From Streptosporangium sp. NBC_01755 (GTDB lineage Bacteria; Actinomycetota; Actinomycetes; Streptosporangiales; Streptosporangiaceae), in contig NZ_CP109131.1 of assembly GCF_035917995.1 (NCBI RefSeq), forward strand, positions 434,001 through 498,000: a stretch of 64,000 nucleotides of DNA, read 5' to 3'. The number at the start of each line of letters is the position of its first letter. Within the stretch, counting starts at the first letter, position 1. Both the position numbers and the translations under genes were made by a program. Positions 1 through 64,000 of the stretch are shown here, piece by piece. Below the pieces are notes generated by a model. It searched no databases and was not told the origin of the DNA. It worked only from the letters and a program-made list of their open reading frames with translations.

Positions 1-813
1 GTGACGGGGTACGACCTGACCGGCCTGTTCGTCGGCTCCGAGGGGACGCTCGGGATCATCACCGCGGCGACGGTGCGGCTGCGCAGAGCGCCGTCGGTCT
101 ACCCGGCGACGATCGCGGCCGAGTTCGCCTCCCTCAGGGAGGCGGCCGCCGCCGTCTCCGCGATCATCGCGGCCGGGTGCGAGCCGTCCCTGCTGGAGCT
201 GCTCGACCGGAACACGCTCAAGGCCATCGACGACTGGCGGAACATCGGGCTGGAGGAGTCGACCCGGGCGATGCTGATCGCGCAGTCGGACGCGGTGGAC
301 GGCCCGGCCGTCTCCGAGCGCATGGCGGAACTCTGCACCGCCAACGGCGCGGCCTTCGTGGCGGTGTCGTCGTCGGCGCAGGAGGCCGAGCAGCTGATCG
401 GGGTCCGGCGGATGGCGTACGAGGCCAAGGAACGGCTGGGCAAGTGCCTGGTGGAGGACGTGTGCGTGCCACGCTCTCTGTTGCCCGACATGATCGAGAA
501 GATCGAGGCGATCGCGGCCAAACACAGCGTGCTGATCACCACGGTCGCCCACGCGGGCGACGGCAACCTGCACCCCGTCTTCGTCTTCGACAAGGCCCTG
601 GCCGAACCGCCGCCCGAGGTGTGGGCGGCGGCCGACGAGCTTTTCAGGGAGACCCTGAAGATGGGGGGCACGCTCACCGGCGAGCACGGTGTCGGTCTGC
701 TGAAACAGCGTTGGCTGTCCATGGAGACCGGGCCGGTCACCGAGGAGATCCACCACGGGATCAAGCGGGTCTTCGACCCGCTCGGCATCCTCAACCCCGG
801 CAAGGCCATCTGA
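1..813 (+). CDS. FAD-linked oxidase, C-terminal part (glycolate oxidase/D-lactate dehydrogenase type), 5' end outside window
   Basis: The reading frame is open from base 1, so the true start and most of the FAD-binding PCMH domain lie upstream. What remains begins at the end of that domain (GSEGTLGIIT near residue 12) and continues through the FAD-oxidase C-terminal domain with HAGDGNLHP near residue 184 and GEHGVG near residue 227, ending in the typical FDPLGILNPGKAI. The family oxidises 2-hydroxy acids such as glycolate or D-lactate with FAD. The substrate cannot be read from this fragment. No partner gene is visible downstream. Confidence 0.87.
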   Translation: MTGYDLTGLFVGSEGTLGIITAATVRLRRAPSVYPATIAAEFASLREAAAAVSAIIAAGCEPSLLELLDRNTLKAIDDWRNIGLEESTRAMLIAQSDAVDGPAVSERMAELCTANGAAFVAVSSSAQEAEQLIGVRRMAYEAKERLGKCLVEDVCVPRSLLPDMIEKIEAIAAKHSVLITTVAHAGDGNLHPVFVFDKALAEPPPEVWAAADELFRETLKMGGTLTGEHGVGLLKQRWLSMETGPVTEEIHHGIKRVFDPLGILNPGKAI

Positions 814-819
814 GCGGAC

Positions 820-838
820 CCCCGCCCACCGGGCGGGG
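820..838 (+). terminator. Candidate terminator after the FAD-linked oxidase
   Basis: An 8-bp perfect inverted repeat, CCCCGCCC with a 3-nt loop and GGGCGGGG, lies 7 bases after the stop codon. No U-tract follows, as is common in actinomycetes. Confidence 0.45.
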
Positions 839-1013
839 AGATCCGGAGATCCCCTCTTACCAGGCGGGGAGCCGGGATCTCAGCGAATCCCCCTCCGGCC
901 GAGCGCGGGATTCCGCGGTTCCCTCGAATCTCCATGGCCGTTCGCTCCCCTCTCACGCTGGTAGCGTTCTGCCCCACCTAAACCATTTTTCGGGTTTTGC
1001 CGGGGGGCAGCTG

Positions 1014-2900
1014 ATGGAACCACTCACAGCGGAGGATCCCCCGCGCCTGGGATCGTTCGAGCTGACCGGGCGGCTCGGGGAGGGCGGGCAGGGGATCGTC
1101 TACCTCGGGCGGGGGCCGGAGGGCGAGCAGGTCGCCGTCAAGCTTCTCCACCACGGGCTGGCCGGCGACCCCGAGGCCAGGGCCCGCTTCCTGCGCGAGG
1201 TGTCGGTCGCGCAACGGGTGGCCCGGTTCTGCACCGCCTCCGTGCTCCACGCCGACCTCGCCGGCAGCCGTCCGTACATCGTGAGCGAGTACGTCCCGGG
1301 TCCGTCCCTGCGCCAGCTGGTCGACAGCCAGGGGCCGCGGCGCGGCGCCTCCCTGGAACGTCTCGCCGTCAGTACGGCCACCGCGTTGTCGGCGATCCAC
1401 CGCGCGGGCATCCTGCACCGTGATTTCAAGCCCGCCAACGTACTGATGGGCCCCGAGGGCCCGGTGGTGATCGACTTCGGTATCGCCAGAGCCCTGGACT
1501 CTCCGGGGATGACCGCGACCGGGGTGGCGATGGGGACCCCTTCCTATCTCGCGCCCGAGCAGCTCGGGCCGGGCGAGGTGACGCCCGCGGCCGACGTGTT
1601 CGCCTGGGGCGTCACGATGGTCTTCGCCGCGACCGGCACGCCCGCGTTCGGCCAGGACTCCATCCCCGTCGTGATCAACCGGATCCTGAACACGGAGCCG
1701 GAACTGGGCGCGCTGGAGGGAGAGCTGCGCGAACTGGTCGCGGCCTGCCTGTCGAAGGACCCGGCGCTGCGCCCAACCGCCGAGCAACTCGTCAACCGCC
1801 TGATGGGCACCGCCCCCACCACCCCGGTCCGGCGGCCGGCGCCCCTCACCGGTCCCGCGCCGGATCCCGGCCACATGTCCGCGGCGGCCATGTGGCAGAG
1901 CGGGCAACGCCAGGACGGACCGCCGGCGGGCGGGCCGGGAGACATCGCGCCAGGACAGAGCGGGCCGGGACACGGCGGGCCAGGACACGGCGGCTCCGGC
2001 CAGGACGGGTCCGGGCGGAGGAAGGCACGCGGCCCTGTGGGGCTCCTGCTCACCGGGGTGGCGGTCGTGGCCACGCTCGGCGTGGCCGCCGCCGGGACCG
2101 TGACGGTCCTCCAGAACGACGAGAAGACCGCGGTGGCGCGAGCCGGAGCGGCGTCCGCCGCGGCGGAGACCTCAAGGCCGGCCCCGGCATCCGTTACCGA
2201 CGGTCCGCCCACGGCCGGCAAGAAGCCGCCCCTGCCTTCGGAGATCGGGGAGGACGCCGAAGAGGTCTCCCCGATCACGCCTCCCCCGTCCCGGCGGATC
2301 GCACGGCCGTCCTCCCGGCCGGCCGAGAACCCGAACAGCGATGCGGGAAAGCCGACGAGGGAGCCCACCAGGCCCCCCTCCCGTACTCCCAACCCGGCGG
2401 CCGGCACCGCCAAGCCCACCCCGTCGGCGAACCCGTCGGACCCGGACAACGCCATCAAGCCCTCATCGGCTTCCGAGCCGACGTCCAAGCCGACGCCCAA
2501 GCCCACCACCGCGCGACCGACGGCGAGACCCACCACCACCGTCAAGCCGAGCCCGAAGCCCACCCCCCAGAAGCCCAATCCCTACACGGCCACCGGCGTC
2601 TGCGGCAGCGGTTACAAGGTCGTCAACTCCAGGGCCCTGGGTGGTGTAGCGACGATCTACCTGCTCTACAACTCCGCCGCGGGCAAGAACTGTGTCGTCA
2701 CCATGTCCAGGTACGTGGTCCCCGCCAAGGTCGCGATGAACGCGATACTCCAGGTGCAGGGCGGCTCCAGCGGGAGCAACCCCGGCAGGTTCACCGTCTA
2801 CGCGGGCCCCGTACGCCTGTCCGCGGCCAAGAAGTGCGTCATCTGGGGAGGTTCACACGGGTCGCTGTCGTGGAAGAGCGGCTGGAGCCACTGCGGCTGA
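1014..2900 (+). CDS. Membrane-anchored serine/threonine protein kinase with C-terminal extracytoplasmic domain
   Basis: The 628-residue protein starts at the ATG at 1014, preceded by a G-rich ribosome-binding site (GGGGGG). The kinase domain has a glycine-rich loop (RLGEGGQGIVYLG), VAVKLL lysine near residue 42, catalytic loop HRDFKPANVL near 135, DFG near 153 and the APEQ motif. A low-complexity linker is followed by one transmembrane segment (about residues 341-367), then a Pro/Thr/Lys-rich stretch and a compact C-terminal domain with conserved-looking cysteines (about 523-628). This is the layout of actinobacterial PknB-like receptor kinases: cytoplasmic kinase, outer sensor. The ligand is unknown. 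It stands alone, with no PASTA repeats and no phosphatase neighbour. Confidence 0.92.
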   Translation: MEPLTAEDPPRLGSFELTGRLGEGGQGIVYLGRGPEGEQVAVKLLHHGLAGDPEARARFLREVSVAQRVARFCTASVLHADLAGSRPYIVSEYVPGPSLRQLVDSQGPRRGASLERLAVSTATALSAIHRAGILHRDFKPANVLMGPEGPVVIDFGIARALDSPGMTATGVAMGTPSYLAPEQLGPGEVTPAADVFAWGVTMVFAATGTPAFGQDSIPVVINRILNTEPELGALEGELRELVAACLSKDPALRPTAEQLVNRLMGTAPTTPVRRPAPLTGPAPDPGHMSAAAMWQSGQRQDGPPAGGPGDIAPGQSGPGHGGPGHGGSGQDGSGRRKARGPVGLLLTGVAVVATLGVAAAGTVTVLQNDEKTAVARAGAASAAAETSRPAPASVTDGPPTAGKKPPLPSEIGEDAEEVSPITPPPSRRIARPSSRPAENPNSDAGKPTREPTRPPSRTPNPAAGTAKPTPSANPSDPDNAIKPSSASEPTSKPTPKPTTARPTARPTTTVKPSPKPTPQKPNPYTATGVCGSGYKVVNSRALGGVATIYLLYNSAAGKNCVVTMSRYVVPAKVAMNAILQVQGGSSGSNPGRFTVYAGPVRLSAAKKCVIWGGSHGSLSWKSGWSHCG

Positions 2901-3207
2901 GCACGGGAGATCCCGCGCGCTTCGTCGGCTTCCGTTTCATCCGGCCCGGCCGGCTCCGGTCGTTTCGGCCGCCTCGCGTGCGTACGCTGGCCGAGAGCGG
3001 TGAAACCCGGGCATCGTGGCGTTCAGCGGGGACGACCTGCGCCCGGACCCCGGGCAGATCGTCGAACCCGGTGGACGTATCCATCGTGATCACGGTTCTC
3101 GCGGTGGCGGCGCGCCTGATCCTTTGAACGCCGGAGAGCGTGTCCGCACGGGCCACGCGACGCGGAACGGCGAGGCCGCGCCGGTGGTCCGCAGGAGCCC
3201 CGGAGGC
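2901..3207. other. Intergenic region, convergent genes
   Basis: This 307-bp gap lies between the 3' ends of the kinase and the epimerase gene. No convincing gene, RNA or strong hairpin was seen. Confidence 0.5.
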
Positions 3208-4164
3208 TCACACGGGGACGCGGCCCCCGCCGCGCACGCGCCGCACGAGGTCGCCGGCGGCCTCCGGCCACCGGGCGTGGTCGAAGGCGAAACCCGCTTC
3301 GAGCAGGCGACCCGGGACGACCCGGCGGCTTTTCAGCAGGAGCTCGGTGTCCGAGCGCAGCGCGAACGCGCCGAGCTCGGCCATCCACCTCGTGGCAGGC
3401 AGGCCGACCCGAATCCCCCACGCGGCGCGCAGCACGCGCATGAACGCACGCTGCGGCAGAGGATCGGGGGCGGCGAGGTTCACCGGCCCGGCGAGGTCGT
3501 CCCGATCGGCCAGGAACTCGACGGCACGGACGAAGTCGCGGTCGTGGATCCAGGACATGTACTGCGCGCCGCCCGCGATCGGGCCGCCGAGGCCGAGCCG
3601 CACCATCCGCAGCAGGACATCGAGGACGCCGCCGCGATCGGGACTCATCACCATGGCGGTACGCAGGGCGACCTTACGCGTATGCGGGGTTTTGGCCTGC
3701 TCCTGCTCCCGCTCCCACGCTTTCGCGATCTCGACGCTGTAGGCCCAGTAGGCCGGGACACCGGGTTCGGTACCGCCGATCACGCCGGTCGCCTCGTCGT
3801 TGGGCGCGTCGAAGCGGTGAGCGTAGACGGTGGCGGTGCTCATCTGAAACCAGACCCGGGGAGGCCGCGCGGCGGCCGCGATCGCCTCGCCCACGACCCG
3901 GGTGGAGTGAACACGCGAGTCCATCATGGCCCTCAGGTTGGCGGCGGTGTAGCGGCAGTTGACGCTGCGCCCGGCCAGGTTGACCACGATGTCGCTACCG
4001 TCGATCGCCTCCGCCCAGGGCCCCAGGGTCTCCCCGTCCCAGCGGACGTCACGCTCCCGCACCGGCCGCCTGGTCAGCACCACGACGTCATGCCCCGCGG
4101 CGGTCATCGCGCGATCCAGGACCGCACCCACCTGACCGCTTCCTCCGGGTATCACTATCTTCAT
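3208..4164 (-). CDS. TIGR01777-type NAD(P)-dependent epimerase (YfcH/SulA-like SDR)
   Basis: This 318-residue extended short-chain dehydrogenase starts MKIVIPGGSGQVGAVL, a variant of the GGxGxxG nucleotide-binding turn. It carries VNLAGRSVNCRYT, typical of the TIGR01777/YfcH subfamily, a STATVYAH segment and WIHDRDFVRA, and ends with the subfamily's DUF1731-like C-terminal region. Length is normal for the family. Substrates of these epimerase-like proteins are mostly unknown. The gene stands alone, convergent with the kinase gene. Confidence 0.88.
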   Translation of the reverse strand: MKIVIPGGSGQVGAVLDRAMTAAGHDVVVLTRRPVRERDVRWDGETLGPWAEAIDGSDIVVNLAGRSVNCRYTAANLRAMMDSRVHSTRVVGEAIAAAARPPRVWFQMSTATVYAHRFDAPNDEATGVIGGTEPGVPAYWAYSVEIAKAWEREQEQAKTPHTRKVALRTAMVMSPDRGGVLDVLLRMVRLGLGGPIAGGAQYMSWIHDRDFVRAVEFLADRDDLAGPVNLAAPDPLPQRAFMRVLRAAWGIRVGLPATRWMAELGAFALRSDTELLLKSRRVVPGRLLEAGFAFDHARWPEAAGDLVRRVRGGGRVPV

Positions 4165-4311
4165 CGGGCCCCCAGAATGTGTGAGGCCAGCTTAGCGCGG
4201 CGCGCTGAACGCGTTCAAAAGAGGTCGATCTCGCTCACCGCCCCGCGCACACACGCGACGACCTCGCGAAGGTTCCCCCCATGGTCCGGACACCGGCGGT
4301 GTGTCGTCAGG

Positions 4312-4539
4312 TCATTCGACGCTCACTGCCTTCCTCACCCGGAGGGCGACTTCGTCGATGCTCCCCATGGTCTTCCACTCGCCCTCCAGGTCTTCCTGCC
4401 CGCCCACGAGCTTCGAGCCGTTGTCGAAGATCATCCTCTGGGGATCCGGAGCCGCCAGAACGACACCGCTCGGCAGGCCGTTCTCAGCCCCTTCGATCCG
4501 AAAGGCCGTTCGCCGATCCCAGGGCTGAAGCGTTCTCAC
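4312..4539 (-). CDS. Small hypothetical ORF, possibly a gene fragment
   Basis: A 75-codon frame has G/C in nearly every third codon position, as expected of real genes here, and a plausible acidic product with a DNGSKLVGG stretch. No family was recognised. It sits directly downstream of a transposase remnant on the same strand, so it may be a fragment of a larger gene rather than an intact one. Confidence 0.3.
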   Translation of the reverse strand: MRTLQPWDRRTAFRIEGAENGLPSGVVLAAPDPQRMIFDNGSKLVGGQEDLEGEWKTMGSIDEVALRVRKAVSVE

Positions 4540-4715
4540 GTGGTGAGACCGAATGATCGAAGGCCGTGGGCTGGGTGGCGGCGATGTGGGCCCAGCCGAT
4601 CAGGCGGGCCAGGCCGACGGCCAGGTCGCGCAGACCGGCCGGGATTCGGGGAGCGGTACCGGCCCCCACCCTGCGGGCGTCCTCGCGGTGGGTGACAAGG
4701 CGGGCCGGGGCGGGT
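4540..4715 (-). pseudogene. C-terminal remnant of a DDE (IS4/ISAs1-like) transposase
   Basis: Read on the minus strand the segment gives THREDARRVGAGTAPRIP followed by LRDLAVGLARLIGWAHIAA. This matches the usual C-terminal ending of IS4/ISAs1-type transposases (TGTAPR...LRNLAIGLLRL.G..NIAAA). No catalytic part, partner half or terminal repeat was found nearby, so it is an old fragment. Confidence 0.6.
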
Positions 4716-4971
4716 GGTGTAGATCTTCATGCTGCCGACCATCAGGACGAAAAAGCCTCGCGGAGGCGCGATTACTCCGCACAACCGCTGAACGATTTTT
4801 ACTTGATCGTTACAATTTTTCGTGTTTGACATTTGCCCAGCCGCCCGCGATTGCTCGCTTGATCATTCCCTTTTCCTGGGTGAATTTTACTGATAGCTTC
4901 CTTCGAGTCGAACCCTTGTTCGCATGACCCGCACGTCGTGCGGGCCAAACGCATGCCTGCAGGAGTGATGA
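4716..4971 (+). promoter_or_regulatory. AT-rich upstream region of the giant secreted protein gene
   Basis: This stretch is far poorer in GC than its surroundings (T-rich around 4795-4835 and 4855-4890) and lies directly before the GTG start at 4972. It probably holds the promoter. No single box could be fixed with confidence. Confidence 0.4.
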
Positions 4972-6572
4972 GTGACACCAACCCCAGGGATAAGAGAGAA
5001 CTCACCCTTCTTATCTCGGCGCAGACGAGGCAGACGCCGACTGGTGAATGCCACCGCGGTAGGACTGGCAGTGACGATGATCGTCAGTTTGGCCGCGGTC
5101 CCATCATGGGCACAGCAGGAACCGGCACCAACCCCCGCGCAAACGCAACCCGCGCCGGCACCGAAACCGGCACCAAAGGGTGGCAGGCCGGTTGTGGACA
5201 AGGTGGTGGAAGCCGCCAAGGAGAAGGCCGGCAAGACCGGCAAACGGGTGGAGATTCCCTCTCAGCGGACCGAGACCACGACGGTCTTCGCCAATCCTGA
5301 CGGCAAGACCCTGCGAATGGAACTGCACGCACAGCCCATCCGAGTCAAAAAAGCCAAGGGAAACGGCTTCACGCCGATCGACACCACCCTCGTCGAGGAA
5401 AACGGGGTCATCAAGCCCAAAGCCGTCAAGGGCGATCTGACCCTGTCGGTGGGCGACGACACCGCCTTGGTGAAGAGCAAGAGCGCGCAGGGCACCGCGG
5501 AGATCGCCGCTTCCGGCAAGCTGCCCAAGCCGAAACTCGCCGGGAACGCCGCCACCTATCAGTCCGCTTACGGCGAGGACATAGACCTGGTGGTCACCGT
5601 GACCGCGACCGGCTTCCGGCAGCGGATCATCATCCGCGAGCGGCCCGCCGGCCCGTTGACCTTCCGGCTTCCGGTGGATCTACCCACGGGCATGTCCTAC
5701 GGCAAGGACGCCGCCGGACAGCCCACCCTGCTGGCCGAGGACGGCAAGAAGAAGATCGCCGATATTCGGCCGGCGCCGCTGCTCGACGCTGTGGCCGCCG
5801 ACGGCAACGGGCCGATCGACGCGGGCAAGGTCGGCAAGGCCGCCGTCGGTGTGGAGCAGGACACCTCCACCCTGGTGTTCACCCCCGACGTGACGTTCCT
5901 CGCCGATCCGGCGGTTTCCTACCCGGTGACCTTGATGGCCATCGACTCCGACTGGTGGGAACCGTCCCTGGGCAATGACACCTTCGTCAACAGCCTGAAT
6001 ACCAGGACGGCTACTACAACAGCAGCCTGGACCGGATCCTGGTGGGTAAGTCCAACAACGGGTCGGTGCGCTGGCGCAGCTACATCCGCTTCGACGAGAT
6101 CCCCGCGGACTCCCTGCTGCTGGGCGGGGCGGTTGACAACGCCGACCTGGTCCTGTGGAACCACCTGTCCAACGACTGCGGCGAGTTCGTCGGATCCGGC
6201 GTCACCGCCCGTCGCATCACCCAGCGGTGGGATGTCTCCACCCTGACGTGGAACAACCAGCCGCCGGTCACCGGCGCGAGTGCGAACACCGAGTACGGCG
6301 CCTATCTCCCCGGCTGCACCCGCGGCTACATGGACTACGAGCATGACCTGATCCACTCTGTGAACGGGATCGTCCAGGCATGGGCCGATGGCCAGCCGAA
6401 CTACGGCTTCCAGCTCACCGCCGGCAACGAATCCGACATCACCAACTGGCGCCGCTACCGCACCCAGGAATACACCTGCTGCAGCTCGGGGGCCCACGCT
6501 CCCAAGCTCACCGTCGACTTCACGCCCGCTCCGATCGAAGTGGTCGTCTACTCATACGACGGAGCGCAAAGG
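4972..6572 (+). pseudogene. Giant secreted DNRLRE/polymorphic-toxin-like protein, N-terminal part (frameshifted, interrupted by an IS)
   Basis: The GTG start at 4972 has GGAG about 9 bases upstream. The first 46 residues form a signal peptide: Arg-rich start, hydrophobic stretch, SWAQ cleavage region. A module follows with NPDGKTLRMEL and PIDTTLVEENG. At 6000/6001 a single base is missing: ...FVNSLN in one frame continues as QDGYYNSSLDRILVG in the next, then a DNRLRE-like domain (SYIRFDEIP...STLTWNNQPPV). The frame runs to 6572, where the IS begins. Removing the IS and one target copy joins it in frame to 8553. Such proteins carry a variable C-terminal toxin; here the gene is broken. Confidence 0.82.
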
Positions 6573-8547
6573 CCTGGGTTCCGCAGCTAATCAGGGTTCT
6601 GGGCCACGGCTGAAGGTGTAGATGCTGGTCAGAGGGGTGGGGACTGGTCGGATTCTCGATTCTGCCTAGATACACGCATATTCGCCGTTTCCTAGGCCTG
6701 CCAAGGGTTATGGCGTTATCGTCTAGTCCATGTATCTGCGGTCGACGCCTCGCCGGAACAAGGACGGGACGGAAGTCCGATACCTGCAGCTCGCGCACAA
6801 CGTGTGGGATCCGGTGTTGAAGCGGTCGAAGGTGCAGGTCGTCTACAACTTCGGCCGCGAGGATGCCGCGAACCGGGAAGCCTTGCAGCGCCTGATCGCC
6901 TCGGTCACCCGGTTCCTCGATCCCGACGCCGCCTTGTCGGCGGCGACCGACGGGCTGGCGTTCACCGAGTCCCGACCTCTGGGCGGCACATGGGTGCTGG
7001 ATGCCCTCTGGCGGCAGTTGGAGATCGGCAAGGTGATGAAACGGCTGCTCAAGGGCCGCCGGCTCGACCCGGCCGCGGAGCGGGTGCTGTTCGCGCTGGT
7101 CGCCAACCGGGCCCTGGCCCCCTGCTCCAAGCTCGCGGCGGCCCGCTGGGTGAACGAGGACGTGGCGATCGACGGCCTGCTGCCCGCGACCAGCGACGAC
7201 GCCTGCTACCGGGCGATGGACTGGCTGATCGAGATCTCCGGAAAGCTCGAGGAAGAGGTGTTCCACCAGGTCGCAAACCTCCTCAACCTCGAGGTCGATC
7301 TGCTGTTCTTCGACACCACCTCGACCTACTTCGAGACCGAAGACGCCGACGAAGCCGTGCCTCGCGACGCGTTCGGCCAGGTCGTGCCCGAGCAGGACGC
7401 CACCGACGATCACAAGCGCAAGGGGTTCCGGTCGTTCGGCAAGTCCAAGGACCACCGCGATGACCTGCCGCAGGTCGTGATCGGGATGGCCGTCACCCGC
7501 ACCGGCATCCCCGTCCGGGTGTGGTCCTGGCCCGGCGCGACCGGCGACTCCGCGCTGATCCGGCAGGTCAAGGACGATATGCGGGACTGGACGTTGTCGC
7601 GGATCGTGTGGGTCGCCGACCGCGGCTTCGCCTCCGAGCGCAACCGGCTGCACCTGCGCAAGGGCGACCACCACTACATCATCGGAGAGAAGCTCCGCTC
7701 CGGATCGGCCGAGGCCACCGAAGCACTCGCCCGTCAGGGCCGCTACCAGGAGATCCGCGACAACCTGCGGGTCAAGGAGGTTCGGATCCGCGAGGACGAG
7801 CGGTTCATCATCTGCTTCAACCCCGAGGCCGCGCAGCGGGACGAGAAGGTCCGGGAACGACTGCTCGCCCAGCTCGCGACCTTGATCGAGGGCACCGATC
7901 GGCTGAACGCGACCAAACGTGCGGAGCTGCGCGGGGTGATCTCCACCAAGCCCGGCCTGAACCGGTACCTGCGGACCACGCCCGGCGGGCTGCTGCGCAT
8001 CGACGCCGCGAGAATCAAGGCCGAGGAGAACCTCGACGGCAAGTACCTGCTGCGCACCTCGGACCCGAAGATGACTCCTGAGGACATCGCGCTCGGCTAC
8101 AAGCAGCTCCTCGAGGTTGAGCGGGGCTGGCGCGACATGAAGCAGATCATCGATCTGCGGCCGGTCTTCCACCGCAAGGAGCAGCGCATCCGCGCGCACG
8201 TCCTGCTCTGCTGGCTGGCGCTGCTGCTGGCCCGGATCGCCGAGACCTCCACCGGGCAGACCTGGCCCGCCCTGCGCCGCGAGCTCGACCGGATCACTCT
8301 GGGCACCTTCACCGGCCCCGCCGGCACCTTCCGGCAACGCACCGAGATCACCAAAGCCCAGCGCGATCTGCTCCACGCCCTCAAAATCGATGCCCCGCCC
8401 AGGATCTACCAGCTCACCCCGCCCAGCCGCTGACCAGGCCGAACCCCAGCCCCTAGATACACGCCGTCCCGCCAGCAGACGGCATGTTTCCGCATGTCAA
8501 TCCCCAGATTCGCGGACTATCCCGCTACATCAACTGCGGAACCCCGG
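6573..8547 (+). mobile_element. IS1634-family insertion sequence, 1975 bp, with 5-bp target duplication
   Basis: Left end CCTGGGTTCCGCAGCTAAT (6573-6591) and right end, read inward on the other strand, CCGGGGTTCCGCAGTTGAT (8529-8547) form a 19-bp terminal inverted repeat with three mismatches. The flanks carry the direct repeat AAAGG (6568-6572 and 8548-8552). The element holds one transposase gene. The host reading frame is continuous when the element and one AAAGG are removed, which fixes the boundaries. Confidence 0.9.
6730..8433 (+). CDS. IS1634-family transposase
   Basis: The 567-residue protein starts MYLRSTPRRNKDG and has the family's DDE core: LLFFDTTSTYF (first Asp region), IVWVADRGFASERN (second Asp) and the C-terminal LEVERGWRDMKQIIDLRPVFH region with the Glu. 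Length and layout match IS1634/IS1549-type transposases. The gene appears intact, so the element may still be mobile. Confidence 0.93.
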   Translation: MYLRSTPRRNKDGTEVRYLQLAHNVWDPVLKRSKVQVVYNFGREDAANREALQRLIASVTRFLDPDAALSAATDGLAFTESRPLGGTWVLDALWRQLEIGKVMKRLLKGRRLDPAAERVLFALVANRALAPCSKLAAARWVNEDVAIDGLLPATSDDACYRAMDWLIEISGKLEEEVFHQVANLLNLEVDLLFFDTTSTYFETEDADEAVPRDAFGQVVPEQDATDDHKRKGFRSFGKSKDHRDDLPQVVIGMAVTRTGIPVRVWSWPGATGDSALIRQVKDDMRDWTLSRIVWVADRGFASERNRLHLRKGDHHYIIGEKLRSGSAEATEALARQGRYQEIRDNLRVKEVRIREDERFIICFNPEAAQRDEKVRERLLAQLATLIEGTDRLNATKRAELRGVISTKPGLNRYLRTTPGGLLRIDAARIKAEENLDGKYLLRTSDPKMTPEDIALGYKQLLEVERGWRDMKQIIDLRPVFHRKEQRIRAHVLLCWLALLLARIAETSTGQTWPALRRELDRITLGTFTGPAGTFRQRTEITKAQRDLLHALKIDAPPRIYQLTPPSR

Positions 8548-8552
8548 AAAGG

Positions 8553-11500
8553 ACGACACCACCGACCTACGCGGAAGCCCTCGCCATGCAGGTCGACACA
8601 GCGGAAAACATTCCCAGTCTTCCTGCGATGAGCGCTGGGAATGAACAGCTTCTCACAGAGCAGCAGCTTTACCCGGAAGAGATCCCGACGGAACAACTGC
8701 AACCGATCGACGGAGAAGCAAGGGGTGACGAACTAGGCGACTGGGACGGGAAGGGTGTCGAGGGAAGCGAGACAGGTGACACAAGCTCGCCGACCGTGGT
8801 TGCCACCACCCCCGGCAGCGATGCGGAGAACGTGTCTCCGGGCACCGAAGTCGAGGTGACTTTCAGCGAGCCGGTATGGGAACCGGACATCTCAATGAAG
8901 GACGCTGTGGGAGTGGAGGTTCCCGGCGACACAACAGCAGCCGCCGATGACAAAACATTCACCTTCACGCCGACCCATCCTTTGTCCTCGGGGACTCGCT
9001 ACACGGTACAGGTCAGCGACGCCGTCGACGCAGCCCCCAACCCCTTCACCCCCCACTTGTGGTCCTTTACGACAGAGATTCCGGAAAGTGGCCGCTGGAC
9101 GTTCGACGAGGGAACGGGAAACACCGCAGAGGATTCATCCAGAAACCAGAACGATGCGATTCTGAACGATACGGCTTCCTGGATTCCAGGTAAAAACGGT
9201 AGCGCCGTTTCGAACGCGGCTTCTCAGTCGCGGGTAGCCGCCTCCCTTGATGCCGTCAAGCAGGGGAAGGCTGTTGCGGTCGTCGGTGAGACGTCCGAAA
9301 CGAGCCTCACCTACGCGCAGCCCGACGGGAAGACGTTCAAGACCGAGATCGCCGCAGGTCCTGTACGGACCAGGCAGGGCGGCAAATGGGTGCCGATCGA
9401 CACCTCGCTGGTGGCGCATGGCGGCGGACTTCGCCCGAGGATGCTGCCATCAGGTGTCACCGTGGGAATTTCCACCGGTGGTACAGACGCGTTCGTGAAG
9501 ATGACGGCCGCTGACGGGCGGTCCTATGCGCTGCGGTGGCCGACCGCGCTGCCCAAGCCGGCCATCAGCAAGAACGTGGCCACGTACGTCGATGCGGCGG
9601 GCCGCGGCGCGGACCTGGTGGTGACGGTGCTACCGACCGGATTCCGTCATGACGTGGTGCTGCGCGAGCGGCCCGCCAAACCCCTGGAGTTGCGCATCGG
9701 GGTGGACACCGGCGGCCTGACCCTGACCAAGGGCAAGGGTGGACGCCTGCTGCTCACCGACACCAAGGCCGGCGCGACCGGCACGGACGAGAGCAAGGAC
9801 GACAAGCTCGTCGCCTCGGCGCCGCAGCCGGTGATGTGGGACGCCTCCGCCGGAGCTCGCCTGGCCAAGGGCCGCCTGCCCCAGGCCCGGCACGCGAAGA
9901 TCGCCACCGACGTGGTGACCACGGGCGGCCGCACCGAGCTGGTGCTCAAGCCCGACCACGCCTTCCTGTCCGACCCCGCCACCCGGTATCCGGTGCGGGT
10001 GGATCCGACCACTACCTTGCCGTTCAACCATGATGTGGAGGTCGCCTCCACCAGCGACGCCGACTTGCCGGCCGATCCGACCGCCGGGTATCTGATGGCC
10101 GGGCGGTTGTTCGGCGACTTGTCTCGGGTGCATCTGCGCTTCGACACCGCCGTCCTGGCGGGCAGCACAGTGACCGATGCCAGGCTGTCGCTGCTCAACA
10201 TCGACGCCCAAGGCTGCGGCCCCACGGTCGGGCCGGGCATTCAAGTCCGACGCCTGACTTCGGCGTGGGATGAGAACAACCTGTACTGGGCCAACAAACC
10301 GACCTCCACCACCGAGGACGCCCAGATCAACAGGGTCGCCCTCGGCCCGACCTGTGAGCCGGCTCCGCTAGAGTGGCCGGTCACCGCCATCGCTCAGGAC
10401 TGGGCCGGCGGCGCTGCCAACCACGGCCTGGTGCTGCAACACCCCAACGAGGCCAACACCAACGACAACTACCGGGTCTTCCCCTCCGCCGAGGAGACCT
10501 TCGAGTTCAACTCCCCGCCCAAGCTGACCGTCACCACCTCCGGCCAGGCCTCGGCTCCGGCGATCACCGGCTTGACGGTGACCCCGGCGCAGAACGTGGC
10601 GGGCATCACCACGGTCACCTCGCTCACCCCGCAACTGGCCGCCACCGTCTCCGACACCATCGGCGGCACCCTGACCGGCCAGTTCGAGATCGAGCACGAC
10701 CCCACCGCCACCGGGCAGGGCACCGGCCAGATCTGGACCGGCACCTCCACCGCAGTGGCCTCCGGCAGCCCGGCCACCATCACCGTCCCAGCCGCCAAGC
10801 TGACCGACGGCTGGAAGGTGCGCTGGCGCGCCCGCGCCACCTCGGCCACCGCCTCCTCCGCCTGGTCGGACTGGCAGCAGGTCACCGTCGACGTGCCCAA
10901 CCCCACGGTCGGCCAGTTCCAGGTCACCCCCTCCACCCTGGTAGACGGCAAGACCGTCACCACCAGCCTCACTCCGAACCTGCTCACCACGGTCACCGAC
11001 CCCGCTGGCCAGCCAGTGCGGGCCGAGTTCGAGGTCGAGCACGACCCGGCCGCCACCGGGCAGGGCACCGGCCAGATCTGGGCCGGCACCTCCACCGCGG
11101 TGGCCTCCGGCACCCAGGCCACCGTCGTCGTCCCCGAGGGCGAACTGGCCGACGGATGGCTGGTGCGCTGGCGTGCCCGCGCCACCTCGGCCACCGCCTC
11201 CTCCGCCTGGTCGGACTGGCAGCAGGTCACCGTCGACATGCCCAAACCCACGGTGGGGAACCTCACGGTCACCCCGTCAGCGGTAGTGGACGGCACGACC
11301 ACGACTCGCACGATCATTCCGACCCTCAACGCCACGGTCACCCACCCGGGTGGGCAGGCGCTGCGAGCCGAGTTCGAGCTCGAACACGACCCGGCCGCGC
11401 CTGAAGGCCAGGGCACCGGGCAGATCTGGGCCGGGGCCGTGGACGGCGCCGCCTCCGGCAGCCAGGCGGACATCGCTGTTCCAGACGGGAAACTGATCGA

Positions 11501-13444
11501 CGGCTGGAAGGTCCGCTGGCGCGCCCGTGCGGTCGCCGGAGAATCAGCCTCGGCCTGGTCGGCGTGGCAAGAGATCAAGATCGACGTCGTCCAGTCGGGT
11601 GAGGAACCGCTGGCGCAGACCGCTGGATCGGTCATCCGCACCGATGAGAGTTTCACCGCGGCGGCCTGGCTACGGTGGAGCGACAAGGACGGCGACTACA
11701 TCGTCCTGGAACAGAAGGGTGTCCACCAGGCTCCTTTCCGCCTGGGCAACACCGCCGACCACGGCTTGGTGTTCACGCTCACCAACGCCGACGCTGCCGG
11801 CGCCACCCCCCAGGGCGTGCTCTCCGGTGTCGAACCACCGGTCGGCGAATGGTTCCACCTCGCCGGGGTGTACGACGCCGAGGCTGACACCGCGACGCTA
11901 TATCTCAACGGCACCCCAATCGGAAACGACGTGATTGGTTTCTCCGGATGGGACGCCGACGCCGCTATGACGTTGGGTACCGTCATGCGCGGAGACCTCG
12001 ACGACGTTCGGGTGTATCAAAAGGCGTTGTCAGCCGACGAGGTCGGCGCGCTTCACGGCAGCACGACCACGGTCGCCGCCTCACCGTGGGAGTCGGAGAG
12101 GGGTGGCGAAGGCGAGCGTGACGAGCCGTCCGAGTCCTCTCCCGGGAAAACCGTACGGTCCAGCCAGCAGAGTGCCGTACCCGACCCGTCGTTCAATTAC
12201 CAACATTTCACACTCGACACGTGTAAGGCGGAAGGACCGAAGCAATACAAGAAGGGCGTCTGGACCGCCGCTTCCGTCTACAGCGGCTGCACCGTCAGAT
12301 GGTATGGAATGAGTATTTGGGTCCCGGACCCGGAGGACATCTTCGGAGGAAAGAAGAGAAAGACGAAGAAGAGGCCGGACGGTACCGTCGAAGAGGAGAC
12401 GGACCTGATATGGCGGTCGACGGTGGTCGTCAACACCTACCTGGGCATGCCTGACGGAGAGTCGATCCGCGATCCAGGAAGCGATGGAGCGACAGGCTCA
12501 CTGAAGCCCAAGGACATCTCGGTATGGGTCAGCCTGGACAACATCACTCCGGATCACATAGCCGCAGGCCAGCAGGAAATGTCGCTGGAGATGACCGCCG
12601 CATCAAGTGGGCCTAATTCGACCTGCGCTAAAACGGTCGACGGAGATTGGGCAGGGAGGATCGACGAGTGGGGAACACGCACTCGGTACTACCGATTCAG
12701 ATCCACGTCTTCCAGCGATGACGTGCGTCGGTGCAGCGTCTTCCCGTGGCTGGTGTTCATCAACGCCAATTTCATGGACACGAACGAGGCCGTTCCTTTG
12801 TGGGACAGGCCGAAGGAGGAGCAAAACGGCAGCTGGAACCCGCCCACTGTCCGCTGCGAGGACGAGGTGATGGGAGGGATGCTCAACAACGTTCCCGACG
12901 ATAAGCAGATCAGATACACAGGTGCGTGCACTTTCCCGGAAGTCAGCCGCATCTACAGGATAAAGACGGACGACCCCGATAGAGGTGCCGTCGCCCAGCA
13001 CCTTTGGAAGGCGTTCAATCAGCCGGATTCCACCGTTCCCTCGAAGGCTCCCGTACCGAAGATCATTCCAGGAAACTGGAATGGGACAACGGCTGGCACC
13101 AAGGCTGCATTGACGCGCGTCAACGAAGGTCTGCTGCGCCCGGGGACCCCAAGGGAAGAACATGGGGCGCGGTTCAGCTGAGTGCGAGGAAGAAAGCGTG
13201 CAGGCCGCTGAAGACCGCCGGTCATTGCGACGAGTACCCATTCAATACCGCCAAACAGGGACCTGGGTGGGGAGACGGCAACTTCTCGGTCAAAAAAATA
13301 GTTGGCATAGAAAACACCAATGACGGGCGGCAACTGCAAATCTTCTACTCCCGTTACCGCGTTCTTGTCCCCGACGGCACAACCCGTCTCGACGGGGATA
13401 AGTACTGGGTCAGCGTCACCGGGCCACCGCCCCAAAATCCATAG
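8553..13444 (+). pseudogene. Giant secreted toxin-like protein, main part with NucA/NucB-like nuclease tip (frameshifted near 13.1 kb)
   Basis: The frame resumes after the IS with TTPPTYAEALAMQ. In order it shows a bacterial Ig-like segment (VVATTPGSDAENVSPGTEV), a second NPDGK/PIDTSLV-type module, a DNRLRE-like domain (about 10.0-10.55 kb), three tandem Fn3-like repeats, a LamG-like domain (about 11.6-12.05 kb) and a Cys-rich linker. The open frame stops at 13181, but the next frame continues with KKACRPLKTAGHCDEYPF and ends at 13444. CDEYPF is the signature of NucA/NucB deoxyribonucleases. A small indel around 13.10-13.16 kb therefore separates carrier and toxin. The ATG at 8484 sometimes chosen as start lies inside the IS. 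Confidence 0.8.
10558..11589 (+). repeat. Three tandem ~340-bp repeats encoding Fn3-like modules
   Basis: Units at about 10558-10899, 10900-11247 and 11248-11589 encode similar modules with a VTP...HDP...GQGTGQIW core and a W(K/L)VRWRARA...W..WQ end. Units 1 and 2 are nearly identical over long DNA stretches, indicating recent duplication or gene conversion. They space the LamG and toxin parts from the N-terminal modules. Confidence 0.85.
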
Positions 13445-13465
13445 ATAATAAGCTCGCCACAACAT

Positions 13466-13510
13466 GAGGGTGTCGCCGTCCTGTCGAACCGACAGGACGG
13501 CGACACCCTC
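13466..13510 (+). terminator. Perfect 21-bp stem hairpin between toxin end and immunity-like gene
   Basis: The arms 13466-13486 and 13490-13510 are exact reverse complements (21 bp) around a 3-nt AAC loop. The hairpin ends 15 bases before the ATG of the next gene and just before its GAGGAG ribosome-binding site. It could terminate toxin transcription, act as a partial terminator, or shield the 5' end of the immunity mRNA. Confidence 0.75.
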
Positions 13511-13525
13511 GGCGAACGAGGAGAT

Positions 13526-14146
13526 ATGACCACACCTTACAGTCTCTACGATCTTGTTTCTGCTCACGAAGGAGGCCATGGCTCCCTTGCCGATTTTTAT
13601 GTGACGTGGTGTGAAGGTGTCAGCGTTGAGAACGTCGCTCGTGTCATGGGCGCCGATATCGATACGGTGACGCCATGCAAAATCGTAGGCTGGGGATCCG
13701 GCTCGGACGGAAGCGGACGCGAGGACGGCAACATTCTCGTAGGGGCGGCCGGAACATGGACGTTCCTGCTGGGAGATTATCGCTGCGTTGGCATCGACTC
13801 GGTGGTCGGCCTGTCGAAAAACAACGGGCGGGCCCTGAGCATCGAATGGAGTGTCCATGGAGAAACCATCCTCAGGTATGCGGCAAACGGCGAGATCGCC
13901 ACTGTTCTCGACATCACCTACACCGAGGACCGATACGGAGGCGACCCCAACGCCCTGGATTCACATATGGAAGGTCTGCGCTTCGACATCATTGATGACG
14001 ACGTCGAGGACGGGGTCACCGACTTGCGTGAGAGCTTCACCTCGGCGTTGATTCTCGTAGAGCGGATCACTGGACAGAAAATCAACAAAGAATGGCTGGA
14101 CGCTGTTTATGCCTGTTACGTTCTCCCGGCAACCGTGAATGAGTGA
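13526..14146 (+). CDS. DUF6461-like protein, candidate immunity protein
   Basis: The 206-residue acidic cytoplasmic protein starts at the ATG at 13526, preceded by GAGGAG. The pattern FYVTWCEGVSVENVARVMGA near the N-terminus and the later GD(Y)RCVGID...SK..GRALSIEW segments resemble DUF6461 proteins, which often sit after large toxin genes in actinomycetes. Its place directly behind the nuclease tip supports a role as the cognate nuclease inhibitor (inference). Lower GC here than in the neighbours is usual for toxin-immunity cassettes. Confidence 0.6.
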   Translation: MTTPYSLYDLVSAHEGGHGSLADFYVTWCEGVSVENVARVMGADIDTVTPCKIVGWGSGSDGSGREDGNILVGAAGTWTFLLGDYRCVGIDSVVGLSKNNGRALSIEWSVHGETILRYAANGEIATVLDITYTEDRYGGDPNALDSHMEGLRFDIIDDDVEDGVTDLRESFTSALILVERITGQKINKEWLDAVYACYVLPATVNE

Positions 14147-14200
14147 GAAGATCCCGGTCTCTCGGCACCTTTACGGGTTCTTCGATCTTGAGGGGGGAGC

Positions 14201-14217
14201 CCAATGCCGTTTAGTTA
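14201..14217 (+). repeat. Left terminal inverted repeat of the IS4-type element
   Basis: CCAATGCCGTTTAGTTA pairs with the reverse complement of 18191-18207 with one mismatch. It lies directly after the stop of the C-terminal transposase half. Confidence 0.85.
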
Positions 14218-14221
14218 ATGA

Positions 14222-14678
14222 TCATCCTCTGGCTCGGGGTTGTCGGGGTAGGAGCGCGACGGTGGGCGGTCCTGCGTGCCGGATTCCCTTGTCGGAGGGG
14301 CGGCGTTCCCTGTAGCTGCTTCGTCGGGTGCGTTTGACGGCTCGGGGGTAGCTGCGGTGGCGGCGGGAGGGGTTGCGGGGCCGGCCGACCTGGTAGACGG
14401 TGCGCACCCAGAGTGTGTCGTGGGGTTCGGGGGGGAAAGGCCGCCCGGTCGGTGACCGAGCGGCGCACGATACGCAAGGTGGCCAGGAACTTGATCCGGT
14501 CAGGGTCGATCCCTGCGGTGGTGGCCGCGACGCAGATCAGGGTGGCCAGGGCCCAGTGGGTGAGCAGGTAGGCCCAGATCTCCTGGCGCACCAGATCGGG
14601 GGTGCGGGACCGCAGGATCCGACCCGGCCCGCGCAGATGGGTTTTCAGCTGGTCGAACCCGGTTTCAATCCGCCACCG
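14222..14678 (-). pseudogene. IS4-type transposase, C-terminal half
   Basis: Read on the minus strand from the junction: RWRIETGFDQLKTHLRGPG, then ILRSRTPDLVRQEIWAYLLTH, the E-containing C-terminal region of IS4-type transposases. After RIVRRSVTDRAAFPP the natural frame shifts at a run of seven G (14429-14435) and continues as TVYQVGRPRNPSRRHRSYPR to a stop at 14222. The gene is thus doubly inactivated: split by the recombinase element and frameshifted. Confidence 0.82.
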
Positions 14679-14740
14679 GTGATGCACCTGTAGCTGGACT
14701 GCTCTCTATTGCACCGTCTGGGCCTGGGGCGATACTCAGC

Positions 14741-14953
14741 GTGGAGGCGTTGCTGCGACTGGTGGCCTTGGTCGACCGGTTGCGGTCCCCGGTGTCTGGT
14801 GAGGCAGGTGAGGCCGAGTGCCCGGTGAGCGCGGTGAGCCCCCCGATCCCGGATCTGGGTGAGGTTACCGATCGAGAGCCGGCAAGCAACGGTGAGGTTG
14901 CTGGCCGTGTTGGCGGCTCGGGCCGTGGTCGGCCGGAGCGGAGGCGGGCGTGA
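14741..14953 (+). CDS. Small ORF translationally coupled to the serine recombinase
   Basis: This 70-codon frame begins GTG at 14741 and ends with TGA at 14951-14953, sharing one base with the recombinase ATG (TGATG). Codon third positions are GC-rich. The product starts MEALLRLVALVDRLRSPV and ends in an Arg-rich tail. No family was recognised. The position suggests a directionality or regulatory partner, or simply a coupling leader. Confidence 0.45.
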   Translation: MEALLRLVALVDRLRSPVSGEAGEAECPVSAVSPPIPDLGEVTDREPASNGEVAGRVGGSGRGRPERRRA

Positions 14954-17130
14954 TGAGCCTGGCGGGGTATCGGCCTTGGGGCCAGCCTCAGGAGAAGATC
15001 CGCCCGGAGCATCGGGACCGGACGGCGGTGGTGTATGTTCGCCAATCCAGCCGGCAGCAGGTGCTTGAGCACACCGAATCGACCCGGTTGCAGTACGCGC
15101 TGGTCGAGCGCGCGGCGGCGCTGGGCTGGGCCCGTTCCCGGATCGTGGTGATCGACGACGATCTAGGGGTCTCGGCCGCGATGGCCGATGCCCGGGTGGG
15201 CTTTGCCAAACTCGTCACCGAGGTCACGATGGGACGTGTGGGCATCGTGCTGGGCATCGAGATGTCCCGGCTGGCGCGCACCGGCCGAGACTGGCACCAA
15301 CTGCTGGAGCTGTGCTCGCTGTCGGGGGCGCTGCTGGCCGACCCAGATGGTGTCTACGACCCGAGTTTCTACAATGACCGGCTGCTGCTGGGGTTGAAGG
15401 GCACGATGAGCGAGGCCGAGCTGTACCTGATCCGGCAGCGGATGCTGTCGGGCAGGCTGGCCAAGGCCGAACGTGGGGAGCTGGCCTTCCAACTGCCGAT
15501 CGGGTATGTTCGCCGCCCGTCGGGAGAGGTCGTCTTCGACCCCGATGAGCAGGCCCGGCACGTGGTCGGCCTGGTCTTCGACACCTTCACCCGGCTGGGC
15601 ACGCTGAACGCGGTGCTGCGCTACTTGGTCGACCACCAGATCCAGTTGCCGGTCCGGGTGCGTGGCGGCCTGGCCAAGGGCGAGCTGGAGTGGCGGCGCC
15701 CGACCCGGGAGACGTTGCAGATCATGCTGCACAATCCGATCTACGCCGGATACTACGCCTACGGGCGGCGCCGGGTCGACCCGCGCCGCAAGCAACCGGG
15801 TCGGCCCAGCACCGGGCGCATCGTCCGTGATAGCGACGAATGGCTGGTGCTGCTGCCTGACCGGATGCCCGCCTACATCACCATCGAGCGGTATGAGGCG
15901 AATCTGGCCCGGATGGCGGCCAACCGGCAGACCGCCGCCTCGCCCGGAGCCCCGCGGGACGGCTCGGCGCTGCTGGCCGGGCTGCTGCGATGCGGCCGAT
16001 GCGGCGGCGGGCATCGCATGAGCGTGCGCTACCACACCCCCAGCAGCCGCAACCCCGCCCACGGCTACGTATGCGCCTACAACCAGGTCAATTACGGCAC
16101 CGGCGGGCCCTGCCAGCACATCGCCGGGCCCGCCCTGGACGCTTATGTCACCGGCCAGGTGCTGGCCGCGGTGGCGCCGGCCGCGCTGGAGATCTCGATC
16201 CACGCGGCGGCCCAGGCCGAGGCCGAACGGGCCATGCTCGACAAGCTCTGGCGCCAGCGCCTGGAACGGGCACAGTACGCCGCCGACCGGGCCCGCCGCC
16301 AGTACCAGCTGGCCGAACCGGAGAACCGCCTGGTCGTCCGGCAGCTGGAAAAGGAATGGGAAGCCGCCCTGGCCGAGGCCGACCACCTGCAAACCGACTA
16401 CCAGCGGTTCACCGAGTCCCTGCCGATGACACTCACTGACGCAGAACGTCAGGCGATCGGGGAGCTGGCCGGCGATCTGCCGCAGATCTGGAACGCGCCC
16501 ACCACTGGCCAGGCAGACCGCAAGGAACTCCTGCGCACCCTTATCGAGAAGATCACCGTCGCGGTCATCGGGAACAGCGAACTGGTGGATGTCACCATCA
16601 CCTGGGCCGGCGGGCACCACACCACCGGCCAGGCCATCCGGCCCGTCGCCCGTCTGGACCAGCTGTCGTACCACCCGCGGCTGCTCGCCCGCGTCACCGA
16701 GCTCGCCGAACAGGGTAAGACCACCCGGCAGATCGCCGACACGCTCAACGCCGAAGGGCTCCGGCCGCCCAAGCGGACCAGCCGCTTCGAACCCGCCCAG
16801 ATCCGGACTTTACTGAACCAGTACCGCATCGTCGCCCCGCGGCGACGCGATCGACCCACTGCCCTGGCTGACCTGGACCCCGGCGAGTGGACGGTCCCGG
16901 GCCTGGCCGCCGCCCTGGAGATGCCCCTGGCCACGGTCTACAACTGGATCTACCGAGGATGGATCACCGCCCGGCACGCCCCCGAAGGCAACTACTGGAT
17001 CATCACAGCCGACGCCGCGGAACTGCGGCGGCTACACCAGCGCCGGAGTCGGCCGCCGGGCTTCTACACCCGCGCCCGCTGGACCGAGCCCCCCGACGAA
17101 CCATCCCCGCAGGACGGAGTCCCACAGTGA
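14953..17130 (+). CDS. Large serine recombinase (site-specific integrase)
   Basis: The 725-residue product from the ATG at 14953 (an in-frame GTG lies 3 bases upstream; GGAG/GGCGG region before it) has the resolvase domain with the catalytic serine in VVYVRQSSRQQ, IEMSRLARTGRDWHQLLEL and the LKGTMSEAELYLIRQR helix. A recombinase domain (WRRPTRETLQIMLHNPIYAGYYAYGRRR) and a zinc ribbon (CGRCGGGHR...YVCAYNQ...GGPCQH) follow, then a coiled-coil-like segment and a C-terminal helix-turn-helix (VPGLAAALEMPLATVYNWIYRGWI). Such enzymes integrate and excise their element. The gene looks intact and is the element's only sizeable gene. Confidence 0.93.
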   Translation: MSLAGYRPWGQPQEKIRPEHRDRTAVVYVRQSSRQQVLEHTESTRLQYALVERAAALGWARSRIVVIDDDLGVSAAMADARVGFAKLVTEVTMGRVGIVLGIEMSRLARTGRDWHQLLELCSLSGALLADPDGVYDPSFYNDRLLLGLKGTMSEAELYLIRQRMLSGRLAKAERGELAFQLPIGYVRRPSGEVVFDPDEQARHVVGLVFDTFTRLGTLNAVLRYLVDHQIQLPVRVRGGLAKGELEWRRPTRETLQIMLHNPIYAGYYAYGRRRVDPRRKQPGRPSTGRIVRDSDEWLVLLPDRMPAYITIERYEANLARMAANRQTAASPGAPRDGSALLAGLLRCGRCGGGHRMSVRYHTPSSRNPAHGYVCAYNQVNYGTGGPCQHIAGPALDAYVTGQVLAAVAPAALEISIHAAAQAEAERAMLDKLWRQRLERAQYAADRARRQYQLAEPENRLVVRQLEKEWEAALAEADHLQTDYQRFTESLPMTLTDAERQAIGELAGDLPQIWNAPTTGQADRKELLRTLIEKITVAVIGNSELVDVTITWAGGHHTTGQAIRPVARLDQLSYHPRLLARVTELAEQGKTTRQIADTLNAEGLRPPKRTSRFEPAQIRTLLNQYRIVAPRRRDRPTALADLDPGEWTVPGLAAALEMPLATVYNWIYRGWITARHAPEGNYWIITADAAELRRLHQRRSRPPGFYTRARWTEPPDEPSPQDGVPQ

Positions 17131-17178
17131 AAGACGAACACGACTTGAGGGGCACCACAGGTGGCGTATCTCGGCTTC

Positions 17179-18165
17179 CCACCGCTGGTGGTAGCAGGAG
17201 GCCAGGTGCTCGGCGGTGGCGTCGGTCGGGTCGAGGATGCCGGTGATCAGCCTGATGTGGTCGCCTTTGCGATCGGGCACGGTGTAGTCGACCACGCGAA
17301 CGACCACAGCCCGGTCGGGGTCGAGGTCCCGGCCCTGGCGGGCGTCTTCACGCAACCGGTCCTTCTGTGACCTGTGCAGGCCGACCACGGGGTTGGTGAT
17401 GACCGCGAGCCAGGACCCGTCGTCCAGGTCACACAGCCAGTACGGGCGGAGCCCGGCCTGCACCCGCCACAGCAACTGGGCGCCGGTACGGCGGGCCTGC
17501 CCCCAGGCGTAGAAGCTGTAGAAGCCGCGATCGGCGAGCAGCAGCATGTCCTCCTCCAGCTGCTCGTACAAGGAGTAGGCCAGGGTCTGTTCACCGTCCC
17601 AGCAGCCCGACATATCCGCCGCGACGATCGCGTGAGAGCCGCACTCGCTGATCGCCACGACCCGGGCCTGCGGGAAGGCGGTTTCGTACCCGCCCGAGCT
17701 GTCCTTGGGGAACTCTTCGAGGTTCGCCGGAGTGTCGGGCAGGTCGAGCACGAACCCGTCGATCGCCATCAGCCGCCGGCGGCCGAGCCAGGCACCCGTC
17801 GTCGTCGGGAAGGCGGCTGGGCGGGCCACACGCTCGAATACCTCCCGGACTGCCTCGGCCCCCAATCGCTGACGAGCCTGGGTGACGGCGCCGCGTGTCG
17901 GCGGTTCCCAACCCGAACCCGGCACCGAAGCCAGCAGCCCGGTCAGCTTCTCCGCGGCCTCCTCGTAGTCGTCGTCCGGGAACAGGCATAACGCCATCAA
18001 CAGGTAGACGACCACATGTGCGGGAAGCTTCCGGATCCTCTCCTCACGGCACCCGTGCAGCTCAATCGCCGCATCGAGCACGTGCCGGGGCACCAGCGAT
18101 GTCAACGCGCCCAACCCCACCAGATCCGTCAACCGGCCCGAACCGCCGACCTTGATCAACTGCAT
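17179..18165 (-). pseudogene. IS4-type transposase, N-terminal half
   Basis: On the minus strand from 18165: MQLIKVGGSGRLTDLVGLGAL, the start of IS4-type transposases, then AIDGFVLDLPDTPAN (first Asp), LLADRGFYSFYAW (second Asp) and LASCYHQRW, where the natural sequence stops at the CGGTGG core. The open frame then reads on for about 50 codons into the recombinase element. All but the Glu region is present in this half. Confidence 0.85.
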
Positions 18166-18190
18166 CCGGCGACGCTACCAGCACAAACCC

Positions 18191-18207
18191 TATCTAAACG
18201 GCATTGG
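18191..18207 (-). repeat. Right terminal inverted repeat of the IS4-type element
   Basis: Its reverse complement, CCAATGCCGTTTAGATA, matches the left end at 16 of 17 positions. It lies 25 bases upstream of the transposase start. Confidence 0.85.
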
Positions 18208-18414
18208 CTCGGGCCGCTGACGGCGGTAACGGTGCGCCCGGCCGGGGTGCGAGATCGCGCCGGGGCCATACCCGAGGGGTCCCCCGGGAGACCTCGACCC
18301 CGGCAGCCAGGTCAAACCCTCGCCAGGAGCGAGTCACAGGGAGGCTCCTCCTGTGACCGGCTCGTCGCGAGGAAGCGGGGGAACCCGTCGAGAAGGTCCC
18401 GCGTCTCAACAGTC

Positions 18415-19053
18415 GTGATCAACCAAGCGATGGCAACAGTACTGGTGATCGGATCGCTGCTGGGCGGAACCGGCGTGGCCCACGCGGGCGCCACCGAGAT
18501 CCCCAAGGGGTTCCTGCTGACCGAGCCCGCAGCGACCGCGGGACCGATCATGGAGGACGAGGAGTGGTGGAAGATCAGTAACAGTCTGTCCCGGCAGCTC
18601 GAACTCAATCCCTGTCGCACGAAGGGGAAACCCCGTGACGGCCGGGTCGCGATGCGCACCATCACGTACTCGAACAGCGCTCCCTCCGGGAGCAGCGAAC
18701 AGCTCGTGCTGTACAGGAGCACCAGGCCCGCCCAGGCCGCGTTCCGTAAGCTTCGGACGGACCTGGCCAGGTGCCCGAGGCGGGAAACGGCGAAGGGCGA
18801 CACCGGCTCCAGGTTCGGCTACGTCGGCAAGCCGTTGCGGGTCGGAGACGAGGCCCTGTCTGTCGCGGGTTACTTCCACAAGCAGGGGAAGCGTGAGCGT
18901 GAGCCCGTCGAGATGGGGGTCGTCGCCCGCCGGGGCGCCGCGCTGTTCATCTACACCGACATCGGCAACGGCCTGGGAGCGGGCAAGAAAATCGTCAACC
19001 AGGCGAAGAAGATGACGAAGAAGGTGTGCGACCTGCCTGGGGTGTGCGGGTAG
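18415..19053 (+). CDS. Secreted protein of unknown function
   Basis: A GTG at 18415 (or ATG at 18430) gives a protein of about 212 residues with a signal peptide (TVLVIGSLLGGTGVAHA) followed by a soluble domain with Cys pairs (NPCRTKG, ARCPRR, KVCDLPGVCG). The pattern LYRSTRPAQAAFRKLRTDLARC resembles the extracellular sensor-type domains of small actinobacterial lipoproteins and PknH-like proteins, but no certain family was assigned. It begins 207 bp beyond the IS end, so its original promoter may have been displaced. Confidence 0.7.
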   Translation: MINQAMATVLVIGSLLGGTGVAHAGATEIPKGFLLTEPAATAGPIMEDEEWWKISNSLSRQLELNPCRTKGKPRDGRVAMRTITYSNSAPSGSSEQLVLYRSTRPAQAAFRKLRTDLARCPRRETAKGDTGSRFGYVGKPLRVGDEALSVAGYFHKQGKREREPVEMGVVARRGAALFIYTDIGNGLGAGKKIVNQAKKMTKKVCDLPGVCG

Positions 19054-19175
19054 GTCGCCCGCTTCGGGAAAAGACCGATGTCCCCTGCCGGAATCGAGCA
19101 GTACCGGCAGGGGGCGTCGCATACCGCTGTGTGGACCACGAACTACCCGAGCTGACCGGCGCGGTGGCATCGTGG

Positions 19176-19412
19176 TCAGCCTGGGTGTGGTTCGTGGTCG
19201 CCCGGCGGGCAGAACGGGTTACAGAGCACGTCGACCCACACGTCGGCGACCGGCGCGGTGATCTGCTCGACGACCTCGGCCGAGATCACCTCGTCCGTGA
19301 CATCAGCCCAGATCAGGCGTACGGCGGCGGCCAGCGTGACGATGCAGGTGCCGCACCGCGCGCAGACGCGCACGTCGCCGGGCGTGTCCAGCACGGGCAG
19401 CGGACCGCTCAC
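19176..19412 (-). CDS. Small CxxC-containing hypothetical protein, coupled to the upstream ATPase
   Basis: This 78-residue frame starts with GTG at 19412, overlapping the stop of the ATP-binding protein by four bases (GTGA), which indicates translational coupling. It contains VRVCARCGTC, a zinc-ribbon-like pair, and ends CNPFCPPGDHEPHPG. No family was recognised. Confidence 0.55.
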   Translation of the reverse strand: MSGPLPVLDTPGDVRVCARCGTCIVTLAAAVRLIWADVTDEVISAEVVEQITAPVADVWVDVLCNPFCPPGDHEPHPG

Positions 19413-19807
19413 CGAGATCCCGGTTCCACGCAGACGAACCAGACGGTCTTGCCCCCCGGCGCGGACTCCACCCCCCACCGCTCCGCGTAGGCCGAGACGA
19501 TCGCCAGCCCGCGACCGTGCTCCGAGTCCGGACCGGCCAGGAGCGGGGTCGGCCACACCGCGCCGTGGTCGGTGACCTCCCCGCACACGATCCGCCCGTG
19601 CCGGTGCAGGGAGAGGGTGATCGGCGCCCGCCCGTGCACGACCGCGTTGCTCACCAGCTCGGACACGACCATGGTCACGTCCTCCGTCACGGCGGAGATG
19701 CCCCAGGTGACGAGGGCTTCCCGCGCCAGCCGCCGCGCCGCACCGACCACTTCGGGATCGGCGGGCAGGTCCCAGCACGCCTCAAGAGCCTTGCGAGGTG
19801 TCTTCAT
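19409..19807 (-). CDS. ATP-binding anti-sigma/regulatory protein (HATPase_c_2, RsbW-like)
   Basis: The 132-residue protein has the GHKL-ATPase boxes of the RsbW/SpoIIAB-like family: VVSELVSNAVVHG (N box), EVTDHG and GRGLAIVSAYAERWGV (G box), ending in PGGKTVWF. Such small ATPases bind sigma factors or anti-sigma antagonists and are abundant in actinomycetes. A small CxxC protein follows with a 4-bp overlap. Target unknown. Confidence 0.88.
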   Translation of the reverse strand: MKTPRKALEACWDLPADPEVVGAARRLAREALVTWGISAVTEDVTMVVSELVSNAVVHGRAPITLSLHRHGRIVCGEVTDHGAVWPTPLLAGPDSEHGRGLAIVSAYAERWGVESAPGGKTVWFVCVEPGSR

Positions 19808-20071
19808 AAGTTTCTCCAGCCGAGGCGAGACCGACAGAGTGAATGCCGCGCTTACCGTGCGTGGGATCAGAACTGCGAGGTCCGAATCCGACCAGGACAG
19901 CGACCGATGTCACACAGCATCACGAGCTACTTACAGAACGTGTTCGCTTGACGGCCCCATGATGTGGCCCGCACAGTCGATACTGCAACTCTCATTTTGA
20001 AACTCGACCGATATGTCTTCTCTTGCGTCGAGTGCTCTACGATCAGCATCCCTACGCTTTGGAGGCAAGCG

Positions 20072-20917
20072 ATGACAAACAGTGGCCAGAGTCCAACTGT
20101 GCGCCGCCGACGTCTGGCCGCCGAACTCCGGCGTCTACGCGAAGCCGCCGGTCTGACCATGGAGGAGGTCGCTCAATCGCTGGATCTGTCACGAGCCACG
20201 ATTTCGCGCCTCGAAGCGGGCAAAACAGCCCGACCACGCCCACGCGACATTCGGGACATCCTCCAGCTGTACAAGGTAGGAGATCCACAGCGGGAGGCGG
20301 TCATGGACCTTGCCCGAGGTGCCCGCGAACGAGGATGGTGGGAGCAGTACAAGGGCGTCCTCACCGGCACCTATGTAGGACTCGAAGCGGAAGCATCCTC
20401 AATCGATACTTTCGAACCCCTTGTGATCCCTGGCTTGCTGCAGACCTCCGCATACACAACCGAGTTGATCCGAGCCTCTCTGGCTGACCCCGCTGAGATC
20501 GACAAGCGCGTGGAAGCGCGGATGCGCCGACAGGAGATCCTCCAGCGTCCAAACCCACCCCGATACCGCGCGATCATCGATGAAGCAGCCCTGCTACGGC
20601 CTGTAGGCGACACGAAGGTCATGCGCGACCAGCTTCGCAAGTTGATCGACACCCATCCGCTTGAGCACATGACCATTCAGGTCATTCCGATGTCGGCCGG
20701 TCCGCACATCGGCCTATGGGGTCAGTTCGTCATTCTCGGGTTTCCTGACTCCACTGATCAGGACGTTGTCTACATTGAAACCCCGACAGACAATCTCTAT
20801 CTCGAAGAGCCTAAACATCTCGAACGTTATAACCTGGTGATGCAGCGCCTCGCTGCCAACGCACTTGGAGCTGACGCCTCGATCGCGTATCTGTCCGAAC
20901 TCATCGACCGGTTGTGA
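20072..20917 (+). CDS. XRE-family regulator with DUF5753 domain
   Basis: ATG 20072 follows GGAGG at the right distance; the longer open frame upstream is not needed. The 281-residue protein has an N-terminal helix-turn-helix (LRRLREAAGLTMEEVAQSLD then ATISRLEAGK) and a DUF5753 domain (FEPLVIPGLLQTSAYTTEL ... YIETPTDNLYLEE). In actinomycetes these BldB/WhiJ-associated regulators are usually followed by DUF397 genes, as here. The gene ends 7 bp before the first DUF397 start. Confidence 0.92.
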   Translation: MTNSGQSPTVRRRRLAAELRRLREAAGLTMEEVAQSLDLSRATISRLEAGKTARPRPRDIRDILQLYKVGDPQREAVMDLARGARERGWWEQYKGVLTGTYVGLEAEASSIDTFEPLVIPGLLQTSAYTTELIRASLADPAEIDKRVEARMRRQEILQRPNPPRYRAIIDEAALLRPVGDTKVMRDQLRKLIDTHPLEHMTIQVIPMSAGPHIGLWGQFVILGFPDSTDQDVVYIETPTDNLYLEEPKHLERYNLVMQRLAANALGADASIAYLSELIDRL

Positions 20918-20924
20918 GGCACCA

Positions 20925-21122
20925 ATGGATCTTTCTAACGCCGAGTGGCACAAGAGCACCCTCAGCCAGGGCGACGGCAACAATTGCGTGGAAGTCGCAC
21001 TGAACCTTCCCGGTATCGTCGCGATACGTGATTCGAAGGCCCCTAACGAGCCGAGCCTGATCTTCACCCCCTCGGCGTGGTCCGCCTTCATCGACAATAT
21101 ACAAAACGGCCAGCTCGACTGA
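20925..21122 (+). CDS. DUF397 protein
   Basis: The 65-residue product starts MDLSNAEWHKSTLSQGDGNN and has the DUF397 core: W.KS..S...NNCVEVA...IVAIRDSK.P..P.L.F.P.AW.AF. DUF397 proteins are small partners of XRE/DUF5753 regulators, and the gene directly follows one, so the two are probably co-transcribed. Confidence 0.92.
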   Translation: MDLSNAEWHKSTLSQGDGNNCVEVALNLPGIVAIRDSKAPNEPSLIFTPSAWSAFIDNIQNGQLD

Positions 21123-21154
21123 CCAAAACCCGCTGTACAAACCGAGAGGTAATC

Positions 21155-21358
21155 ATGGATCTCCCCCAGCCTCATCCCCTCGCCTGGCGAAAGAGTTCCT
21201 ATTCCGGCTCGGGCGACAACTGTGTCGAAGTCGCGGCGCTCCCCAACGGAGGCCAGGCCGTACGGGACTCCAAAAACCCCACCGGCCCCGTCCTGAAGTT
21301 CTCCCCTGGCGCATGGAACACCTTCATCAGCGGTATCAAGGACGGCCGGCTCGGCTGA
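21155..21358 (+). CDS. DUF397 protein
   Basis: The 67-residue product starts at ATG 21155 after GAGAGG and carries WRKSSYSGSGDNCVEVAALP, VRDSKNP and FSPGAWNTFI, the DUF397 signature. It is the second copy in tandem behind the XRE regulator, 32 bp after the first. Confidence 0.92.
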   Translation: MDLPQPHPLAWRKSSYSGSGDNCVEVAALPNGGQAVRDSKNPTGPVLKFSPGAWNTFISGIKDGRLG

Positions 21359-21468
21359 CGGACACCCGCTGTACGTGTACAACCAGCCACCGAGCCAAGA
21401 TTTCCATCTCAGCTGGCGGCTGGTCGGGTTCAAGCGCATGCCGATGAACGGCGAGTCCAATGCGCCCC

Positions 21469-21552
21469 GGTGACGCGCCGATCACATATCTGTCCGAACT
21501 CACCGACCGGTTGCGAGGCACCGATGGATCTGTCGCCGAATGGCGCAGAGGG
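21469..21552 (+). pseudogene. Remnant of a duplicated XRE-DUF397 junction
   Basis: The segment nearly repeats 20876-20950: ITYLSELTDRLRGTDGS against IAYLSELIDRL, followed by a diverged DUF397 start (ATGGATCTGTCGCC...AATGGCGCAGA). In this copy the regulator stop codon has become CGA. It marks a further regulator-DUF397 pair that was mostly deleted. Confidence 0.6.
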
Positions 21553-21569
21553 AGCGCGGCGGCCTCCGC

Positions 21570-21722
21570 TCAGCGCACCACGTCCCGGTCGGCGAGCTCT
21601 CCATTGTCGCGAGTGAGCAGCAGGTAACGCTCCTCATACAGCGGCCTGGCGGGTGCGCCGCCCAGGTCGTCGACGGTCACCGGGCCGCCTTCCCGCGCGA
21701 GGTCGCGCTCGGCCCAGACCGA
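21570..21722 (-). pseudogene. Probable 3' gene fragment of unknown family
   Basis: On the minus strand the frame reads WAERDLAREGGPVTVDDLGG and LYEERYLLLTRDNGELADRD before a stop at 21570. The codon use is that of a real gene, but no start or upstream domain is present, so it looks like a leftover C-terminus. The rest of 21359-21836 holds only this and the XRE-DUF397 remnant. Confidence 0.35.
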
Positions 21723-21836
21723 TGACGACGTCCGCCGAGACGAAAGAGGGGGCCTGTCCGGCCGCGAAGTAATGATCAGCCTCGTTCTAGACTCGGCGGG
21801 TGGGGGTTCACCCAGGCACGGAAAAGGGGGCGTCCG

Positions 21837-22190
21837 TTGTCCGAGAGCGCACAGGGCCGCACGTACCTGTTCTCCTACGGGACGCTGCGCCAGCGCGAGG
21901 TACAGCTGTCCACCTTCGGCCGCGAGCTGGACGGCACCCCGGACCTGTTGCCGGGCTACACGGTGACGACGGTGGAGATCACCGACCCCGACGTCATCGC
22001 GGTCAGCGGCACCGCCCGTCATCCGATCGTGCGCGCGACGGGCGACCTCTCCCACGCCGTCGAGGGAACGGTGTTCGCGATCACCGACGCCGAACTGGCC
22101 GCCGCCGACGACTACGAGGTGGCCGACTACCGCCGGGTGTTCGTGAGGCTCGCCTCGGGCGTGCTCGCCTGGGTTTACATCGATTCCTGA
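21837..22190 (+). CDS. Gamma-glutamylcyclotransferase-like (AIG2/GGCT fold) protein
   Basis: The 117-residue protein starts at a TTG (21837) after a GGGGG ribosome-binding site. The N-terminus [15 protein letters not shown] carries the YGTL substrate-loop motif of the GGCT/AIG2 family, and a conserved acidic residue lies in [22 protein letters not shown]; it ends [18 protein letters not shown]. Members cleave gamma-glutamyl amines or are of unknown specificity. Confidence 0.87.
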
Positions 22191-22272
22191 GCTCCGGGGT
22201 CCGGGAGAGGGCGCTCGACCGGCCCGGTCGACAGCGCGTTCGCCTCACAGAAGCACGGAAGGGACGACCTCG

Positions 22273-22425
22273 ATGACCACCGCTCCCGCGGGAGGCTTCG
22301 ATTACGACACCCACGGCCACGGATACGCCGTCCAGCGCCGTACCGATCCGCGCATCGCCGCCCTCGTCCACGCCGCGCTGGGCGAGGCCCGTACCGTCGT
22401 CAACATCGGCGCCGGGGCCGGCGGC
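22273..22425 (+). pseudogene. Class I SAM methyltransferase, 5' fragment fused to a carboxylase
   Basis: The first 50 codons read [20 protein letters not shown] and end in VVNIGAGAG, the N-terminus and glycine-rich SAM loop of a methyltransferase. The sequence then passes in frame, within a GC-rich run at about 22420-22429, into an acyl-CoA carboxylase beta subunit. The rest of the methyltransferase and the carboxylase N-terminus are missing, so this is a deletion joint. The ATG and the upstream AAGGGACG are the original methyltransferase start signals. Confidence 0.72.
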
Positions 22426-23522
22426 GGCGAGAAGTACGTCGACCGGCACCGCGCGCGGGGCAGGCTGCCGGCCAGGGGGCGGATCGAGCTGCTCGTCGAT
22501 CCCGACTCGGCGTTCCTGGAGCTCTCGCCGCTGGCGGGCTGGGGCAGCGACTTCCCCGTGGGAGCGAGCGTGGTCACCGGGATAGGGGTGGTCGAGGGCG
22601 TCGAGTGCGTGCTCGTCGCCAACGACCCGACGGTGCGGGGCGGCTCGTCCAACCCGTGGACGCTGCGCAAGACGCTCAGGGCGGCCGACATCGCCTTCGA
22701 GAACCGGCTGCCGCTGATCAACCTGGTGGAGTCCGGCGGGGCCGACCTGCCGACCCAGAAGGAGATCTTCATCCCCGGCGGCCGGATCTTCCGCGACCTG
22801 ACCCGCCTGTCGGCGGCCGGGATCCCCACGATCGCCCTGGTCTTCGGCAACTCCACCGCCGGCGGGGCGTACGTACCGGGGATGAGCGACCACGTGGTCA
22901 TGGTCAAGGAACGCGCGAAGGTCTTCCTCGGAGGTCCACCGCTGGTCAGGATGGCCACCGGGGAGGAGTCCGACGACGAGTCGCTGGGCGGTGCCGAGAT
23001 GCACGCCCGGGTCAGCGGGCTGGCCGACTACCTGGCCGCCGACGAGCACGACGCGCTGCGGATCGGGCGGCAGATCGTCAGGGGCCTGAACCGGCGGAAG
23101 CCCGGCGTCTCCGCCGGGGCCGCAGGTGATCCGCTGTACGACGAGGACGAACTGCTGGGCATCGTGCCCGAGGACCTGAAGATCCCGTTCGACCCGCCGA
23201 CCCTCGTTTCCTGTTCTCCTGGCCCAGCGCGAAGTCGGCGGTCATGGGGCCCGCCCAGCTCGCCGGAGTGCTGTCCATCGTCGGCAGGGCCGCGGCCCAG
23301 GCCCGGGGGCAGGTCTACGACGAGGAGGGCGACGCGGCGATGCGCCGGATGGTCGAGGCGCAGATCGAGGCCGAGTCGCTGCCGTTCTTCCTGTCCGGCC
23401 GCCTCTACGACGACGGGGTGATCGACCCCCGCGACACCCGGATGGTCCTGGGCCTGTGCCTGTCCGCCGTACACAACGCCCCCGCCCCGGAGCCCGCGGG
23501 CTTCGGCGTCTTCCGGATGTGA
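22426..23522 (+). pseudogene. Acyl-CoA carboxylase carboxyltransferase (beta) subunit with two internal deletions
   Basis: [20 protein letters not shown] to VRGLN (about 22426-23090) is clear carboxyltransferase beta sequence ([37 protein letters not shown]). After DLKIPFDP (about 23195) roughly 150 residues are absent. Sequence resumes at 23199 in another frame as [17 protein letters not shown] and runs to the normal C-terminus at 23522. The gene is therefore dead: N-terminus replaced, middle lost and frame changed. It belonged to a biotin-dependent carboxylase with the remnant that follows. Confidence 0.82.
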
Positions 23523-23524
23523 CC

Positions 23525-24071
23525 ATGCCCGCGAACATGCCCGCGAACATGCCCGTGACCGCCCCGCGGATCCGCCGCCTGCTCGTCGCCAACCGGGGTG
23601 AGACCGTCGAGTTCCTCGTCAGGGGCGAGCTGGTCGCCTTCCTGGAGATGAACACCCGCCTGCAGGTGGAGCATCCGGTGACCGAGTGCGTCCACGGCGT
23701 CGACCTCGTCGAGCTGCAGCTGCGGATCGCCGAGGGCGCCCGGCTGCCCGCGTCGCCGCCCGAGCCGTCCGGACACGCCGTCGAGGTGCGCCTGTACGCC
23801 GAGGACCCGGCCCGCGACTGGCTCCCGCAGAGCGGCACCCTGCACCGCTTCGAGATCCCCGGCGTGGACTCCCGCTTCGCGCCCGCCCCCGGCGGGCGGC
23901 ACGGCCTGCGGCTGGGTCGGCGCGGGGCAGGTGCTCGTGGTGCTCGAGGCCATGAAGATGGAGCACCGGATCGCCGCCCCCGCGCCGGGCACGGTGGCGG
24001 CGGTGAACGTGACTCCGGGCCGCCAGGTCGAGGCCGGGTTCGTGCTGGTCGTGATCGAGGAGCAGACTTGA
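23525..24071 (+). pseudogene. Biotin carboxylase/BCCP (alpha) subunit with large internal deletions
   Basis: Start [11 protein letters not shown] (a 12-bp tandem repeat) leads to [10 protein letters not shown], the first strand of biotin carboxylase, then jumps to [20 protein letters not shown], the late catalytic region, skipping most of the ATP-grasp. It runs through [17 protein letters not shown], then jumps again, out of frame, to the biotinyl domain at 23916 ([17 protein letters not shown], with the biotin lysine) and stops at 24071. About 180 of more than 600 residues remain. Confidence 0.82.
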
Positions 24072-24153
24072 TCCCCTCCCCGGGCTCTCCGGAGCCGAAG
24101 TGCGGGGTCTTGCCGCTGGAAGGATTCAGATGAAAACCGATGGAGGTTGGCCG

Positions 24154-24942
24154 GTGGAGCGCCTGGTGCACAGGGAGGTGTCCGGAGGGGTGGCGACGAT
24201 CACCCTCGACTCCCCCCGCAACCGCAACGCCCTGTCGGTGCGGTTGCTGGGCGACCTGGAGGACCGGCTCAACTGGGCGCTGGCCGAGGAGAGCGTCCGG
24301 GTGATCGTGCTCACCGGGACCGGACCGGTGTTCTGCGCCGGCGCCGACCTGAAGGAGCAGCGGGTGGCCCCCGGCAGCGCGCACGAGGCACCGGTGACCG
24401 CGTCGTTTCCGGAGGTCATGAGCCTGATCTGGGAGAGCCCGAAGCCGGTCGTGTGCAGGCTGAACGGCACCGCGCGGGCCGGGGGGCTCGGTCTGGTGGC
24501 GGCCTGTGACTTCGCGATCGCCCCGGACTCGGCGTCGTTCGCGTTCAGCGAGGTGCGGCTCGGCGTGGTGCCCGCGATGATCGCGGTGACCGTGCTGCGG
24601 CGGCTCGACCCGCGCGCCGCCGCCGAGTACCTGCTCACCGGGGAGACGTTCGACGCCGCCCGCGCCAGGGAGATCGGGCTGCTCACCCGCGCCGTGCCGG
24701 AGGAGGAGCTGGACGCGACGGTCGCCCACTACACCGGCATGCTGCTGCGCGGCGGCCCCGAGTCGCTCGCCCTCACCAAGCAGCTCGTGCGGACCGTGCC
24801 CGGGCTGAGCGTGGAGGAGGGCATGCGCCAGATGGCCGAGCTGTCCGCCCGGCGCTTCACCTCCGCCGAGGGGCAGGAGGGGATCGCCGCCTTCATGGAG
24901 AAGCGGCCCGCGTCGTGGATCCCCGGGCCCGAGGCGGGCTGA
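24154..24942 (+). CDS. Enoyl-CoA hydratase/isomerase family protein
   Basis: GTG 24154 lies 7 bases after GGAGG and gives 262 residues; an ATG at 24130 would add 8. The crotonase fold is complete: GVATITLDSPRNRNALS, the oxyanion-hole motif FCAGADLKE, NGTARAGGLGLVAACDFAIA and FSEVRLGVVPAM, then the C-terminal helices. It is the only gene of this catabolic block without a visible deletion. The family hydrates enoyl-CoA (methylglutaconyl-CoA hydratase-like roles are common next to such carboxylases). Confidence 0.88.
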   Translation: MERLVHREVSGGVATITLDSPRNRNALSVRLLGDLEDRLNWALAEESVRVIVLTGTGPVFCAGADLKEQRVAPGSAHEAPVTASFPEVMSLIWESPKPVVCRLNGTARAGGLGLVAACDFAIAPDSASFAFSEVRLGVVPAMIAVTVLRRLDPRAAAEYLLTGETFDAARAREIGLLTRAVPEEELDATVAHYTGMLLRGGPESLALTKQLVRTVPGLSVEEGMRQMAELSARRFTSAEGQEGIAAFMEKRPASWIPGPEAG

Positions 24943-25010
24943 TGCGCCATGGCGGGCCAGCGCTCCTCACCGGGCGCGCGTCCGAGACGCCCCTGCCCGA
25001 GGAGATCTGA
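24942..25010 (+). pseudogene. 22-codon residue between the hydratase and AtuA fragment
   Basis: An ATG overlaps the hydratase stop (TGATG) and opens a 22-codon frame ending PLPEEI at 25008-25010, which overlaps the next gene's start. The coupled position but absurd length suggest another operon gene reduced to its ends. Family not recognisable. Confidence 0.35.
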
Positions 25011-25456
25011 TGCTGCGCGTCGCCAACTGCTCCGGCTTCTACGGCGACCGGCTGTCGGCCGCCAGGGAGATGGTGGAGGGCGGTCCGATCGACGTGCTCA
25101 CCGGCGACTGGCTCGCCGAGCTGACCATGCTGATCCTGGCCGGGAACCGGCTCAAGGGCCGCCCCGGCTACGCGCCGACCTTCCTGAAACAGTTGGAGGA
25201 GGTCCTCGGGACCTGCCTGGAGCGGGGCATCAAGATCGTCTCTAACGCGGGCGGGCTGGATCCCGCCGGGTGCGCCGGGGCGGTGGCCGAGCTGGCGGGG
25301 CGCCTCGGGCTGCCCAACCTGCTCGCCCTCAACTTCGTCGTCCACGGCCTCCTCGGCCGCGGCGTGGCCGCCGGCCCCCGCCTCGACGCGCAGGCCAAGG
25401 CCCTTGGCGAGGAACTCCGCGCCGTACTCGCCGACATCCCGCGGCGCCTCCTGTGA
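25010..25456 (+). pseudogene. Acyclic terpene utilisation AtuA (DUF1446) reduced to its two ends
   Basis: The first 105 or so residues (VANCSGFYGDRLSAAREMVE, GDWLAELTMLIL, GIKIVSNAGGLDP) are the N-terminus of AtuA/DUF1446 proteins. At about 25315 the text passes in frame to LALNFVVHGLLGRGVAAGPR, which belongs near the C-terminus of the same family. The normal protein has well over 400 residues, so about two thirds are missing. The frame is open, but the domain core is gone. Confidence 0.72.
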
Positions 25457-25563
25457 TCCCCCGGCATATGCGTTATCTCGTGCTTGAAACCTTCACGCAA
25501 CCCTCCAAACTCTAGGATTGCTCGCAATTGCTCCATGAGCGTGGTTCGGGGAAGGATTCAGTC

Positions 25564-25788
25564 ATGCGCCTCCGGTTTCTTGGTTCCACCTCCGAGGCGG
25601 GCGCCTGCCCCTCCCTCTACGAGACCGACCGCGGGACCATCGTGGTCCAGGGCCTTCGGGTGACCGATGCGGAGGCGCTGGCCGATCTGCGCCATGTCCT
25701 GGAGGGTGAAACCGCCGTCGAGGTGCCCCGCGAGTTGCTCGTGGACATCGCGCGCCGAGTACTTTCTGTAAATATTGGTCACGATTAG
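25564..25788 (+). CDS. Small conserved-type hypothetical protein
   Basis: The 74-residue product MRLRFLGSTSEAGACPSLYE...TIVVQGLRVTD with GC-rich third positions precedes an XRE/DUF5753 regulator. Small proteins of this kind, related in position to DUF397-type partners, often accompany such regulators. The last codons are AT-rich and lead into an AT-rich promoter-like gap. Confidence 0.65.
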   Translation: MRLRFLGSTSEAGACPSLYETDRGTIVVQGLRVTDAEALADLRHVLEGETAVEVPRELLVDIARRVLSVNIGHD

Positions 25789-25900
25789 GAGTGCTCTCTG
25801 GCTTGATCCATATGCTCGGGTCTAGCGTCGTGCGCACCACGCGGGAGATGACCTGAACTCATGGGAAGAGCAGGCGGGCAAGAGCGGCCAGGGAGGTCGT

Positions 25901-26752
25901 GTGAGCGGGTTCCAGCAGGCCAGAACCGAGCTCGGCGCACGGTTGCGGCACCTGCGGGAGACCGCCCGCCTGTCGGGCAAGGAGCTGGCCGAGCGGCTGA
26001 GGTGGCAGGCCTCCAAGGTCTCCCGGATCGAGAACGCCCGCCAGACCGTCACCGAGGACGACATCGTCCAGTGGGCACGGGCCACAGACGCCTCCCCCGA
26101 GGTGGTCGAGGACCTGGTGGAGCACGCGCTGGGACTCTCGGATCGCCAGGACTCCTGGCGGCAGCGGCACCGCGGCGGACTGGCCGCCCTCCAGGAGGAC
26201 GTCCGCGACATGGAGGCGCGGACCACGCTGCTGCGGGTGTTCGAGCCCGGCGTGGTCATCGGCCTGCTGCAGACCACCGAGTACGCCCGGAGCATCTTCA
26301 CCCGGATCAGGCGCCTCCACCAAACCCCTGACGAGATCGACGCGGCCATCCGGATCCGCATGCGGCGCCAGGACATCCTCTACGACCAGAGCAGGCGGTT
26401 CAGGCTCGTCCTGCCGGAGGCGGTGCTGCGCTACCGGCTGGCCCCGCTGGACGTGATGCGCGGGCAACTCGACCGGTTACTGGCGGTGACCGCGCTGCCG
26501 AATGTGGCGTTCGGCGTGATCCCCTTCGAGGCACCCCTGCCCTCGGCGCCGCTCAACGGTTTCTGGGTGTACGACGACGACCATGTCTCGGTGCCGACCA
26601 GGACGAGGGACCTGCTTCTCCGCGACCCGGACGACGTCGCCTTCTACGCGCGAACCTTCGAGGAACTCTGCGAGGTCGCGGCCTTCGGGGAGAGTGCCAG
26701 GTCTGTGATCGTCCGCGTACTCAACGATTTCTCCGGACAACCAGCAGACTAA
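25901..26752 (+). CDS. XRE-family regulator with DUF5753 domain
   Basis: GTG 25901 gives 283 residues. The helix-turn-helix is LRHLRETARLSGKELAERLR then ASKVSRIENAR; the DUF5753 part has FEPGVVIGLLQTTEYARSIF and RIRMRRQDILYDQSRRF. It is the second regulator of this type in the window and is flanked by two small genes instead of DUF397 genes, forming a three-gene set with 25564-25788 and 26817-27089. Confidence 0.92.
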   Translation: MSGFQQARTELGARLRHLRETARLSGKELAERLRWQASKVSRIENARQTVTEDDIVQWARATDASPEVVEDLVEHALGLSDRQDSWRQRHRGGLAALQEDVRDMEARTTLLRVFEPGVVIGLLQTTEYARSIFTRIRRLHQTPDEIDAAIRIRMRRQDILYDQSRRFRLVLPEAVLRYRLAPLDVMRGQLDRLLAVTALPNVAFGVIPFEAPLPSAPLNGFWVYDDDHVSVPTRTRDLLLRDPDDVAFYARTFEELCEVAAFGESARSVIVRVLNDFSGQPAD

Positions 26753-26816
26753 ACGCCGCAATTGCTTGATTAGCATCCCAAGATCGTGCAAGTCTCTGTC
26801 GGGACGGAGGTGACGC

Positions 26817-27089
26817 ATGATGCTGGACACGCTGTCTTGTCTGGAGAGGTTCGCAACCGCGATACGGCTGCACGCCGACCTTTCCGTGCAGCGGATCTCG
26901 TTCGGCGATCCCGCGTACGTGTACGTCCGCAACCGTTTCAGCAACACCCTGGCCGAGACCGTGACCTGCTCCCAGGACGGCCGTTTCATCACCTCGTGGG
27001 GTTACCGGCTCGGCACCAGTGAGAACATCGACGGCGCCGCGGCGCGGCTGGCCTTCCTGCTCGCCGCCCTGCCCACCCCCCAGGTCTGA
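26817..27089 (+). CDS. Small hypothetical protein downstream of the XRE regulator
   Basis: The 90-residue product MMLDTLSCLERFATAIRLHA...ITSWGYRLGTSENIDGAAARL starts after GGAGGTGACGC. It is soluble and of unrecognised family, but its position behind an XRE/DUF5753 gene suggests a partner protein, as DUF397 is elsewhere. Confidence 0.65.
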   Translation: MMLDTLSCLERFATAIRLHADLSVQRISFGDPAYVYVRNRFSNTLAETVTCSQDGRFITSWGYRLGTSENIDGAAARLAFLLAALPTPQV

Positions 27090-27090
27090 C

Positions 27091-27156
27091 TCCCCAGATC
27101 TGACCTGGTCAGAGCCGACCAGCTCCCCAGGTCTGACCTGCTCAGAGCCGACCAGG
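27091..27156. repeat. Two 33-bp tandem repeats with hairpin potential
   Basis: Two near-identical 33-bp units each contain TCTGACCTG(G/C)TCAGA, a self-complementary core; a partial copy precedes them at 27076-27090. They lie between convergent genes and may act as a bidirectional terminator. Confidence 0.6.
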
Positions 27157-27228
27157 CCGCCCGGACGCCCCCGCCTCGGCGGCCCACGATCTCCCCCGCG
27201 CAAACCGCCCCCGAGCGGCCTCCCGCCG

Positions 27229-27882
27229 TTACGGGGCCTCGGCCGGCTCGTCGGGGAAGTCCGAGAGGCGGAGGCCGACCTCCCTGGCGGCGGCGACCCT
27301 GGCGTGATGGAGCATCCGGCTCCGGGACATGTTGCCGGTGTGCAGGGTGTACCGGACCACGAGGCCGTCGAGCATGCCGTCGATCCGCTCGGCCGAGCCC
27401 AGGGGGTCGTCGCAGATGAACTCGCCCGAGGCCACACCGTCGGAGATCACCCGGCCGAGGATCTCGATCCAGGCGCCCTCAAGCTCCAGCAGGATGGTGC
27501 GGACGTGCTCCTCGCGCACTCCCACGGCCCAGGCGTCGACCCAGAGGATCCAGCTCTGGTCGGATCGGGAGGCCGGGATGTAGAAGCGCAGGACACGGTC
27601 GAGGCGCTGGACGGCGGTGCCGGGACCCGCGACGATCTCCTTCAGCCGCTGGACCTCCGAGTCACTGGTGCTGCGGAGCATCTCGGTGATGAGATCGTCC
27701 TTGGTGGCGAAGTGGTAGTGGATCAGGCCGCCGCTCACGTTCGTCGCCCTGGCGATGTCGGCGACGCGGGTGCTGGCCAGCCCGCGCTCGAGCACGACCC
27801 GCCTGGCGGCTTCAAGGAGCTCCGCTCGGCGCTGGTCGGCCTGGTCGGCGCGGCGGCTGCGCGCTCCTCCTCCGCTGTGCAC
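27229..27882 (-). CDS. TetR/AcrR-family regulator
   Basis: The 217-residue protein has the N-terminal TetR helix-turn-helix (RRAELLEAARRVVLERGLAS, VADIARATNVSGGLIHYHFA, KDDLITEML) and a C-terminal ligand-binding helical domain (WILWVDAWAVGVREEHVRTI). Family members repress neighbouring genes and are released by a small ligand. The decayed catabolic block and the truncated glycosyltransferase are nearby, but no operator was identified. Confidence 0.9.
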   Translation of the reverse strand: MHSGGGARSRRADQADQRRAELLEAARRVVLERGLASTRVADIARATNVSGGLIHYHFATKDDLITEMLRSTSDSEVQRLKEIVAGPGTAVQRLDRVLRFYIPASRSDQSWILWVDAWAVGVREEHVRTILLELEGAWIEILGRVISDGVASGEFICDDPLGSAERIDGMLDGLVVRYTLHTGNMSRSRMLHHARVAAAREVGLRLSDFPDEPAEAP

Positions 27883-28044
27883 GGCGCAAGACTACAGCAG
27901 CGCGGGCCCGCCGCCTCCGTACTCCTGACCGGCTGATCAGTCAATGGCTCCGCCCCTGCCGCACCGACCGTATCCGGTCACCGCACGGGCGAGGAGAGCG
28001 GGAGCGGCACGGCGCCGGCCGCCCGGAGACAGTCCGTCCCGGAC

Positions 28045-28116
28045 GGCCGGCGTGCGGCTCAGCCGCAGCGGTACAGAGGGACCGGCCGGCGTGCCGGCTC
28101 AGCCGCAGCGGTACAG
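28045..28116. repeat. ~39-bp tandem duplication across the glycosyltransferase stop codon
   Basis: 28045-28076 and 28084-28116 are copies of the same 32-33 bases; the second contains the last codons and stop (28099) of the minus-strand glycosyltransferase gene. The copies differ by one inserted C. Confidence 0.7.
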
Positions 28117-29634
28117 GGACCGGTCGGCGGAACCGCCGTACTCCGACGCCTTGACCGCCGTGCAGTTGCCTCGCACCCACTCGGTCGCCCGGGAGCCACC
28201 CCCGTCGGGACCACCCCGGTCGTCTCCGGTCATCACGTACCTGAGCCGCCCCGAGGAGACGAGCCCTGCGAGCCGGTCCACGGTCATGGCGGGGTCACTC
28301 CCGGTGAAGCCGCCCATGGCGATGACGGGCAGCCCTGTCGACAGGATGGCCGAGGAGGCGCCCCGCGCGCTGCTCACCGCCACCAGCCAGGTCGCGCCGT
28401 CCCGGTGCTGCTTCAGGTATTCGATCATCTGCTGGTCCATCGCCCCGCCGGGGCCGCCCCGCATCCCGCCTCCGGCCGGGAGGCCGTCGCCCAGCTGCGG
28501 GGCGGCGTCACCGGTCGCCCCCCGCTGCGAATTCTGTCCCGGTACGCCGCTGGGAGGGCCCGCGTCACCCTCGGGGACTCCACCGGGGACTCCACCGGGG
28601 AAGCCGCCCCGCATGCCGCCGAAACCGCCGCTCCCGGCGGGACCCGCGGTGGGGTTGGTGCCGTTGACGGCCGAGCCGAGCGGGGTCAGCGCATAGGCGG
28701 CGGGCCCGGCGAGGCCGGCCGCCAGCCCGGTCGCCAGCGCGACGGCGGCGATCCGCAGCCTGAGCCGCGGCCCCAAGCGGGCCAGGAACAGCCCGGCGAC
28801 CGCCGTCACGGTGGTCGCGGCGACCGCCCAGGCCAGCCAGGGCACGAAGTCCGCGCTGCGGCGGAGCACGATGAACGCCCACGCCCCGGTGACCGCGATC
28901 CCCGCGGGCAGCACCCACGACCACGCCCTGGAGTGCCGGTAGGCCCTCCAGGTGAGCACCCCGCCGAGACCGGTCAGGGCGGCGACGGCCGGGGCCATCG
29001 CGGTGGAGTAGTACGGGTGGAAGGTACCGCTGGAGAAGCTGAACACGACGTAGTGGACCGCGAGCCAGCCGCCCCACAGCAGCAGGGCGATCCTGCCGCC
29101 GCGGAGCGGGCCGCGGGCGGTCAGGACCAGGCCCGCGACCAGGACGATCACGGCGAAGGGCAGCAGCCAGGAGATCTGCCCGGCCATGATGTCGTTGAAC
29201 AGGCGTCCGGCGCCCGCCTCGCCGCCGAACCCCATCCCGCCGCCCCGCCCCCCGCCGTTGCCGAAGATCCGTCCGAGGCCGTTGTAGCCGATGACGAGAT
29301 CCCAGACGGAGTTGTCGGTGCTGCCCCCGACGTAGGGGCGGCTCGCCGCGGGCCACGCGTCCACGATCACCATCCACCAGGCGCTGGAGGCCACCAGCGC
29401 GACACCCGCCGCGAGCAGGTGCCCGAGGCGGCGGAGCAGCGCCCCCGGAGCCATGGCCAGGTAGAGCGGGGCGAAGGCCGGGAGCACCAGGTAGGCCTGG
29501 AGCATCTTGGTGTTGAACGCCAGGCCGACGAACACCGCCGAGGCGACGAGCGTGCGCATCCGGCCGGTTCGTACCGCCTCCTGACAGAACCAGGCCGCGA
29601 CGAATTCGAGGGGTCGTCGCAACACAGTGATCAC
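28099..29634 (-). pseudogene. Membrane glycosyltransferase (GT39/ArnT-like), N-terminally truncated
   Basis: The frame codes for about 500 residues with many membrane helices, KMLQAYLVLPAFAPLYLAM near the start, a Gly/Met/Pro-rich loop and a C-terminal extracytoplasmic domain (IEYLKQHRDGATWLVAVSSA ... YVMTGDD), as in actinobacterial dolichyl-phosphate-mannose-type transferases. The normal first ~150 residues, including the acidic catalytic loop, are missing. The first ten codons (29604-29634) lie inside an inverted-repeat element. The protein is therefore unlikely to be an active transferase. Confidence 0.72.
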
Positions 29635-29715
29635 TTACTGGCGGTGGGAAGCACTCGGGTTCCAGGGATCGTCGCGACGGCTGATCCGTTCAGGGGGTGC
29701 GACGACCCCTTGAAT
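29604..29715. mobile_element. MITE-like 112-bp inverted-repeat element
   Basis: Ends ATTCGAGGGGTCGTCGCA (29604-29621) and the reverse complement of 29698-29715 match over 18 bp with one mismatch. Nothing is encoded between them. This is what remains of, or depends on, an IS with such ends. It forms the breakpoint of the truncated glycosyltransferase gene. Confidence 0.65.
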
Positions 29716-29741
29716 CCGCCCGGCCGGGGGCTCTCAAGCGG

Positions 29742-30596
29742 TCACCTCTTGGCGGGGGCGGAGAACGTCATGACCCCGAGGTGGCCGGCGCCCTCCCTGG
29801 TCAGCTTCATCAGCAGGCTGTCGTCGTAGAAGGAGTCGGAGTCGTTCCTCAGTCGCTGCCCGGTGTGGCCGGCGTACGGCCGCGCCGCGTAGACCCGGTC
29901 GGAGACCTTCTCGTCGAAGAACATCTGGGTGGTCAGCACCCGGGCGTTGCCGATGTGCACCATCGCGTGGATGTGCACGCTGCGCCCCTGGTACCAGCCC
30001 GGGTAGATCGTGACGAACTCCACGATGCCGTCGGCGTTGGTGACCTGGGCACCGCGCAGGTAGCGCCCCTCGTCGGTGGGCGTGCCGTCGCCCGCCCCCG
30101 GCCTCCGGCCGCCCGCCCCCGGGCCGCCGGGACCGCCGCTCGGCGGCACGCCGGTCGGGCGCTCCCCCGTGGGGCCGTCGCCGCCAACCGCCCGGGAGGC
30201 ACTCTCGAAACCGGAGTAGAGGCCTCCCGCGTCGCAGTGCCAGATCTCCACCACCGCGCTGGGAATCGGCTCACAGGTGGTGGCGTCCTGCACCCGGATC
30301 GCCACCCGCAGCGTGCTCCCCTGCCGGTCCTCGCGGATGTCGCTGCGGATCCTGTCCGCGTCGAAGTGGTACGGGCCCTGGGTGACCTCCTCGGTCAGGA
30401 CGCACGTCGACGCGTCCTCGAACAGCGCGGCCAGTCCGGTGGAGGACGCGGTGGTCGGCTGAACGGTCGCGGTGCCACCCGTGGTCGTCGCCACCTGCCT
30501 GGTGGTGCTCTCCGGCCCGGCGCAGGCGGCCAGCAGCGCCCCCAGGCCCACGGTGCCGAACCCGGCCAGGGCCGTCCTCCGGTCGATGTTCTTCAT
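29742..30596 (-). CDS. Intradiol ring-cleavage dioxygenase-like lipoprotein
   Basis: ATG 30596 lies behind GAGGAGG and gives 284 residues. The N-terminus MKNIDRRTALAGFG...LLAACAG combines an RR-type signal with a lipobox (LAAC). The dioxygenase domain has TQGPYHFDADRIRSDIREDR, AVVEIWHCDAGGLYSGF, FVTIYPGWYQGRSVHIH (iron-ligand Tyr and His) and RVYAARPYAGH, with a Gly/Pro-rich insert in the middle. Exported proteins of this kind are common in actinomycetes; the substrate is not known, and aromatic diols are an inference from the family. Confidence 0.85.
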   Translation of the reverse strand: MKNIDRRTALAGFGTVGLGALLAACAGPESTTRQVATTTGGTATVQPTTASSTGLAALFEDASTCVLTEEVTQGPYHFDADRIRSDIREDRQGSTLRVAIRVQDATTCEPIPSAVVEIWHCDAGGLYSGFESASRAVGGDGPTGERPTGVPPSGGPGGPGAGGRRPGAGDGTPTDEGRYLRGAQVTNADGIVEFVTIYPGWYQGRSVHIHAMVHIGNARVLTTQMFFDEKVSDRVYAARPYAGHTGQRLRNDSDSFYDDSLLMKLTREGAGHLGVMTFSAPAKR

Positions 30597-30682
30597 GGTG
30601 ATGTCCTCCTCGTATCGGTTCCCACGCTCACCGTGCCCTCTGCGATCTCGCTGAGCGAATTCTTGACGCCTGATGAGAGACC

Positions 30683-32083
30683 TCACGGCGCCGCGGGAAG
30701 GCGGGCGCGGACGGGGGAGCCCGGCAGGCGGAGGCGCGCGAGGGTTCCGCCCCCCTCGGCGTTCTCCAGTCCCACCTCTCCCCCGGCGTCGCGCACGGCC
30801 TTGGCCACGATGGCCAGACCCAGCCCCGACCCGGGCATGCTGCGGGCCGAGGACGACCGCCAGAACCTGTCGAACACATACGGCAGCTCCCCCTGGGGGA
30901 TGCCGGGACCGTGGTCCCTGACCGTCAGCTCGCCGTCGCGGAGCCGCACGCTCACCGGGCCTTCCTGCCCTTGCGAGAACTTCACCGCGTTGTCCAGCAG
31001 GTTCAGCACGGCCCGCTCCAGAGCGGCCTGGTCACCTCGCAGGTACCAGGGGCGCAGTTCCACCTCGATCGGGATGTCGGGGGCGCGCGGCCGCGCCCGG
31101 CGCACGGCCGCCTCGACGACGTCGTGGAAGGCGACCTCGACGTACGGCTCGTGCTCGTCCTCGGTGCGCGAGAGCTGCAGCAGGTCACCGACGAGCGTGG
31201 ACATCTCCTCGAACTGGGCCTTGAGGTTGGTCAGCAGCCTGCGCTTGGGGGCGGGGTCGAGCGGGCGCCCGGTGTTCTCGCTGCGCAGCAACAGGTCGAT
31301 GTTTGTGCGCAGGCTGGTGAGCGGGGTGCGCAACTCGTGCCCCGCGTCGGCGATCAGCCGTCGCTGGCGCTCGCGGGACCCGGCCAGCGCGGTGGTCATC
31401 GCGTTGAAGGAGACGCCGAGTCTGGCGATCTCGTCGGTGCCCTCGACGGGGATCCTGGTGTCGAGGTCCTCGGTCCTGGCGACGTACTCGACGGCCTCGG
31501 TCAGCCGGCCGACCGGGCGCAGTGCGGTGCGGGAGACCAGCAGCCCGGCCGAGGCCGCGCCGAGTACGCCGAGCGCAGCGACCCCGGCGAGTATCCAGGC
31601 GAGGGCGGCGAGGGTGGCGTGGACCTCCTCCAGCGACCGGGACTCCATGATCGCGAGGCCGGGCCCGACGTTCCTCGTCATCACCCGGACCTCCTCGCCG
31701 CCCTCGGTCACCCCGTTCCGGTAAGCCCTCGTGCCCGGCAGGGCATGGGTCAGGGCCAGATCGGCCGGGGTGACCCTGACGGGAGTGGCGCCCACGACGC
31801 ACCGGCCGCCGTCCGCGTAGATCAGCTGGGTGGGCGGGAGGCGGAGCGGCGGCCTGCGCTCGTCGATGAGCTCCCTCGGACCCTTCAGCCCTCCCGAGCA
31901 GTACGCCTCGATCCACTCGATGCCCTGCGGCCCCTTCTGCACGCCCAGGGAGCGCTCCACCTGCCGCAGCAGTTCTGCCCTGACGACGAACCAGCACAGC
32001 ACCGCGCACACCGCGATCGCCAGCGCCACGGCCGCCGCCACCAGCAGGGTCAGCCGCGAGCGCAGGGAGCGGCGACCGTTCAC
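30683..32083 (-). CDS. Sensor histidine kinase (MprB-like)
   Basis: The GTG start at 32083 overlaps the response regulator stop by four bases. The 466-residue protein has a transmembrane helix (residues about 10-33), an extracytoplasmic sensor domain of about 120 residues, a second helix ([20 protein letters not shown]), HAMP, the phosphorylated histidine in [21 protein letters not shown], and the HATPase boxes [18 protein letters not shown] and [13 protein letters not shown]. It signals to the regulator encoded just upstream. Confidence 0.93.
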
Positions 32084-32796
32084 GCGGAGTTCCGCAGCAC
32101 GTAGCCGACCCCCCGGACCGTGTGGATCAGCCGGGGACGCCCGCCGCTCTCGGTCTTGCGGCGCAGGTACATGACGTAGACGTCGAGGGAGTTGGAGGAG
32201 GGCTCGAAGTCGAAGCCCCACACCTCGCTGAGGATCTGCTCGCGGGTGAGCACCTGACGGGGATGGACCATGAGCAGCTCCAGCAGCAGGTACTCGGTAC
32301 GGGTCAGCTCCAGCCGCTCGCCCGCCCTGGTGACCTCGCGGCTGGCGATGTCCATCCGCAGGTCGCCGAAGGCCAGGCGCGCGCCGTCCTCGGCCGCGGG
32401 CGCGCTCAGCGCGCCGCGCCGCAGCAGCGCCCTGACCCGCGCCAGCAGCTCGTCCAGCTCGAACGGCTTGACCAGGTAGTCGTCGGCTCCCGCGTCCAGG
32501 CCCGACACCCGGTCGCCCACGGCGTCGCGGGCGGTGAGCATGAGCACCGGCAGCTGACCGCCCGCCGCCCTGAGCCTGCGGCAGGCGGTCAGCCCGTCCA
32601 GCCGGGGCATCATCACATCCAGCAGGACCAGCTCGTACGGCTCCCGCTCCAGCGTCTCCAGCGCCTCCTGTCCGTCCGAGGCCACGCCGACCCGGTAGCC
32701 CTCGAACTCCAGGCTGCTCTGCAGCGCCTCCCTGAGCGCGGGCTCGTCGTCCACGACCAGCACCCGCGCCGCCTCACCGTCACCCATGGCCCTCAC
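32080..32796 (-). CDS. OmpR-family response regulator (MprA-like)
   Basis: The 238-residue protein (ATG 32796; MGDGEA at 32787 is an alternative start) has the receiver domain ([14 protein letters not shown], phospho-Asp in [14 protein letters not shown], Lys in DDYLVKPF) and a winged-helix DNA-binding domain ([24 protein letters not shown]-like [11 protein letters not shown]). It is transcribed first in the pair, with the kinase overlapping by 4 bp. The adjacent exported dioxygenase may be a target (inference). Confidence 0.93.
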
Positions 32797-32858
32797 GTTA
32801 GACGCTCATCATGAGAACCCGATGAACACCTCCGGCCCCCTTGCCCAGGCCGGACGGG

Positions 32859-32902
32859 CTCAGGTGAGCAGCGCCATGGCCTCAGGTGAGCAGCGCCATG
32901 GC
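32859..32902. repeat. Perfect 22-bp tandem duplication at a gene 3' end
   Basis: Two identical 22-bp units (32859-32880 and 32881-32902) each contain the last six codons and stop (AMALLT*) of the minus-strand oxidoreductase. The stop at 32882-32884 is used; the outer copy is untranslated. Confidence 0.85.
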
Positions 32903-34396
32903 GGCGTTGTGGCCGGGGATGCCGCTGACGCCGCCGCCGCGCCGCGCGCCCGCCCCGCAGAGCAGGACGCGCTCGAAGTCGGTCTCCACGCCCCAGCGCC
33001 CCGGTTCCCCGTACGGCCAGGACAGGTCGCGGTGGAAGATGTGGCCGCCCGGCAGGCCCGCCTCGGCCTCCAGGTCGACCGGTGTCTTGGCCTCCAGGCA
33101 GAGGCTGCCGTCCGGGGCGCGCAGCAGGCAGTCCTCGACGGGTTCCGCGAGCACCCGGTTCATCGAGGCGAGCGTGGCGCGCAGCGCGGCCTCGCGCGCC
33201 CCGGCCGGGTCGTCGCGGAACAGCCTGGCCGGCATGTGCAGGCCGAACAGCGTCATCGTGTGGGCTCCGGCCTCCCGCAGCCCCCGGCCGAGGATGGACG
33301 GGTCGGTCAGCGAGTGGCAGTAGACCTCGGCCGGGGGCAGGGTGGGGATCCGCCCGGCCGACGCCTCCGCGTACGCCCGGGCGAGCTGGTCGCGGCCCTC
33401 GTTGATGTGGAAGGTGCCGCTGAACGCGGCCTCGGGGTCCACACCGGGGTCCCTCAGGCGCGGCAGCCGCGACAGCACCATGTTGACCTTGAGCTGGGCG
33501 CCCTCCGGGGCGGGCTCGGCACCGCCAAGGAGCCGGGCGAGCACGGCGGGCGGCACGTTGGCCAGCACCCGCTCGCCCACCACCGTGTGCTCCCCGCCCT
33601 CGTCGCGGAAGACGACCTCGCCCGAGGCGTCGACCGCGAGGACCTCCGCGCCGGTCAGGATCTCAGCCCCCGCGGCGCGGGCGGCGTCGGCGAGCGCGCC
33701 GGAGACCGCGCCCATGCCGCCGACGGGGACGTTCCAGTCACCGGTCCCGTCGCCGATCACGTGGTAGAGCAGGCACCGGTTGGCCGACAGGCCCGGGTCC
33801 GAGGGGTCGGCGAAGGTGCCGATGAGGGCGTCGGTGAGGACCACCCCGCGCACGGTGTCGTCGGCGAACCGCTCGTCCACCACCTCACCGATCGGCCGCT
33901 CGAACAGGTCACGCCACGCCTCGTCGCCGACGAGGCGCCGCATCGCCGCGCGGTCGGCGAGGGGTTCCAGCAGCGTCGGCGCGACCTTCCCGGCCACGTC
34001 GGCGGTCATCCGGTAGAAGCGGCGCCACGCGTCCAGCTCACCGGTGCCCCCGGTGACCCTGGCGAAGGAGGCGGCGGTCCGCGCGGCGTCGCCGTTGTCG
34101 ACCAGCAGCCCGCTCTCCCCCACCGGCGTGTACGAGGCGTAGCGGCGTCGGCGCAGCGTGACATTGAGCCCCAGATCGGCCACGACCTTGGCGGGCAGCA
34201 GGCTGACCAGGTACGAGTAGCGCGAGAGCCGTGCGTCGACCCCGGGGAACGCCCGCGCCGACACGGCGAGACCACCGACGTGGTCGAGGCGCTCCAGGAC
34301 GAGGACGCGCCGGCCCGCGCGGGCGAGGTAGGCGGCGGCGACCAGGCCGTTGTGGCCGCCTCCGACGATCACTGCTTCATAGCGAGAGCGGAGCAC
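32882..34396 (-). CDS. FAD-dependent phytoene-dehydrogenase-like oxidoreductase (PYROXD2 type)
   Basis: The 504-residue protein starts with a GTG (34396) and shows a dinucleotide-binding motif, VIVGGGHNGLVAAAYLARAG followed by VLVLERLDHVGG. Further on come IGDGTGDWNVPVGGMGAVSGAL and the C-terminal FAD motif GAGARRGGGVSGIPGHNAA. This is the pattern of carotenoid/amine-oxidase-like dehydrogenases of the PYROXD2 group, not of carotenoid cluster enzymes (no crtB or crtE nearby). Its start overlaps the LysR 3' end by 20 bp. Substrate unknown. Confidence 0.88.
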   Translation of the reverse strand: MLRSRYEAVIVGGGHNGLVAAAYLARAGRRVLVLERLDHVGGLAVSARAFPGVDARLSRYSYLVSLLPAKVVADLGLNVTLRRRRYASYTPVGESGLLVDNGDAARTAASFARVTGGTGELDAWRRFYRMTADVAGKVAPTLLEPLADRAAMRRLVGDEAWRDLFERPIGEVVDERFADDTVRGVVLTDALIGTFADPSDPGLSANRCLLYHVIGDGTGDWNVPVGGMGAVSGALADAARAAGAEILTGAEVLAVDASGEVVFRDEGGEHTVVGERVLANVPPAVLARLLGGAEPAPEGAQLKVNMVLSRLPRLRDPGVDPEAAFSGTFHINEGRDQLARAYAEASAGRIPTLPPAEVYCHSLTDPSILGRGLREAGAHTMTLFGLHMPARLFRDDPAGAREAALRATLASMNRVLAEPVEDCLLRAPDGSLCLEAKTPVDLEAEAGLPGGHIFHRDLSWPYGEPGRWGVETDFERVLLCGAGARRGGGVSGIPGHNAAMALLT

Positions 34397-35336
34397 GAGA
34401 CTTCCCTGCGGGTTGGGGGGACGGCGAGGCCGGGGGCTCCGGCCGCTCGGCGGCGGAGAGGGTGATTTTCAGCAGGGTGGCGGCGGGGCCGCTGGGGGTG
34501 CGACCTCGGCGCCAGACCGCCCGAAGGCGGCGCGCGAGGTCGATGTCCCTGGTGGGCACCTCGATCAGGCGGCCGGTGGCCAGCTCGGCCTCCACCGCGT
34601 AGCCGCTGAGCACGGCCGGGGCCGCGCCCTCTCGGGCGGCGCCCTTGACCGCGGCGTTGGAGCCGAGCTCCAGCTTCGGGGCGGCGACAACGTGGCCGGT
34701 CAGCGCGAGGTCCAGCGTCTCACGGGTGCCCGACCCCTGCTCCCGCACGACCAGCGGGGTGGCGGCCAGCTCGGCGGCGAGCAGCGGGGTACGGCGGCGC
34801 GCCCACGGATGGCCCGGCGCGACCACCACCACGAGCCGGTCCGTGGCCACCACCCGCGACACCAGCCCTGACGGCACCGAGGGGCCCTCCACGAACCCGA
34901 GCTCGATCTCGCCGCCGATCAGCTTCGCCACCTCTGCCGAGTTCTGCACGTCCAAGCCGACCTGGACCTGGGGCTCACGATTCTGGAGCTCTCCCAGCCA
35001 GCGCGGCAGCAGGTACTCGGCCACGGTCATGCTGGCGGCGATGTGCAGGTGGGCGGCCCTGCCGCGCCGTACCGCCTCCACCCCCCTCATGAGCTCCTCG
35101 GCCGCCGCCAGCACCTGCGCGGCCCAGGCCGAGACCATCGCGCCCTGCGGGGTGAGGACGGAGCCTCGCGGGGTGCGTTCCAGCAGTTCCAGCCCAAGGC
35201 GTCGTTCCAGCAGCGAGATGCGCTTGCTCACCGACGGCTGTGCGATGCCCGCGGCCCGGGCTGCCTGGCCGAGGCTGCCCAGGCGTTCCACATCGACGAG
35301 CAGGCGCAGGGACTCGATGTCGGGCAGCTCACTCAT
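34377..35336 (-). CDS. LysR-family transcriptional regulator
   Basis: The 319-residue protein begins ESLRLLVDVERLGSLGQAAR, then AQPSVSKRISLLERRLGLEL, the winged helix-turn-helix of LysR proteins, followed by a periplasmic-binding-type effector domain (VVVVAPGHPWARR, VREQGSGTRETLDLAL). The subgroup resembles CysB/CbbR-like regulators often divergent from YeiH permeases, and exactly that gene is divergent here, 70 bp away. Confidence 0.92.
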   Translation of the reverse strand: MSELPDIESLRLLVDVERLGSLGQAARAAGIAQPSVSKRISLLERRLGLELLERTPRGSVLTPQGAMVSAWAAQVLAAAEELMRGVEAVRRGRAAHLHIAASMTVAEYLLPRWLGELQNREPQVQVGLDVQNSAEVAKLIGGEIELGFVEGPSVPSGLVSRVVATDRLVVVVAPGHPWARRRTPLLAAELAATPLVVREQGSGTRETLDLALTGHVVAAPKLELGSNAAVKGAAREGAAPAVLSGYAVEAELATGRLIEVPTRDIDLARRLRAVWRRGRTPSGPAATLLKITLSAAERPEPPASPSPQPAGKSRAPLSL

Positions 35337-35406
35337 AGCCCCAGGCTATGACCTACCAGTAAGGAGACGGGTACCGGCCCCGCCGTACCACGCCGACACT
35401 CGGACC

Positions 35407-36504
35407 ATGTTCTCCTCCCCGCCCACCCGTTCACCGGAACCTCCCCGGCGGTCCCACCCGGTGCCCGCGGGGACGGGCCTGGCACCGGCGACGGCATCGG
35501 CATCGGCATCGGCATCGGGGCTCGGGGGGCTCGCGCCGGGGCTCGGGGCCGTGGCCGTCGCGGTGGTGCTGGCCACGGCCACGACCCGGATCGTGCCCGA
35601 GGTGAGCGCCGCCGTGATCGCGGTGGCGTTCGGGGTCGCGCTCACCAACCTCGGCGGCCTGCACCGTTCGCTGGCCCCCGGGCTGAGGTTCGTCTCCCGC
35701 CGGGTGCTCCGCCTGGCGATCGTGCTGCTCGGGCTGCAGATCGCACTGCCGGAGCTGCTGGCGCTCGGCTGGCCGGTGCTGGCGGTGGTCGCGACGGGGA
35801 CCGGTGTCACGTTCGCGGCGACGCGGTGGATCGGAGTCCGGGTCGGGGTGAGCCCGCGCAGGTCCCTGCTGATCGCGACCGGCGTGTCCGTCTGCGGGGC
35901 GGCGGCGGTGGCCGCCATGCACGAGGTCGCCGGAAGCGACGACGACGACGTGGCGGCCGCGGTCGGCGTGGTCGTCCTGTACGGCAGTGCCTCGATCGTC
36001 GCGCTGCCGCTGCTCGCGGGATCGCTGGGCCTGACACCGCACCAGCTGGGCATGTGGGCCGGCGCCTCGGTCCATGAGGTCGCGCAGGTCGCGGCCATCG
36101 GCGCGGCGGCCGGCGCGGGAGTCCTGGTGAGCGCGGTGGCCGTCAAGCTGGTCCGGGTCGTCCTGCTGGCCCCGATCGTCGGCCTCACCTCCGCCGCCCT
36201 GCGCTCTGCCTCGACGGAGCCTCCGGAGGCCGGGCGGACGGCAGGCCGGCCTCCGGTGCTGCCGTTGTTCGTCGCCGGCTTCGTCGTGGCCGTGGCGGCG
36301 CGGAGCCTGGGCGCGGTGCCACCCGAGGTCACGCGGGCCGTCCCCGGTCTGACGGCGACGCTGCTCGCGGCGGCGCTCTTCGCCCTGGGCACCGGTGTCG
36401 ATCTCCGGAAGCTCGTGCGGGGCGGGCGGTCACTGCTCCTGGGCGGGATCGCCACGGCCATCATCGGCTGGATCTCACTGATCGGAGTCATACTCATTAG
36501 CTGA
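35407..36504 (+). CDS. YeiH/UPF0324-family membrane protein (putative sulfate/anion exporter)
   Basis: The 365-residue protein has about ten hydrophobic segments and the family motifs GVALTNLGGLHRSLAPGLRF, RVLRLAIVLLGLQIAL, VCGAAAVAAMHEVAG, GMWAGASVHEVAQVAAIGAA and FALGTGVDLRKLVRGGRSLL. A low-complexity Pro/Ala/Ser leader precedes the first helix. UPF0324 members are membrane proteins of debated substrate (sulfate, sulfite or taurine-derived ions suggested). The divergent LysR gene is the probable regulator. Confidence 0.9.
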   Translation: MFSSPPTRSPEPPRRSHPVPAGTGLAPATASASASASGLGGLAPGLGAVAVAVVLATATTRIVPEVSAAVIAVAFGVALTNLGGLHRSLAPGLRFVSRRVLRLAIVLLGLQIALPELLALGWPVLAVVATGTGVTFAATRWIGVRVGVSPRRSLLIATGVSVCGAAAVAAMHEVAGSDDDDVAAAVGVVVLYGSASIVALPLLAGSLGLTPHQLGMWAGASVHEVAQVAAIGAAAGAGVLVSAVAVKLVRVVLLAPIVGLTSAALRSASTEPPEAGRTAGRPPVLPLFVAGFVVAVAARSLGAVPPEVTRAVPGLTATLLAAALFALGTGVDLRKLVRGGRSLLLGGIATAIIGWISLIGVILIS

Positions 36505-36557
36505 TCTTTAAGTAGACGTCTCCCGGCAACCGCCGTAACGTGCTCTTTTTGGGGAAG

Positions 36558-36576
36558 ACGGTGTCGTTTACACCGT
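36558..36576 (+). promoter_or_regulatory. Candidate operator upstream of psuG
   Basis: ACGGTGT and ACACCGT form a perfect 7-bp inverted repeat around 5 bases, about 50 bp before the psuG start in an AT-richer stretch. This may be the site of a sugar-responsive repressor; no regulator gene is adjacent. Confidence 0.4.
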
Positions 36577-36627
36577 TCCAAAAGCAAGCAACGATTACGA
36601 GCTCGGACAAGGAGACAGAACCAGCTC

Positions 36628-37569
36628 ATGCGTACCACCCGACAGTCCCTCACCCGCGGCATGCCGCGCCCCTCGACCGAGGTGGCCGAGGCGCTGGAGC
36701 AGGGCGCCCCGATCGTGGCCCTGGAATCCACGATCATCTCGCACGGCCTGCCCCAGCCCCGCAACCTCGAGGTCGCGGTGGAGCTGGAGCGGCTCGTCCG
36801 TGAGGCCGGGGCGGTACCGGCGACGATCGCGGTACTGGACGGCGTGGCGCGCATCGGTCTCGACAAGAGCCAGCTGGAGCGCATCGCCGGCGAGCCCGGG
36901 CTTCGCAAGCTGGGCTTCCGCGACCTGCCCGCCGCCGCCGCACTCGGGGCGAGCGGGGCGACCACGGTCTCCGCCACCTCGTTCCTGGCCGCCAGGGCGG
37001 GAATCCGGATCTTCGCCACCGGCGGTCTCGGCGGTGTGCACCGCGGGTGGACCGACAGCCAGGACGAGTCGGCCGACCTCGACATGCTGAGCCGGACCCG
37101 CATCACCGTGGTCTGCGCGGGCGTGAAGTCGATCCTGGACGTCGGAGCCACCCTGCAGCGGCTGGAGACGCGCGGCGTCACGATCGCGGGGTTCCGTACC
37201 GACGAGTTCCCCGGCTTCTACCTGCACACCTCGGGCGAGCCGATCGACTGGCGGATCGAGACTCCGGCCGAGGCCGCGGACATCATGCGAGCCCAGGACG
37301 CGCTGGGCGGCCCGGAGAGCGCGCTGATCGTCGCCAACCCGGTGCCGCCGGCGGAGCAGCTCGACCCCGACCTGCACGACCGCGTCCTCGCCGAGGCCCT
37401 CGCCGCGGCCGAAGAACAGAAGATCACCGGCCAGGCCATCACCCCGTTCCTCCTGGGCTACCTGGTACGCGGCACCGGCGGCGCCTCGCTTGAGGCGAAC
37501 CTGGCCGCGGTGCGGGGCAACGTCCGCGTCGCCGGGCGGATCGCGGCCTCCTGGAGCCGGGGAAACTGA
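36628..37569 (+). CDS. psuG: Pseudouridine-5'-phosphate glycosidase
   Basis: The 313-residue protein contains VALESTIISHGLPQPRNLEV, TIAVLDGVARIGL, FATGGLGGVHRGW and the later TPFLLGYLVRGTGGASLEAN, all typical of PsuG, which splits pseudouridine 5'-phosphate into uracil and ribose 5-phosphate. The AAGGAG lies rather far (13 bases) from ATG 36628. A second in-frame ATG at 36661 would match the usual N-terminus but has no ribosome-binding site. The kinase gene follows 7 bp later, forming an operon. Confidence 0.93.
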   Translation: MRTTRQSLTRGMPRPSTEVAEALEQGAPIVALESTIISHGLPQPRNLEVAVELERLVREAGAVPATIAVLDGVARIGLDKSQLERIAGEPGLRKLGFRDLPAAAALGASGATTVSATSFLAARAGIRIFATGGLGGVHRGWTDSQDESADLDMLSRTRITVVCAGVKSILDVGATLQRLETRGVTIAGFRTDEFPGFYLHTSGEPIDWRIETPAEAADIMRAQDALGGPESALIVANPVPPAEQLDPDLHDRVLAEALAAAEEQKITGQAITPFLLGYLVRGTGGASLEANLAAVRGNVRVAGRIAASWSRGN

Positions 37570-37576
37570 GGAAACC

Positions 37577-38527
37577 ATGACCGGAACGGGTCTGCTGGTC
37601 ATCGGCGACGTGGTGACCGACGTCGTCGCGCTGCACGGCGGGTCGGCCAGGAGCGTCCTGGCCGTCGGCACGGACACCGCCGCCGACATCGTGCTGCGGC
37701 CCGGCGGCTCGGGGGCCAACACCGCCTCCTGGGCCGCCCGGCTGGGCGCCGACACGCGCATCCTGACCCGGGTCGGCTTCGACACCGCCGACTGGCACGC
37801 CGCCGAGCTGCGGCGCTTCGGAGTACGGCCCCATCTGCGGATCGACCCCGACCGGCCGACGGCCGTGGTGATCGCCATGGTCGACGTGACCGGGGAGCGT
37901 TCCATGCTCACCAACCGGGGGGCGGGCGGGCACATCGGCACGGGCGACTGGGACGAGAGCCTGCTGGAGGGGGTGGGCCATCTCCACCTGTCCGGATACA
38001 CGCTGTTCGCCGAACCGGGGCTCCAGCTTTCCCGGCTGGCCATGGCCGAGGCGTCCCGGCGCGGCGTCTCGATCAGCGTGGACCCCGCCTCGACCGGATT
38101 CCTGCGCTCGTTCGGTGTCGAGCGGTTCATCCAGGAGACCCTGACCGCCCAGCTGATCATTCCCAACCTGGACGAGGCGCTGCTGCTCACCCGCGAGACC
38201 TCGGCCGAGGGGGCGGCGGAGATCCTGAGCCTGCGCTACGGCGCGGCGGCGGTGAAACTCGGCTCCCGCGGCGCGCTGATGGCCAGGAATGGAAAGTTGG
38301 CCGCCCGGGTTCCCGCGCTCACCACCGAGGTGATTGACTCCATTGGAGCGGGGGACGCGTTCGCGGCCGGGTTGCTGACGGCCCTGCTGAGCGGGGCCTG
38401 CGACGAGGCCGCGCTGGACGCCGGACGCCGTGCCGGAGCGGAGGCCGTGACGGTCTTGGGGGGCCGTCCACGTATCCTTCCGTCGGAGTTGGATACGAAT
38501 GAGCTTTACCCTCTTAGCACCAATTGA
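37577..38527 (+). CDS. PfkB-family carbohydrate kinase, probable pseudouridine kinase
   Basis: The 316-residue ribokinase-like protein starts at ATG 37577 behind GAGG. It has RPGGSGANTASWAARLGAD (substrate-binding glycines), FLRSFGVERF and the PfkB C-terminal signature DSIGAGDAFAAGLLTALLSG with the catalytic Asp. Next to psuG it most likely phosphorylates pseudouridine, supplying the PsuG substrate. Specificity for another nucleoside or sugar cannot be excluded from sequence alone. Confidence 0.88.
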   Translation: MTGTGLLVIGDVVTDVVALHGGSARSVLAVGTDTAADIVLRPGGSGANTASWAARLGADTRILTRVGFDTADWHAAELRRFGVRPHLRIDPDRPTAVVIAMVDVTGERSMLTNRGAGGHIGTGDWDESLLEGVGHLHLSGYTLFAEPGLQLSRLAMAEASRRGVSISVDPASTGFLRSFGVERFIQETLTAQLIIPNLDEALLLTRETSAEGAAEILSLRYGAAAVKLGSRGALMARNGKLAARVPALTTEVIDSIGAGDAFAAGLLTALLSGACDEAALDAGRRAGAEAVTVLGGRPRILPSELDTNELYPLSTN

Positions 38528-38591
38528 TAGCTTGCGGCGTAGGCTGCACCATTAGCCACACGCGTCACTTTGGGGAGGTTGCGGTCCGCCG

Positions 38592-40298
38592 ATGGATGCC
38601 GAGTCATCGATCTGCCTGAGTGATCTGGTCCCAGCCCTGCGCTGGAGCCGACCCCAGCAAGTCGCCGAAGCCCTGACCGACCCCCGACTGCCCGCCGGCT
38701 GGTGGTCCTCGGTCGCCCTGCCCAAGGCCCTCGGCGCCGCCGGGCTCGACTGGGTCTGCGACAGGCTGGCCCGGCTCTCACTGTCGCGCTGGGACCACCT
38801 GCCGCTGAGCGACGTGCTGCCCGCCCTGCACGTGCACACGGTCGACCCCACCTTGCCAGGCTGGCCCGAGCCCGCACGCTCGGCCATCGCCGGGCTGGGC
38901 GGCTGGAGCCGACTGCGCCGCCTGACCGCTGGAGACCTGAGCGGGCCCGCGATGCCCGCCTCTCCCGAGGTCCTGGTCACCGCCATGTTCCACGAGGTGC
39001 TCAGCCGTATCCCGGGGATCGCCGAACAGGCCGCACCGGCCGCCGCTCAGGCTCAGTCCCCGGCAGAGGTCCAGGCAGAGGTCCAGGCCCCCGCGCAGAT
39101 GCCCGTGCCACCGATCCCGGCCCAGCCACCTCCGCCGCAGGAGCAGCGCCAGGCGCCGGTCGCCCCCGCCCCTCCCGCCCCTGTCTCTCCCGCCCCCACC
39201 CCTCCCGCCCCCGAGCCTCCCGCCGCCAAACCCCCGGTCCGGCTCAGCGACTATCCACTGGTGCGCCTGATGGACAACATGTTCCGCGACTGGAGCGTGC
39301 TGGAGCGCGCGGTCGCCGTGGAACGGCTCTTCGCGGTGGACCCGATCAGCCTGCGCGCACTCGCGCACAAGCTGAACGCCGACCGGGACGCGCTCTCCTC
39401 GGCCCAGCGCACCGCCGAGGAGCGCATCCTGCTCTGGTTGCGCTCCTCGGAGTCCGCACCGCTCACCGGGCACATGTTCGGGCTGACCGAGTGGCTGGGC
39501 GCCGCCGCCACCAAGGACCAGCTCATCGGCGCCGACCCCGCGCACCCTGTCGAGGTCCCCACCCTCCAAACCCCGCTCTGGCGGGTGCTGGTCACTCTCA
39601 TGCCCGACCGACGGCTCCAGGACGACTGGCTCGTCGTGGGCGATCTGGGCGGCCTGCGTGACAGGACCCGCCAACTCCTGGCGAACAAGCCGATCGACAC
39701 CGACGCGGCCGCGCTCATGGAGCACCAGCTCGGCATCCGGGCCCACTCGGCCCAGGCCTGGCTGGACGCCCTCGCCGCGAGCGGGCAGGAGACGCCTCCC
39801 CAGGAGGCCGCCTCCGATGCGACCAGGCAGCTGCCTCGCCGCACTCCGGGGAGCAACGGCCACCACCACCGCGGCGGCCAGCCGATACCGCAGGTGAACG
39901 CCGGCGGCATCGACCCCCGCGCCGCCCTGGCCACGCTGTCGGCCCTGTCGGGCGGTAACACCCGGCCACACCTGATCACCAGCCGGCGGGCTCCGCTCCA
40001 CCCGCCCGCGAGCCCGTCGGCCGACCCGAGCCGCTGGCAGCGCATCGAGGTGACCAGCGACCACCTGCGGGGCGGTCCCGTGGCCGTGCCCGAGGGGTAC
40101 GCCACCCGGCTGGGCATGCGTCCCGGCACGCTGCTGTCGGTCACCGGCCCCGGTGACAACGCGGTGGTCCTGGTCTGGCGGGACCACCCTGTCTTCGACT
40201 CCCTGCAGCCCGTCCTGATGCGCCTGAACGCCCGGCCGGGCGACCAGGTCTACGTCACCGTGGACGGTTACCGCCTGGACGCCCAGCTGCCCGCCTGA
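38592..40298 (+). CDS. Pro-rich two-domain protein of unknown function
   Basis: The 568-residue protein has an N-terminal helical region, a Pro/Ala/Gln linker (about residues 150-215), a middle part with ERLFAVDPISLRALAHKLNA, which looks like a helix-turn-helix of sigma region 4/RNA polymerase-associated type, and a C-terminal beta-rich domain. No signal peptide or membrane segment was seen. The middle motif suggests a DNA- or RNA-polymerase-linked role, but no family could be named. It starts 64 bp after the kinase and may be read from its own promoter. Confidence 0.7.
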   Translation: MDAESSICLSDLVPALRWSRPQQVAEALTDPRLPAGWWSSVALPKALGAAGLDWVCDRLARLSLSRWDHLPLSDVLPALHVHTVDPTLPGWPEPARSAIAGLGGWSRLRRLTAGDLSGPAMPASPEVLVTAMFHEVLSRIPGIAEQAAPAAAQAQSPAEVQAEVQAPAQMPVPPIPAQPPPPQEQRQAPVAPAPPAPVSPAPTPPAPEPPAAKPPVRLSDYPLVRLMDNMFRDWSVLERAVAVERLFAVDPISLRALAHKLNADRDALSSAQRTAEERILLWLRSSESAPLTGHMFGLTEWLGAAATKDQLIGADPAHPVEVPTLQTPLWRVLVTLMPDRRLQDDWLVVGDLGGLRDRTRQLLANKPIDTDAAALMEHQLGIRAHSAQAWLDALAASGQETPPQEAASDATRQLPRRTPGSNGHHHRGGQPIPQVNAGGIDPRAALATLSALSGGNTRPHLITSRRAPLHPPASPSADPSRWQRIEVTSDHLRGGPVAVPEGYATRLGMRPGTLLSVTGPGDNAVVLVWRDHPVFDSLQPVLMRLNARPGDQVYVTVDGYRLDAQLPA

Positions 40299-40557
40299 CT
40301 TTCGGAAAGGCCCTCCCCCGGAAAGCGATCCCGCGGGGAGGGCGAACGTTGATTCGCTTGTGTGAATCGGCGATATGCTTGGGCCTCCCAAGACCGGAAT
40401 TAACTACTGGAACCCCATGTGACATGGGTGCCACTAGTCGTTTTCGTGTCAACAAACCCCCATTTCTCATCTTCTATTCGGCGGTTTCGGCCACTTACCT
40501 CACGGACCGGTGTCAGCTGTTTCCAGCGGCTGACACGAGAACAGGAACACGCAAGCT
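40299..40557 (+). promoter_or_regulatory. AT-rich upstream region of the MFS transporter gene
   Basis: The 259 bp are markedly AT-richer than the neighbourhood, especially 40390-40500. They include the complementary pair GTGTCAGC (40509-40516) and GCTGACAC (40529-40536) shortly before the GTG start. Likely a regulated promoter. Confidence 0.4.
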
Positions 40558-41805
40558 GTGAGGGAAGGACCGGAGCGGGCAACCCGGATCCACAACACCA
40601 GGGACTTCAGGTTGGCGTGGGCCGGGTCGACGCTTTCCATGACCGCGTTCCGGACCCTTGGCGTTTCCTATCCGCTGATAGCCCTGATGCTCACCGGCTC
40701 TCCCATGGCCGCCGGATGGGTGGGGTTCGCCTCGACCGTCCCCGGCCTCCTGCTGTACATCCCGGCAGGCGTCCTGATCGACCGCCTCACCCCGCGCCGG
40801 GTCATGCTCTGGACGGAGGCGATCCGGGGGATCGCCGCGGCCGGCGTGTTCGTGGCCCTGCTGTGCGGTTCGGCCTCGCTGGCCCATTTGGTGGTGGCCG
40901 CGGTCATCGAAGGAGCCCTGTGGGTCCTGCACTCACTGGCGGAGACCGCGCTGATCCCCTCGCTCGTCAGCCGCGACCGGCTTCCCCGCGCGCTCGCGCG
41001 AAGCGAGATGAGCTTCCACACCGCCGTCCTGGCGGGAAGACCTCTCGGCGGCTTCCTGCTGGGGATCGGGCAGGCGGTACCGTCCGCCGTCAACACGGTG
41101 CTTTTCTTTCTCTCGTTCGGTTTTCTGCTGCGCATGAACACGAACGGCGTCCGGCAGAAAGCACGTCCACGCCCGCTGGTCAAGGTCGGCGACGGCCTGC
41201 GGGAAGTCGCGCGGCAGCCTTTTCTTCGCACCGCGATGGGGCTGACCGCCTTCACCAATCTGATGGTCAACGCGCTGACCATGGTTTTCCTCTCGGGCTC
41301 GGCGGAGCTGTCGCCGCTGGTCGTCGGCCTGGTGCTCGCGGGGGGCGGGGCGGGCGGGGCCCTGGGATCCTTTGTGGTCCTGCGCCTCACACCGCCGCCC
41401 TGCATGCTGTTCCTGCAGGTGTGGATCTGGGCGGCCGCCTTCTCCATCGCCGCCGTCGGCCACCATCCCGTCTTCTTCGCCCTGGCGACACTGGTGACCG
41501 GATGCACCGGCGCTCTCAGCAACATCACGGTCAGGACGTTCGAGGCCCACGAGATCGGACCGGACAGGATAGCCAGGGTGGCAAGCGTGTCCCGGCTCAC
41601 CAGCCGCGCGGCGATATCGGTGGCGGCACCGCTCGGCGCCTTTCTCGTCACCTGCTTCGGCAACGAGGGGGCGACGACGGTCCTTTTCCTCACCATGATC
41701 GTGGTTGCGGTGCTGGTGACAGCCGTCCCCTCGCTGCGTGGTGCCCTGATCGGGCCGAGAGGTGCCGCCCCGGCACAGGGACCCCCGATCAGGGTGGCTG
41801 GATGA
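40558..41805 (+). CDS. MFS transporter
   Basis: The 415-residue protein from GTG 40558 has about 11-12 hydrophobic segments and the MFS loop-2-like motif PAGVLIDRLTPRRVMLW. It resembles the enterobactin/multidrug exporter branch (EntS/MefA-like). It borders the FxSxx-COOH locus and converges on its nSTAND1 gene with a 17-bp overlap of the 3' ends. Whether it exports the mature peptide is an open inference. Confidence 0.88.
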   Translation: MREGPERATRIHNTRDFRLAWAGSTLSMTAFRTLGVSYPLIALMLTGSPMAAGWVGFASTVPGLLLYIPAGVLIDRLTPRRVMLWTEAIRGIAAAGVFVALLCGSASLAHLVVAAVIEGALWVLHSLAETALIPSLVSRDRLPRALARSEMSFHTAVLAGRPLGGFLLGIGQAVPSAVNTVLFFLSFGFLLRMNTNGVRQKARPRPLVKVGDGLREVARQPFLRTAMGLTAFTNLMVNALTMVFLSGSAELSPLVVGLVLAGGGAGGALGSFVVLRLTPPPCMLFLQVWIWAAAFSIAAVGHHPVFFALATLVTGCTGALSNITVRTFEAHEIGPDRIARVASVSRLTSRAAISVAAPLGAFLVTCFGNEGATTVLFLTMIVVAVLVTAVPSLRGALIGPRGAAPAQGPPIRVAG

Positions 41806-43810
41806 GCCGGTCGGCCTCGGCGGCCAGGTGAGCGGGGAGTGCGGGTGCCCTCGCCGATCTGGCCCGGCGGGCCAGATCGGCCGCCGATTCGGCGTCATGC
41901 GCCAGAGCCCTGACCCGAGCGGCGTACAGCAGCGCCGGACCGTGATCTCCCGCCTCCGGTAGCACCGCTCTGACAGCCCGCTCCGCCTCGGAAAGGTTCC
42001 CCAGGAGAGCCAGTGCGAGCGCGTGGGCGGCCCGGGTGGAGGGCCACTGCAGCGGCCTGACCCGGTCGAGGTCGCGCAGCGCCGCCTCCGCCCGGCCGAG
42101 CCCGGCGAGGATCTCGCCCCGCGCCCGCAACGCCTCGGTGAGGTTCCCCTCCCTTCCCAGAACGTCGTTGAGGACGTCACGCGCCGCGTCGGGATGGCCG
42201 TCGTACCAGAGCGCCCAGGCGAGCTCGGTCTGGATGCTCATGTCATTGGGGACACGGCGTATCGCCGAGTACAGCTCCCGCACCGCGACCGAGGGACGTC
42301 CCTGGGCCAGCCGCAGCCGGCCGATCCCGGCGAGAAGGCCGCCGACGGCCGAGGTCGCCCCCAGCGTCTCGAAGAGGACCGCGGCGGTGCGGTAGTGCGA
42401 CACGGCCTTCTCGAAGTCCTCCCGCCGGTGCGCCACGTTGCCGAGAAAGGACTCGATCTCCGCGCGGATCCTGGTGTTGTCACCGCACCGCTCCAGAGCC
42501 TCCTCGGCCTGTTTGGCGGCCAGCGCGAACTCACCGTCGCGGAACGAGAGCTCGGCGGCCCGCAGGTGGTCTTCGGGAAAGGTCCGGCTCTCGGCCTGCA
42601 CGACGAGGTGGTCGTTCTGCAGGATCGGCTGGATGAGGCGTTCGTGCGACAGCTCGCACCAGCGGGTGCCCGCCTTGATGTCCTCGCGCAGGATGTGGCG
42701 GTCCACCAGCGCCCTGACCAACGCGTTCGGCATGCCCGCGGTGACGGTCTCCCCCTGGTAGACGACCTCGCGGGTGCCGAGTTCGGTGATGAAGCAGCGA
42801 CGCAGCCAGCTCCTGAGCTCGGCGACGTCGTCTCCGAAGTGGTCATGGGCCACCTCGGAGATCATCCGCTCGGAGAAGTCGGTGAGGGAACGGTCGGCGT
42901 TGGCGAACCTGCGGACGTGGTCCGAGGAGATGATCCGCACGTCCTCGGGCAGGGAGCGCCACATGGCCGAGCACACGACCTGCAGCTGGACGGGCTCGAC
43001 CACCTTGGCGTCGGCGACGACCTCCTCACCCAGCGCCCTGCCGACCCTGATCATGCGGAGGTCGTCCACCAGGCCACGCGCCGCGCCCGGGGCGAACGAG
43101 CGTCCCGTTCCCTCCAGCGGGCCCTCGGTCGCCCGGACCGCGGCGGCCGTGTCAAGAGCGGTCAGGGAGAAGCGGCTCCTGGCCATGCCCGCCAGCTTCG
43201 GCTCGTGGGGCAGGATCGCGGCGAGGTAGTCCTCTCGGATCGAGACGAGAAGACGCAGGTTCGGGTCGCCGTCCAGCGCCTCGACGAGCTGGCTGATGAA
43301 CCATTCCCGGTACGGCTGGCGGTGGGCGAAGTCCCCGAAGAGTTCCTCGGCCTGGTCGATCGCGGCCAGGGTGAGGATCGGGTCGCCGTAGGGATCCTGG
43401 CGCGGTGGGCGCCGGCTCAGGAACTCACGGATCGTCAGCCCCGCCAGCCGGGTGGGCGTCTCGGAAGGGGACCACGACGACAGCAGCGCGAACACGTGCG
43501 GGTTGTGCCGGGACAGCGCGGCGGAGGGGAAGGGCGAGCCGTGCGACACCCTGCCTATCGGGAGGACGTCGGTCCTGCCCGCGTCCAGCAGCGGGAGCAC
43601 ACCCGCCTGGATCAGCGAGGTCTTACCCACGCCCGACGGCCCGTACAGCACGGTCAGGCGTCCGGCCTGCCACAGGTCGGAGACCTCGCAGGCCTCCCTG
43701 TCCCGGCCGAAGAACTTGGCTCGGTCCTCGCGGCGGAAGGCCCGCAGGCCGACGTACGGCTGGCCGGCCGCGTCTGGCCGGACAAGGTCGGAGGTCACGT
43801 CAGAGGTCAC
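41789..43810 (-). CDS. nSTAND1-type ATPase with C-terminal TPR region (left arm)
   Basis: The 673-residue protein starts with GTG 43810, overlapping the SIR2 stop by four bases. The N-terminus YVGLRAFRREDRAKFFGRDR is the hallmark of the nSTAND1 family. Walker A is GPSGVGKTS (residues 57-65), followed by a Walker B with LAAIDQAEELF. A winged-helix-like region with REDYLAAILPHEPKL and AVRATEGPLEGTGRSFA follows, and a TPR-type helical C-terminus from about residue 420. STAND ATPases act as ligand-triggered switches in immunity and signalling. Here it is translationally coupled to a SIR2-like protein, which suggests sensor and effector. Confidence 0.88.
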   Translation of the reverse strand: MTSDVTSDLVRPDAAGQPYVGLRAFRREDRAKFFGRDREACEVSDLWQAGRLTVLYGPSGVGKTSLIQAGVLPLLDAGRTDVLPIGRVSHGSPFPSAALSRHNPHVFALLSSWSPSETPTRLAGLTIREFLSRRPPRQDPYGDPILTLAAIDQAEELFGDFAHRQPYREWFISQLVEALDGDPNLRLLVSIREDYLAAILPHEPKLAGMARSRFSLTALDTAAAVRATEGPLEGTGRSFAPGAARGLVDDLRMIRVGRALGEEVVADAKVVEPVQLQVVCSAMWRSLPEDVRIISSDHVRRFANADRSLTDFSERMISEVAHDHFGDDVAELRSWLRRCFITELGTREVVYQGETVTAGMPNALVRALVDRHILREDIKAGTRWCELSHERLIQPILQNDHLVVQAESRTFPEDHLRAAELSFRDGEFALAAKQAEEALERCGDNTRIRAEIESFLGNVAHRREDFEKAVSHYRTAAVLFETLGATSAVGGLLAGIGRLRLAQGRPSVAVRELYSAIRRVPNDMSIQTELAWALWYDGHPDAARDVLNDVLGREGNLTEALRARGEILAGLGRAEAALRDLDRVRPLQWPSTRAAHALALALLGNLSEAERAVRAVLPEAGDHGPALLYAARVRALAHDAESAADLARRARSARAPALPAHLAAEADRLIQPP

Positions 43811-44697
43811 GGCACCGGTCCCATCCGCCGGCGCAGCTCACGGCAGAACTCCTCCGCCGTCCCCCAGAAGATGGAGATCCGCCAGTCTTCGTAGTATCTG
43901 GCCAGCTGGCGCTGGACTTCCAGCACGTCCGCCTTCGTGCTGGCGATCGAGGGGGCGAGCTGGACGCTCACGTGCCTGCGGCGGTTGATGCCGGGAACGG
44001 CTTTCAACAACCCATGGAAAAGCACGCGAAATGTCCAGTCCTGCAAGCTGTATCCGATGAACAGCAGAGGTCTCCTGGTCAGCGCCGCGAGAATGGAGGT
44101 GGGCAGCATCCGCTGGCCGCCCGCGACACCGTCCACCGCGAGGTTGGTGAGAAACTCCAGATAGTCGTCCTCCGCCAGCACTATCGACGCCGGATCCTGC
44201 AGGTTGCCGTGCAGGTGATAGATGAGCGGGGCCTCGGGCTTGGGATTCCACCCTGCCTCGCTGCTGAACAGCTCCTCGGCGTAGGCCAGCCCTTTGTTCC
44301 ATGGACAGACGGCCACATTCGGTCTTTTTCCCACGGCTTCGAGCGAGCGCAGGATGAAGTCGTCGTAGTTCGTCGTCAGATATACCGGAAGCGGGAAGCT
44401 CGCGAGCAGGCCGTGCGGTTCGAGGGGATCCAGGAAGTCGGGCGCGCCCCCGGCGTCGAGCTCGTCGCAGATCCGCCTCTTCACATATACGGAATCCCCA
44501 TATCGCATCACCGCGAACTGCGTCACACGAGGAAGATCATGGTCGTCGTCGAACGGATAGTCCCATCGGCGCGCCATGTCGCGGCTCAACGCGGTCCCGG
44601 TCGGCAGAGTGCCCGCACACGCCCCGGATCCCAGGAACGGCGTGCAGTCTCCGCTGTTCAACTGGTCGAGCAGGCGCTCCCACTCGGCCTCCCCCAT
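43807..44697 (-). CDS. SIR2-like protein (left arm)
   Basis: ATG 44697 gives 296 residues; longer frames upstream overlap the precursor gene and are unlikely. Alignment to the right-arm copy supports this start (M..(E/V)(E/D)W(E/K)RL(L/I)DQL). SIR2_2-type motifs are PFLGSGACAG (residues 20-29), TTNYDDF (108-114) and HLHG (161-164), then FIGYSLQDWTFRVLFHGLL. These correspond to NAD-binding loops and the conserved Asn, Asp and His. Related SIR2 domains in defence systems hydrolyse NAD+. It lies between the FxSxx-COOH precursor gene and the coupled nSTAND1 gene. Confidence 0.86.
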   Translation of the reverse strand: MGEAEWERLLDQLNSGDCTPFLGSGACAGTLPTGTALSRDMARRWDYPFDDDHDLPRVTQFAVMRYGDSVYVKRRICDELDAGGAPDFLDPLEPHGLLASFPLPVYLTTNYDDFILRSLEAVGKRPNVAVCPWNKGLAYAEELFSSEAGWNPKPEAPLIYHLHGNLQDPASIVLAEDDYLEFLTNLAVDGVAGGQRMLPTSILAALTRRPLLFIGYSLQDWTFRVLFHGLLKAVPGINRRRHVSVQLAPSIASTKADVLEVQRQLARYYEDWRISIFWGTAEEFCRELRRRMGPVP

Positions 44698-44892
44698 GTC
44701 GTGCACGCGGGGCACCACCTCACAGACCGAAGGCCCGGCCGGACGTCGGACCCGATGCCGGACGACTCTATTGCCGCGGTCAACCCCCGGCGGTCCGGAT
44801 GTGGGCGTCTGACTCGCCGATCGCCAGGAAACGGGCTGATGCTTCACGGTTATCTTTCTGTCGCAGTCTGCCCGGAACCGCAAGGCGATCGC

Positions 44893-45057
44893 TCATATCG
44901 AGCTGTCGAACCCCGCACTCGGCTCTAGATCCGCACCATGCCCGAGAAGTTCTTCCAGCACCCTTCTGAGAGAGGCACTCCCGACCTTTTCAAGATCCCT
45001 GAACGACAGACCGGTGATGTCGATGGAGACCGTTGACGCCGCACCGTCATGATGCAT
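44893..45057 (-). CDS. fxsA: FxSxx-COOH precursor peptide, left arm (54 residues)
   Basis: This short gene was found by reading the minus strand: ATG at 45057, GGGAG 6 bases upstream, TGA at 44893-44895. The product contains VSIDITGLSFRDLEKV, LRRVLEELL and ends SAGFDSSI, so the last five residues are F-D-S-S-I, an exact FxSxx-COOH ending. The right-arm peptide aligns throughout (IDVTGLS..DL, L+R.L..IL, AGFTSSI). The family's FxsB enzymes join the Phe ring to the Ser beta-carbon, giving a three-residue cyclophane. It heads the SIR2-nSTAND1 operon, divergent from fxsT. Confidence 0.88.
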   Translation of the reverse strand: MHHDGAASTVSIDITGLSFRDLEKVGSASLRRVLEELLGHGADLEPSAGFDSSI

Positions 45058-45249
45058 TTATGCTCCCTGCTTCGCGACCCTATCGCCAGCCTGGTTTCGG
45101 CCATCCAAAACACGGTGCGACGGCCTTCTCCGCTGCGCATGAAATTCAAGATGCGCCCGCCATTTATTTTATTCTGTTATGCCCGGCTCCTCGAATCAAG
45201 CTCTAAGATGGCGACAGAATCCTTCGGCTTGACAGGGTGGAGGCCATAG
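45058..45249. promoter_or_regulatory. Divergent promoter region fxsA/fxsT, left arm
   Basis: This 192-bp gap is AT-richer than the genes on both sides (TTTATTTTATTCTGTTATGC near 45162-45181) and must hold promoters in both directions. No boxes were assigned firmly. Confidence 0.45.
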
Positions 45250-47781
45250 GTGGTGGAGCTTTCACACGCCGCGAACACGGTGCCGGAACGGCAGCCCGAG
45301 GTCTGGGAGAAAGTGCCGCCTCGCAACAGGAACTTCACCGGGCGAGACGACCTGCTCCTCAAGCTCCGCCAGGGCATCAGCACCGTCACCGCCGTCGTCC
45401 CCCAACCCCAGGCGCTCCAGGGATGGGGCGGCGTCGGCAAGACCCACCTGGCCATCGAGTACGCCCACCGCTACCGCTCGCACTACGACCTGGTCTGGTG
45501 GATCCCCGCCGACCAGCGTGTGCTGGTGCCCTCAGCGCTGGCGGCGCTCGCGCCCTACCTGGGCCTGCCACCGGTGTCGGCCACCGGTGTCGAGGAGGCC
45601 GCCGAGGCCGTGCGCAGGACGTTGCAGAGCGGCGACCCCTACCGCCGCTGGCTGCTGATCTTCGACAACGCCGAGGACCCCGGGCAGGTCGAGGAGTTCA
45701 TCCCCCGCGGTCCCGGCCACGTCCTGATCACCTCCCGCAACCCCAAGTGGGAGGACCACTTCGAGACCCTCCAGGTCGACGTCTTCACCCGCGAGGAGAG
45801 CGTGGCGTTTTTGAAGAAGCGCCTGCGCAGGGAGGTTCCCGACGAGGACTCCTCACGGCTGGCCGAGCAACTCGGAGACCTTCCCCTGGCCCTTGAGCAG
45901 GCCGGCGCGCTGCAGTACGAGACCGGGATGTCGGTCGACGAATACCTGGAACAGCTCAGCGAGCAGGCAAGCCGTCTGCTGGGCGCGAACCGGGCACCGG
46001 GGTACCCGCTGTCGATGACGGCCGCCTGGAAGGTGTCGGTGTCGCTCCTGCAGGACCGCCTCCCCGAGGCCATCACGGTCCTGCGGTGCTGCGCCTTCTT
46101 CGGCCCCGAGCCCATCCCGCGCGATGTGTTCCGCAGGGGCAACAGGGCGGACGTCCCCCGCCTGAACGCGATCCTGTCCGACCCCATCCTGCTCGCCACG
46201 GCACTGAGCGAGCTCAGGCGCTTCGCCCTGGCCAGGATCGAGCCCAAGACCCGCACGATCCAGGTCCACCGCCTGGTCCAGGCGCTCCTCCGTGACGACC
46301 TGCCGGAGAAGGACCAGCACGAGATCCGGCACGAGGTCCACGTGCTGCTGGCCGGCAGCGCCCCGAACGATCCCGATGACACCGACAAATGGCGTAGTTT
46401 CGAGGAGTTGGTCGCCCACGTCGCCCCCTCCGGCCTGGAAGAATGCACGGACCCCCAGGCCAGGCTGTTCGCCATGGACATGGTGCGCTACCTGTATCGA
46501 TCGGGCAACTACCAGTCCGCTCACTCGTTCATCAACGGCTTCATCGGGAGATGGACCGAGATAAGCGGGCCGAAACACCAGGACGTGCTCGTCGCGCACA
46601 AGCACCTCGGCAACATCCTGCGAGGTCTCGGACAGTACGCCCTGGCCTACGACGTCGACCACGAGACCCTCGACAGGATGACGGAGACTCTCGGTCCCGA
46701 TCACCCGGAGACCCTCTCGACGATCAACGGGTACGCCGCCTCGCTTCGCGCCCGCGGCGACTTCCTCGGCGCGCGCAGGCTGGACGAGGAGTCGCGGACC
46801 ACGCATATCAACGGGCCGGGTCCGACCGCACCGTCCACCCTGCGCGTTCTGTACAACCTGGCCCTCGACTACGCGCTGACCAGCGACTACGCACAGGCGC
46901 GGAGGCTGCACCAGGAGACCTACCTGGAGCAGAGCGACGCGACGGAGGGGGTCAGCAAGGGCACCCTGCTGCTGTCCTGGAACAGCCTGGCCAGGGCCGT
47001 TCGCCTCTGCGGTGACTACACCGAGGCCTGCGACCTGGGTGACGAGGCCTACGCCTACGGCGTCCAGGAGTTGACCCTCGACCACCACTACACCCTGCTG
47101 GCCGCCAAGGACCTCTCCATCGCCAAACGGCGGGCGGGAGAGATCCCCGAGGCCCTGGAGCTCGCGCACGACACGCACACCCGCTTCCAGCGGCTTTTCG
47201 GAGACGGCCATCCCGACACCATGGCGGCCGCGATCAACCTCTCCAACGCCCTGCGGACAGCCGGGGAGATCGACGAGGCGTTCGCGATCGCGGACAGGAC
47301 GGTTGCCCGCTATCCCAGGGTGTACGGCGCCGACCACCCCTACACCAACGCGTGCCTCGGCAACCTGGCGATCCTCCACCGGCTGCGAGGAGACGTCTCA
47401 ACGGCCCGCGACCTGAACGAGAAGGTCAGGAAGAGCCTGATCGCCAAGGTCAGCCAGAACCATCACTACCCGCTGACCTGTGCCATCAGCCTCCAGACGG
47501 ACCTCGCGGCCTCCGGAGAGACCAGCCGCGCCCGTGAGCTCGGCGAGGACACGCTCGCCAAACTGCGCGGCCTCTTCGGCGAGAACCACTTCCTGAGCCT
47601 GGCCTGCGCCAGCAACCTCGTCCTCGACCGACGGGCGACGGGCGCGGAGCAAGAGGCCGAACTCCTGTACGCCGACACGATGCGGCGCTACGAACGCCCG
47701 CTGGAGATCGGTCACCCCGACGCCCTGTTCGCGAGCGAGGGTCGTCGCATCGACTGTGACTTCGACCCTCCGCCGATCTGA
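45250..47781 (+). CDS. fxsT: FxSxx-COOH system NB-ARC/tetratricopeptide repeat protein (left arm)
   Basis: The GTG at 45250 lies 6 bases after GGTGGAGG and gives 843 residues. After the entry motif VPPRNRNFTGRDDLLLKLR comes an NB-ARC/STAND ATPase (GWGGVGKTH at 58-66, RWLLIFDNAEDPGQVEEFIP, GHVLITSRNPKW) with LPLALEQAGA, a winged helix, and long TPR arrays (ALAYDVDHETLDRMTETLGP... style, about 40-residue periods) to the end DFDPPPI. The right-arm copy shares the whole layout and the DFDPP ending. These proteins accompany FxSxx-COOH precursors; a switch or scaffold role is inferred. Confidence 0.92.
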   Translation: MVELSHAANTVPERQPEVWEKVPPRNRNFTGRDDLLLKLRQGISTVTAVVPQPQALQGWGGVGKTHLAIEYAHRYRSHYDLVWWIPADQRVLVPSALAALAPYLGLPPVSATGVEEAAEAVRRTLQSGDPYRRWLLIFDNAEDPGQVEEFIPRGPGHVLITSRNPKWEDHFETLQVDVFTREESVAFLKKRLRREVPDEDSSRLAEQLGDLPLALEQAGALQYETGMSVDEYLEQLSEQASRLLGANRAPGYPLSMTAAWKVSVSLLQDRLPEAITVLRCCAFFGPEPIPRDVFRRGNRADVPRLNAILSDPILLATALSELRRFALARIEPKTRTIQVHRLVQALLRDDLPEKDQHEIRHEVHVLLAGSAPNDPDDTDKWRSFEELVAHVAPSGLEECTDPQARLFAMDMVRYLYRSGNYQSAHSFINGFIGRWTEISGPKHQDVLVAHKHLGNILRGLGQYALAYDVDHETLDRMTETLGPDHPETLSTINGYAASLRARGDFLGARRLDEESRTTHINGPGPTAPSTLRVLYNLALDYALTSDYAQARRLHQETYLEQSDATEGVSKGTLLLSWNSLARAVRLCGDYTEACDLGDEAYAYGVQELTLDHHYTLLAAKDLSIAKRRAGEIPEALELAHDTHTRFQRLFGDGHPDTMAAAINLSNALRTAGEIDEAFAIADRTVARYPRVYGADHPYTNACLGNLAILHRLRGDVSTARDLNEKVRKSLIAKVSQNHHYPLTCAISLQTDLAASGETSRARELGEDTLAKLRGLFGENHFLSLACASNLVLDRRATGAEQEAELLYADTMRRYERPLEIGHPDALFASEGRRIDCDFDPPPI

Positions 47782-47787
47782 CCGCTT

Positions 47788-49098
47788 CTAGATCCGGGAG
47801 TTGCGGCGGGTCCAGGCTCTGAGATGCTGGTCGGCCTCGCGTCGGGCCTGCGCCGCGACCGCGAGGTCCACCGGCTCGTCCAGCCACCGTTCCAGCGTGC
47901 CTCTCATCGCCTTCACGAATTCCTCACCGCGGTCGTTCAGGCCCCCGCAGGCCAGGAGGGTGCCGGTGACGCGGTGGGCGGCCTCCCTCCAGCGCGTGAA
48001 CTCGACCTGTCCGCGAAAGGCGCGAGCCCCCTGCTCGAAACGGTGCTGGCGCCTCCAGAATCCCGCCACCCCGAGATATGCGTACGCTCCCTGTAACAAC
48101 CCGTTGACCGGACGGGGGTCGTTCCTCCAGGGCGCGTAGTGCCGCCGTCCGTTCTCCGGCCGGGTCAGATCGACCATGCCGGTCAGCGCCGTCAGCTTCG
48201 CGTGCTGGATCTCGTGGGCGAACGTCGCGGCCATTCCCAGGCCGTGCTGCGGCTCGGACAGGGCGACGGTCCCGAACGTCTCACGGGAGGTGGCACTGTT
48301 CTGGCCGAAAGCCGGCGCGTGGATGGGGGTCAGCACCGAGACACCGCAGGTCATCTCTTCGGCGACGGTCCAGTGACGGGCGGTCAGTACACGCCATGCC
48401 TCGCGCAGGCACCGGGCCCAGTGATCCAGCTTCGCGTCGCTCAGCCTCGGCTCGGTGACGTGACCCGCGGGCCACCGGTACGGGTCCGCGTCGTCGACGA
48501 CGAGGCTGAACCCGGAGCCCACCGGCAGCCGGCGCAGGACCTGCCAGCCGGTGTCGTCACGGAGCGGGTCGACGCGTACCGTTGACCGGCCGATGTCGAG
48601 CTCGGCCCCCTCACCGTCCGGTCGCACGGTGACGTCGAACACTCCCCGGGCACCGGCCGGTGCGCTGAGACGGCCGAGGCCGGGCAGCACGATGGCGTCG
48701 TCGGAGAGCGCGAGGCGGACCTGGCAGGCGGTCTGCGATCTGACGGCGACCGCCACGACCAGGGCGGCCAGCCTGCCGGGGTCGTCCTTCACTCCCGTAC
48801 CGGCCTTGAGCGAAAGGTACGTTCGCAACGCCCATGCGCCCACGGCCGGGTAGCACAATTCCGATTCGACCCGGCCCCTGCCGTGCGTCTCCATCTCGAC
48901 CATGAGGTCGTAGGCGCGAGCCGAGAGGTCGGCGTGGGGGTGCCCCGCCGTCCGCGCCTCCAGGACAAGCTCACGGATGAGGAGCCTGTTCTTGAAACAC
49001 TGCATCGCGCGCAGCTCGGCCATGGCACCGGCCCCGCCCCCACCCGCCGCGAGCCTGGAGAACGTCTCTTCGGACACCGGACGCGAGATGAGCCTCAT
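47788..49098 (-). CDS. HExxH-motif peptide-modification enzyme (putative 2-oxoglutarate-type beta-hydroxylase), left arm
   Basis: The 436-residue protein overlaps the fxsB stop by four bases (ATGA), so it is translationally coupled to it. It has HEIQH (295-299), followed by HAKLTAL and the conserved block YAPWRNDPRPVNGLLQGAYA. This is the HExxH family (TIGR04267) found with FxSxx-COOH and other RiPP precursors; current annotation practice calls it an alpha-ketoglutarate-dependent peptide beta-hydroxylase, not a protease. The gene converges on fxsT with a 6-bp gap. Confidence 0.88.
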   Translation of the reverse strand: MRLISRPVSEETFSRLAAGGGGAGAMAELRAMQCFKNRLLIRELVLEARTAGHPHADLSARAYDLMVEMETHGRGRVESELCYPAVGAWALRTYLSLKAGTGVKDDPGRLAALVVAVAVRSQTACQVRLALSDDAIVLPGLGRLSAPAGARGVFDVTVRPDGEGAELDIGRSTVRVDPLRDDTGWQVLRRLPVGSGFSLVVDDADPYRWPAGHVTEPRLSDAKLDHWARCLREAWRVLTARHWTVAEEMTCGVSVLTPIHAPAFGQNSATSRETFGTVALSEPQHGLGMAATFAHEIQHAKLTALTGMVDLTRPENGRRHYAPWRNDPRPVNGLLQGAYAYLGVAGFWRRQHRFEQGARAFRGQVEFTRWREAAHRVTGTLLACGGLNDRGEEFVKAMRGTLERWLDEPVDLAVAAQARREADQHLRAWTRRNSRI

Positions 49099-50342
49099 CC
49101 GCTTCCCTTCAGCCGGGCGACGTCTCGTAGCAGCCGCGCACGAATGTGATCTATGAGCCGGTAGAGGTCGGGACAGTAGACCGAAGGACCGAGGAATCCG
49201 CGAGCCTCGCTGTAGCGGTGCGGGTAGAGCCCCCCACCGCAGATGGAACGGATGTCACAGGCCTGGCAGACGGGTGCCAGCGCGAGCTCGCCGATCTGCC
49301 GGGCCACTATGGACGGGTGCTCGAGCACGGTGTCGAAGGAGTCACGCAGGACGTGCAGCAGAGTCGCGGGAGCACCGTGGTAGCTGGACTTGAGGATGTC
49401 GGACTGCTCGATGCTGCCGTTCGTCTCGATGACGACCATCCGTGCCGGGGAGAGACCGATGGCCTCGGTACGGGACGCACGCCCGGTGAGCAGCCGGACG
49501 ATCTCGTTGAAGAAGCGAATCTCGGTCTCCTCCACGGCGGCCCCATACCAGCGGTCGAAGATCGGGAGCAGCCAGTCGGCGTACGGTGTGGCGGCCGAGT
49601 CGGGGTCGCGAAAGGGTGGCGGGGTGAGCCAGTTGCCATGCGGCAGCAGGAAGTCGACCGCCGGCGGGTCGAACTCCAGGAGTGCCTCGTAGGTGGCCAG
49701 TGGATCGTTACGGATGTCGATCGTGCACAGAAGGCCGCTGAAGAGATGGTGAAAGGGGCCGGCCGTCAGTCTCCGCAGCGAGGCGGTGACCATGGCGTGA
49801 CTCCCCTTTCCGTTGGTGAAGAGCCTGTGCCGGTCATGAGCGGCCTCGTAGCCGTCCATGCTCACCCCGACACGGACCTCCAGGCTGTCGAAGAGCCGCA
49901 GGTAGGTTTCGTCCAGGCGCAGTCCGTTGGTCTGCACGCCGACGTGGACGCGGGTCCCGACGTCGGCGGCCGCTCCCCTGATCGTGCGCACAGCGTGGGA
50001 GATGAGCTCCGGGCCGGCCAGAAGCGGTTCTCCGCCGTGGAGTATGACCTCCACCTCCGCCAGTTCGTGGGCCAGGGCATGCTCCGCGATGCGCTGTGCC
50101 GTTCGATTGACGATCGCCTCGGACATGCGCCGCGGCTGGGCCTTCCAGGACTGGTCCGCCATCTCGTAGATGTAACAGTGCCGGCAGGCGAGATCGCATC
50201 TACTGTGAATCTTCAGGATGAACTGTCGGAAGGCGGACGGCCTCCATCCCGAGGCCAGCAGTCCGGCCACATCGAGCGTGGCTGGAAACGCATTTTCGGG
50301 CGACAGAATTTCCAGTTTCGGCTTCTCTGACAAATGCGGCAC
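49095..50342 (-). CDS. fxsB: FxsB radical SAM/SPASM peptide maturase
   Basis: The 415-residue protein has the radical SAM motif C49-x3-C53-x2-C56 in HSRCDLACRHCYIYEMADQS, HGGEPLL, and a SPASM domain with C359, C362, C368 and C390 (CQACDIRSICGGGLYPHRYS ... SVYCPDL), which bind auxiliary FeS clusters. It is the FxsB type, a cyclophane-forming enzyme acting on FxSxx-COOH peptides. It is the only intact copy in the locus, so it probably serves both precursor peptides. Confidence 0.94.
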   Translation of the reverse strand: MPHLSEKPKLEILSPENAFPATLDVAGLLASGWRPSAFRQFILKIHSRCDLACRHCYIYEMADQSWKAQPRRMSEAIVNRTAQRIAEHALAHELAEVEVILHGGEPLLAGPELISHAVRTIRGAAADVGTRVHVGVQTNGLRLDETYLRLFDSLEVRVGVSMDGYEAAHDRHRLFTNGKGSHAMVTASLRRLTAGPFHHLFSGLLCTIDIRNDPLATYEALLEFDPPAVDFLLPHGNWLTPPPFRDPDSAATPYADWLLPIFDRWYGAAVEETEIRFFNEIVRLLTGRASRTEAIGLSPARMVVIETNGSIEQSDILKSSYHGAPATLLHVLRDSFDTVLEHPSIVARQIGELALAPVCQACDIRSICGGGLYPHRYSEARGFLGPSVYCPDLYRLIDHIRARLLRDVARLKGSG

Positions 50343-50541
50343 GCCTCTCTTGCGCCATTTCCATCTCGCACTACTTTGTGCCGTTAGTCAAGATTAAAAC
50401 TTGTAAAACTTGATTCAGCCACGCGTCAGAGTCGTACAGCGGGATGACTCCTTCCGCCGCGGCGACACCCATCTTCCACCTACCCTGAAGTCAGCTTTCG
50501 GGCATCACATATAACGCCGTGTCGGGGGAGGCTGATCAACA
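50343..50541. promoter_or_regulatory. Centre of the mirror-image locus, divergent promoter region
   Basis: This AT-rich gap of about 200 bp lies between fxsB and its remnant. It contains the direct repeat AAAACTTG at 50396-50403 and 50405-50412, a possible activator site for the fxsB-HExxH operon. It is the centre of the symmetric gene order. Confidence 0.45.
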
Positions 50542-50910
50542 GTGCGCGATTGGCCGCCGAACCCGGGTACCGGCAAGCCGCCCGCCCTCGACCGGAGACC
50601 GACGCCTTTTTACCGGTTTATTCGGAAGATCCGTAGTAGACGCAACCCTGCATGCAAATATTGCTATATGTACGAAATGGCAGGCTCTGGCTGGCATAGC
50701 CGCCCGCAGTACGTGCCGCAGGAGACCTTCGCCGCCGCGGCCGGGAGAATCCCCGAACACGTTCACCCGCGCCGACTCGACGGCATCGAGTCGGCGCGGC
50801 ACGGCGGCGAACCGCTCCATGAGATCGTCCCGCGGGTCCGGCCGCGGGTCGACTCCGCCACGCACCTCCCAACGTGCCTACCTGTTTCTCCTCACCGGGC
50901 ATATCGATAA
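50542..50910 (+). pseudogene. Remnant of a second fxsB (right arm), radical SAM cysteine lost
   Basis: The frame aligns to FxsB from about residue 29: FYRFIRKIRSRRNPACKYCY against FRQFILKIHSRCDLACRHCY, then YMYEMAGSGWHSRPQYVPQE and ARHGGEPLHEI. The first Cys of CxxxCxxC is Arg, so a [4Fe-4S] cluster cannot be held in the normal way. The sequence ends about 20 residues after HGGEP, so the rest of the barrel and the whole SPASM domain are gone. It lies 5' of the right-arm HExxH gene exactly where the mirror order predicts fxsB. Confidence 0.85.
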
Positions 50911-50965
50911 CACAGTCGGAGCCGATCCGGCCTTCCGATCGAAGAACGGGAATTGAGGGGGAACG

Positions 50966-52273
50966 ATGAACCTACGCGAGCATCGGATTCCGGCAAAGGT
51001 GTTCTCGGAGCTGGCCCACGGCGGCGGCGGTGCCCCCGCGGTCGGCCGTCTGGCCGCCGCCCAGCACAGCAAGCACGTGCTTCTCGTACGCGGAGTGATG
51101 GAGACGGCTCGCACGGTCGATCATCCGGAAGCGGCGACCACCCGCCGCGCCTACGACCTGCTCGCCACCGTCCAGCGCCGTCACCCCGACGCCGTCGACA
51201 CCGTGCTCCGCCATTCGGCGGTGGGTGCCTGGGCGCGGCGGACGATCAGGATGCTCCACGCGGGCGACGCCGCCGCGGCGCCAGGACAGCTCGCGGCGCT
51301 GGCCGCCGCAGCGGCGATCCGTTCCCGCACGGCCTGCGACGTCGACGTGCCCGCGCTGGACGGGGTGGTCACCCTGCCGTCGCTGGGTCAGGCGATCCTG
51401 TCACCGACCGTCTCCTGGGCCACCGTCGAGTGCGCCGCGGACGGTGCCGAGGTCACGGCGGACCGGACCGTCGTCCGAGTTCCCCGTGATCCCCGCCGGG
51501 ACGCGCCGGGCTGGAAGGGCCTGCGCTCGCTGTACACCGAGGTGGACGGCATGTCGCTTCGCCTGATCATCGACGATCTCGACCCCTACCGGATGCCGGA
51601 GACGGCCAATATCGGCGAGCGGCTCACCGAGACCGAGACCGAGCGCTGGCAGTCGACACTGCACGCGGCCTGGGACCTGCTGGTGCGCCACCACCGGATC
51701 GTGGCCGAGGAGGTGGCCACGGCGATCACGGTCCTCACACCACTGGTCGCACCCCCCGGAGGCCAGTCGAGTTCGACCTCTCGGGAGACCTTCGGCTGCG
51801 TGGCCCTGTCGACGCCGCCGGACGCGGCGGCGCTCGCGGTCACCCTGGCGCACGAGACGCAGCACGCGAAACTCTCCGCCCTGCTCGACCTCGTCCCGCT
51901 GACGCTCCCCGACGACGGCTCCCGCTACTACGCCCCCTGGCGCGATGATCCCCGTCCCGTGCCCGGGCTGCTCCAGGGGGCGTACGCGTTCCTCGGTGTG
52001 TCCGGCTTCTGGATGCGCCAGCGCGACCTGGAATCGGGGGAGGCGGCGCTGCGCGCGAGTGCGGAGTTCTTCCAGTGGCGCGAGGCCGCCCGCCTGGTCA
52101 CCGCCACCCTCCTCGGCAGCGGGCGGCTGACCCGAGCCGGTGAGAGCTTCACCACCGGAATGGCGCGGCGCCTGGACGACTGGTCGCGGGAGAGCGTGCC
52201 CGCCCGCGCGCGGGCCCTGAGCCGTGCACGCGCGGACGACCACCACGCGCGCTGGCTCGAACGTAACGGTTAG
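50966..52273 (+). CDS. HExxH-motif peptide-modification enzyme, right arm
   Basis: ATG 50966 follows GAGGGGGAACG and gives 435 residues. The core is HETQH (296-300) with HAKLSALLDLVPLTL and YAPWRDDPRPVPGLLQGAYA, colinear with the left-arm enzyme. It has stayed intact although its partner fxsB has decayed. The 3' end overlaps that of the convergent fxsT by four bases. The role is as in the left copy: probable hydroxylation of the precursor (family inference). Confidence 0.87.
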   Translation: MNLREHRIPAKVFSELAHGGGGAPAVGRLAAAQHSKHVLLVRGVMETARTVDHPEAATTRRAYDLLATVQRRHPDAVDTVLRHSAVGAWARRTIRMLHAGDAAAAPGQLAALAAAAAIRSRTACDVDVPALDGVVTLPSLGQAILSPTVSWATVECAADGAEVTADRTVVRVPRDPRRDAPGWKGLRSLYTEVDGMSLRLIIDDLDPYRMPETANIGERLTETETERWQSTLHAAWDLLVRHHRIVAEEVATAITVLTPLVAPPGGQSSSTSRETFGCVALSTPPDAAALAVTLAHETQHAKLSALLDLVPLTLPDDGSRYYAPWRDDPRPVPGLLQGAYAFLGVSGFWMRQRDLESGEAALRASAEFFQWREAARLVTATLLGSGRLTRAGESFTTGMARRLDDWSRESVPARARALSRARADDHHARWLERNG

Positions 52274-54807
52274 AGCGCGGGCGGATCGAAGTCGAAGTCG
52301 AGCCGCTCACCCCTCAGGGCCACCTTCGTATCAGGATGATCATTACCCAGCACCCGCTGGTAGCGCTCGAAGGTGTCGGCTTCCAGCGTGCCGGCCTCCT
52401 CGGTGTCACCTTCCGCCCGCATGTCCACGACCAGGTTGTTCGCGCAGGCCAGGGTGAGCGGGTGGTCCACCCCCAAAAGCTCCCGCAGCTGGGTCAGAGT
52501 CTCCTGGCCCAGCTGCCTGGCCGCCGGAGTGTCTCCCATGGCGGCGAAGTCGCTGGCGAGGTTGATCGCACAGGTCAGCGAGTAGTGATGCCCACGGCCG
52601 AGCGTACGATCGAGGCCCTCCAGGGATCTCCGGTCGAGCCGGCTCGCCTCTTCGATCTCTCCGTTGACCCGCAGGAGCAGCGCCAGGTTCATGTCGCAGC
52701 CGAACGTGAACGGATGCTCGTCCCCGTACCTTTCCGGGTAGCGTGCCGCGGTATCGCGCAGCAACTCCAGCGCCTCGGTGATCTCTCCTCTGGTGCGCTG
52801 CGCGTTGGCCAGGCACAGAGCCGCGGCGAGCGTGTCGTGGTGGTCACGGCCGAAGATGCGGTTCTCCCGCTCGTACGTCCGCTCGGCGATCTCGAACGCC
52901 TCGTCGATGAGTCCCGCCCTGCGCTTGGCGATGGACAGATCCTTCGCCACGCGCAGGGTCCATGGATGGTCGGGCCCCAGCTCCTGCACGCCGAACTCGT
53001 ACGCGTCCTCGCCGAGGTCGCAGGCCTCGGAGTAGTCGCCTCTGAGCCGGACGATTCTGGCGAGGCCGTTTCTCGCCGCCAGCAGGACCAGTGAGCTCGA
53101 CGTCGAGTCCGAGGAGCGTTGCTTCGTGTAAAGCACCTTTTGCAGCTCGAAGGCCTGCGGATAGTCACCGAGCAGCATGTAGTCCACGGAGAGATTGTTC
53201 ATGGCGCGCAGCGTCCGGCGGTGATCGGGGCCGAACACCGCCTGGTGCCGGCCGAACGACTCCTTGTCGTGCTCCAGCGCGTCCGCGAAGTCGCCCCGCA
53301 TCCTCATGTCGGCACCGTGGCTGTTGACAAGCAGGAGGGTCTCCTCGTGTTCGGGCCCGAGGGTCACCTGCATGCGTGCCAGGGTGTCGCGATTGAGCTC
53401 GAAGGAAGCCCGATAGTCGCCGAGCTCGCGCAGGACGATGCCGAGATGTCGCCGCGCGGAGAGCACATTCTGGTCATCTTCGCCGCTGTCGGCCCGCCAC
53501 CTCCTGATGAAGCTCTCCACGAGCTCGACAGCCGACTGGTAACCACCCGACGAGTAGAGATAGCGAACGACGTCGAGGGCGAAGCCACGGACGCGGGGAT
53601 CCCCGCTCTCCTCCACCAGCGCGGGCCTCATGTGGCCGAGCAACTCCGCGTAGCGTGGCCAGGAGCCGTTGTCGTCGGGCAGGCCCGGCGTCGCCGCCAC
53701 CAGCAGGAGATGAACCTCCCTGCGGAAGGACACGTGCTCCTCGTCGCGCAGCTCGTCGCGCAGGAGCGCCTGGACCAGGCGATGCACCTGGATGGTCCGG
53801 TTCTCCGAGTCGATCCGCACCAGGGCGTAACGCCCCAGCTCCCTGATGGCCTTGCTCAGCAGGATCGGGTCGGCGAGGAGCGGGCCGAGACGCGATCCCT
53901 GCGCGAACTCCTCGGGAAGCACTCCGAAGACATCACGGGGTATCGGATCGGGGCCGAAGAAGGCGCAGCAACGCAGGACCTCCACGGCCTCGGGCAACTT
54001 CGCCTTGAGCTGTGACACCGACAGTGACCACGCCGCCGTCATGGAGAGCGGGTAGTCCGACGCCTTGTTGGCGTCGAGCAGCTGGACCGTCTGCTCGTCG
54101 AGCAGACGGAGGTACTGCCCGACGGACATCCCCGTCTCCGTCTGCAGGGCTCCCGCCTGTTCCAACGCGAGCGGGAGATCACCGAGTTGCTCGGCCAGCA
54201 GGTTCCTGTCGTCGAGACTGGTCGACCTCGGCACGCGCTTGCTGAGGAAGTCGATGCTCTCAGCCCTGCTGAAGACGTCGACCGGGACGGTGTCGACCAC
54301 GCTCTGCCAGGCGTGGCTGCGCGAAGTGATCAGGACGTGCCCCGGACCGCGCGGGATGATGTCGTTGACGTCCTCCGGTTGCTCGGCGTTGTCGAAGACG
54401 AGCAGCCACCTGGAGTAGGGTTCGCCTCGGCGCAGGGCGTCCAGCACGGCCCTGGACGCCTCCTCCACTCCCATGGTGACGGAGGAGGACACGCCAAGGT
54501 GCGGAGCGAGCGCGGCCAGTGAGGAGCGCACCAGAATCGGCTGGTCCGCGGGAATCCACCAGACCAGGTCGTACTCGTGGCGGAAGCGATAGGCGTACTC
54601 GATCGCGACATGGGTCTTGCCGACACCGCCGAACCCGTGAAGGGCATGGGGCACCACCGCGGTGACCTCAGCCGTGACCCCGGTGTGCAGCTTGTCGAGC
54701 AGATCTTCACGACCGGTGAAGTTCTTGTTCCGCTGTGGGACCTTGCCCCAGATTTTGGGCTGGCGCCCCGTGGCCCGGGAAATTCCCGATGGCTCTGAAA
54801 TGGACAT
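52270..54807 (-). CDS. fxsT: FxSxx-COOH system NB-ARC/tetratricopeptide repeat protein, right arm
   Basis: ATG 54807 lies 7 bases after GGAGG and begins MSISEPSGIS; the longer frame to 55122 runs over the divergent precursor gene and is rejected. The 845-residue protein has VPQRNKNFTGREDLLDKLHT, P-loop GFGGVGKTH (58-66), LLVFDNAEQPEDVNDIIPRG, GHVLITSRS and a TPR array ending DFDPPAL. The lysine of the P-loop is at residue 64 in both copies. Divergence between the copies is substantial, so the duplication is old. Confidence 0.92.
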   Translation of the reverse strand: MSISEPSGISRATGRQPKIWGKVPQRNKNFTGREDLLDKLHTGVTAEVTAVVPHALHGFGGVGKTHVAIEYAYRFRHEYDLVWWIPADQPILVRSSLAALAPHLGVSSSVTMGVEEASRAVLDALRRGEPYSRWLLVFDNAEQPEDVNDIIPRGPGHVLITSRSHAWQSVVDTVPVDVFSRAESIDFLSKRVPRSTSLDDRNLLAEQLGDLPLALEQAGALQTETGMSVGQYLRLLDEQTVQLLDANKASDYPLSMTAAWSLSVSQLKAKLPEAVEVLRCCAFFGPDPIPRDVFGVLPEEFAQGSRLGPLLADPILLSKAIRELGRYALVRIDSENRTIQVHRLVQALLRDELRDEEHVSFRREVHLLLVAATPGLPDDNGSWPRYAELLGHMRPALVEESGDPRVRGFALDVVRYLYSSGGYQSAVELVESFIRRWRADSGEDDQNVLSARRHLGIVLRELGDYRASFELNRDTLARMQVTLGPEHEETLLLVNSHGADMRMRGDFADALEHDKESFGRHQAVFGPDHRRTLRAMNNLSVDYMLLGDYPQAFELQKVLYTKQRSSDSTSSSLVLLAARNGLARIVRLRGDYSEACDLGEDAYEFGVQELGPDHPWTLRVAKDLSIAKRRAGLIDEAFEIAERTYERENRIFGRDHHDTLAAALCLANAQRTRGEITEALELLRDTAARYPERYGDEHPFTFGCDMNLALLLRVNGEIEEASRLDRRSLEGLDRTLGRGHHYSLTCAINLASDFAAMGDTPAARQLGQETLTQLRELLGVDHPLTLACANNLVVDMRAEGDTEEAGTLEADTFERYQRVLGNDHPDTKVALRGERLDFDFDPPAL

Positions 54808-55060
54808 GCGACCGCCTCCGCTCGCCCGATTCTCGTCCAGCTTAGACTCCCGGCGGACCGAGCGCATGTACGCTGAGGCCAGAGTCTCATGGCGACATAC
54901 CAAAGAGAGGATAAGACGTGAATGTTTTCCTTCTTTATGATGCCAGGATAACCGGATACCCTGGGTTGGAAGCGCTCGGTGAGCGTGGAAAGATAATGGT
55001 GTAAGTGGTGCACGCGGCGTGAGTGGCTCGCGTGAACCGGCCACGGCCAGGGGAGTCCGC
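54808..55060. promoter_or_regulatory. Divergent promoter region fxsT/fxsA, right arm
   Basis: This 253-bp gap is AT-richer than the flanking genes (notably 54895-54965) and matches the position of the left-arm divergent region. It should contain the fxsT and fxsA-SIR2-nSTAND1 promoters. Confidence 0.45.
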
Positions 55061-55240
55061 ATGGGCGAGGAAGTCATCACGGGAGAGATCGATTCCATCG
55101 AGAGCGTTCTCATCGACGTCACCGGACTGAGTTTGACCGACCTTGATCATATAGATGATTCCCACCTTAAGCGTGCATTAAGGCGGATACTTGACAACGA
55201 CGACACCGGACCGGCCGCCGGATTCACATCGTCCATATGA
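55061..55240 (+). CDS. fxsA: FxSxx-COOH precursor peptide, right arm (59 residues)
   Basis: ATG 55061 follows AGGGGAG at 7 bases; an upstream GTG at 55019 has no clear ribosome-binding site. The peptide contains VLIDVTGLSLTDLDHIDD, HLKRALRRILD and ends GPAAGFTSSI, so its last five residues F-T-S-S-I match FxSxx-COOH. The alignment with the left-arm precursor covers the leader helix and the end. Expected processing is a Phe-Ser crosslink by FxsB, possibly plus hydroxylation by the HExxH enzyme. It is followed 77 bp later by the SIR2 gene. Confidence 0.88.
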   Translation: MGEEVITGEIDSIESVLIDVTGLSLTDLDHIDDSHLKRALRRILDNDDTGPAAGFTSSI

Positions 55241-55317
55241 AAGATCTTGACTTCTGTGCAGCCATGACGGGAAATAGAGTCCTATAAGGGACTGTTTCCC
55301 AATGATCAGGGTGGCCC

Positions 55318-56193
55318 ATGGATGATGTCGACTGGAAACGGTTGATAGACCAGCTCGGCAGGGGCGACTGCGCCCCTTTTCTCGGAGCGGGAGCCTGCGC
55401 CGGCACGCTTCCCACCGGCACCACCCTGAGCAACCAGTACGCCATGCGCTATGACTATCCGTTCGCCGACCCCGGCAACCTGGCCCGTGTGATGCAGTAC
55501 GGCGAGGCCGTGGTGCGAGATCCGGTGGACCTCAAGGAGACGGTCTGCAGCCACCTCCGGTCACACGGGCGTCCTCCCGCGAGCGATCCCTGGGAGCCGC
55601 ACCGGCTGCTGGCCGGCTTCCCCGTGACGACGTTCCTCACCACGAACTACGACGACTTCCTGGTCGAGGCGCTGCGGGCGGAGGGCAAGGAGCCCCACGT
55701 CGCCGTCTCCCCCTGGTGGAAAGCCGACTCCGCCACGCCCGTCCTGCCGGAGCCGACGGTGGAACGGCCCCTCGTCTACCATCTGCACGGAAGCTGGTCC
55801 GAACCGGCGTCGCTGGTGCTGACCGAGGCCGACTACCTGACCTACCTCGTCAACATGGTGGACGCGGTCGCGACCGACGGACGGCATCCGCTGCCGATCC
55901 CGATCCTTCAGGCGATGACCACCCGCCCGTTGCTCTTCGTGGGTTACAGCCTGCAGGACTGGACGTTCCGGGTGTTGTTCCACGGCCTGGTGCGCGGCAC
56001 GCCCCGCAGCAACAAGCGGCGGCACGTGAGCGTGCAGCTGATGCCCGAGATCAACGGATCGGCGAGCGACGCGGAGAGCAAGGCCAGACGCTACATCACC
56101 CACTATCTCGACGGCTGGAACATCTCGATCTTTCTGGGGACCGCCTCGGAGTTCTGCGCGGAGCTCCTGCGGAGAATGGGACGGGCACCATGA
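55318..56193 (+). CDS. SIR2-like protein, right arm
   Basis: The 291-residue protein has PFLGAGACAGTLPTG (20-34), FLTTNYDDFLVEAL with Asn110 and Asp112, HLHG (155-158) and FVGYSLQDWTFRVLFHGLV. It aligns along its whole length with the left-arm copy. The NAD-pocket residues are kept, so enzymatic NAD+ turnover is possible. Its stop overlaps the nSTAND1 start by four bases (ATGA), arguing for stoichiometric co-production. Confidence 0.87.
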   Translation: MDDVDWKRLIDQLGRGDCAPFLGAGACAGTLPTGTTLSNQYAMRYDYPFADPGNLARVMQYGEAVVRDPVDLKETVCSHLRSHGRPPASDPWEPHRLLAGFPVTTFLTTNYDDFLVEALRAEGKEPHVAVSPWWKADSATPVLPEPTVERPLVYHLHGSWSEPASLVLTEADYLTYLVNMVDAVATDGRHPLPIPILQAMTTRPLLFVGYSLQDWTFRVLFHGLVRGTPRSNKRRHVSVQLMPEINGSASDAESKARRYITHYLDGWNISIFLGTASEFCAELLRRMGRAP

Positions 56194-58175
56194 CAGGCGC
56201 GACTCACCAAAGCGACAGGGCCACCCACCCGTACGTGGGGCTACGCCCCTATGATCGCGGCGAGCACGCGCTGTTCTTCGGGCGGGAGCGCGAGGGCCGC
56301 GACATCGCCACCATCTGGCAGGCCACCGGTCTCACCGTGCTGTTCGGAGCCTCCGGAGTGGGCAAGACGTCCCTGCTGCACGCGGGTGTCCTGCCGCGCA
56401 TCGAACCCGAACGCGCCGACGTTCTGCCCGTGGCCCGGGTGTCGCCCCGCGGGATCGTCTCACTGCGCCCGAGGGTCACCGGCAACCCGTACGCGCTGGC
56501 GCTGCTGTCGGCCTGGGCGCCGGAGGAGCCACTGCCCGTGCTGGCCGGGCTGACGGTCTCGGACTTCCTGGCCGGGCGCCCGGAACGCGTCGACCGGTAC
56601 GGTGACCCGGTGCCCACCCTGGTCGCCGTCGACCAGGCGGAGGAGCTGTTCGGCGGTCCGCCCGACCGGGAGGAGGAGCGTCACGCGCTGCTGCGCCAGC
56701 TCGCGAGTGCCGTCGAGGAGCACGACGGGCTCCACCTGCTGCTCTCGCTGCGCGAGGAGTATCTGGCCTCCGTGCTGCCGTACGAGCGCCCGCTCGGCCG
56801 GGGCTCGCGGGCGCGGTTCCAGCTGCTGCCGCTGTCGCGCGCGGCGGCGCTCGACGCCACGACGAGACCCCTGGAGCGCACCGGCCGATCCTTCGCCCCC
56901 GGAGCCGCCGAACGACTCGTCGACGACCTGCGTACCGTCCCCTTCCTCAACGACGAGGGGCAGACGACCACGGTGACGCTGAACACCGTGGAGCCCGTCC
57001 AGCTGCAGGTCGTCTGCTCCGCGCTCTGGGACTCGCTGCCGCCGGGCCTGCGCGAGATCACCACCGAGCACGTGAACCTGCACGTGAACGTCGACCACTT
57101 CCTGACCGGTTTCTGCGAGCGGATGCTGGCGCAGGTCGCGGCCGAGTCGGGGGTCACGTCGAGCGAGATCCGCTCCTGGCTGCGCAGGACCTTCGTCACC
57201 GAGCACGGGACGCGCAACACCGTCTACGAGGGCCTCTGTGAGACGGCGGGCATGCCGAACGCCATCGCCGAGGCGCTGGAGGACCGTCACCTGCTGCGGG
57301 GCGAGCACCGGTTGGGGATCCGCTGGTACGAGTTGCAGCACGACCGCCTGATCGGCTCGGTGCGCCAGTCGCAGCACCCGGCGACCTACCTCGGCGACGC
57401 GCGGGCGGCACTGGCCAGGGGGAGCTGGGAGACGGCCCGCGGCCTCGCGGAGGAGGCGGTCCGCGCCTCGGGGCCCGGCGAGACGTGGGTGCGGGCCGAG
57501 GCCCTGGTCGTCCTGGGGGAGGTCGCGGCGGTGGGAGGCGAGGTGGAGGGTGCGCGGCGCCTCCTCGAGGAGGCGGCCGACGTGTTCGCGACGCTCCAGC
57601 GGTTCGACGGGGTGGCCTCGGCGCTGACCGCGGAAGGACGGCTCTGGCTGGCCCAGGGCCGGTACGACAGGGCGGTGGAGCAGTTGCGTGCCGCTCTCTC
57701 CTGGGTTCCCAACGACCTGCCCGCGCAACTGGCGCTCGGGGAGGCGCTGTGGCATCTGGGACAGCCGCGCGCCGCACTCGCCCTTCTCAACGGCGCCGTG
57801 GCGCTCGCGAGCGAACCCCCCGCCGAGGCGCTGGCGCTGCGCGGAGAGATCCTCGCCGATCTCGGAAGGCCCGGCGAGGCCCTGCGCGACCTGGATCGGG
57901 TGAGACGGCACCAGCGGCCCACCACGATCGCCGCCAGGGCGCTGGCCCTGGCCCTGGCTCAGCGGTTCGACGCCGCGGGACAGGAGATCCTCGACGCGAC
58001 CGCCGACGAGTCGGACAGCGGTCCGGTCCTGCTGCGGGCCGCACGCGTCCACGCCCTGCTGGGTCAGCGCGCGACCGCCGAGGAGTTCGCCTCGCGGGCG
58101 CTCGACGCGGTCACTCCCGGGCTTCCGCCGCATCTCCGGAAGCAGGCTGAGGAGTTTCTCCGGAAAACGGCGTGA
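56190..58175 (+). CDS. nSTAND1-type ATPase with C-terminal TPR region, right arm
   Basis: ATG 56190 gives 661 residues. The start YVGLRPYDRGEHALFFGRER, Walker A GASGVGKTS (53-61) and Walker B with VAVDQAEELF are of nSTAND1 type. REEYLASVLPYERPLGRGSR and AATRPLERTGRSFA-like text parallel the left-arm protein, and a TPR-like helical domain makes up the last 240 residues. The 3' end overlaps the convergent membrane-protein gene by 65 bp. Confidence 0.88.
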   Translation: MTGATHQSDRATHPYVGLRPYDRGEHALFFGREREGRDIATIWQATGLTVLFGASGVGKTSLLHAGVLPRIEPERADVLPVARVSPRGIVSLRPRVTGNPYALALLSAWAPEEPLPVLAGLTVSDFLAGRPERVDRYGDPVPTLVAVDQAEELFGGPPDREEERHALLRQLASAVEEHDGLHLLLSLREEYLASVLPYERPLGRGSRARFQLLPLSRAAALDATTRPLERTGRSFAPGAAERLVDDLRTVPFLNDEGQTTTVTLNTVEPVQLQVVCSALWDSLPPGLREITTEHVNLHVNVDHFLTGFCERMLAQVAAESGVTSSEIRSWLRRTFVTEHGTRNTVYEGLCETAGMPNAIAEALEDRHLLRGEHRLGIRWYELQHDRLIGSVRQSQHPATYLGDARAALARGSWETARGLAEEAVRASGPGETWVRAEALVVLGEVAAVGGEVEGARRLLEEAADVFATLQRFDGVASALTAEGRLWLAQGRYDRAVEQLRAALSWVPNDLPAQLALGEALWHLGQPRAALALLNGAVALASEPPAEALALRGEILADLGRPGEALRDLDRVRRHQRPTTIAARALALALAQRFDAAGQEILDATADESDSGPVLLRAARVHALLGQRATAEEFASRALDAVTPGLPPHLRKQAEEFLRKTA

Positions 58176-58926
58176 CATCGGATCTCGCCGCCTCCCATAT
58201 GTGGTTGAACTGCTCCACCCAGTAGGTGTACCAGCGCTCGTCGCGACCGCGGGTCAGCTCCAGGTGCATGCGTGACGAGGTCGACGGGTTGTGAAACCCG
58301 TGAATCTCCACGATGACCCGGCCCCGCGGGGTTTCCGGGTCGAGAAGCACAAGGCTGAATCCCGGACTGTAGGAGAGCAGGCGATACTCGAACTCACCCG
58401 CGGTCTTCCAGCCGTTCATCAGGCGGAGGCGCTCCATGGTGCTCTCCAGCGCGGCGGGAAGCCTCTGCACCGGAAACTCGATCGATTCGTCCAGCTGCTT
58501 CGCGGCCTGCTGGACCGCCGCCCTCTCCAGGGGGTCGAGAATGACGATCCTGACGCGTCCCTTCTCCCGCGCGAGCACCGTGTTACGCATGATCTCGCAG
58601 GTCTGCGCGGAGAGCAGATTGACCGCGGAGGGCGCGAACACGCGGACGTCACGCGCGTGGGCGAACAGCGACGACAGCGGTGCGATGTCGTATACCGACC
58701 GGTCGTTCAGGAGACTGTCGGGAGATTCGGTGAGCTCCGTGGGAAGGGTGATCCGGTAGAGCAGCAATCCCACTCCCGAGAGCAGGACCGCCCATCTGAT
58801 GTCGTCATCCAGTGCGTCGCTGACAATTGACAGAAATGCGAAGCCGAAGACGACGATCGTGAGAGCGTACGCGTCGATGTGCTGCCGAGCCTTGAAATCA
58901 CTGCCGATTCTTCGTAGCCACCGCAC
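58111..58926 (-). CDS. Membrane protein with PLD/DUF5919-like cytoplasmic domain
   Basis: The 271-residue protein has two N-terminal transmembrane helices (AYALTIVVFGFAFLSIV and WAVLLSGVGLLLYRITL), then a soluble domain with LFAHARDVRVFAPSAVNLLS, VRIVILDPLERAAVQQAAKQ and a later EIHGFHNPSTSS. The 'rv.vf..S...l' and 'vriLiLDP' strings resemble phospholipase-D-like/DUF5919 domains found in signalling or effector proteins, but HKD motifs are not evident. It overlaps the nSTAND1 gene 3' to 3', which may give antisense interplay. Confidence 0.65.
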   Translation of the reverse strand: MRWLRRIGSDFKARQHIDAYALTIVVFGFAFLSIVSDALDDDIRWAVLLSGVGLLLYRITLPTELTESPDSLLNDRSVYDIAPLSSLFAHARDVRVFAPSAVNLLSAQTCEIMRNTVLAREKGRVRIVILDPLERAAVQQAAKQLDESIEFPVQRLPAALESTMERLRLMNGWKTAGEFEYRLLSYSPGFSLVLLDPETPRGRVIVEIHGFHNPSTSSRMHLELTRGRDERWYTYWVEQFNHIWEAARSDVTPFSGETPQPASGDAAEARE

Positions 58927-59030
58927 ATCGACCCCCAGCCATTCGGCACCGTCGAAACAGCTATGCCCATTGTCGGGGGGCCAGGACCTCGTGGCGCCCG
59001 ATGTTCCGGGTGACTTCAGGCCCTGTCCCG

Positions 59031-59192
59031 CGGAGCCTGCCGTGGCGAGGACCGGTCAGACCGGAGCCTGCCGTGGCGAGGACCGGTCAGACCGGAGCCT
59101 GCCGTGGCGAGGACCGGTCAGACCGGAGCCTGCCGTGGCGAGGACCGGTCAGACCGGAGCCTGCCGTGGCGAGGACCGGTCAGACCGGAGCC
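59031..59192. repeat. Five perfect 31-bp tandem repeats with an internal dyad
   Basis: Five identical 31-bp units start at 59031, 59062, 59093, 59124 and 59155, and a partial sixth begins at 59186. Each unit contains CCGGTCAGACCGG, two 6-bp arms around one base. Thirty-one bases is close to three helical turns, so bound proteins would sit on the same DNA face. The array lies about 105 bp upstream of the membrane-protein gene start. The rest of the 369-bp gap (58927-59295) shows no gene. Confidence 0.85.
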
Positions 59193-59295
59193 TCGCGAGG
59201 CGGCGGAGGGAGTCCCGGCGGGCCACGGTGACCGGCGGCAACACGGCGAGGCCGCCTGACCGGTCACGGCGGGCAGAGGATCCAGAGGGCCGTGC

Positions 59296-59718
59296 CTAGA
59301 CCGCCACCGGACGGCGGCGCCCCTGCCTGAGACCGTCAACGGCGAGGGCACCACCACCGCTGAAGGCGATGGCCAGGGTGCCGGCGGCGAGGGCGAGGAC
59401 GAACTCGTAGCCGCCCTCGCTCACCGAGAAGCCGGCCGCGGCGTGGGCGAAGACGATCGCGCCGAGCATGTCGAGCACGAGGAGAGTGCCGAAGACCGGC
59501 AGGGCCGCGCCCAGGATGAGCGCGATGCCGCCGACGACTTCGAGGACGGCGACCGCCGGAGCCGCGACGCTCGCCAGCGGGATGCCCAGCGAGTCGAAGA
59601 AGGCCGTGGTCTGGGCTAACCCCATGGTCATGAACTTCTGCAGCCCGTGGACCAGGAAGACCACACCGATGCCGATCCGCGCCAGCAGCAGGGCGTAGGG
59701 GCGTACTTGGTCAATCAC
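59296..59718 (-). CDS. DoxX-family membrane protein
   Basis: The 140-residue protein has four transmembrane segments and the DoxX motifs LLARIGIGVVFLVHGLQKF and the later VLEVVGGIALILGAALPVFG. DoxX-like proteins are small redox-associated membrane proteins. The gene is divergent from a MarR regulator with a shared operator region, so it is the likely target of that regulator. Confidence 0.9.
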   Translation of the reverse strand: MIDQVRPYALLLARIGIGVVFLVHGLQKFMTMGLAQTTAFFDSLGIPLASVAAPAVAVLEVVGGIALILGAALPVFGTLLVLDMLGAIVFAHAAAGFSVSEGGYEFVLALAAGTLAIAFSGGGALAVDGLRQGRRRPVAV

Positions 59719-59736
59719 GATGACTCCTCACTGTCA

Positions 59737-59778
59737 TTCGAATTTGAACCAAACCCTAACAGTTGGTTCAAATTCGAA
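59737..59778. promoter_or_regulatory. Double operator between doxX-like and marR-like genes
   Basis: TTCGAATTTGAACCAA (59737-59752) and its exact reverse complement (59763-59778) flank a 10-bp spacer. Each arm contains a near-perfect palindrome of its own (TTCRAATTTGAA type). This fits two MarR dimers covering both divergent promoters. Confidence 0.8.
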
Positions 59779-59797
59779 CAAGCCATAAGATGTGCCG

Positions 59798-60301
59798 GTG
59801 AGCGACACGAGATGGCTCAGCGAGAGCGAGATGGCCATGTGGGTGGCCTACCTGTCCGCGACGCATCTGCTGGAGCGCCGCATCGAGGATCAGCTGAAAG
59901 CCGACTCAGATCTGACCCACGCCCAGTACGAGATCCTGGTGAAACTCTCCATGAGCCCCGACCGGCAGATGCGGATGACCAAACTCGCCCGCCGGCTGAT
60001 CTTTTCCAAAAGCGGCCTCACCTACCAGATCGGGCAGCTGGAGAGGCGGGGACTCGTCACACGGGCGACCTGCCCCTCGGATGAGCGGGGCGTGCTCGCC
60101 GTACTCACCGAGGAGGGCCTGCGCTGCCTGAAGCGGACCGCCCCGAGGCATCTGGCCGTCGTGCGCGCCTTCCTGATCGACCGGCTCAGCCCCGAGGAGG
60201 TCGAAATCATGCGGCAGATCATGACGAAGGCCACCGCGGCCATGGAGGCGGCGCCGGCCGGCCCGCTCCGCGTCTCCGCGCCGGGCAAAAGCACAGGTTA
60301 A
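59798..60301 (+). CDS. MarR-family transcriptional regulator
   Basis: The GTG at 59798 (MSDTRWLSE; another GTG lies 6 bases upstream) gives 167 residues. The winged helix reads LTHAQYEILVKLSMSP, MTKLARRLIFSKSGLTYQIG and LVTRATCPSDERGVLAVLTE, as in MarR proteins. It is divergent from doxX and has a perfect double palindrome before it, so autoregulation and control of doxX are expected. Confidence 0.9.
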   Translation: MSDTRWLSESEMAMWVAYLSATHLLERRIEDQLKADSDLTHAQYEILVKLSMSPDRQMRMTKLARRLIFSKSGLTYQIGQLERRGLVTRATCPSDERGVLAVLTEEGLRCLKRTAPRHLAVVRAFLIDRLSPEEVEIMRQIMTKATAAMEAAPAGPLRVSAPGKSTG

Positions 60302-60372
60302 CGCGCAGCTCTGGCCCAGGACCCCGGTTCTCGCTTTCGGCCACGGAACCGCGGGGAAGACGCGAGAATCCA

Positions 60373-60410
60373 GTACGGCTCGCACGGGGGGCATACCGTG
60401 CGAGCCGTAC
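60373..60410. terminator. Bidirectional terminator
   Basis: A perfect 15-bp inverted repeat (GTACGGCTCGCACGG and its complement) surrounds an 8-nt loop, 72 bases after the marR stop and between convergent genes. Confidence 0.75.
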
Positions 60411-60433
60411 CGGATCAGGGCCGCACCACCGGG

Positions 60434-60545
60434 TCAGACGGCGGTGCAGCCGTCCGCCTCGCCCGGCAGCTTGATCCAGAGGAACGCGTCGATCGCCGAG
60501 CGGCCCTGCGCCCGCTCACGCGGCCGGGACCGCCGCCCTCTCGAC
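60434..60545 (-). pseudogene. Possible C-terminal remnant of a glycoside hydrolase family 6 protein
   Basis: The minus strand reads GRSAIDAFLWIKLPGEADG followed by CTAV and a stop at 60434. D-A-(F/Y)-L-W-(I/V)-K-x-P-G-E-(A/S)-D-G is a hallmark near the end of GH6 cellulases. Only about 35 codons remain, directly behind the acyl-CoA dehydrogenase gene. Confidence 0.45.
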
Positions 60546-60548
60546 GAC

Positions 60549-61706
60549 TCAGAGGTCTCCGAGTCCCAACTGGCGGGCGATGAGCATGCGCTGGACCTCG
60601 CTGGTGCCCTCGCCGATCTCCAGGATCTTGGCGTCGCGGTAGAAGCGGCCGACCGGGTATTCGTTCATGAACCCGTAGCCGCCGAAGATCTGGGTGGCGT
60701 CGCGGGCGTTGTCCATGGCGGCGTCGCCGGCGACGAGCTTGGCGATGGCCGCCTCCTTCTTGAACGGCTCCCCCGCGAGCATCTTCTCCGCGGCGTGGTA
60801 GTAGGCCAGGCGGGCGGTGTGGGTGCGGACCTCCATATCGGCGATCTTGAACTGGATGGCCTGGTAGTGGCCGATGGGGTGGCCGAACGCCTGGCGCTCG
60901 CGGACGTAGCGCAGCGACTCGTCCACGCAGCCCTGGGCCAGGCCGGTGGAGAGGGCGGCGATGGCAACGCGGCCCTCGTCGAGGGTCTGCAGGAACTGCG
61001 CGTAGCCGCGCCCGCGCTCGCCGAGCAGGTTCCGTGCCGGAACCCTGCAGTCGTCGAAGGAGAGCCCGCGGGTGTCGGAGCAGTTCCAGCCCACCTTGGA
61101 GTACTTCTTGGCGACGGTGAGGCCCGGGGTTCCGGCCGGCACCAGGATCGTGGAGATCTCCTTCTTGCCCCCGGCCTGCTCGCCGGTGATCGCGGCCACG
61201 CCGATGACGCCGGTGATGTCGGTGCCGGAGTTGGTGATGAACGCCTTCGTACCGTTGATCACCCATTCGTCGCCGTCCAGCACGGCGGTGGTGCTCATGC
61301 CGCCCGGCACGTCGGAGCCGCCGCCCGGCTCGGTGAGGCCGAAGGCGCCCAGCATCTCGCCCGACGTCAGCCTGGGCAGCCACTCGGCGCGCTGCTCCGC
61401 CGTGCCGAACCGGTAGATCGGCATCGCGCCCAGCGACACCGCGGCCTCGACGGTGATCGACACGCTGGAGTCGACCCTGGCCAGCTCCTCCAGGGCCAGG
61501 CAGAGCGCGAAGTAGTCGCCGCCCATGCCGCCGTACTCCTCGGGGATCGGCAGCCCGAACAGGCCCATCGCGCCCATCTGCCGCACGATGTCGTAGGGGA
61601 ACTCCTCGCGCTCGTAGAGGTCGCCGATCACCGGGGCCACCACGTCGCGGGCGAACGCCTCGACGGTCTTGCGTAGCTCCTCGTACTCGTCGGTCAGCTT
61701 GGGCAT
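60549..61706 (-). CDS. Acyl-CoA dehydrogenase (isovaleryl-/short-chain type)
   Basis: ATG 61706 gives 385 residues of normal length. Family signatures are GAFGLTEPGGGSDV (acyl-CoA dehydrogenase signature 1), IFGGYGFMNEYPVGRFYRDA (signature 2) and IGEGTSEVQRMLIARQLG. The starting VNGTKAFITNSGTDITG-like FAD/substrate loop is intact. It is the last gene of a three-gene operon with HMG-CoA lyase and a biotin-dependent carboxylase, which points to leucine/isovaleryl-CoA breakdown or a related branched-acyl pathway. The start is 2 bp from the lyase stop. Confidence 0.93.
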   Translation of the reverse strand: MPKLTDEYEELRKTVEAFARDVVAPVIGDLYEREEFPYDIVRQMGAMGLFGLPIPEEYGGMGGDYFALCLALEELARVDSSVSITVEAAVSLGAMPIYRFGTAEQRAEWLPRLTSGEMLGAFGLTEPGGGSDVPGGMSTTAVLDGDEWVINGTKAFITNSGTDITGVIGVAAITGEQAGGKKEISTILVPAGTPGLTVAKKYSKVGWNCSDTRGLSFDDCRVPARNLLGERGRGYAQFLQTLDEGRVAIAALSTGLAQGCVDESLRYVRERQAFGHPIGHYQAIQFKIADMEVRTHTARLAYYHAAEKMLAGEPFKKEAAIAKLVAGDAAMDNARDATQIFGGYGFMNEYPVGRFYRDAKILEIGEGTSEVQRMLIARQLGLGDL

Positions 61707-61708
61707 GG

Positions 61709-62662
61709 TCACTCCTCGACGTTCTCTACGGTGGTGCGGGACAGGCTCCCGGCCAGTGCCTGGACGACCCGCGACGGGCTGGGGCGGCCGAGCCTGTCGG
61801 CCAGCCAGGTGCTGGTCTCCACCAGCGACGGAAGATCGAGACCGGTCTCGACGCCGAGACCGTGCAGCATCCAGACCAGGTCCTCGGTGGCGAGGTTGCC
61901 GGTGGCGCTCTCGGCGTACGGGCAGCCACCGATGCCTCCGGTGGAGGCGTCGATCACGGTCACGCCCTCCCGCAGCGCGGTGAGGGTGTTGGCCAGGGCC
62001 TGGCCGTAGGTGTCGTGGAAGTGAACCGCGAGCCGGGAGGGGTCGCCGAAGGCCTCGATCAGCGCGGCGACGTGGCCCGGAGTGCCGACACCGATGGTGT
62101 CGCCGAGCGACAGCTCGAAGCAGCCCAGGTCGAGCAGCCTGCGCCCGACGGAGACGACCTGGGCGATCGTCGTCGGGCCCTCCCACGGGTCGCCGAAGCA
62201 CATCGACACGTACGCCCTGACCTTCAGTCCGTGCGCCAGCGCCCGCGCGACCACCGGCTCGAACATGTCGAACTGCGACTCCAGCGTCCGGTTGAGGTTC
62301 CTGCCCGCGAACGTCTCGGTGGCGCTCGCGAAGACGGCGATCTCCTGGACTCCGTGTTCCAGCGCGCGGTCCAGGCCGCGCTCGTTGGGCACGAGCACCG
62401 GGTATCGCACACCGGGGACCCGCTCCATGCCCGCCAGCAGCTCTGCGGCGTCGGCGAGCTGGGGCACCCATTTGGGGTGCACGAAGCTGGTGGCCTCGAT
62501 CACCCGGTGTCCCGCGGCGGCCAGCCGGGCGATGAACTCGGCCTTGACCCGGACGGGGACCACCGCCGCCTCGTTCTGCAGCCCGTCGCGCGGCCCGACC
62601 TCGTAGATCGTGACCCGCTCGGGCAGCCCCGCCGCCCCGATCCGCTGCGGCTCGCGCATCAT
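61709..62662 (-). CDS. Hydroxymethylglutaryl-CoA lyase
   Basis: The 317-residue TIM-barrel enzyme shows VTIYEVGPRDGLQNEAAVVP with the catalytic Arg-Asp, ATSFVHPKWVPQLADA, LSLGDTIGVGTPG, HFHDTYGQALAN (metal His) and GGIGGCPYAESATGNLATED with the C-terminal loop cysteine. It cleaves HMG-CoA to acetoacetate and acetyl-CoA, the last step of leucine degradation. It lies between the carboxylase and the dehydrogenase genes in one operon. Confidence 0.94.
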   Translation of the reverse strand: MMREPQRIGAAGLPERVTIYEVGPRDGLQNEAAVVPVRVKAEFIARLAAAGHRVIEATSFVHPKWVPQLADAAELLAGMERVPGVRYPVLVPNERGLDRALEHGVQEIAVFASATETFAGRNLNRTLESQFDMFEPVVARALAHGLKVRAYVSMCFGDPWEGPTTIAQVVSVGRRLLDLGCFELSLGDTIGVGTPGHVAALIEAFGDPSRLAVHFHDTYGQALANTLTALREGVTVIDASTGGIGGCPYAESATGNLATEDLVWMLHGLGVETGLDLPSLVETSTWLADRLGRPSPSRVVQALAGSLSRTTVENVEE

Positions 62663-62714
62663 GCTCCCTCGCCCTTCCCCGTCTCGGCCCTCAGGCGTCC
62701 CGGTACGACGCGCA

Positions 62715-64000
62715 TCACGGCTCCTCCCCGCCGACCACGGCCAGTACGGCGTCCATGCCGACCGCCTGGCCCGTCCGGACCCGCAGCTCGGCGACGACCC
62801 CGTCGATCGGCGCGGTCACCGTGTGCTCCATCTTCATCGCCTCCACGATGAGCAGCGGCTGCCCCTCGGTGACCCGGTCACCGGGGGCCACCTTCACCAC
62901 CAGGACGGTGCCCGGCATCGGGCTGCGGACCAGGCCGTCCCCCGGCCCGCCCGCGCCCGCCCTGTCACCGGGGTCGCCCAGGTGGCGGCGGGTGAACGCC
63001 CAGGCGTCGCCGTCGTGGCCGAGCCATACCGTGTCGCCGTCCCTGGCGACGGCGTAGCGCCTCGTGGTCTCACCGAGGGTGACGAGCAGGTCCTCGCCCT
63101 CGTCGGCCAGCAGCGCCCGTACTGTCCCGGCGCCGGCACCTGCGCCGTCGCCGGAGACGTCGCCGGAGACGTCGCCGGAGAGGTCGCCGGAGAGGTCGGC
63201 GGAGAGGTCGGCGGAGAGCAAGACCTCGGCACCGGAGGCGGGCAGGCCGCGCACCCTGAGCTCGCGGACGCCGTCGCGGCTCTCCAGCCGGTAGACGGTC
63301 CACGCCGCCTCGCCCAGCCGCCAGCCGTCGGGGACGTCCCACGGGTCGGCGGGCCCCGCGGGGACGTGCTCGTGGTGCAGGACCAGGGCCGCGGCGGCCA
63401 GGACGTCGTCGGGGACGCCCTCGCGGGCGACCAGCTCGTCGAGGTGGCGCTCGACGAGGCCGGTGTCAAGGTCTCCCGCGACCACCGCGGGGTGGCCGAT
63501 CAAGGCTCGCAGGAAGGCGATGTTGGTGGGCACCCCGAGCACGGCCGTGGCCGCGAGCGCCCCGTCGAGCCGACGCAGGGCGCTCGCCCGGTCCGGCCCC
63601 CAGGCGATCACCTTCGACAGCATCGGGTCGTAGTCGCTGCCGACCACGCCCCCGGCCAGCAGGCCGGAGTCGACCCGCACGCCGGGCGGTTCGCGCAGCG
63701 CGAGGACCCGGCCGCCGGTCGGCAGGAAGCCCCGGAAGGGATCTTCCGCGTAGACGCGGGCCTCGACGGCGTGGCCGTCGAGCCGCACCTGCTCCTGGGT
63801 GAGCGGGAGGGGCTCGCCGGCGGCGACCCTGAGCTGGAGCTCGACCAGGTCCAGGCCGGTGACCAGCTCGGTGACGGGGTGCTCGACCTGCAGGCGGGTG
63901 TTCATCTCCATGAAGTAGTAGTCGCCGGTGGATCCCTGGACGATGAACTCGACGGTGCCGGCGCCGGTGTAGCCGACGGACCTGGCGGCCTCGACCGCCG
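62715..64000 (-). CDS. Biotin-dependent acyl-CoA carboxylase alpha subunit (biotin carboxylase + BCCP), 5' end outside window
   Basis: The frame stays open to base 64000 (AARSVGYTGAGTVEFIVQGS...[15 protein letters not shown]), so the N-terminal ATP-grasp lies beyond the window. Seen here are the end of biotin carboxylase (VYAEDPFRGFLPTGG, VGSDYDPMLSKVIAWG), a linker with a repetitive LS(A/G)D segment, and the biotinyl domain with EAMKMEH, the Lys being biotinylated. Its operon partners make methylcrotonyl-CoA carboxylase the best guess. It is the intact counterpart of the wreck at 23525-24071. Confidence 0.9.
   Translation of the reverse strand, partial: AVEAARSVGYTGAGTVEFIVQGSTGDYYFMEMNTRLQVEHPVTELVTGLDLVELQLRVAAGEPLPLTQEQVRLDGHAVEARVYAEDPFRGFLPTGGRVLALREPPGVRVDSGLLAGGVVGSDYDPMLSKVIAWGPDRASALRRLDGALAATAVLGVPTNIAFLRALIGHPAVVAGDLDTGLVERHLDELVAREGVPDDVLAAAALVLHHEHVPAGPADPWDVPDGWRLGEAAWTVYRLESRDGVRELRVRGLPASGAEVLLSADLSADLSGDLSGDVSGDVSGDGAGAGAGTVRALLADEGEDLLVTLGETTRRYAVARDGDTVWLGHDGDAWAFTRRHLGDPGDRAGAGGPGDGLVRSPMPGTVLVVKVAPGDRVTEGQPLLIVEAMKMEHTVTAPIDGVVAELRVRTGQAVGMDAVLAVVGGEEP
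63147..63218 (-). repeat. Six 12-bp tandem repeats in the carboxylase linker
   Basis: Units of GTCG(C/G)CGGAGA(C/G) repeat six times without interruption, coding for (L/V)S(G/A)D quartets between the biotin carboxylase end and BCCP. The repeat number can vary by slippage without a frameshift. Confidence 0.85.

Follow-up and report, generated by a model that had tools for sequence, protein, structure and literature searches.

Mirror-image FxSxx-COOH cassettes with SIR2 and nSTAND1 genes in Streptosporangium and two related genera

Results

In a 64,000-nucleotide window of the Streptosporangium sp. NBC_01755 genome (contig NZ_CP109131.1), we found two FxSxx-COOH cassettes lying head to head in mirror image, with all twelve elements of the palindromic gene order given in the initial annotation at their claimed positions. 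The left arm consists of nSTAND1_L, an nSTAND1 NTPase with C-terminal TPRs (41789..43810, minus strand; PF20703 E 7e-34; L group in the tree), SIR2_L, a SIR2_2 NADase-type effector (43807..44697, minus; PF13289 E 4e-27; ThsA PADLOC model E 1e-18), the 54-aa precursor fxsA_L (44893..45057, minus), fxsT_L, an NB-ARC-like NTPase with TPRs (45250..47781, plus), HExxH_L, of the aKG-HExxH peptide beta-hydroxylase family (47788..49098, minus), and fxsB_L, an intact radical SAM/SPASM maturase predicted to form a cyclophane (49095..50342, minus). The mirror centre is an intergenic stretch (50343..50541) from which the two fxsB genes start divergently. The right arm continues with an fxsB_R remnant of 122 codons (50542..50910, plus), HExxH_R (50966..52273, plus), fxsT_R (52270..54807, minus; with a start codon), the 59-aa precursor fxsA_R (55061..55240, plus), SIR2_R (55318..56193, plus; SIR2_2 family match), and nSTAND1_R (56190..58175, plus; PF20703 E 7e-33). 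Both arms therefore carry fxsA, fxsT, HExxH, SIR2, and nSTAND1, and an intact fxsB is present on the left only; as described initially, both arms have been retained except for this one gene. The finer details also held: SIR2 and nSTAND1 overlap by 4 bp in each arm, and fxsT and HExxH end convergently, with a 6-bp gap on the left and a 4-bp overlap on the right.

The flanking genes scanned with Pfam were mostly metabolic in appearance. An MFS transporter gene (40558..41805, plus; Pfam MFS_1 E 8.6e-22) is convergent with nSTAND1_L and occupies the same position in many L-type loci, where it was seen through its antisense frame; it was not detected beside the L cassette of one genome (G044). One candidate, a conserved minus-strand gene of 342 aa adjoining nSTAND1_L, was rejected as the antisense frame of this MFS gene. 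The recurrent neighbour of the R cassette encodes two hydrophobic N-terminal helices and a PLD-like domain (58111..58926, minus), which, judged by eye, presumably lacks the HKD motif.

The two precursors share the ending AGFxSSI (AGFDSSI on the left, AGFTSSI on the right) that marks them as FxSxx-COOH precursors; on TIGR04268, fxsA_R scored 42 bits, above the 28-bit cut-off, and fxsA_L 21.6 bits, below it. Non-canonical precursors were observed in other mirrored loci, namely a 4-residue extension in FxsA_R of G142, FxA in FxsA_R of P. rosea, and FxA with an extension in FxsA_L of P. parontospora. The left arm encodes an FxsB maturase (468 bits on TIGR04269, cut-off 370, E 2e-140) that matches the ChlB structure 9gm3 (E 3e-74). 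The right arm does not: most of the gene is missing, the remnant matches only positions 3-71 of 363 in TIGR04269 (60 bits), and the first cysteine of CxxxCxxC is replaced by Arg. Both HExxH proteins belong to the aKG-HExxH family (TIGR04267, cut-off 40: HExxH_L 156 bits, E 9e-46; HExxH_R 174 bits, E 3e-51), and the HExxH motif was present in 108 of 108 aligned rows, some of which are the same gene twice. This family is one of alpha-ketoglutarate peptide beta-hydroxylases and not of peptidases; with a profile built from both arms, the solved relatives were 22nu and ChlH (8s5f). FxsT was assigned in both arms by NF040586 (cut-off 300), with 1005 bits for fxsT_L (E 4e-302) and 1054 bits for fxsT_R.

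These genes place the locus close to the triceptide and rSAM-aKG-HExxH pathways (MscB; ChlB/ChlH), since FxsB_L is homologous to ChlB and HExxH to ChlH and 22nu; here, however, they adjoin SIR2 and nSTAND1, and the product is only predicted. Triceptides are peptides that carry a three-residue cyclophane. MscB is reported to create a bond of the C4(Phe)-Cbeta(Ser) type (PMC11002830).

By family and fold, fxsT, nSTAND1, and SIR2 encode conflict-type proteins. The best fits of the modelled SIR2 were the anti-phage NADases ThsA, DSR2, and KomC; together with Avs5, these share the SIR2 fold and aligned catalytic motifs with the locus, and Avs5 shares the pairing of SIR2 with a STAND NTPase. The locus differs from all of them in its stand-alone 291-aa SIR2, its separate STAND-TPR gene, and the RiPP pathway alongside. 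Thoeris consists of ThsA, with SIR2 and a ligand-binding SLOG domain, plus the TIR protein ThsB; the SIR2 here has SIR2_2 only, and no TIR or SLOG family match was found among nine cassette proteins. In Avs5, SIR2 and STAND are joined in one protein, unlike the overlapping but separate genes here. The PADLOC comparison covered the cassette proteins only. VMAP-ternary conflict systems have been described with the same FxSxx peptide and AP-ATPase/TPR modules as this locus (eLife 2020, PMC7159879), yet no VMAP, MoxR, or vWA family match was found among the scanned cassette and flanking window genes. Described FxSxx-COOH systems (TIGR04268, TIGR04269, TIGR04267, NF040586; PMC7159879) contain the same precursor, radical SAM maturase, HExxH protein, and NB-ARC/TPR FxsT, but here two diverged mirror-image cassettes each include SIR2 and nSTAND1. 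The main text of the eLife 2020 paper (PMC7159879) nowhere contains the word SIR2 (0 matches), and among the matches listed in a mostly open-access literature, no account was found of an FxSxx locus that is mirrored or carries SIR2-nSTAND1.

The arms have clearly diverged at the protein level, as first noted, but their similarity is still far above chance (46–54%). By blastp, nSTAND1_L and nSTAND1_R are 47% identical (E 3e-166), the SIR2 proteins 54% (E 5e-108), and the HExxH proteins 46% (E 3e-107), and fxsT_L and fxsT_R are 54% identical; the arms thus remain alignable. At the DNA level, an inverted alignment covers 3.1 kb at 66% (E 0). We rejected an assembly artifact because the arms are only ~ 66% identical where aligned and five other genomes have the same order.

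Those five genomes came from the search for the mirrored order in other actinomycetes that the initial annotation had proposed, so the arrangement it found unfamiliar is not unique. Two of them belong to Streptosporangium, two to Planobispora, and one is Planomonospora parontospora, giving six genomes from three genera. The mirror centre is 192–201 bp in five of the six loci, our own included, and 681 bp in P. longispora. At the cut-off used, the mirror pair appears in no more than 5 of the 341 family genomes, so the pairing is dispensable; it was also absent in two further stretches inspected (G033 and G127). The L and R subtypes each occur alone in other genomes, and in P. kaengkrachanensis an R cassette is instead followed or preceded in direct tandem by an L-like one. 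FxSxx cassettes are mirrored tail to tail in four other genomes, with a VMAP conflict gene between them in both of the two such genomes scanned. All 12 phage records for fxsB_L (sole query) and 193 of 194 plasmid records for fxsT_R (sole query) had < 60% identity.

For every gene, the copies in the mirrored loci group by arm, left with left and right with right, which implies that the two arms diverged from each other before these genera did. Each arm falls within a well-supported subtype, and in the fxsT trees (104 and 43 rows) L and R do not adjoin, with other FxSxx cassettes placed between them. An AU test did not reject a clade uniting L and R (p 0.25), which leaves room for local duplication at a very early date. 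Of the proposal of an old duplication, the great age of the arms stands, but origin by duplication at this place is not supported as proposed, given separate subtypes with other cassettes interposed; likewise, the trees do not establish the arms as sisters, even though the AU test permits it. In a Planomonospora relative (G015), an fxsB_R stub is fused directly to the extreme end of nSTAND_R. This junction is a deletion scar and indicates that the mirrored pair preceded this single cassette. Because no scars were found beside other L singles at tblastn E 1e-3 (G087, G095, G112, G077, G162), we regard the right arm as clearly deleted from a mirrored pair in G015, probably deleted in G204, and possibly lost in Herbidospora cretacea.

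A single inverted duplication at this site in an ancestor, with the arms kept mainly by history and redundancy and without paired function, would agree with the identical gene order and overlaps, the AU result, and the right-arm losses in G015 and probably G204. We nevertheless consider it rather unlikely, as other cassettes separate L from R, both subtypes exist alone, the recurrent neighbours differ (MFS at L, the PLD-like gene at R), and a second mirrored geometry occurs elsewhere.

Compared with S. amethystogenes, nSTAND1 in both arms and SIR2_L have 93–96% DNA identity, matching the flanks, while the fxsA-fxsT-HExxH-fxsB block has 60–85%; SIR2_R, at 89.7%, is not at background level. The MFS gene (62%) resembles the peptide block and not the intervening SIR2_L-nSTAND_L. 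The right-arm contrast was absent against a third genome (G142), to which nSTAND_R (87.3) is no more similar than is HExxH_R (86.1). No donor of the changed left block could be named, as the tree did not resolve the position of HEx_L inside its group, and the nearest fxsB_L is still from the same genus, with modest support.

Discussion

We tentatively favor, at somewhat less than even confidence, reading the mirrored pair as a two-channel, peptide-gated, NAD-depleting immune locus, with an inferred mechanism. FxsB would introduce a Phe-to-Ser cross-link into the F-x-S tail of FxsA, with HExxH adding a hydroxyl group to the resulting product. FxsT, an NLR-like NB-ARC/TPR protein, likely has the modified tail as its ligand or bound regulator. 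Should infection or a foreign peptide upset this FxsA-FxsT binding, FxsT would release or assemble nSTAND1 together with the SIR2 NADase. SIR2 would then drain NAD+ and the cell would stop, probably in defense. The FxsA-FxsT, FxsT-nSTAND1, and nSTAND1-SIR2 contacts are all predicted. The two arms are predicted to serve as recognition channels for different peptides and to have a central promoter region in common, and FxsB_L likely also serves FxsA_R in this genome, because fxsB_R is dead and the other right-arm genes have dN/dS of 0.21–0.29.

The locus could instead be a RiPP biosynthetic cluster that sends its modified peptides out of the cell to act as antibiotics or kin signals, with SIR2, nSTAND1, and FxsT providing regulation or immunity. 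The MFS neighbour, which diverges like the peptide block, would fit peptide export, and the middle residue of the FxS core varies. We find this doubtful, however, as fxsT, nSTAND1, and SIR2 are of conflict type, no MFS gene was found among the genes scanned beside the right arm, and FxSxx peptides have been tied to conflict ATPases (eLife 2020, PMC7159879). Two independent immune cassettes, adjacent at a permissive site and acting separately, would suit the solitary subtypes and the direct tandem in P. kaengkrachanensis, but this is the least likely account given that the head-to-head junction is kept across three genera with a short centre in five of six loci, and that in the trees of fxsT and nSTAND1, among the L as well as the R copies of the mirrored loci, Streptosporangium is separated from the other two genera.

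A further reading, which we hold to be quite unlikely, is that this is a bacterial NLR-like immune locus whose two mirrored recognition modules (peptide, two modifying enzymes, and NB-ARC/TPR receptor) evolve separately and move as blocks between two conserved SIR2-nSTAND1 NADase effectors, with a ribosomally made cyclophane peptide as the self-ligand restraining a suicide NADase.

The locus ties FxSxx cyclophane peptides to an anti-phage-type SIR2 and a STAND ATPase, and it offers a natural experiment, with paired arms, of which one is without its maturase, and a relative from which an arm has been deleted. If the two-channel immune reading is true, RiPP chemistry would be joined to NLR-type immunity, and the role of the peptide would be directly testable.

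Distribution of the mirrored locus

The window spans positions 434001-498000 of a genome of 8.15 Mb in a single contig. Its sequence bears out the initial annotation of 41789..58175, in which twelve elements in mirror order form two FxSxx-COOH cassettes, a left (L) and a right (R) arm, with 4-bp SIR2/nSTAND1 overlaps and convergent fxsT/HExxH ends common to both. The arms are diverged at the protein level (46-54% L versus R identity), and the right fxsB is a remnant of 122 codons, with most of the gene gone, that lacks the first cysteine of the radical SAM motif. The proposed search for the same order in other actinomycete genomes found it elsewhere: head-to-head L and R cassettes share one contig in five family genomes (this one, G142, G200 [S. 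amethystogenes], G044 [Planobispora longispora], and G133 [P. rosea]), a count made by comparing the HExxH_R and HExxH_L lists by eye, in which pairs can be missed because many genomes are fragmented. A sixth mirrored locus, in Planomonospora parontospora from the named collection, was among the matches listed (best 80 loci). The mirrored locus is real and conserved. 276-bp-period repeats lie downstream of nSTAND_R in P. parontospora (L073:18348-20016). Elsewhere in the window, a 1565-aa Big_5/laminin-G/CBM96 protein is flanked by a DDE transposase and a large serine recombinase (6730-8433, 8484-13181, 14950-17130).

HExxH_R-type matches (E <= 1e-112) were observed in 76 of 341 family genomes and HExxH_L-type matches in 24 of 341. 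Within 9 kb of 107 fxsT genes from deduplicated fetched loci, where a gene of an adjoining cassette can count, we found HExxH in 107/107 (partly built in, as the set was chosen by HExxH matches), fxsB in 105, nSTAND1 in 93, and SIR2 in 44. Given these counts, these bacteria commonly carry the basic cassette, a subset of cassettes includes SIR2, and mirrored pairs are rare.

A second mirrored geometry also exists. All four genomes opened for two convergent HExxH genes ~14 kb apart (G098, G067, G066, and G120; L179-L182) carry two FxSxx cassettes tail to tail; two further stretches, opened for other reasons, showed no such pair. The gap between the tail-to-tail cassettes holds a VMAP/EAD2 gene in both loci scanned (G067, G098) and an AAA gene in G067. 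In Planotetraspora kaengkrachanensis (L038 / L074), R and L-like cassettes stand in direct tandem with an MFS-antisense match between them. Sphaerisporangium perillae (L117) has a composite locus, perhaps fused through a deletion, in which an L-like fxsB-HExxH-fxsT continues as an R-type fxsT-nSTAND1.

Two lineages of cassette

For five genes across the six loci, L copies are nearest L and R copies nearest R, with L-R identity of 44-66% within as well as between loci. L and R formed separate groups in trees of SIR2 (51 rows), fxsT (104), and nSTAND1 (95), with SH-aLRT of 94-100, and each group takes in single cassettes. Of the suggested old duplication, the distinctness of the arms stood, but the sister relation was absent from the fxsT trees (quick method); an AU test did not reject it (p 0.25), and the nSTAND1 tree is compatible with either. 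Among mirrored loci, fxsT and nSTAND1 trees split Streptosporangium from Planobispora and Planomonospora in both L and R, as joint inheritance of the pair would predict. The HExxH tree shows this split for R, with L lacking clear branching.

Family profiles placed fxsT, fxsB, and HExxH above NCBI cut-offs. Solved chains related to HExxH are 22nu (E 1e-63) and ChlH. ChlB is a solved relative of FxsB (E 3e-74), a family to which MscB presumably belongs. MscB is reported to join Phe C4 to Ser Cbeta (PMC11002830).

The FxsA tails (L, R) are FDSSI, FTSSI in this genome; FTSSI, FDSSI in G200; FTSSI, FDSFI plus SKPL in G142; FSSSF, FSSAL in P. longispora; FSSTL, FSATV in P. rosea; and FSASI plus an extension, FQSSI in P. 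parontospora. In three of the five other mirrored loci one arm has a non-canonical tail, which argues that two F-x-S cross-links are not strictly required.

For SIR2_R, the best solved matches of the structure model (pLDDT 83) were ThsA, DSR2, KomC, and Avs5, ranking above classical sirtuins. All three SIR2 motifs are kept in 49 of 51 rows, which include some genes fetched twice; of the other two, an L-type row has a variant glycine motif and a distant row is missing two of the motifs. TPRs are present on nSTAND1. By pattern, Walker A was found in 101/107 fxsT rows and, with the pattern used, 66/103 nSTAND1 rows.

Changes within the arms

DNA identities (%) of this genome to S. amethystogenes/G142 were 94.0/89.8 in the left flank, 93.0/90.9 in nSTAND_L, 96.2/93.5 in SIR2_L, 60.5/56.7 in fxsA_L, 85.3/85.7 in fxsT_L, 69.3/70.9 in HExxH_L, and 80.4/80.0 in fxsB_L, so the contrast between the left peptide block and SIR2_L/nSTAND_L is present against both. 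The MFS gene beside this arm (40558-41805, + strand; 61.8/61.7) is, at 62% against S. amethystogenes, as diverged as the peptide genes. Values to the right were 84.5/86.1 in HExxH_R, 83.7/84.7 in fxsT_R, 65.0/64.4 in fxsA_R, 89.7/89.4 in SIR2_R, 95.8/87.3 in nSTAND_R, and 89.8/81.7 in the right flank. In this arm S. amethystogenes is the only one of the two genomes against which the contrast is seen, SIR2_R takes an intermediate value, and the one gene set apart against G142 is fxsA_R.

Between 44.5 and 51 kb, this genome differs from G200 and G142, which remain 85-94% alike, so the left block changed in the lineage of this genome; the MFS gene changed as well. The block has a high dS (0.37-0.75; SIR2_L and nSTAND_L have 0.14-0.28), which favours import of a diverged allele over an explanation by selection alone. 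The highest dN/dS belongs to HExxH_L (0.40-0.53).

In Planomonospora sp. ID82291 (G015), the right arm has been deleted, since the 5' part of fxsB_R is joined directly to the last codons of nSTAND_R, 8.4 kb present in P. parontospora is absent, and both sides match that genome at 94%. GCTGCG occurs near both ends of the absent stretch. Weaker cases that fit arm loss are G204 and Herbidospora cretacea. The L cassette of G204 has the same position on the chromosome and adjoins the PLD-like gene, which in other Streptosporangium loci comes after nSTAND_R; Herbidospora cretacea shares these neighbours. No deletion scar was found at the other single L cassettes checked, and no PLD-like gene was found next to the right arm of G044, G133, or P. 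parontospora. In the window the product of this gene (58111-58926, - strand) has no assigned name and combines hydrophobic helices with a PLD-like fold; the gene adjoins many R cassettes and also the two L singles of G204 and Herbidospora cretacea.

FxsB supply and the place of the system

G155 and G206 have no TIGR04269 match on the contig carrying the R cassette and encode FxsB elsewhere in each genome. Right-arm genes, those of this genome included, have dN/dS of 0.21-0.29, similar to the pair G142-G200 (0.21-0.32). Together these suggest that FxsB can be supplied in trans, the absence of decay in this genome's right arm being weak evidence. Outside the window, this genome has one other FxsB relative, 2.6 Mb away and 37% identical, in a single open frame shared with an HExxH match (G000:C1:3079288-3081363). 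Microbispora loci L045 and L082 hold R-type cassettes whose HExxH has no adjoining fxsB, with FxsB elsewhere in those genomes.

No description of the SIR2-nSTAND1 form in mirrored FxSxx pairs was found in the open-access literature searched. This form is a variant within the FxSxx-COOH kind of system; the mirrored locus is mechanistically suggestive, and its function is inferred.
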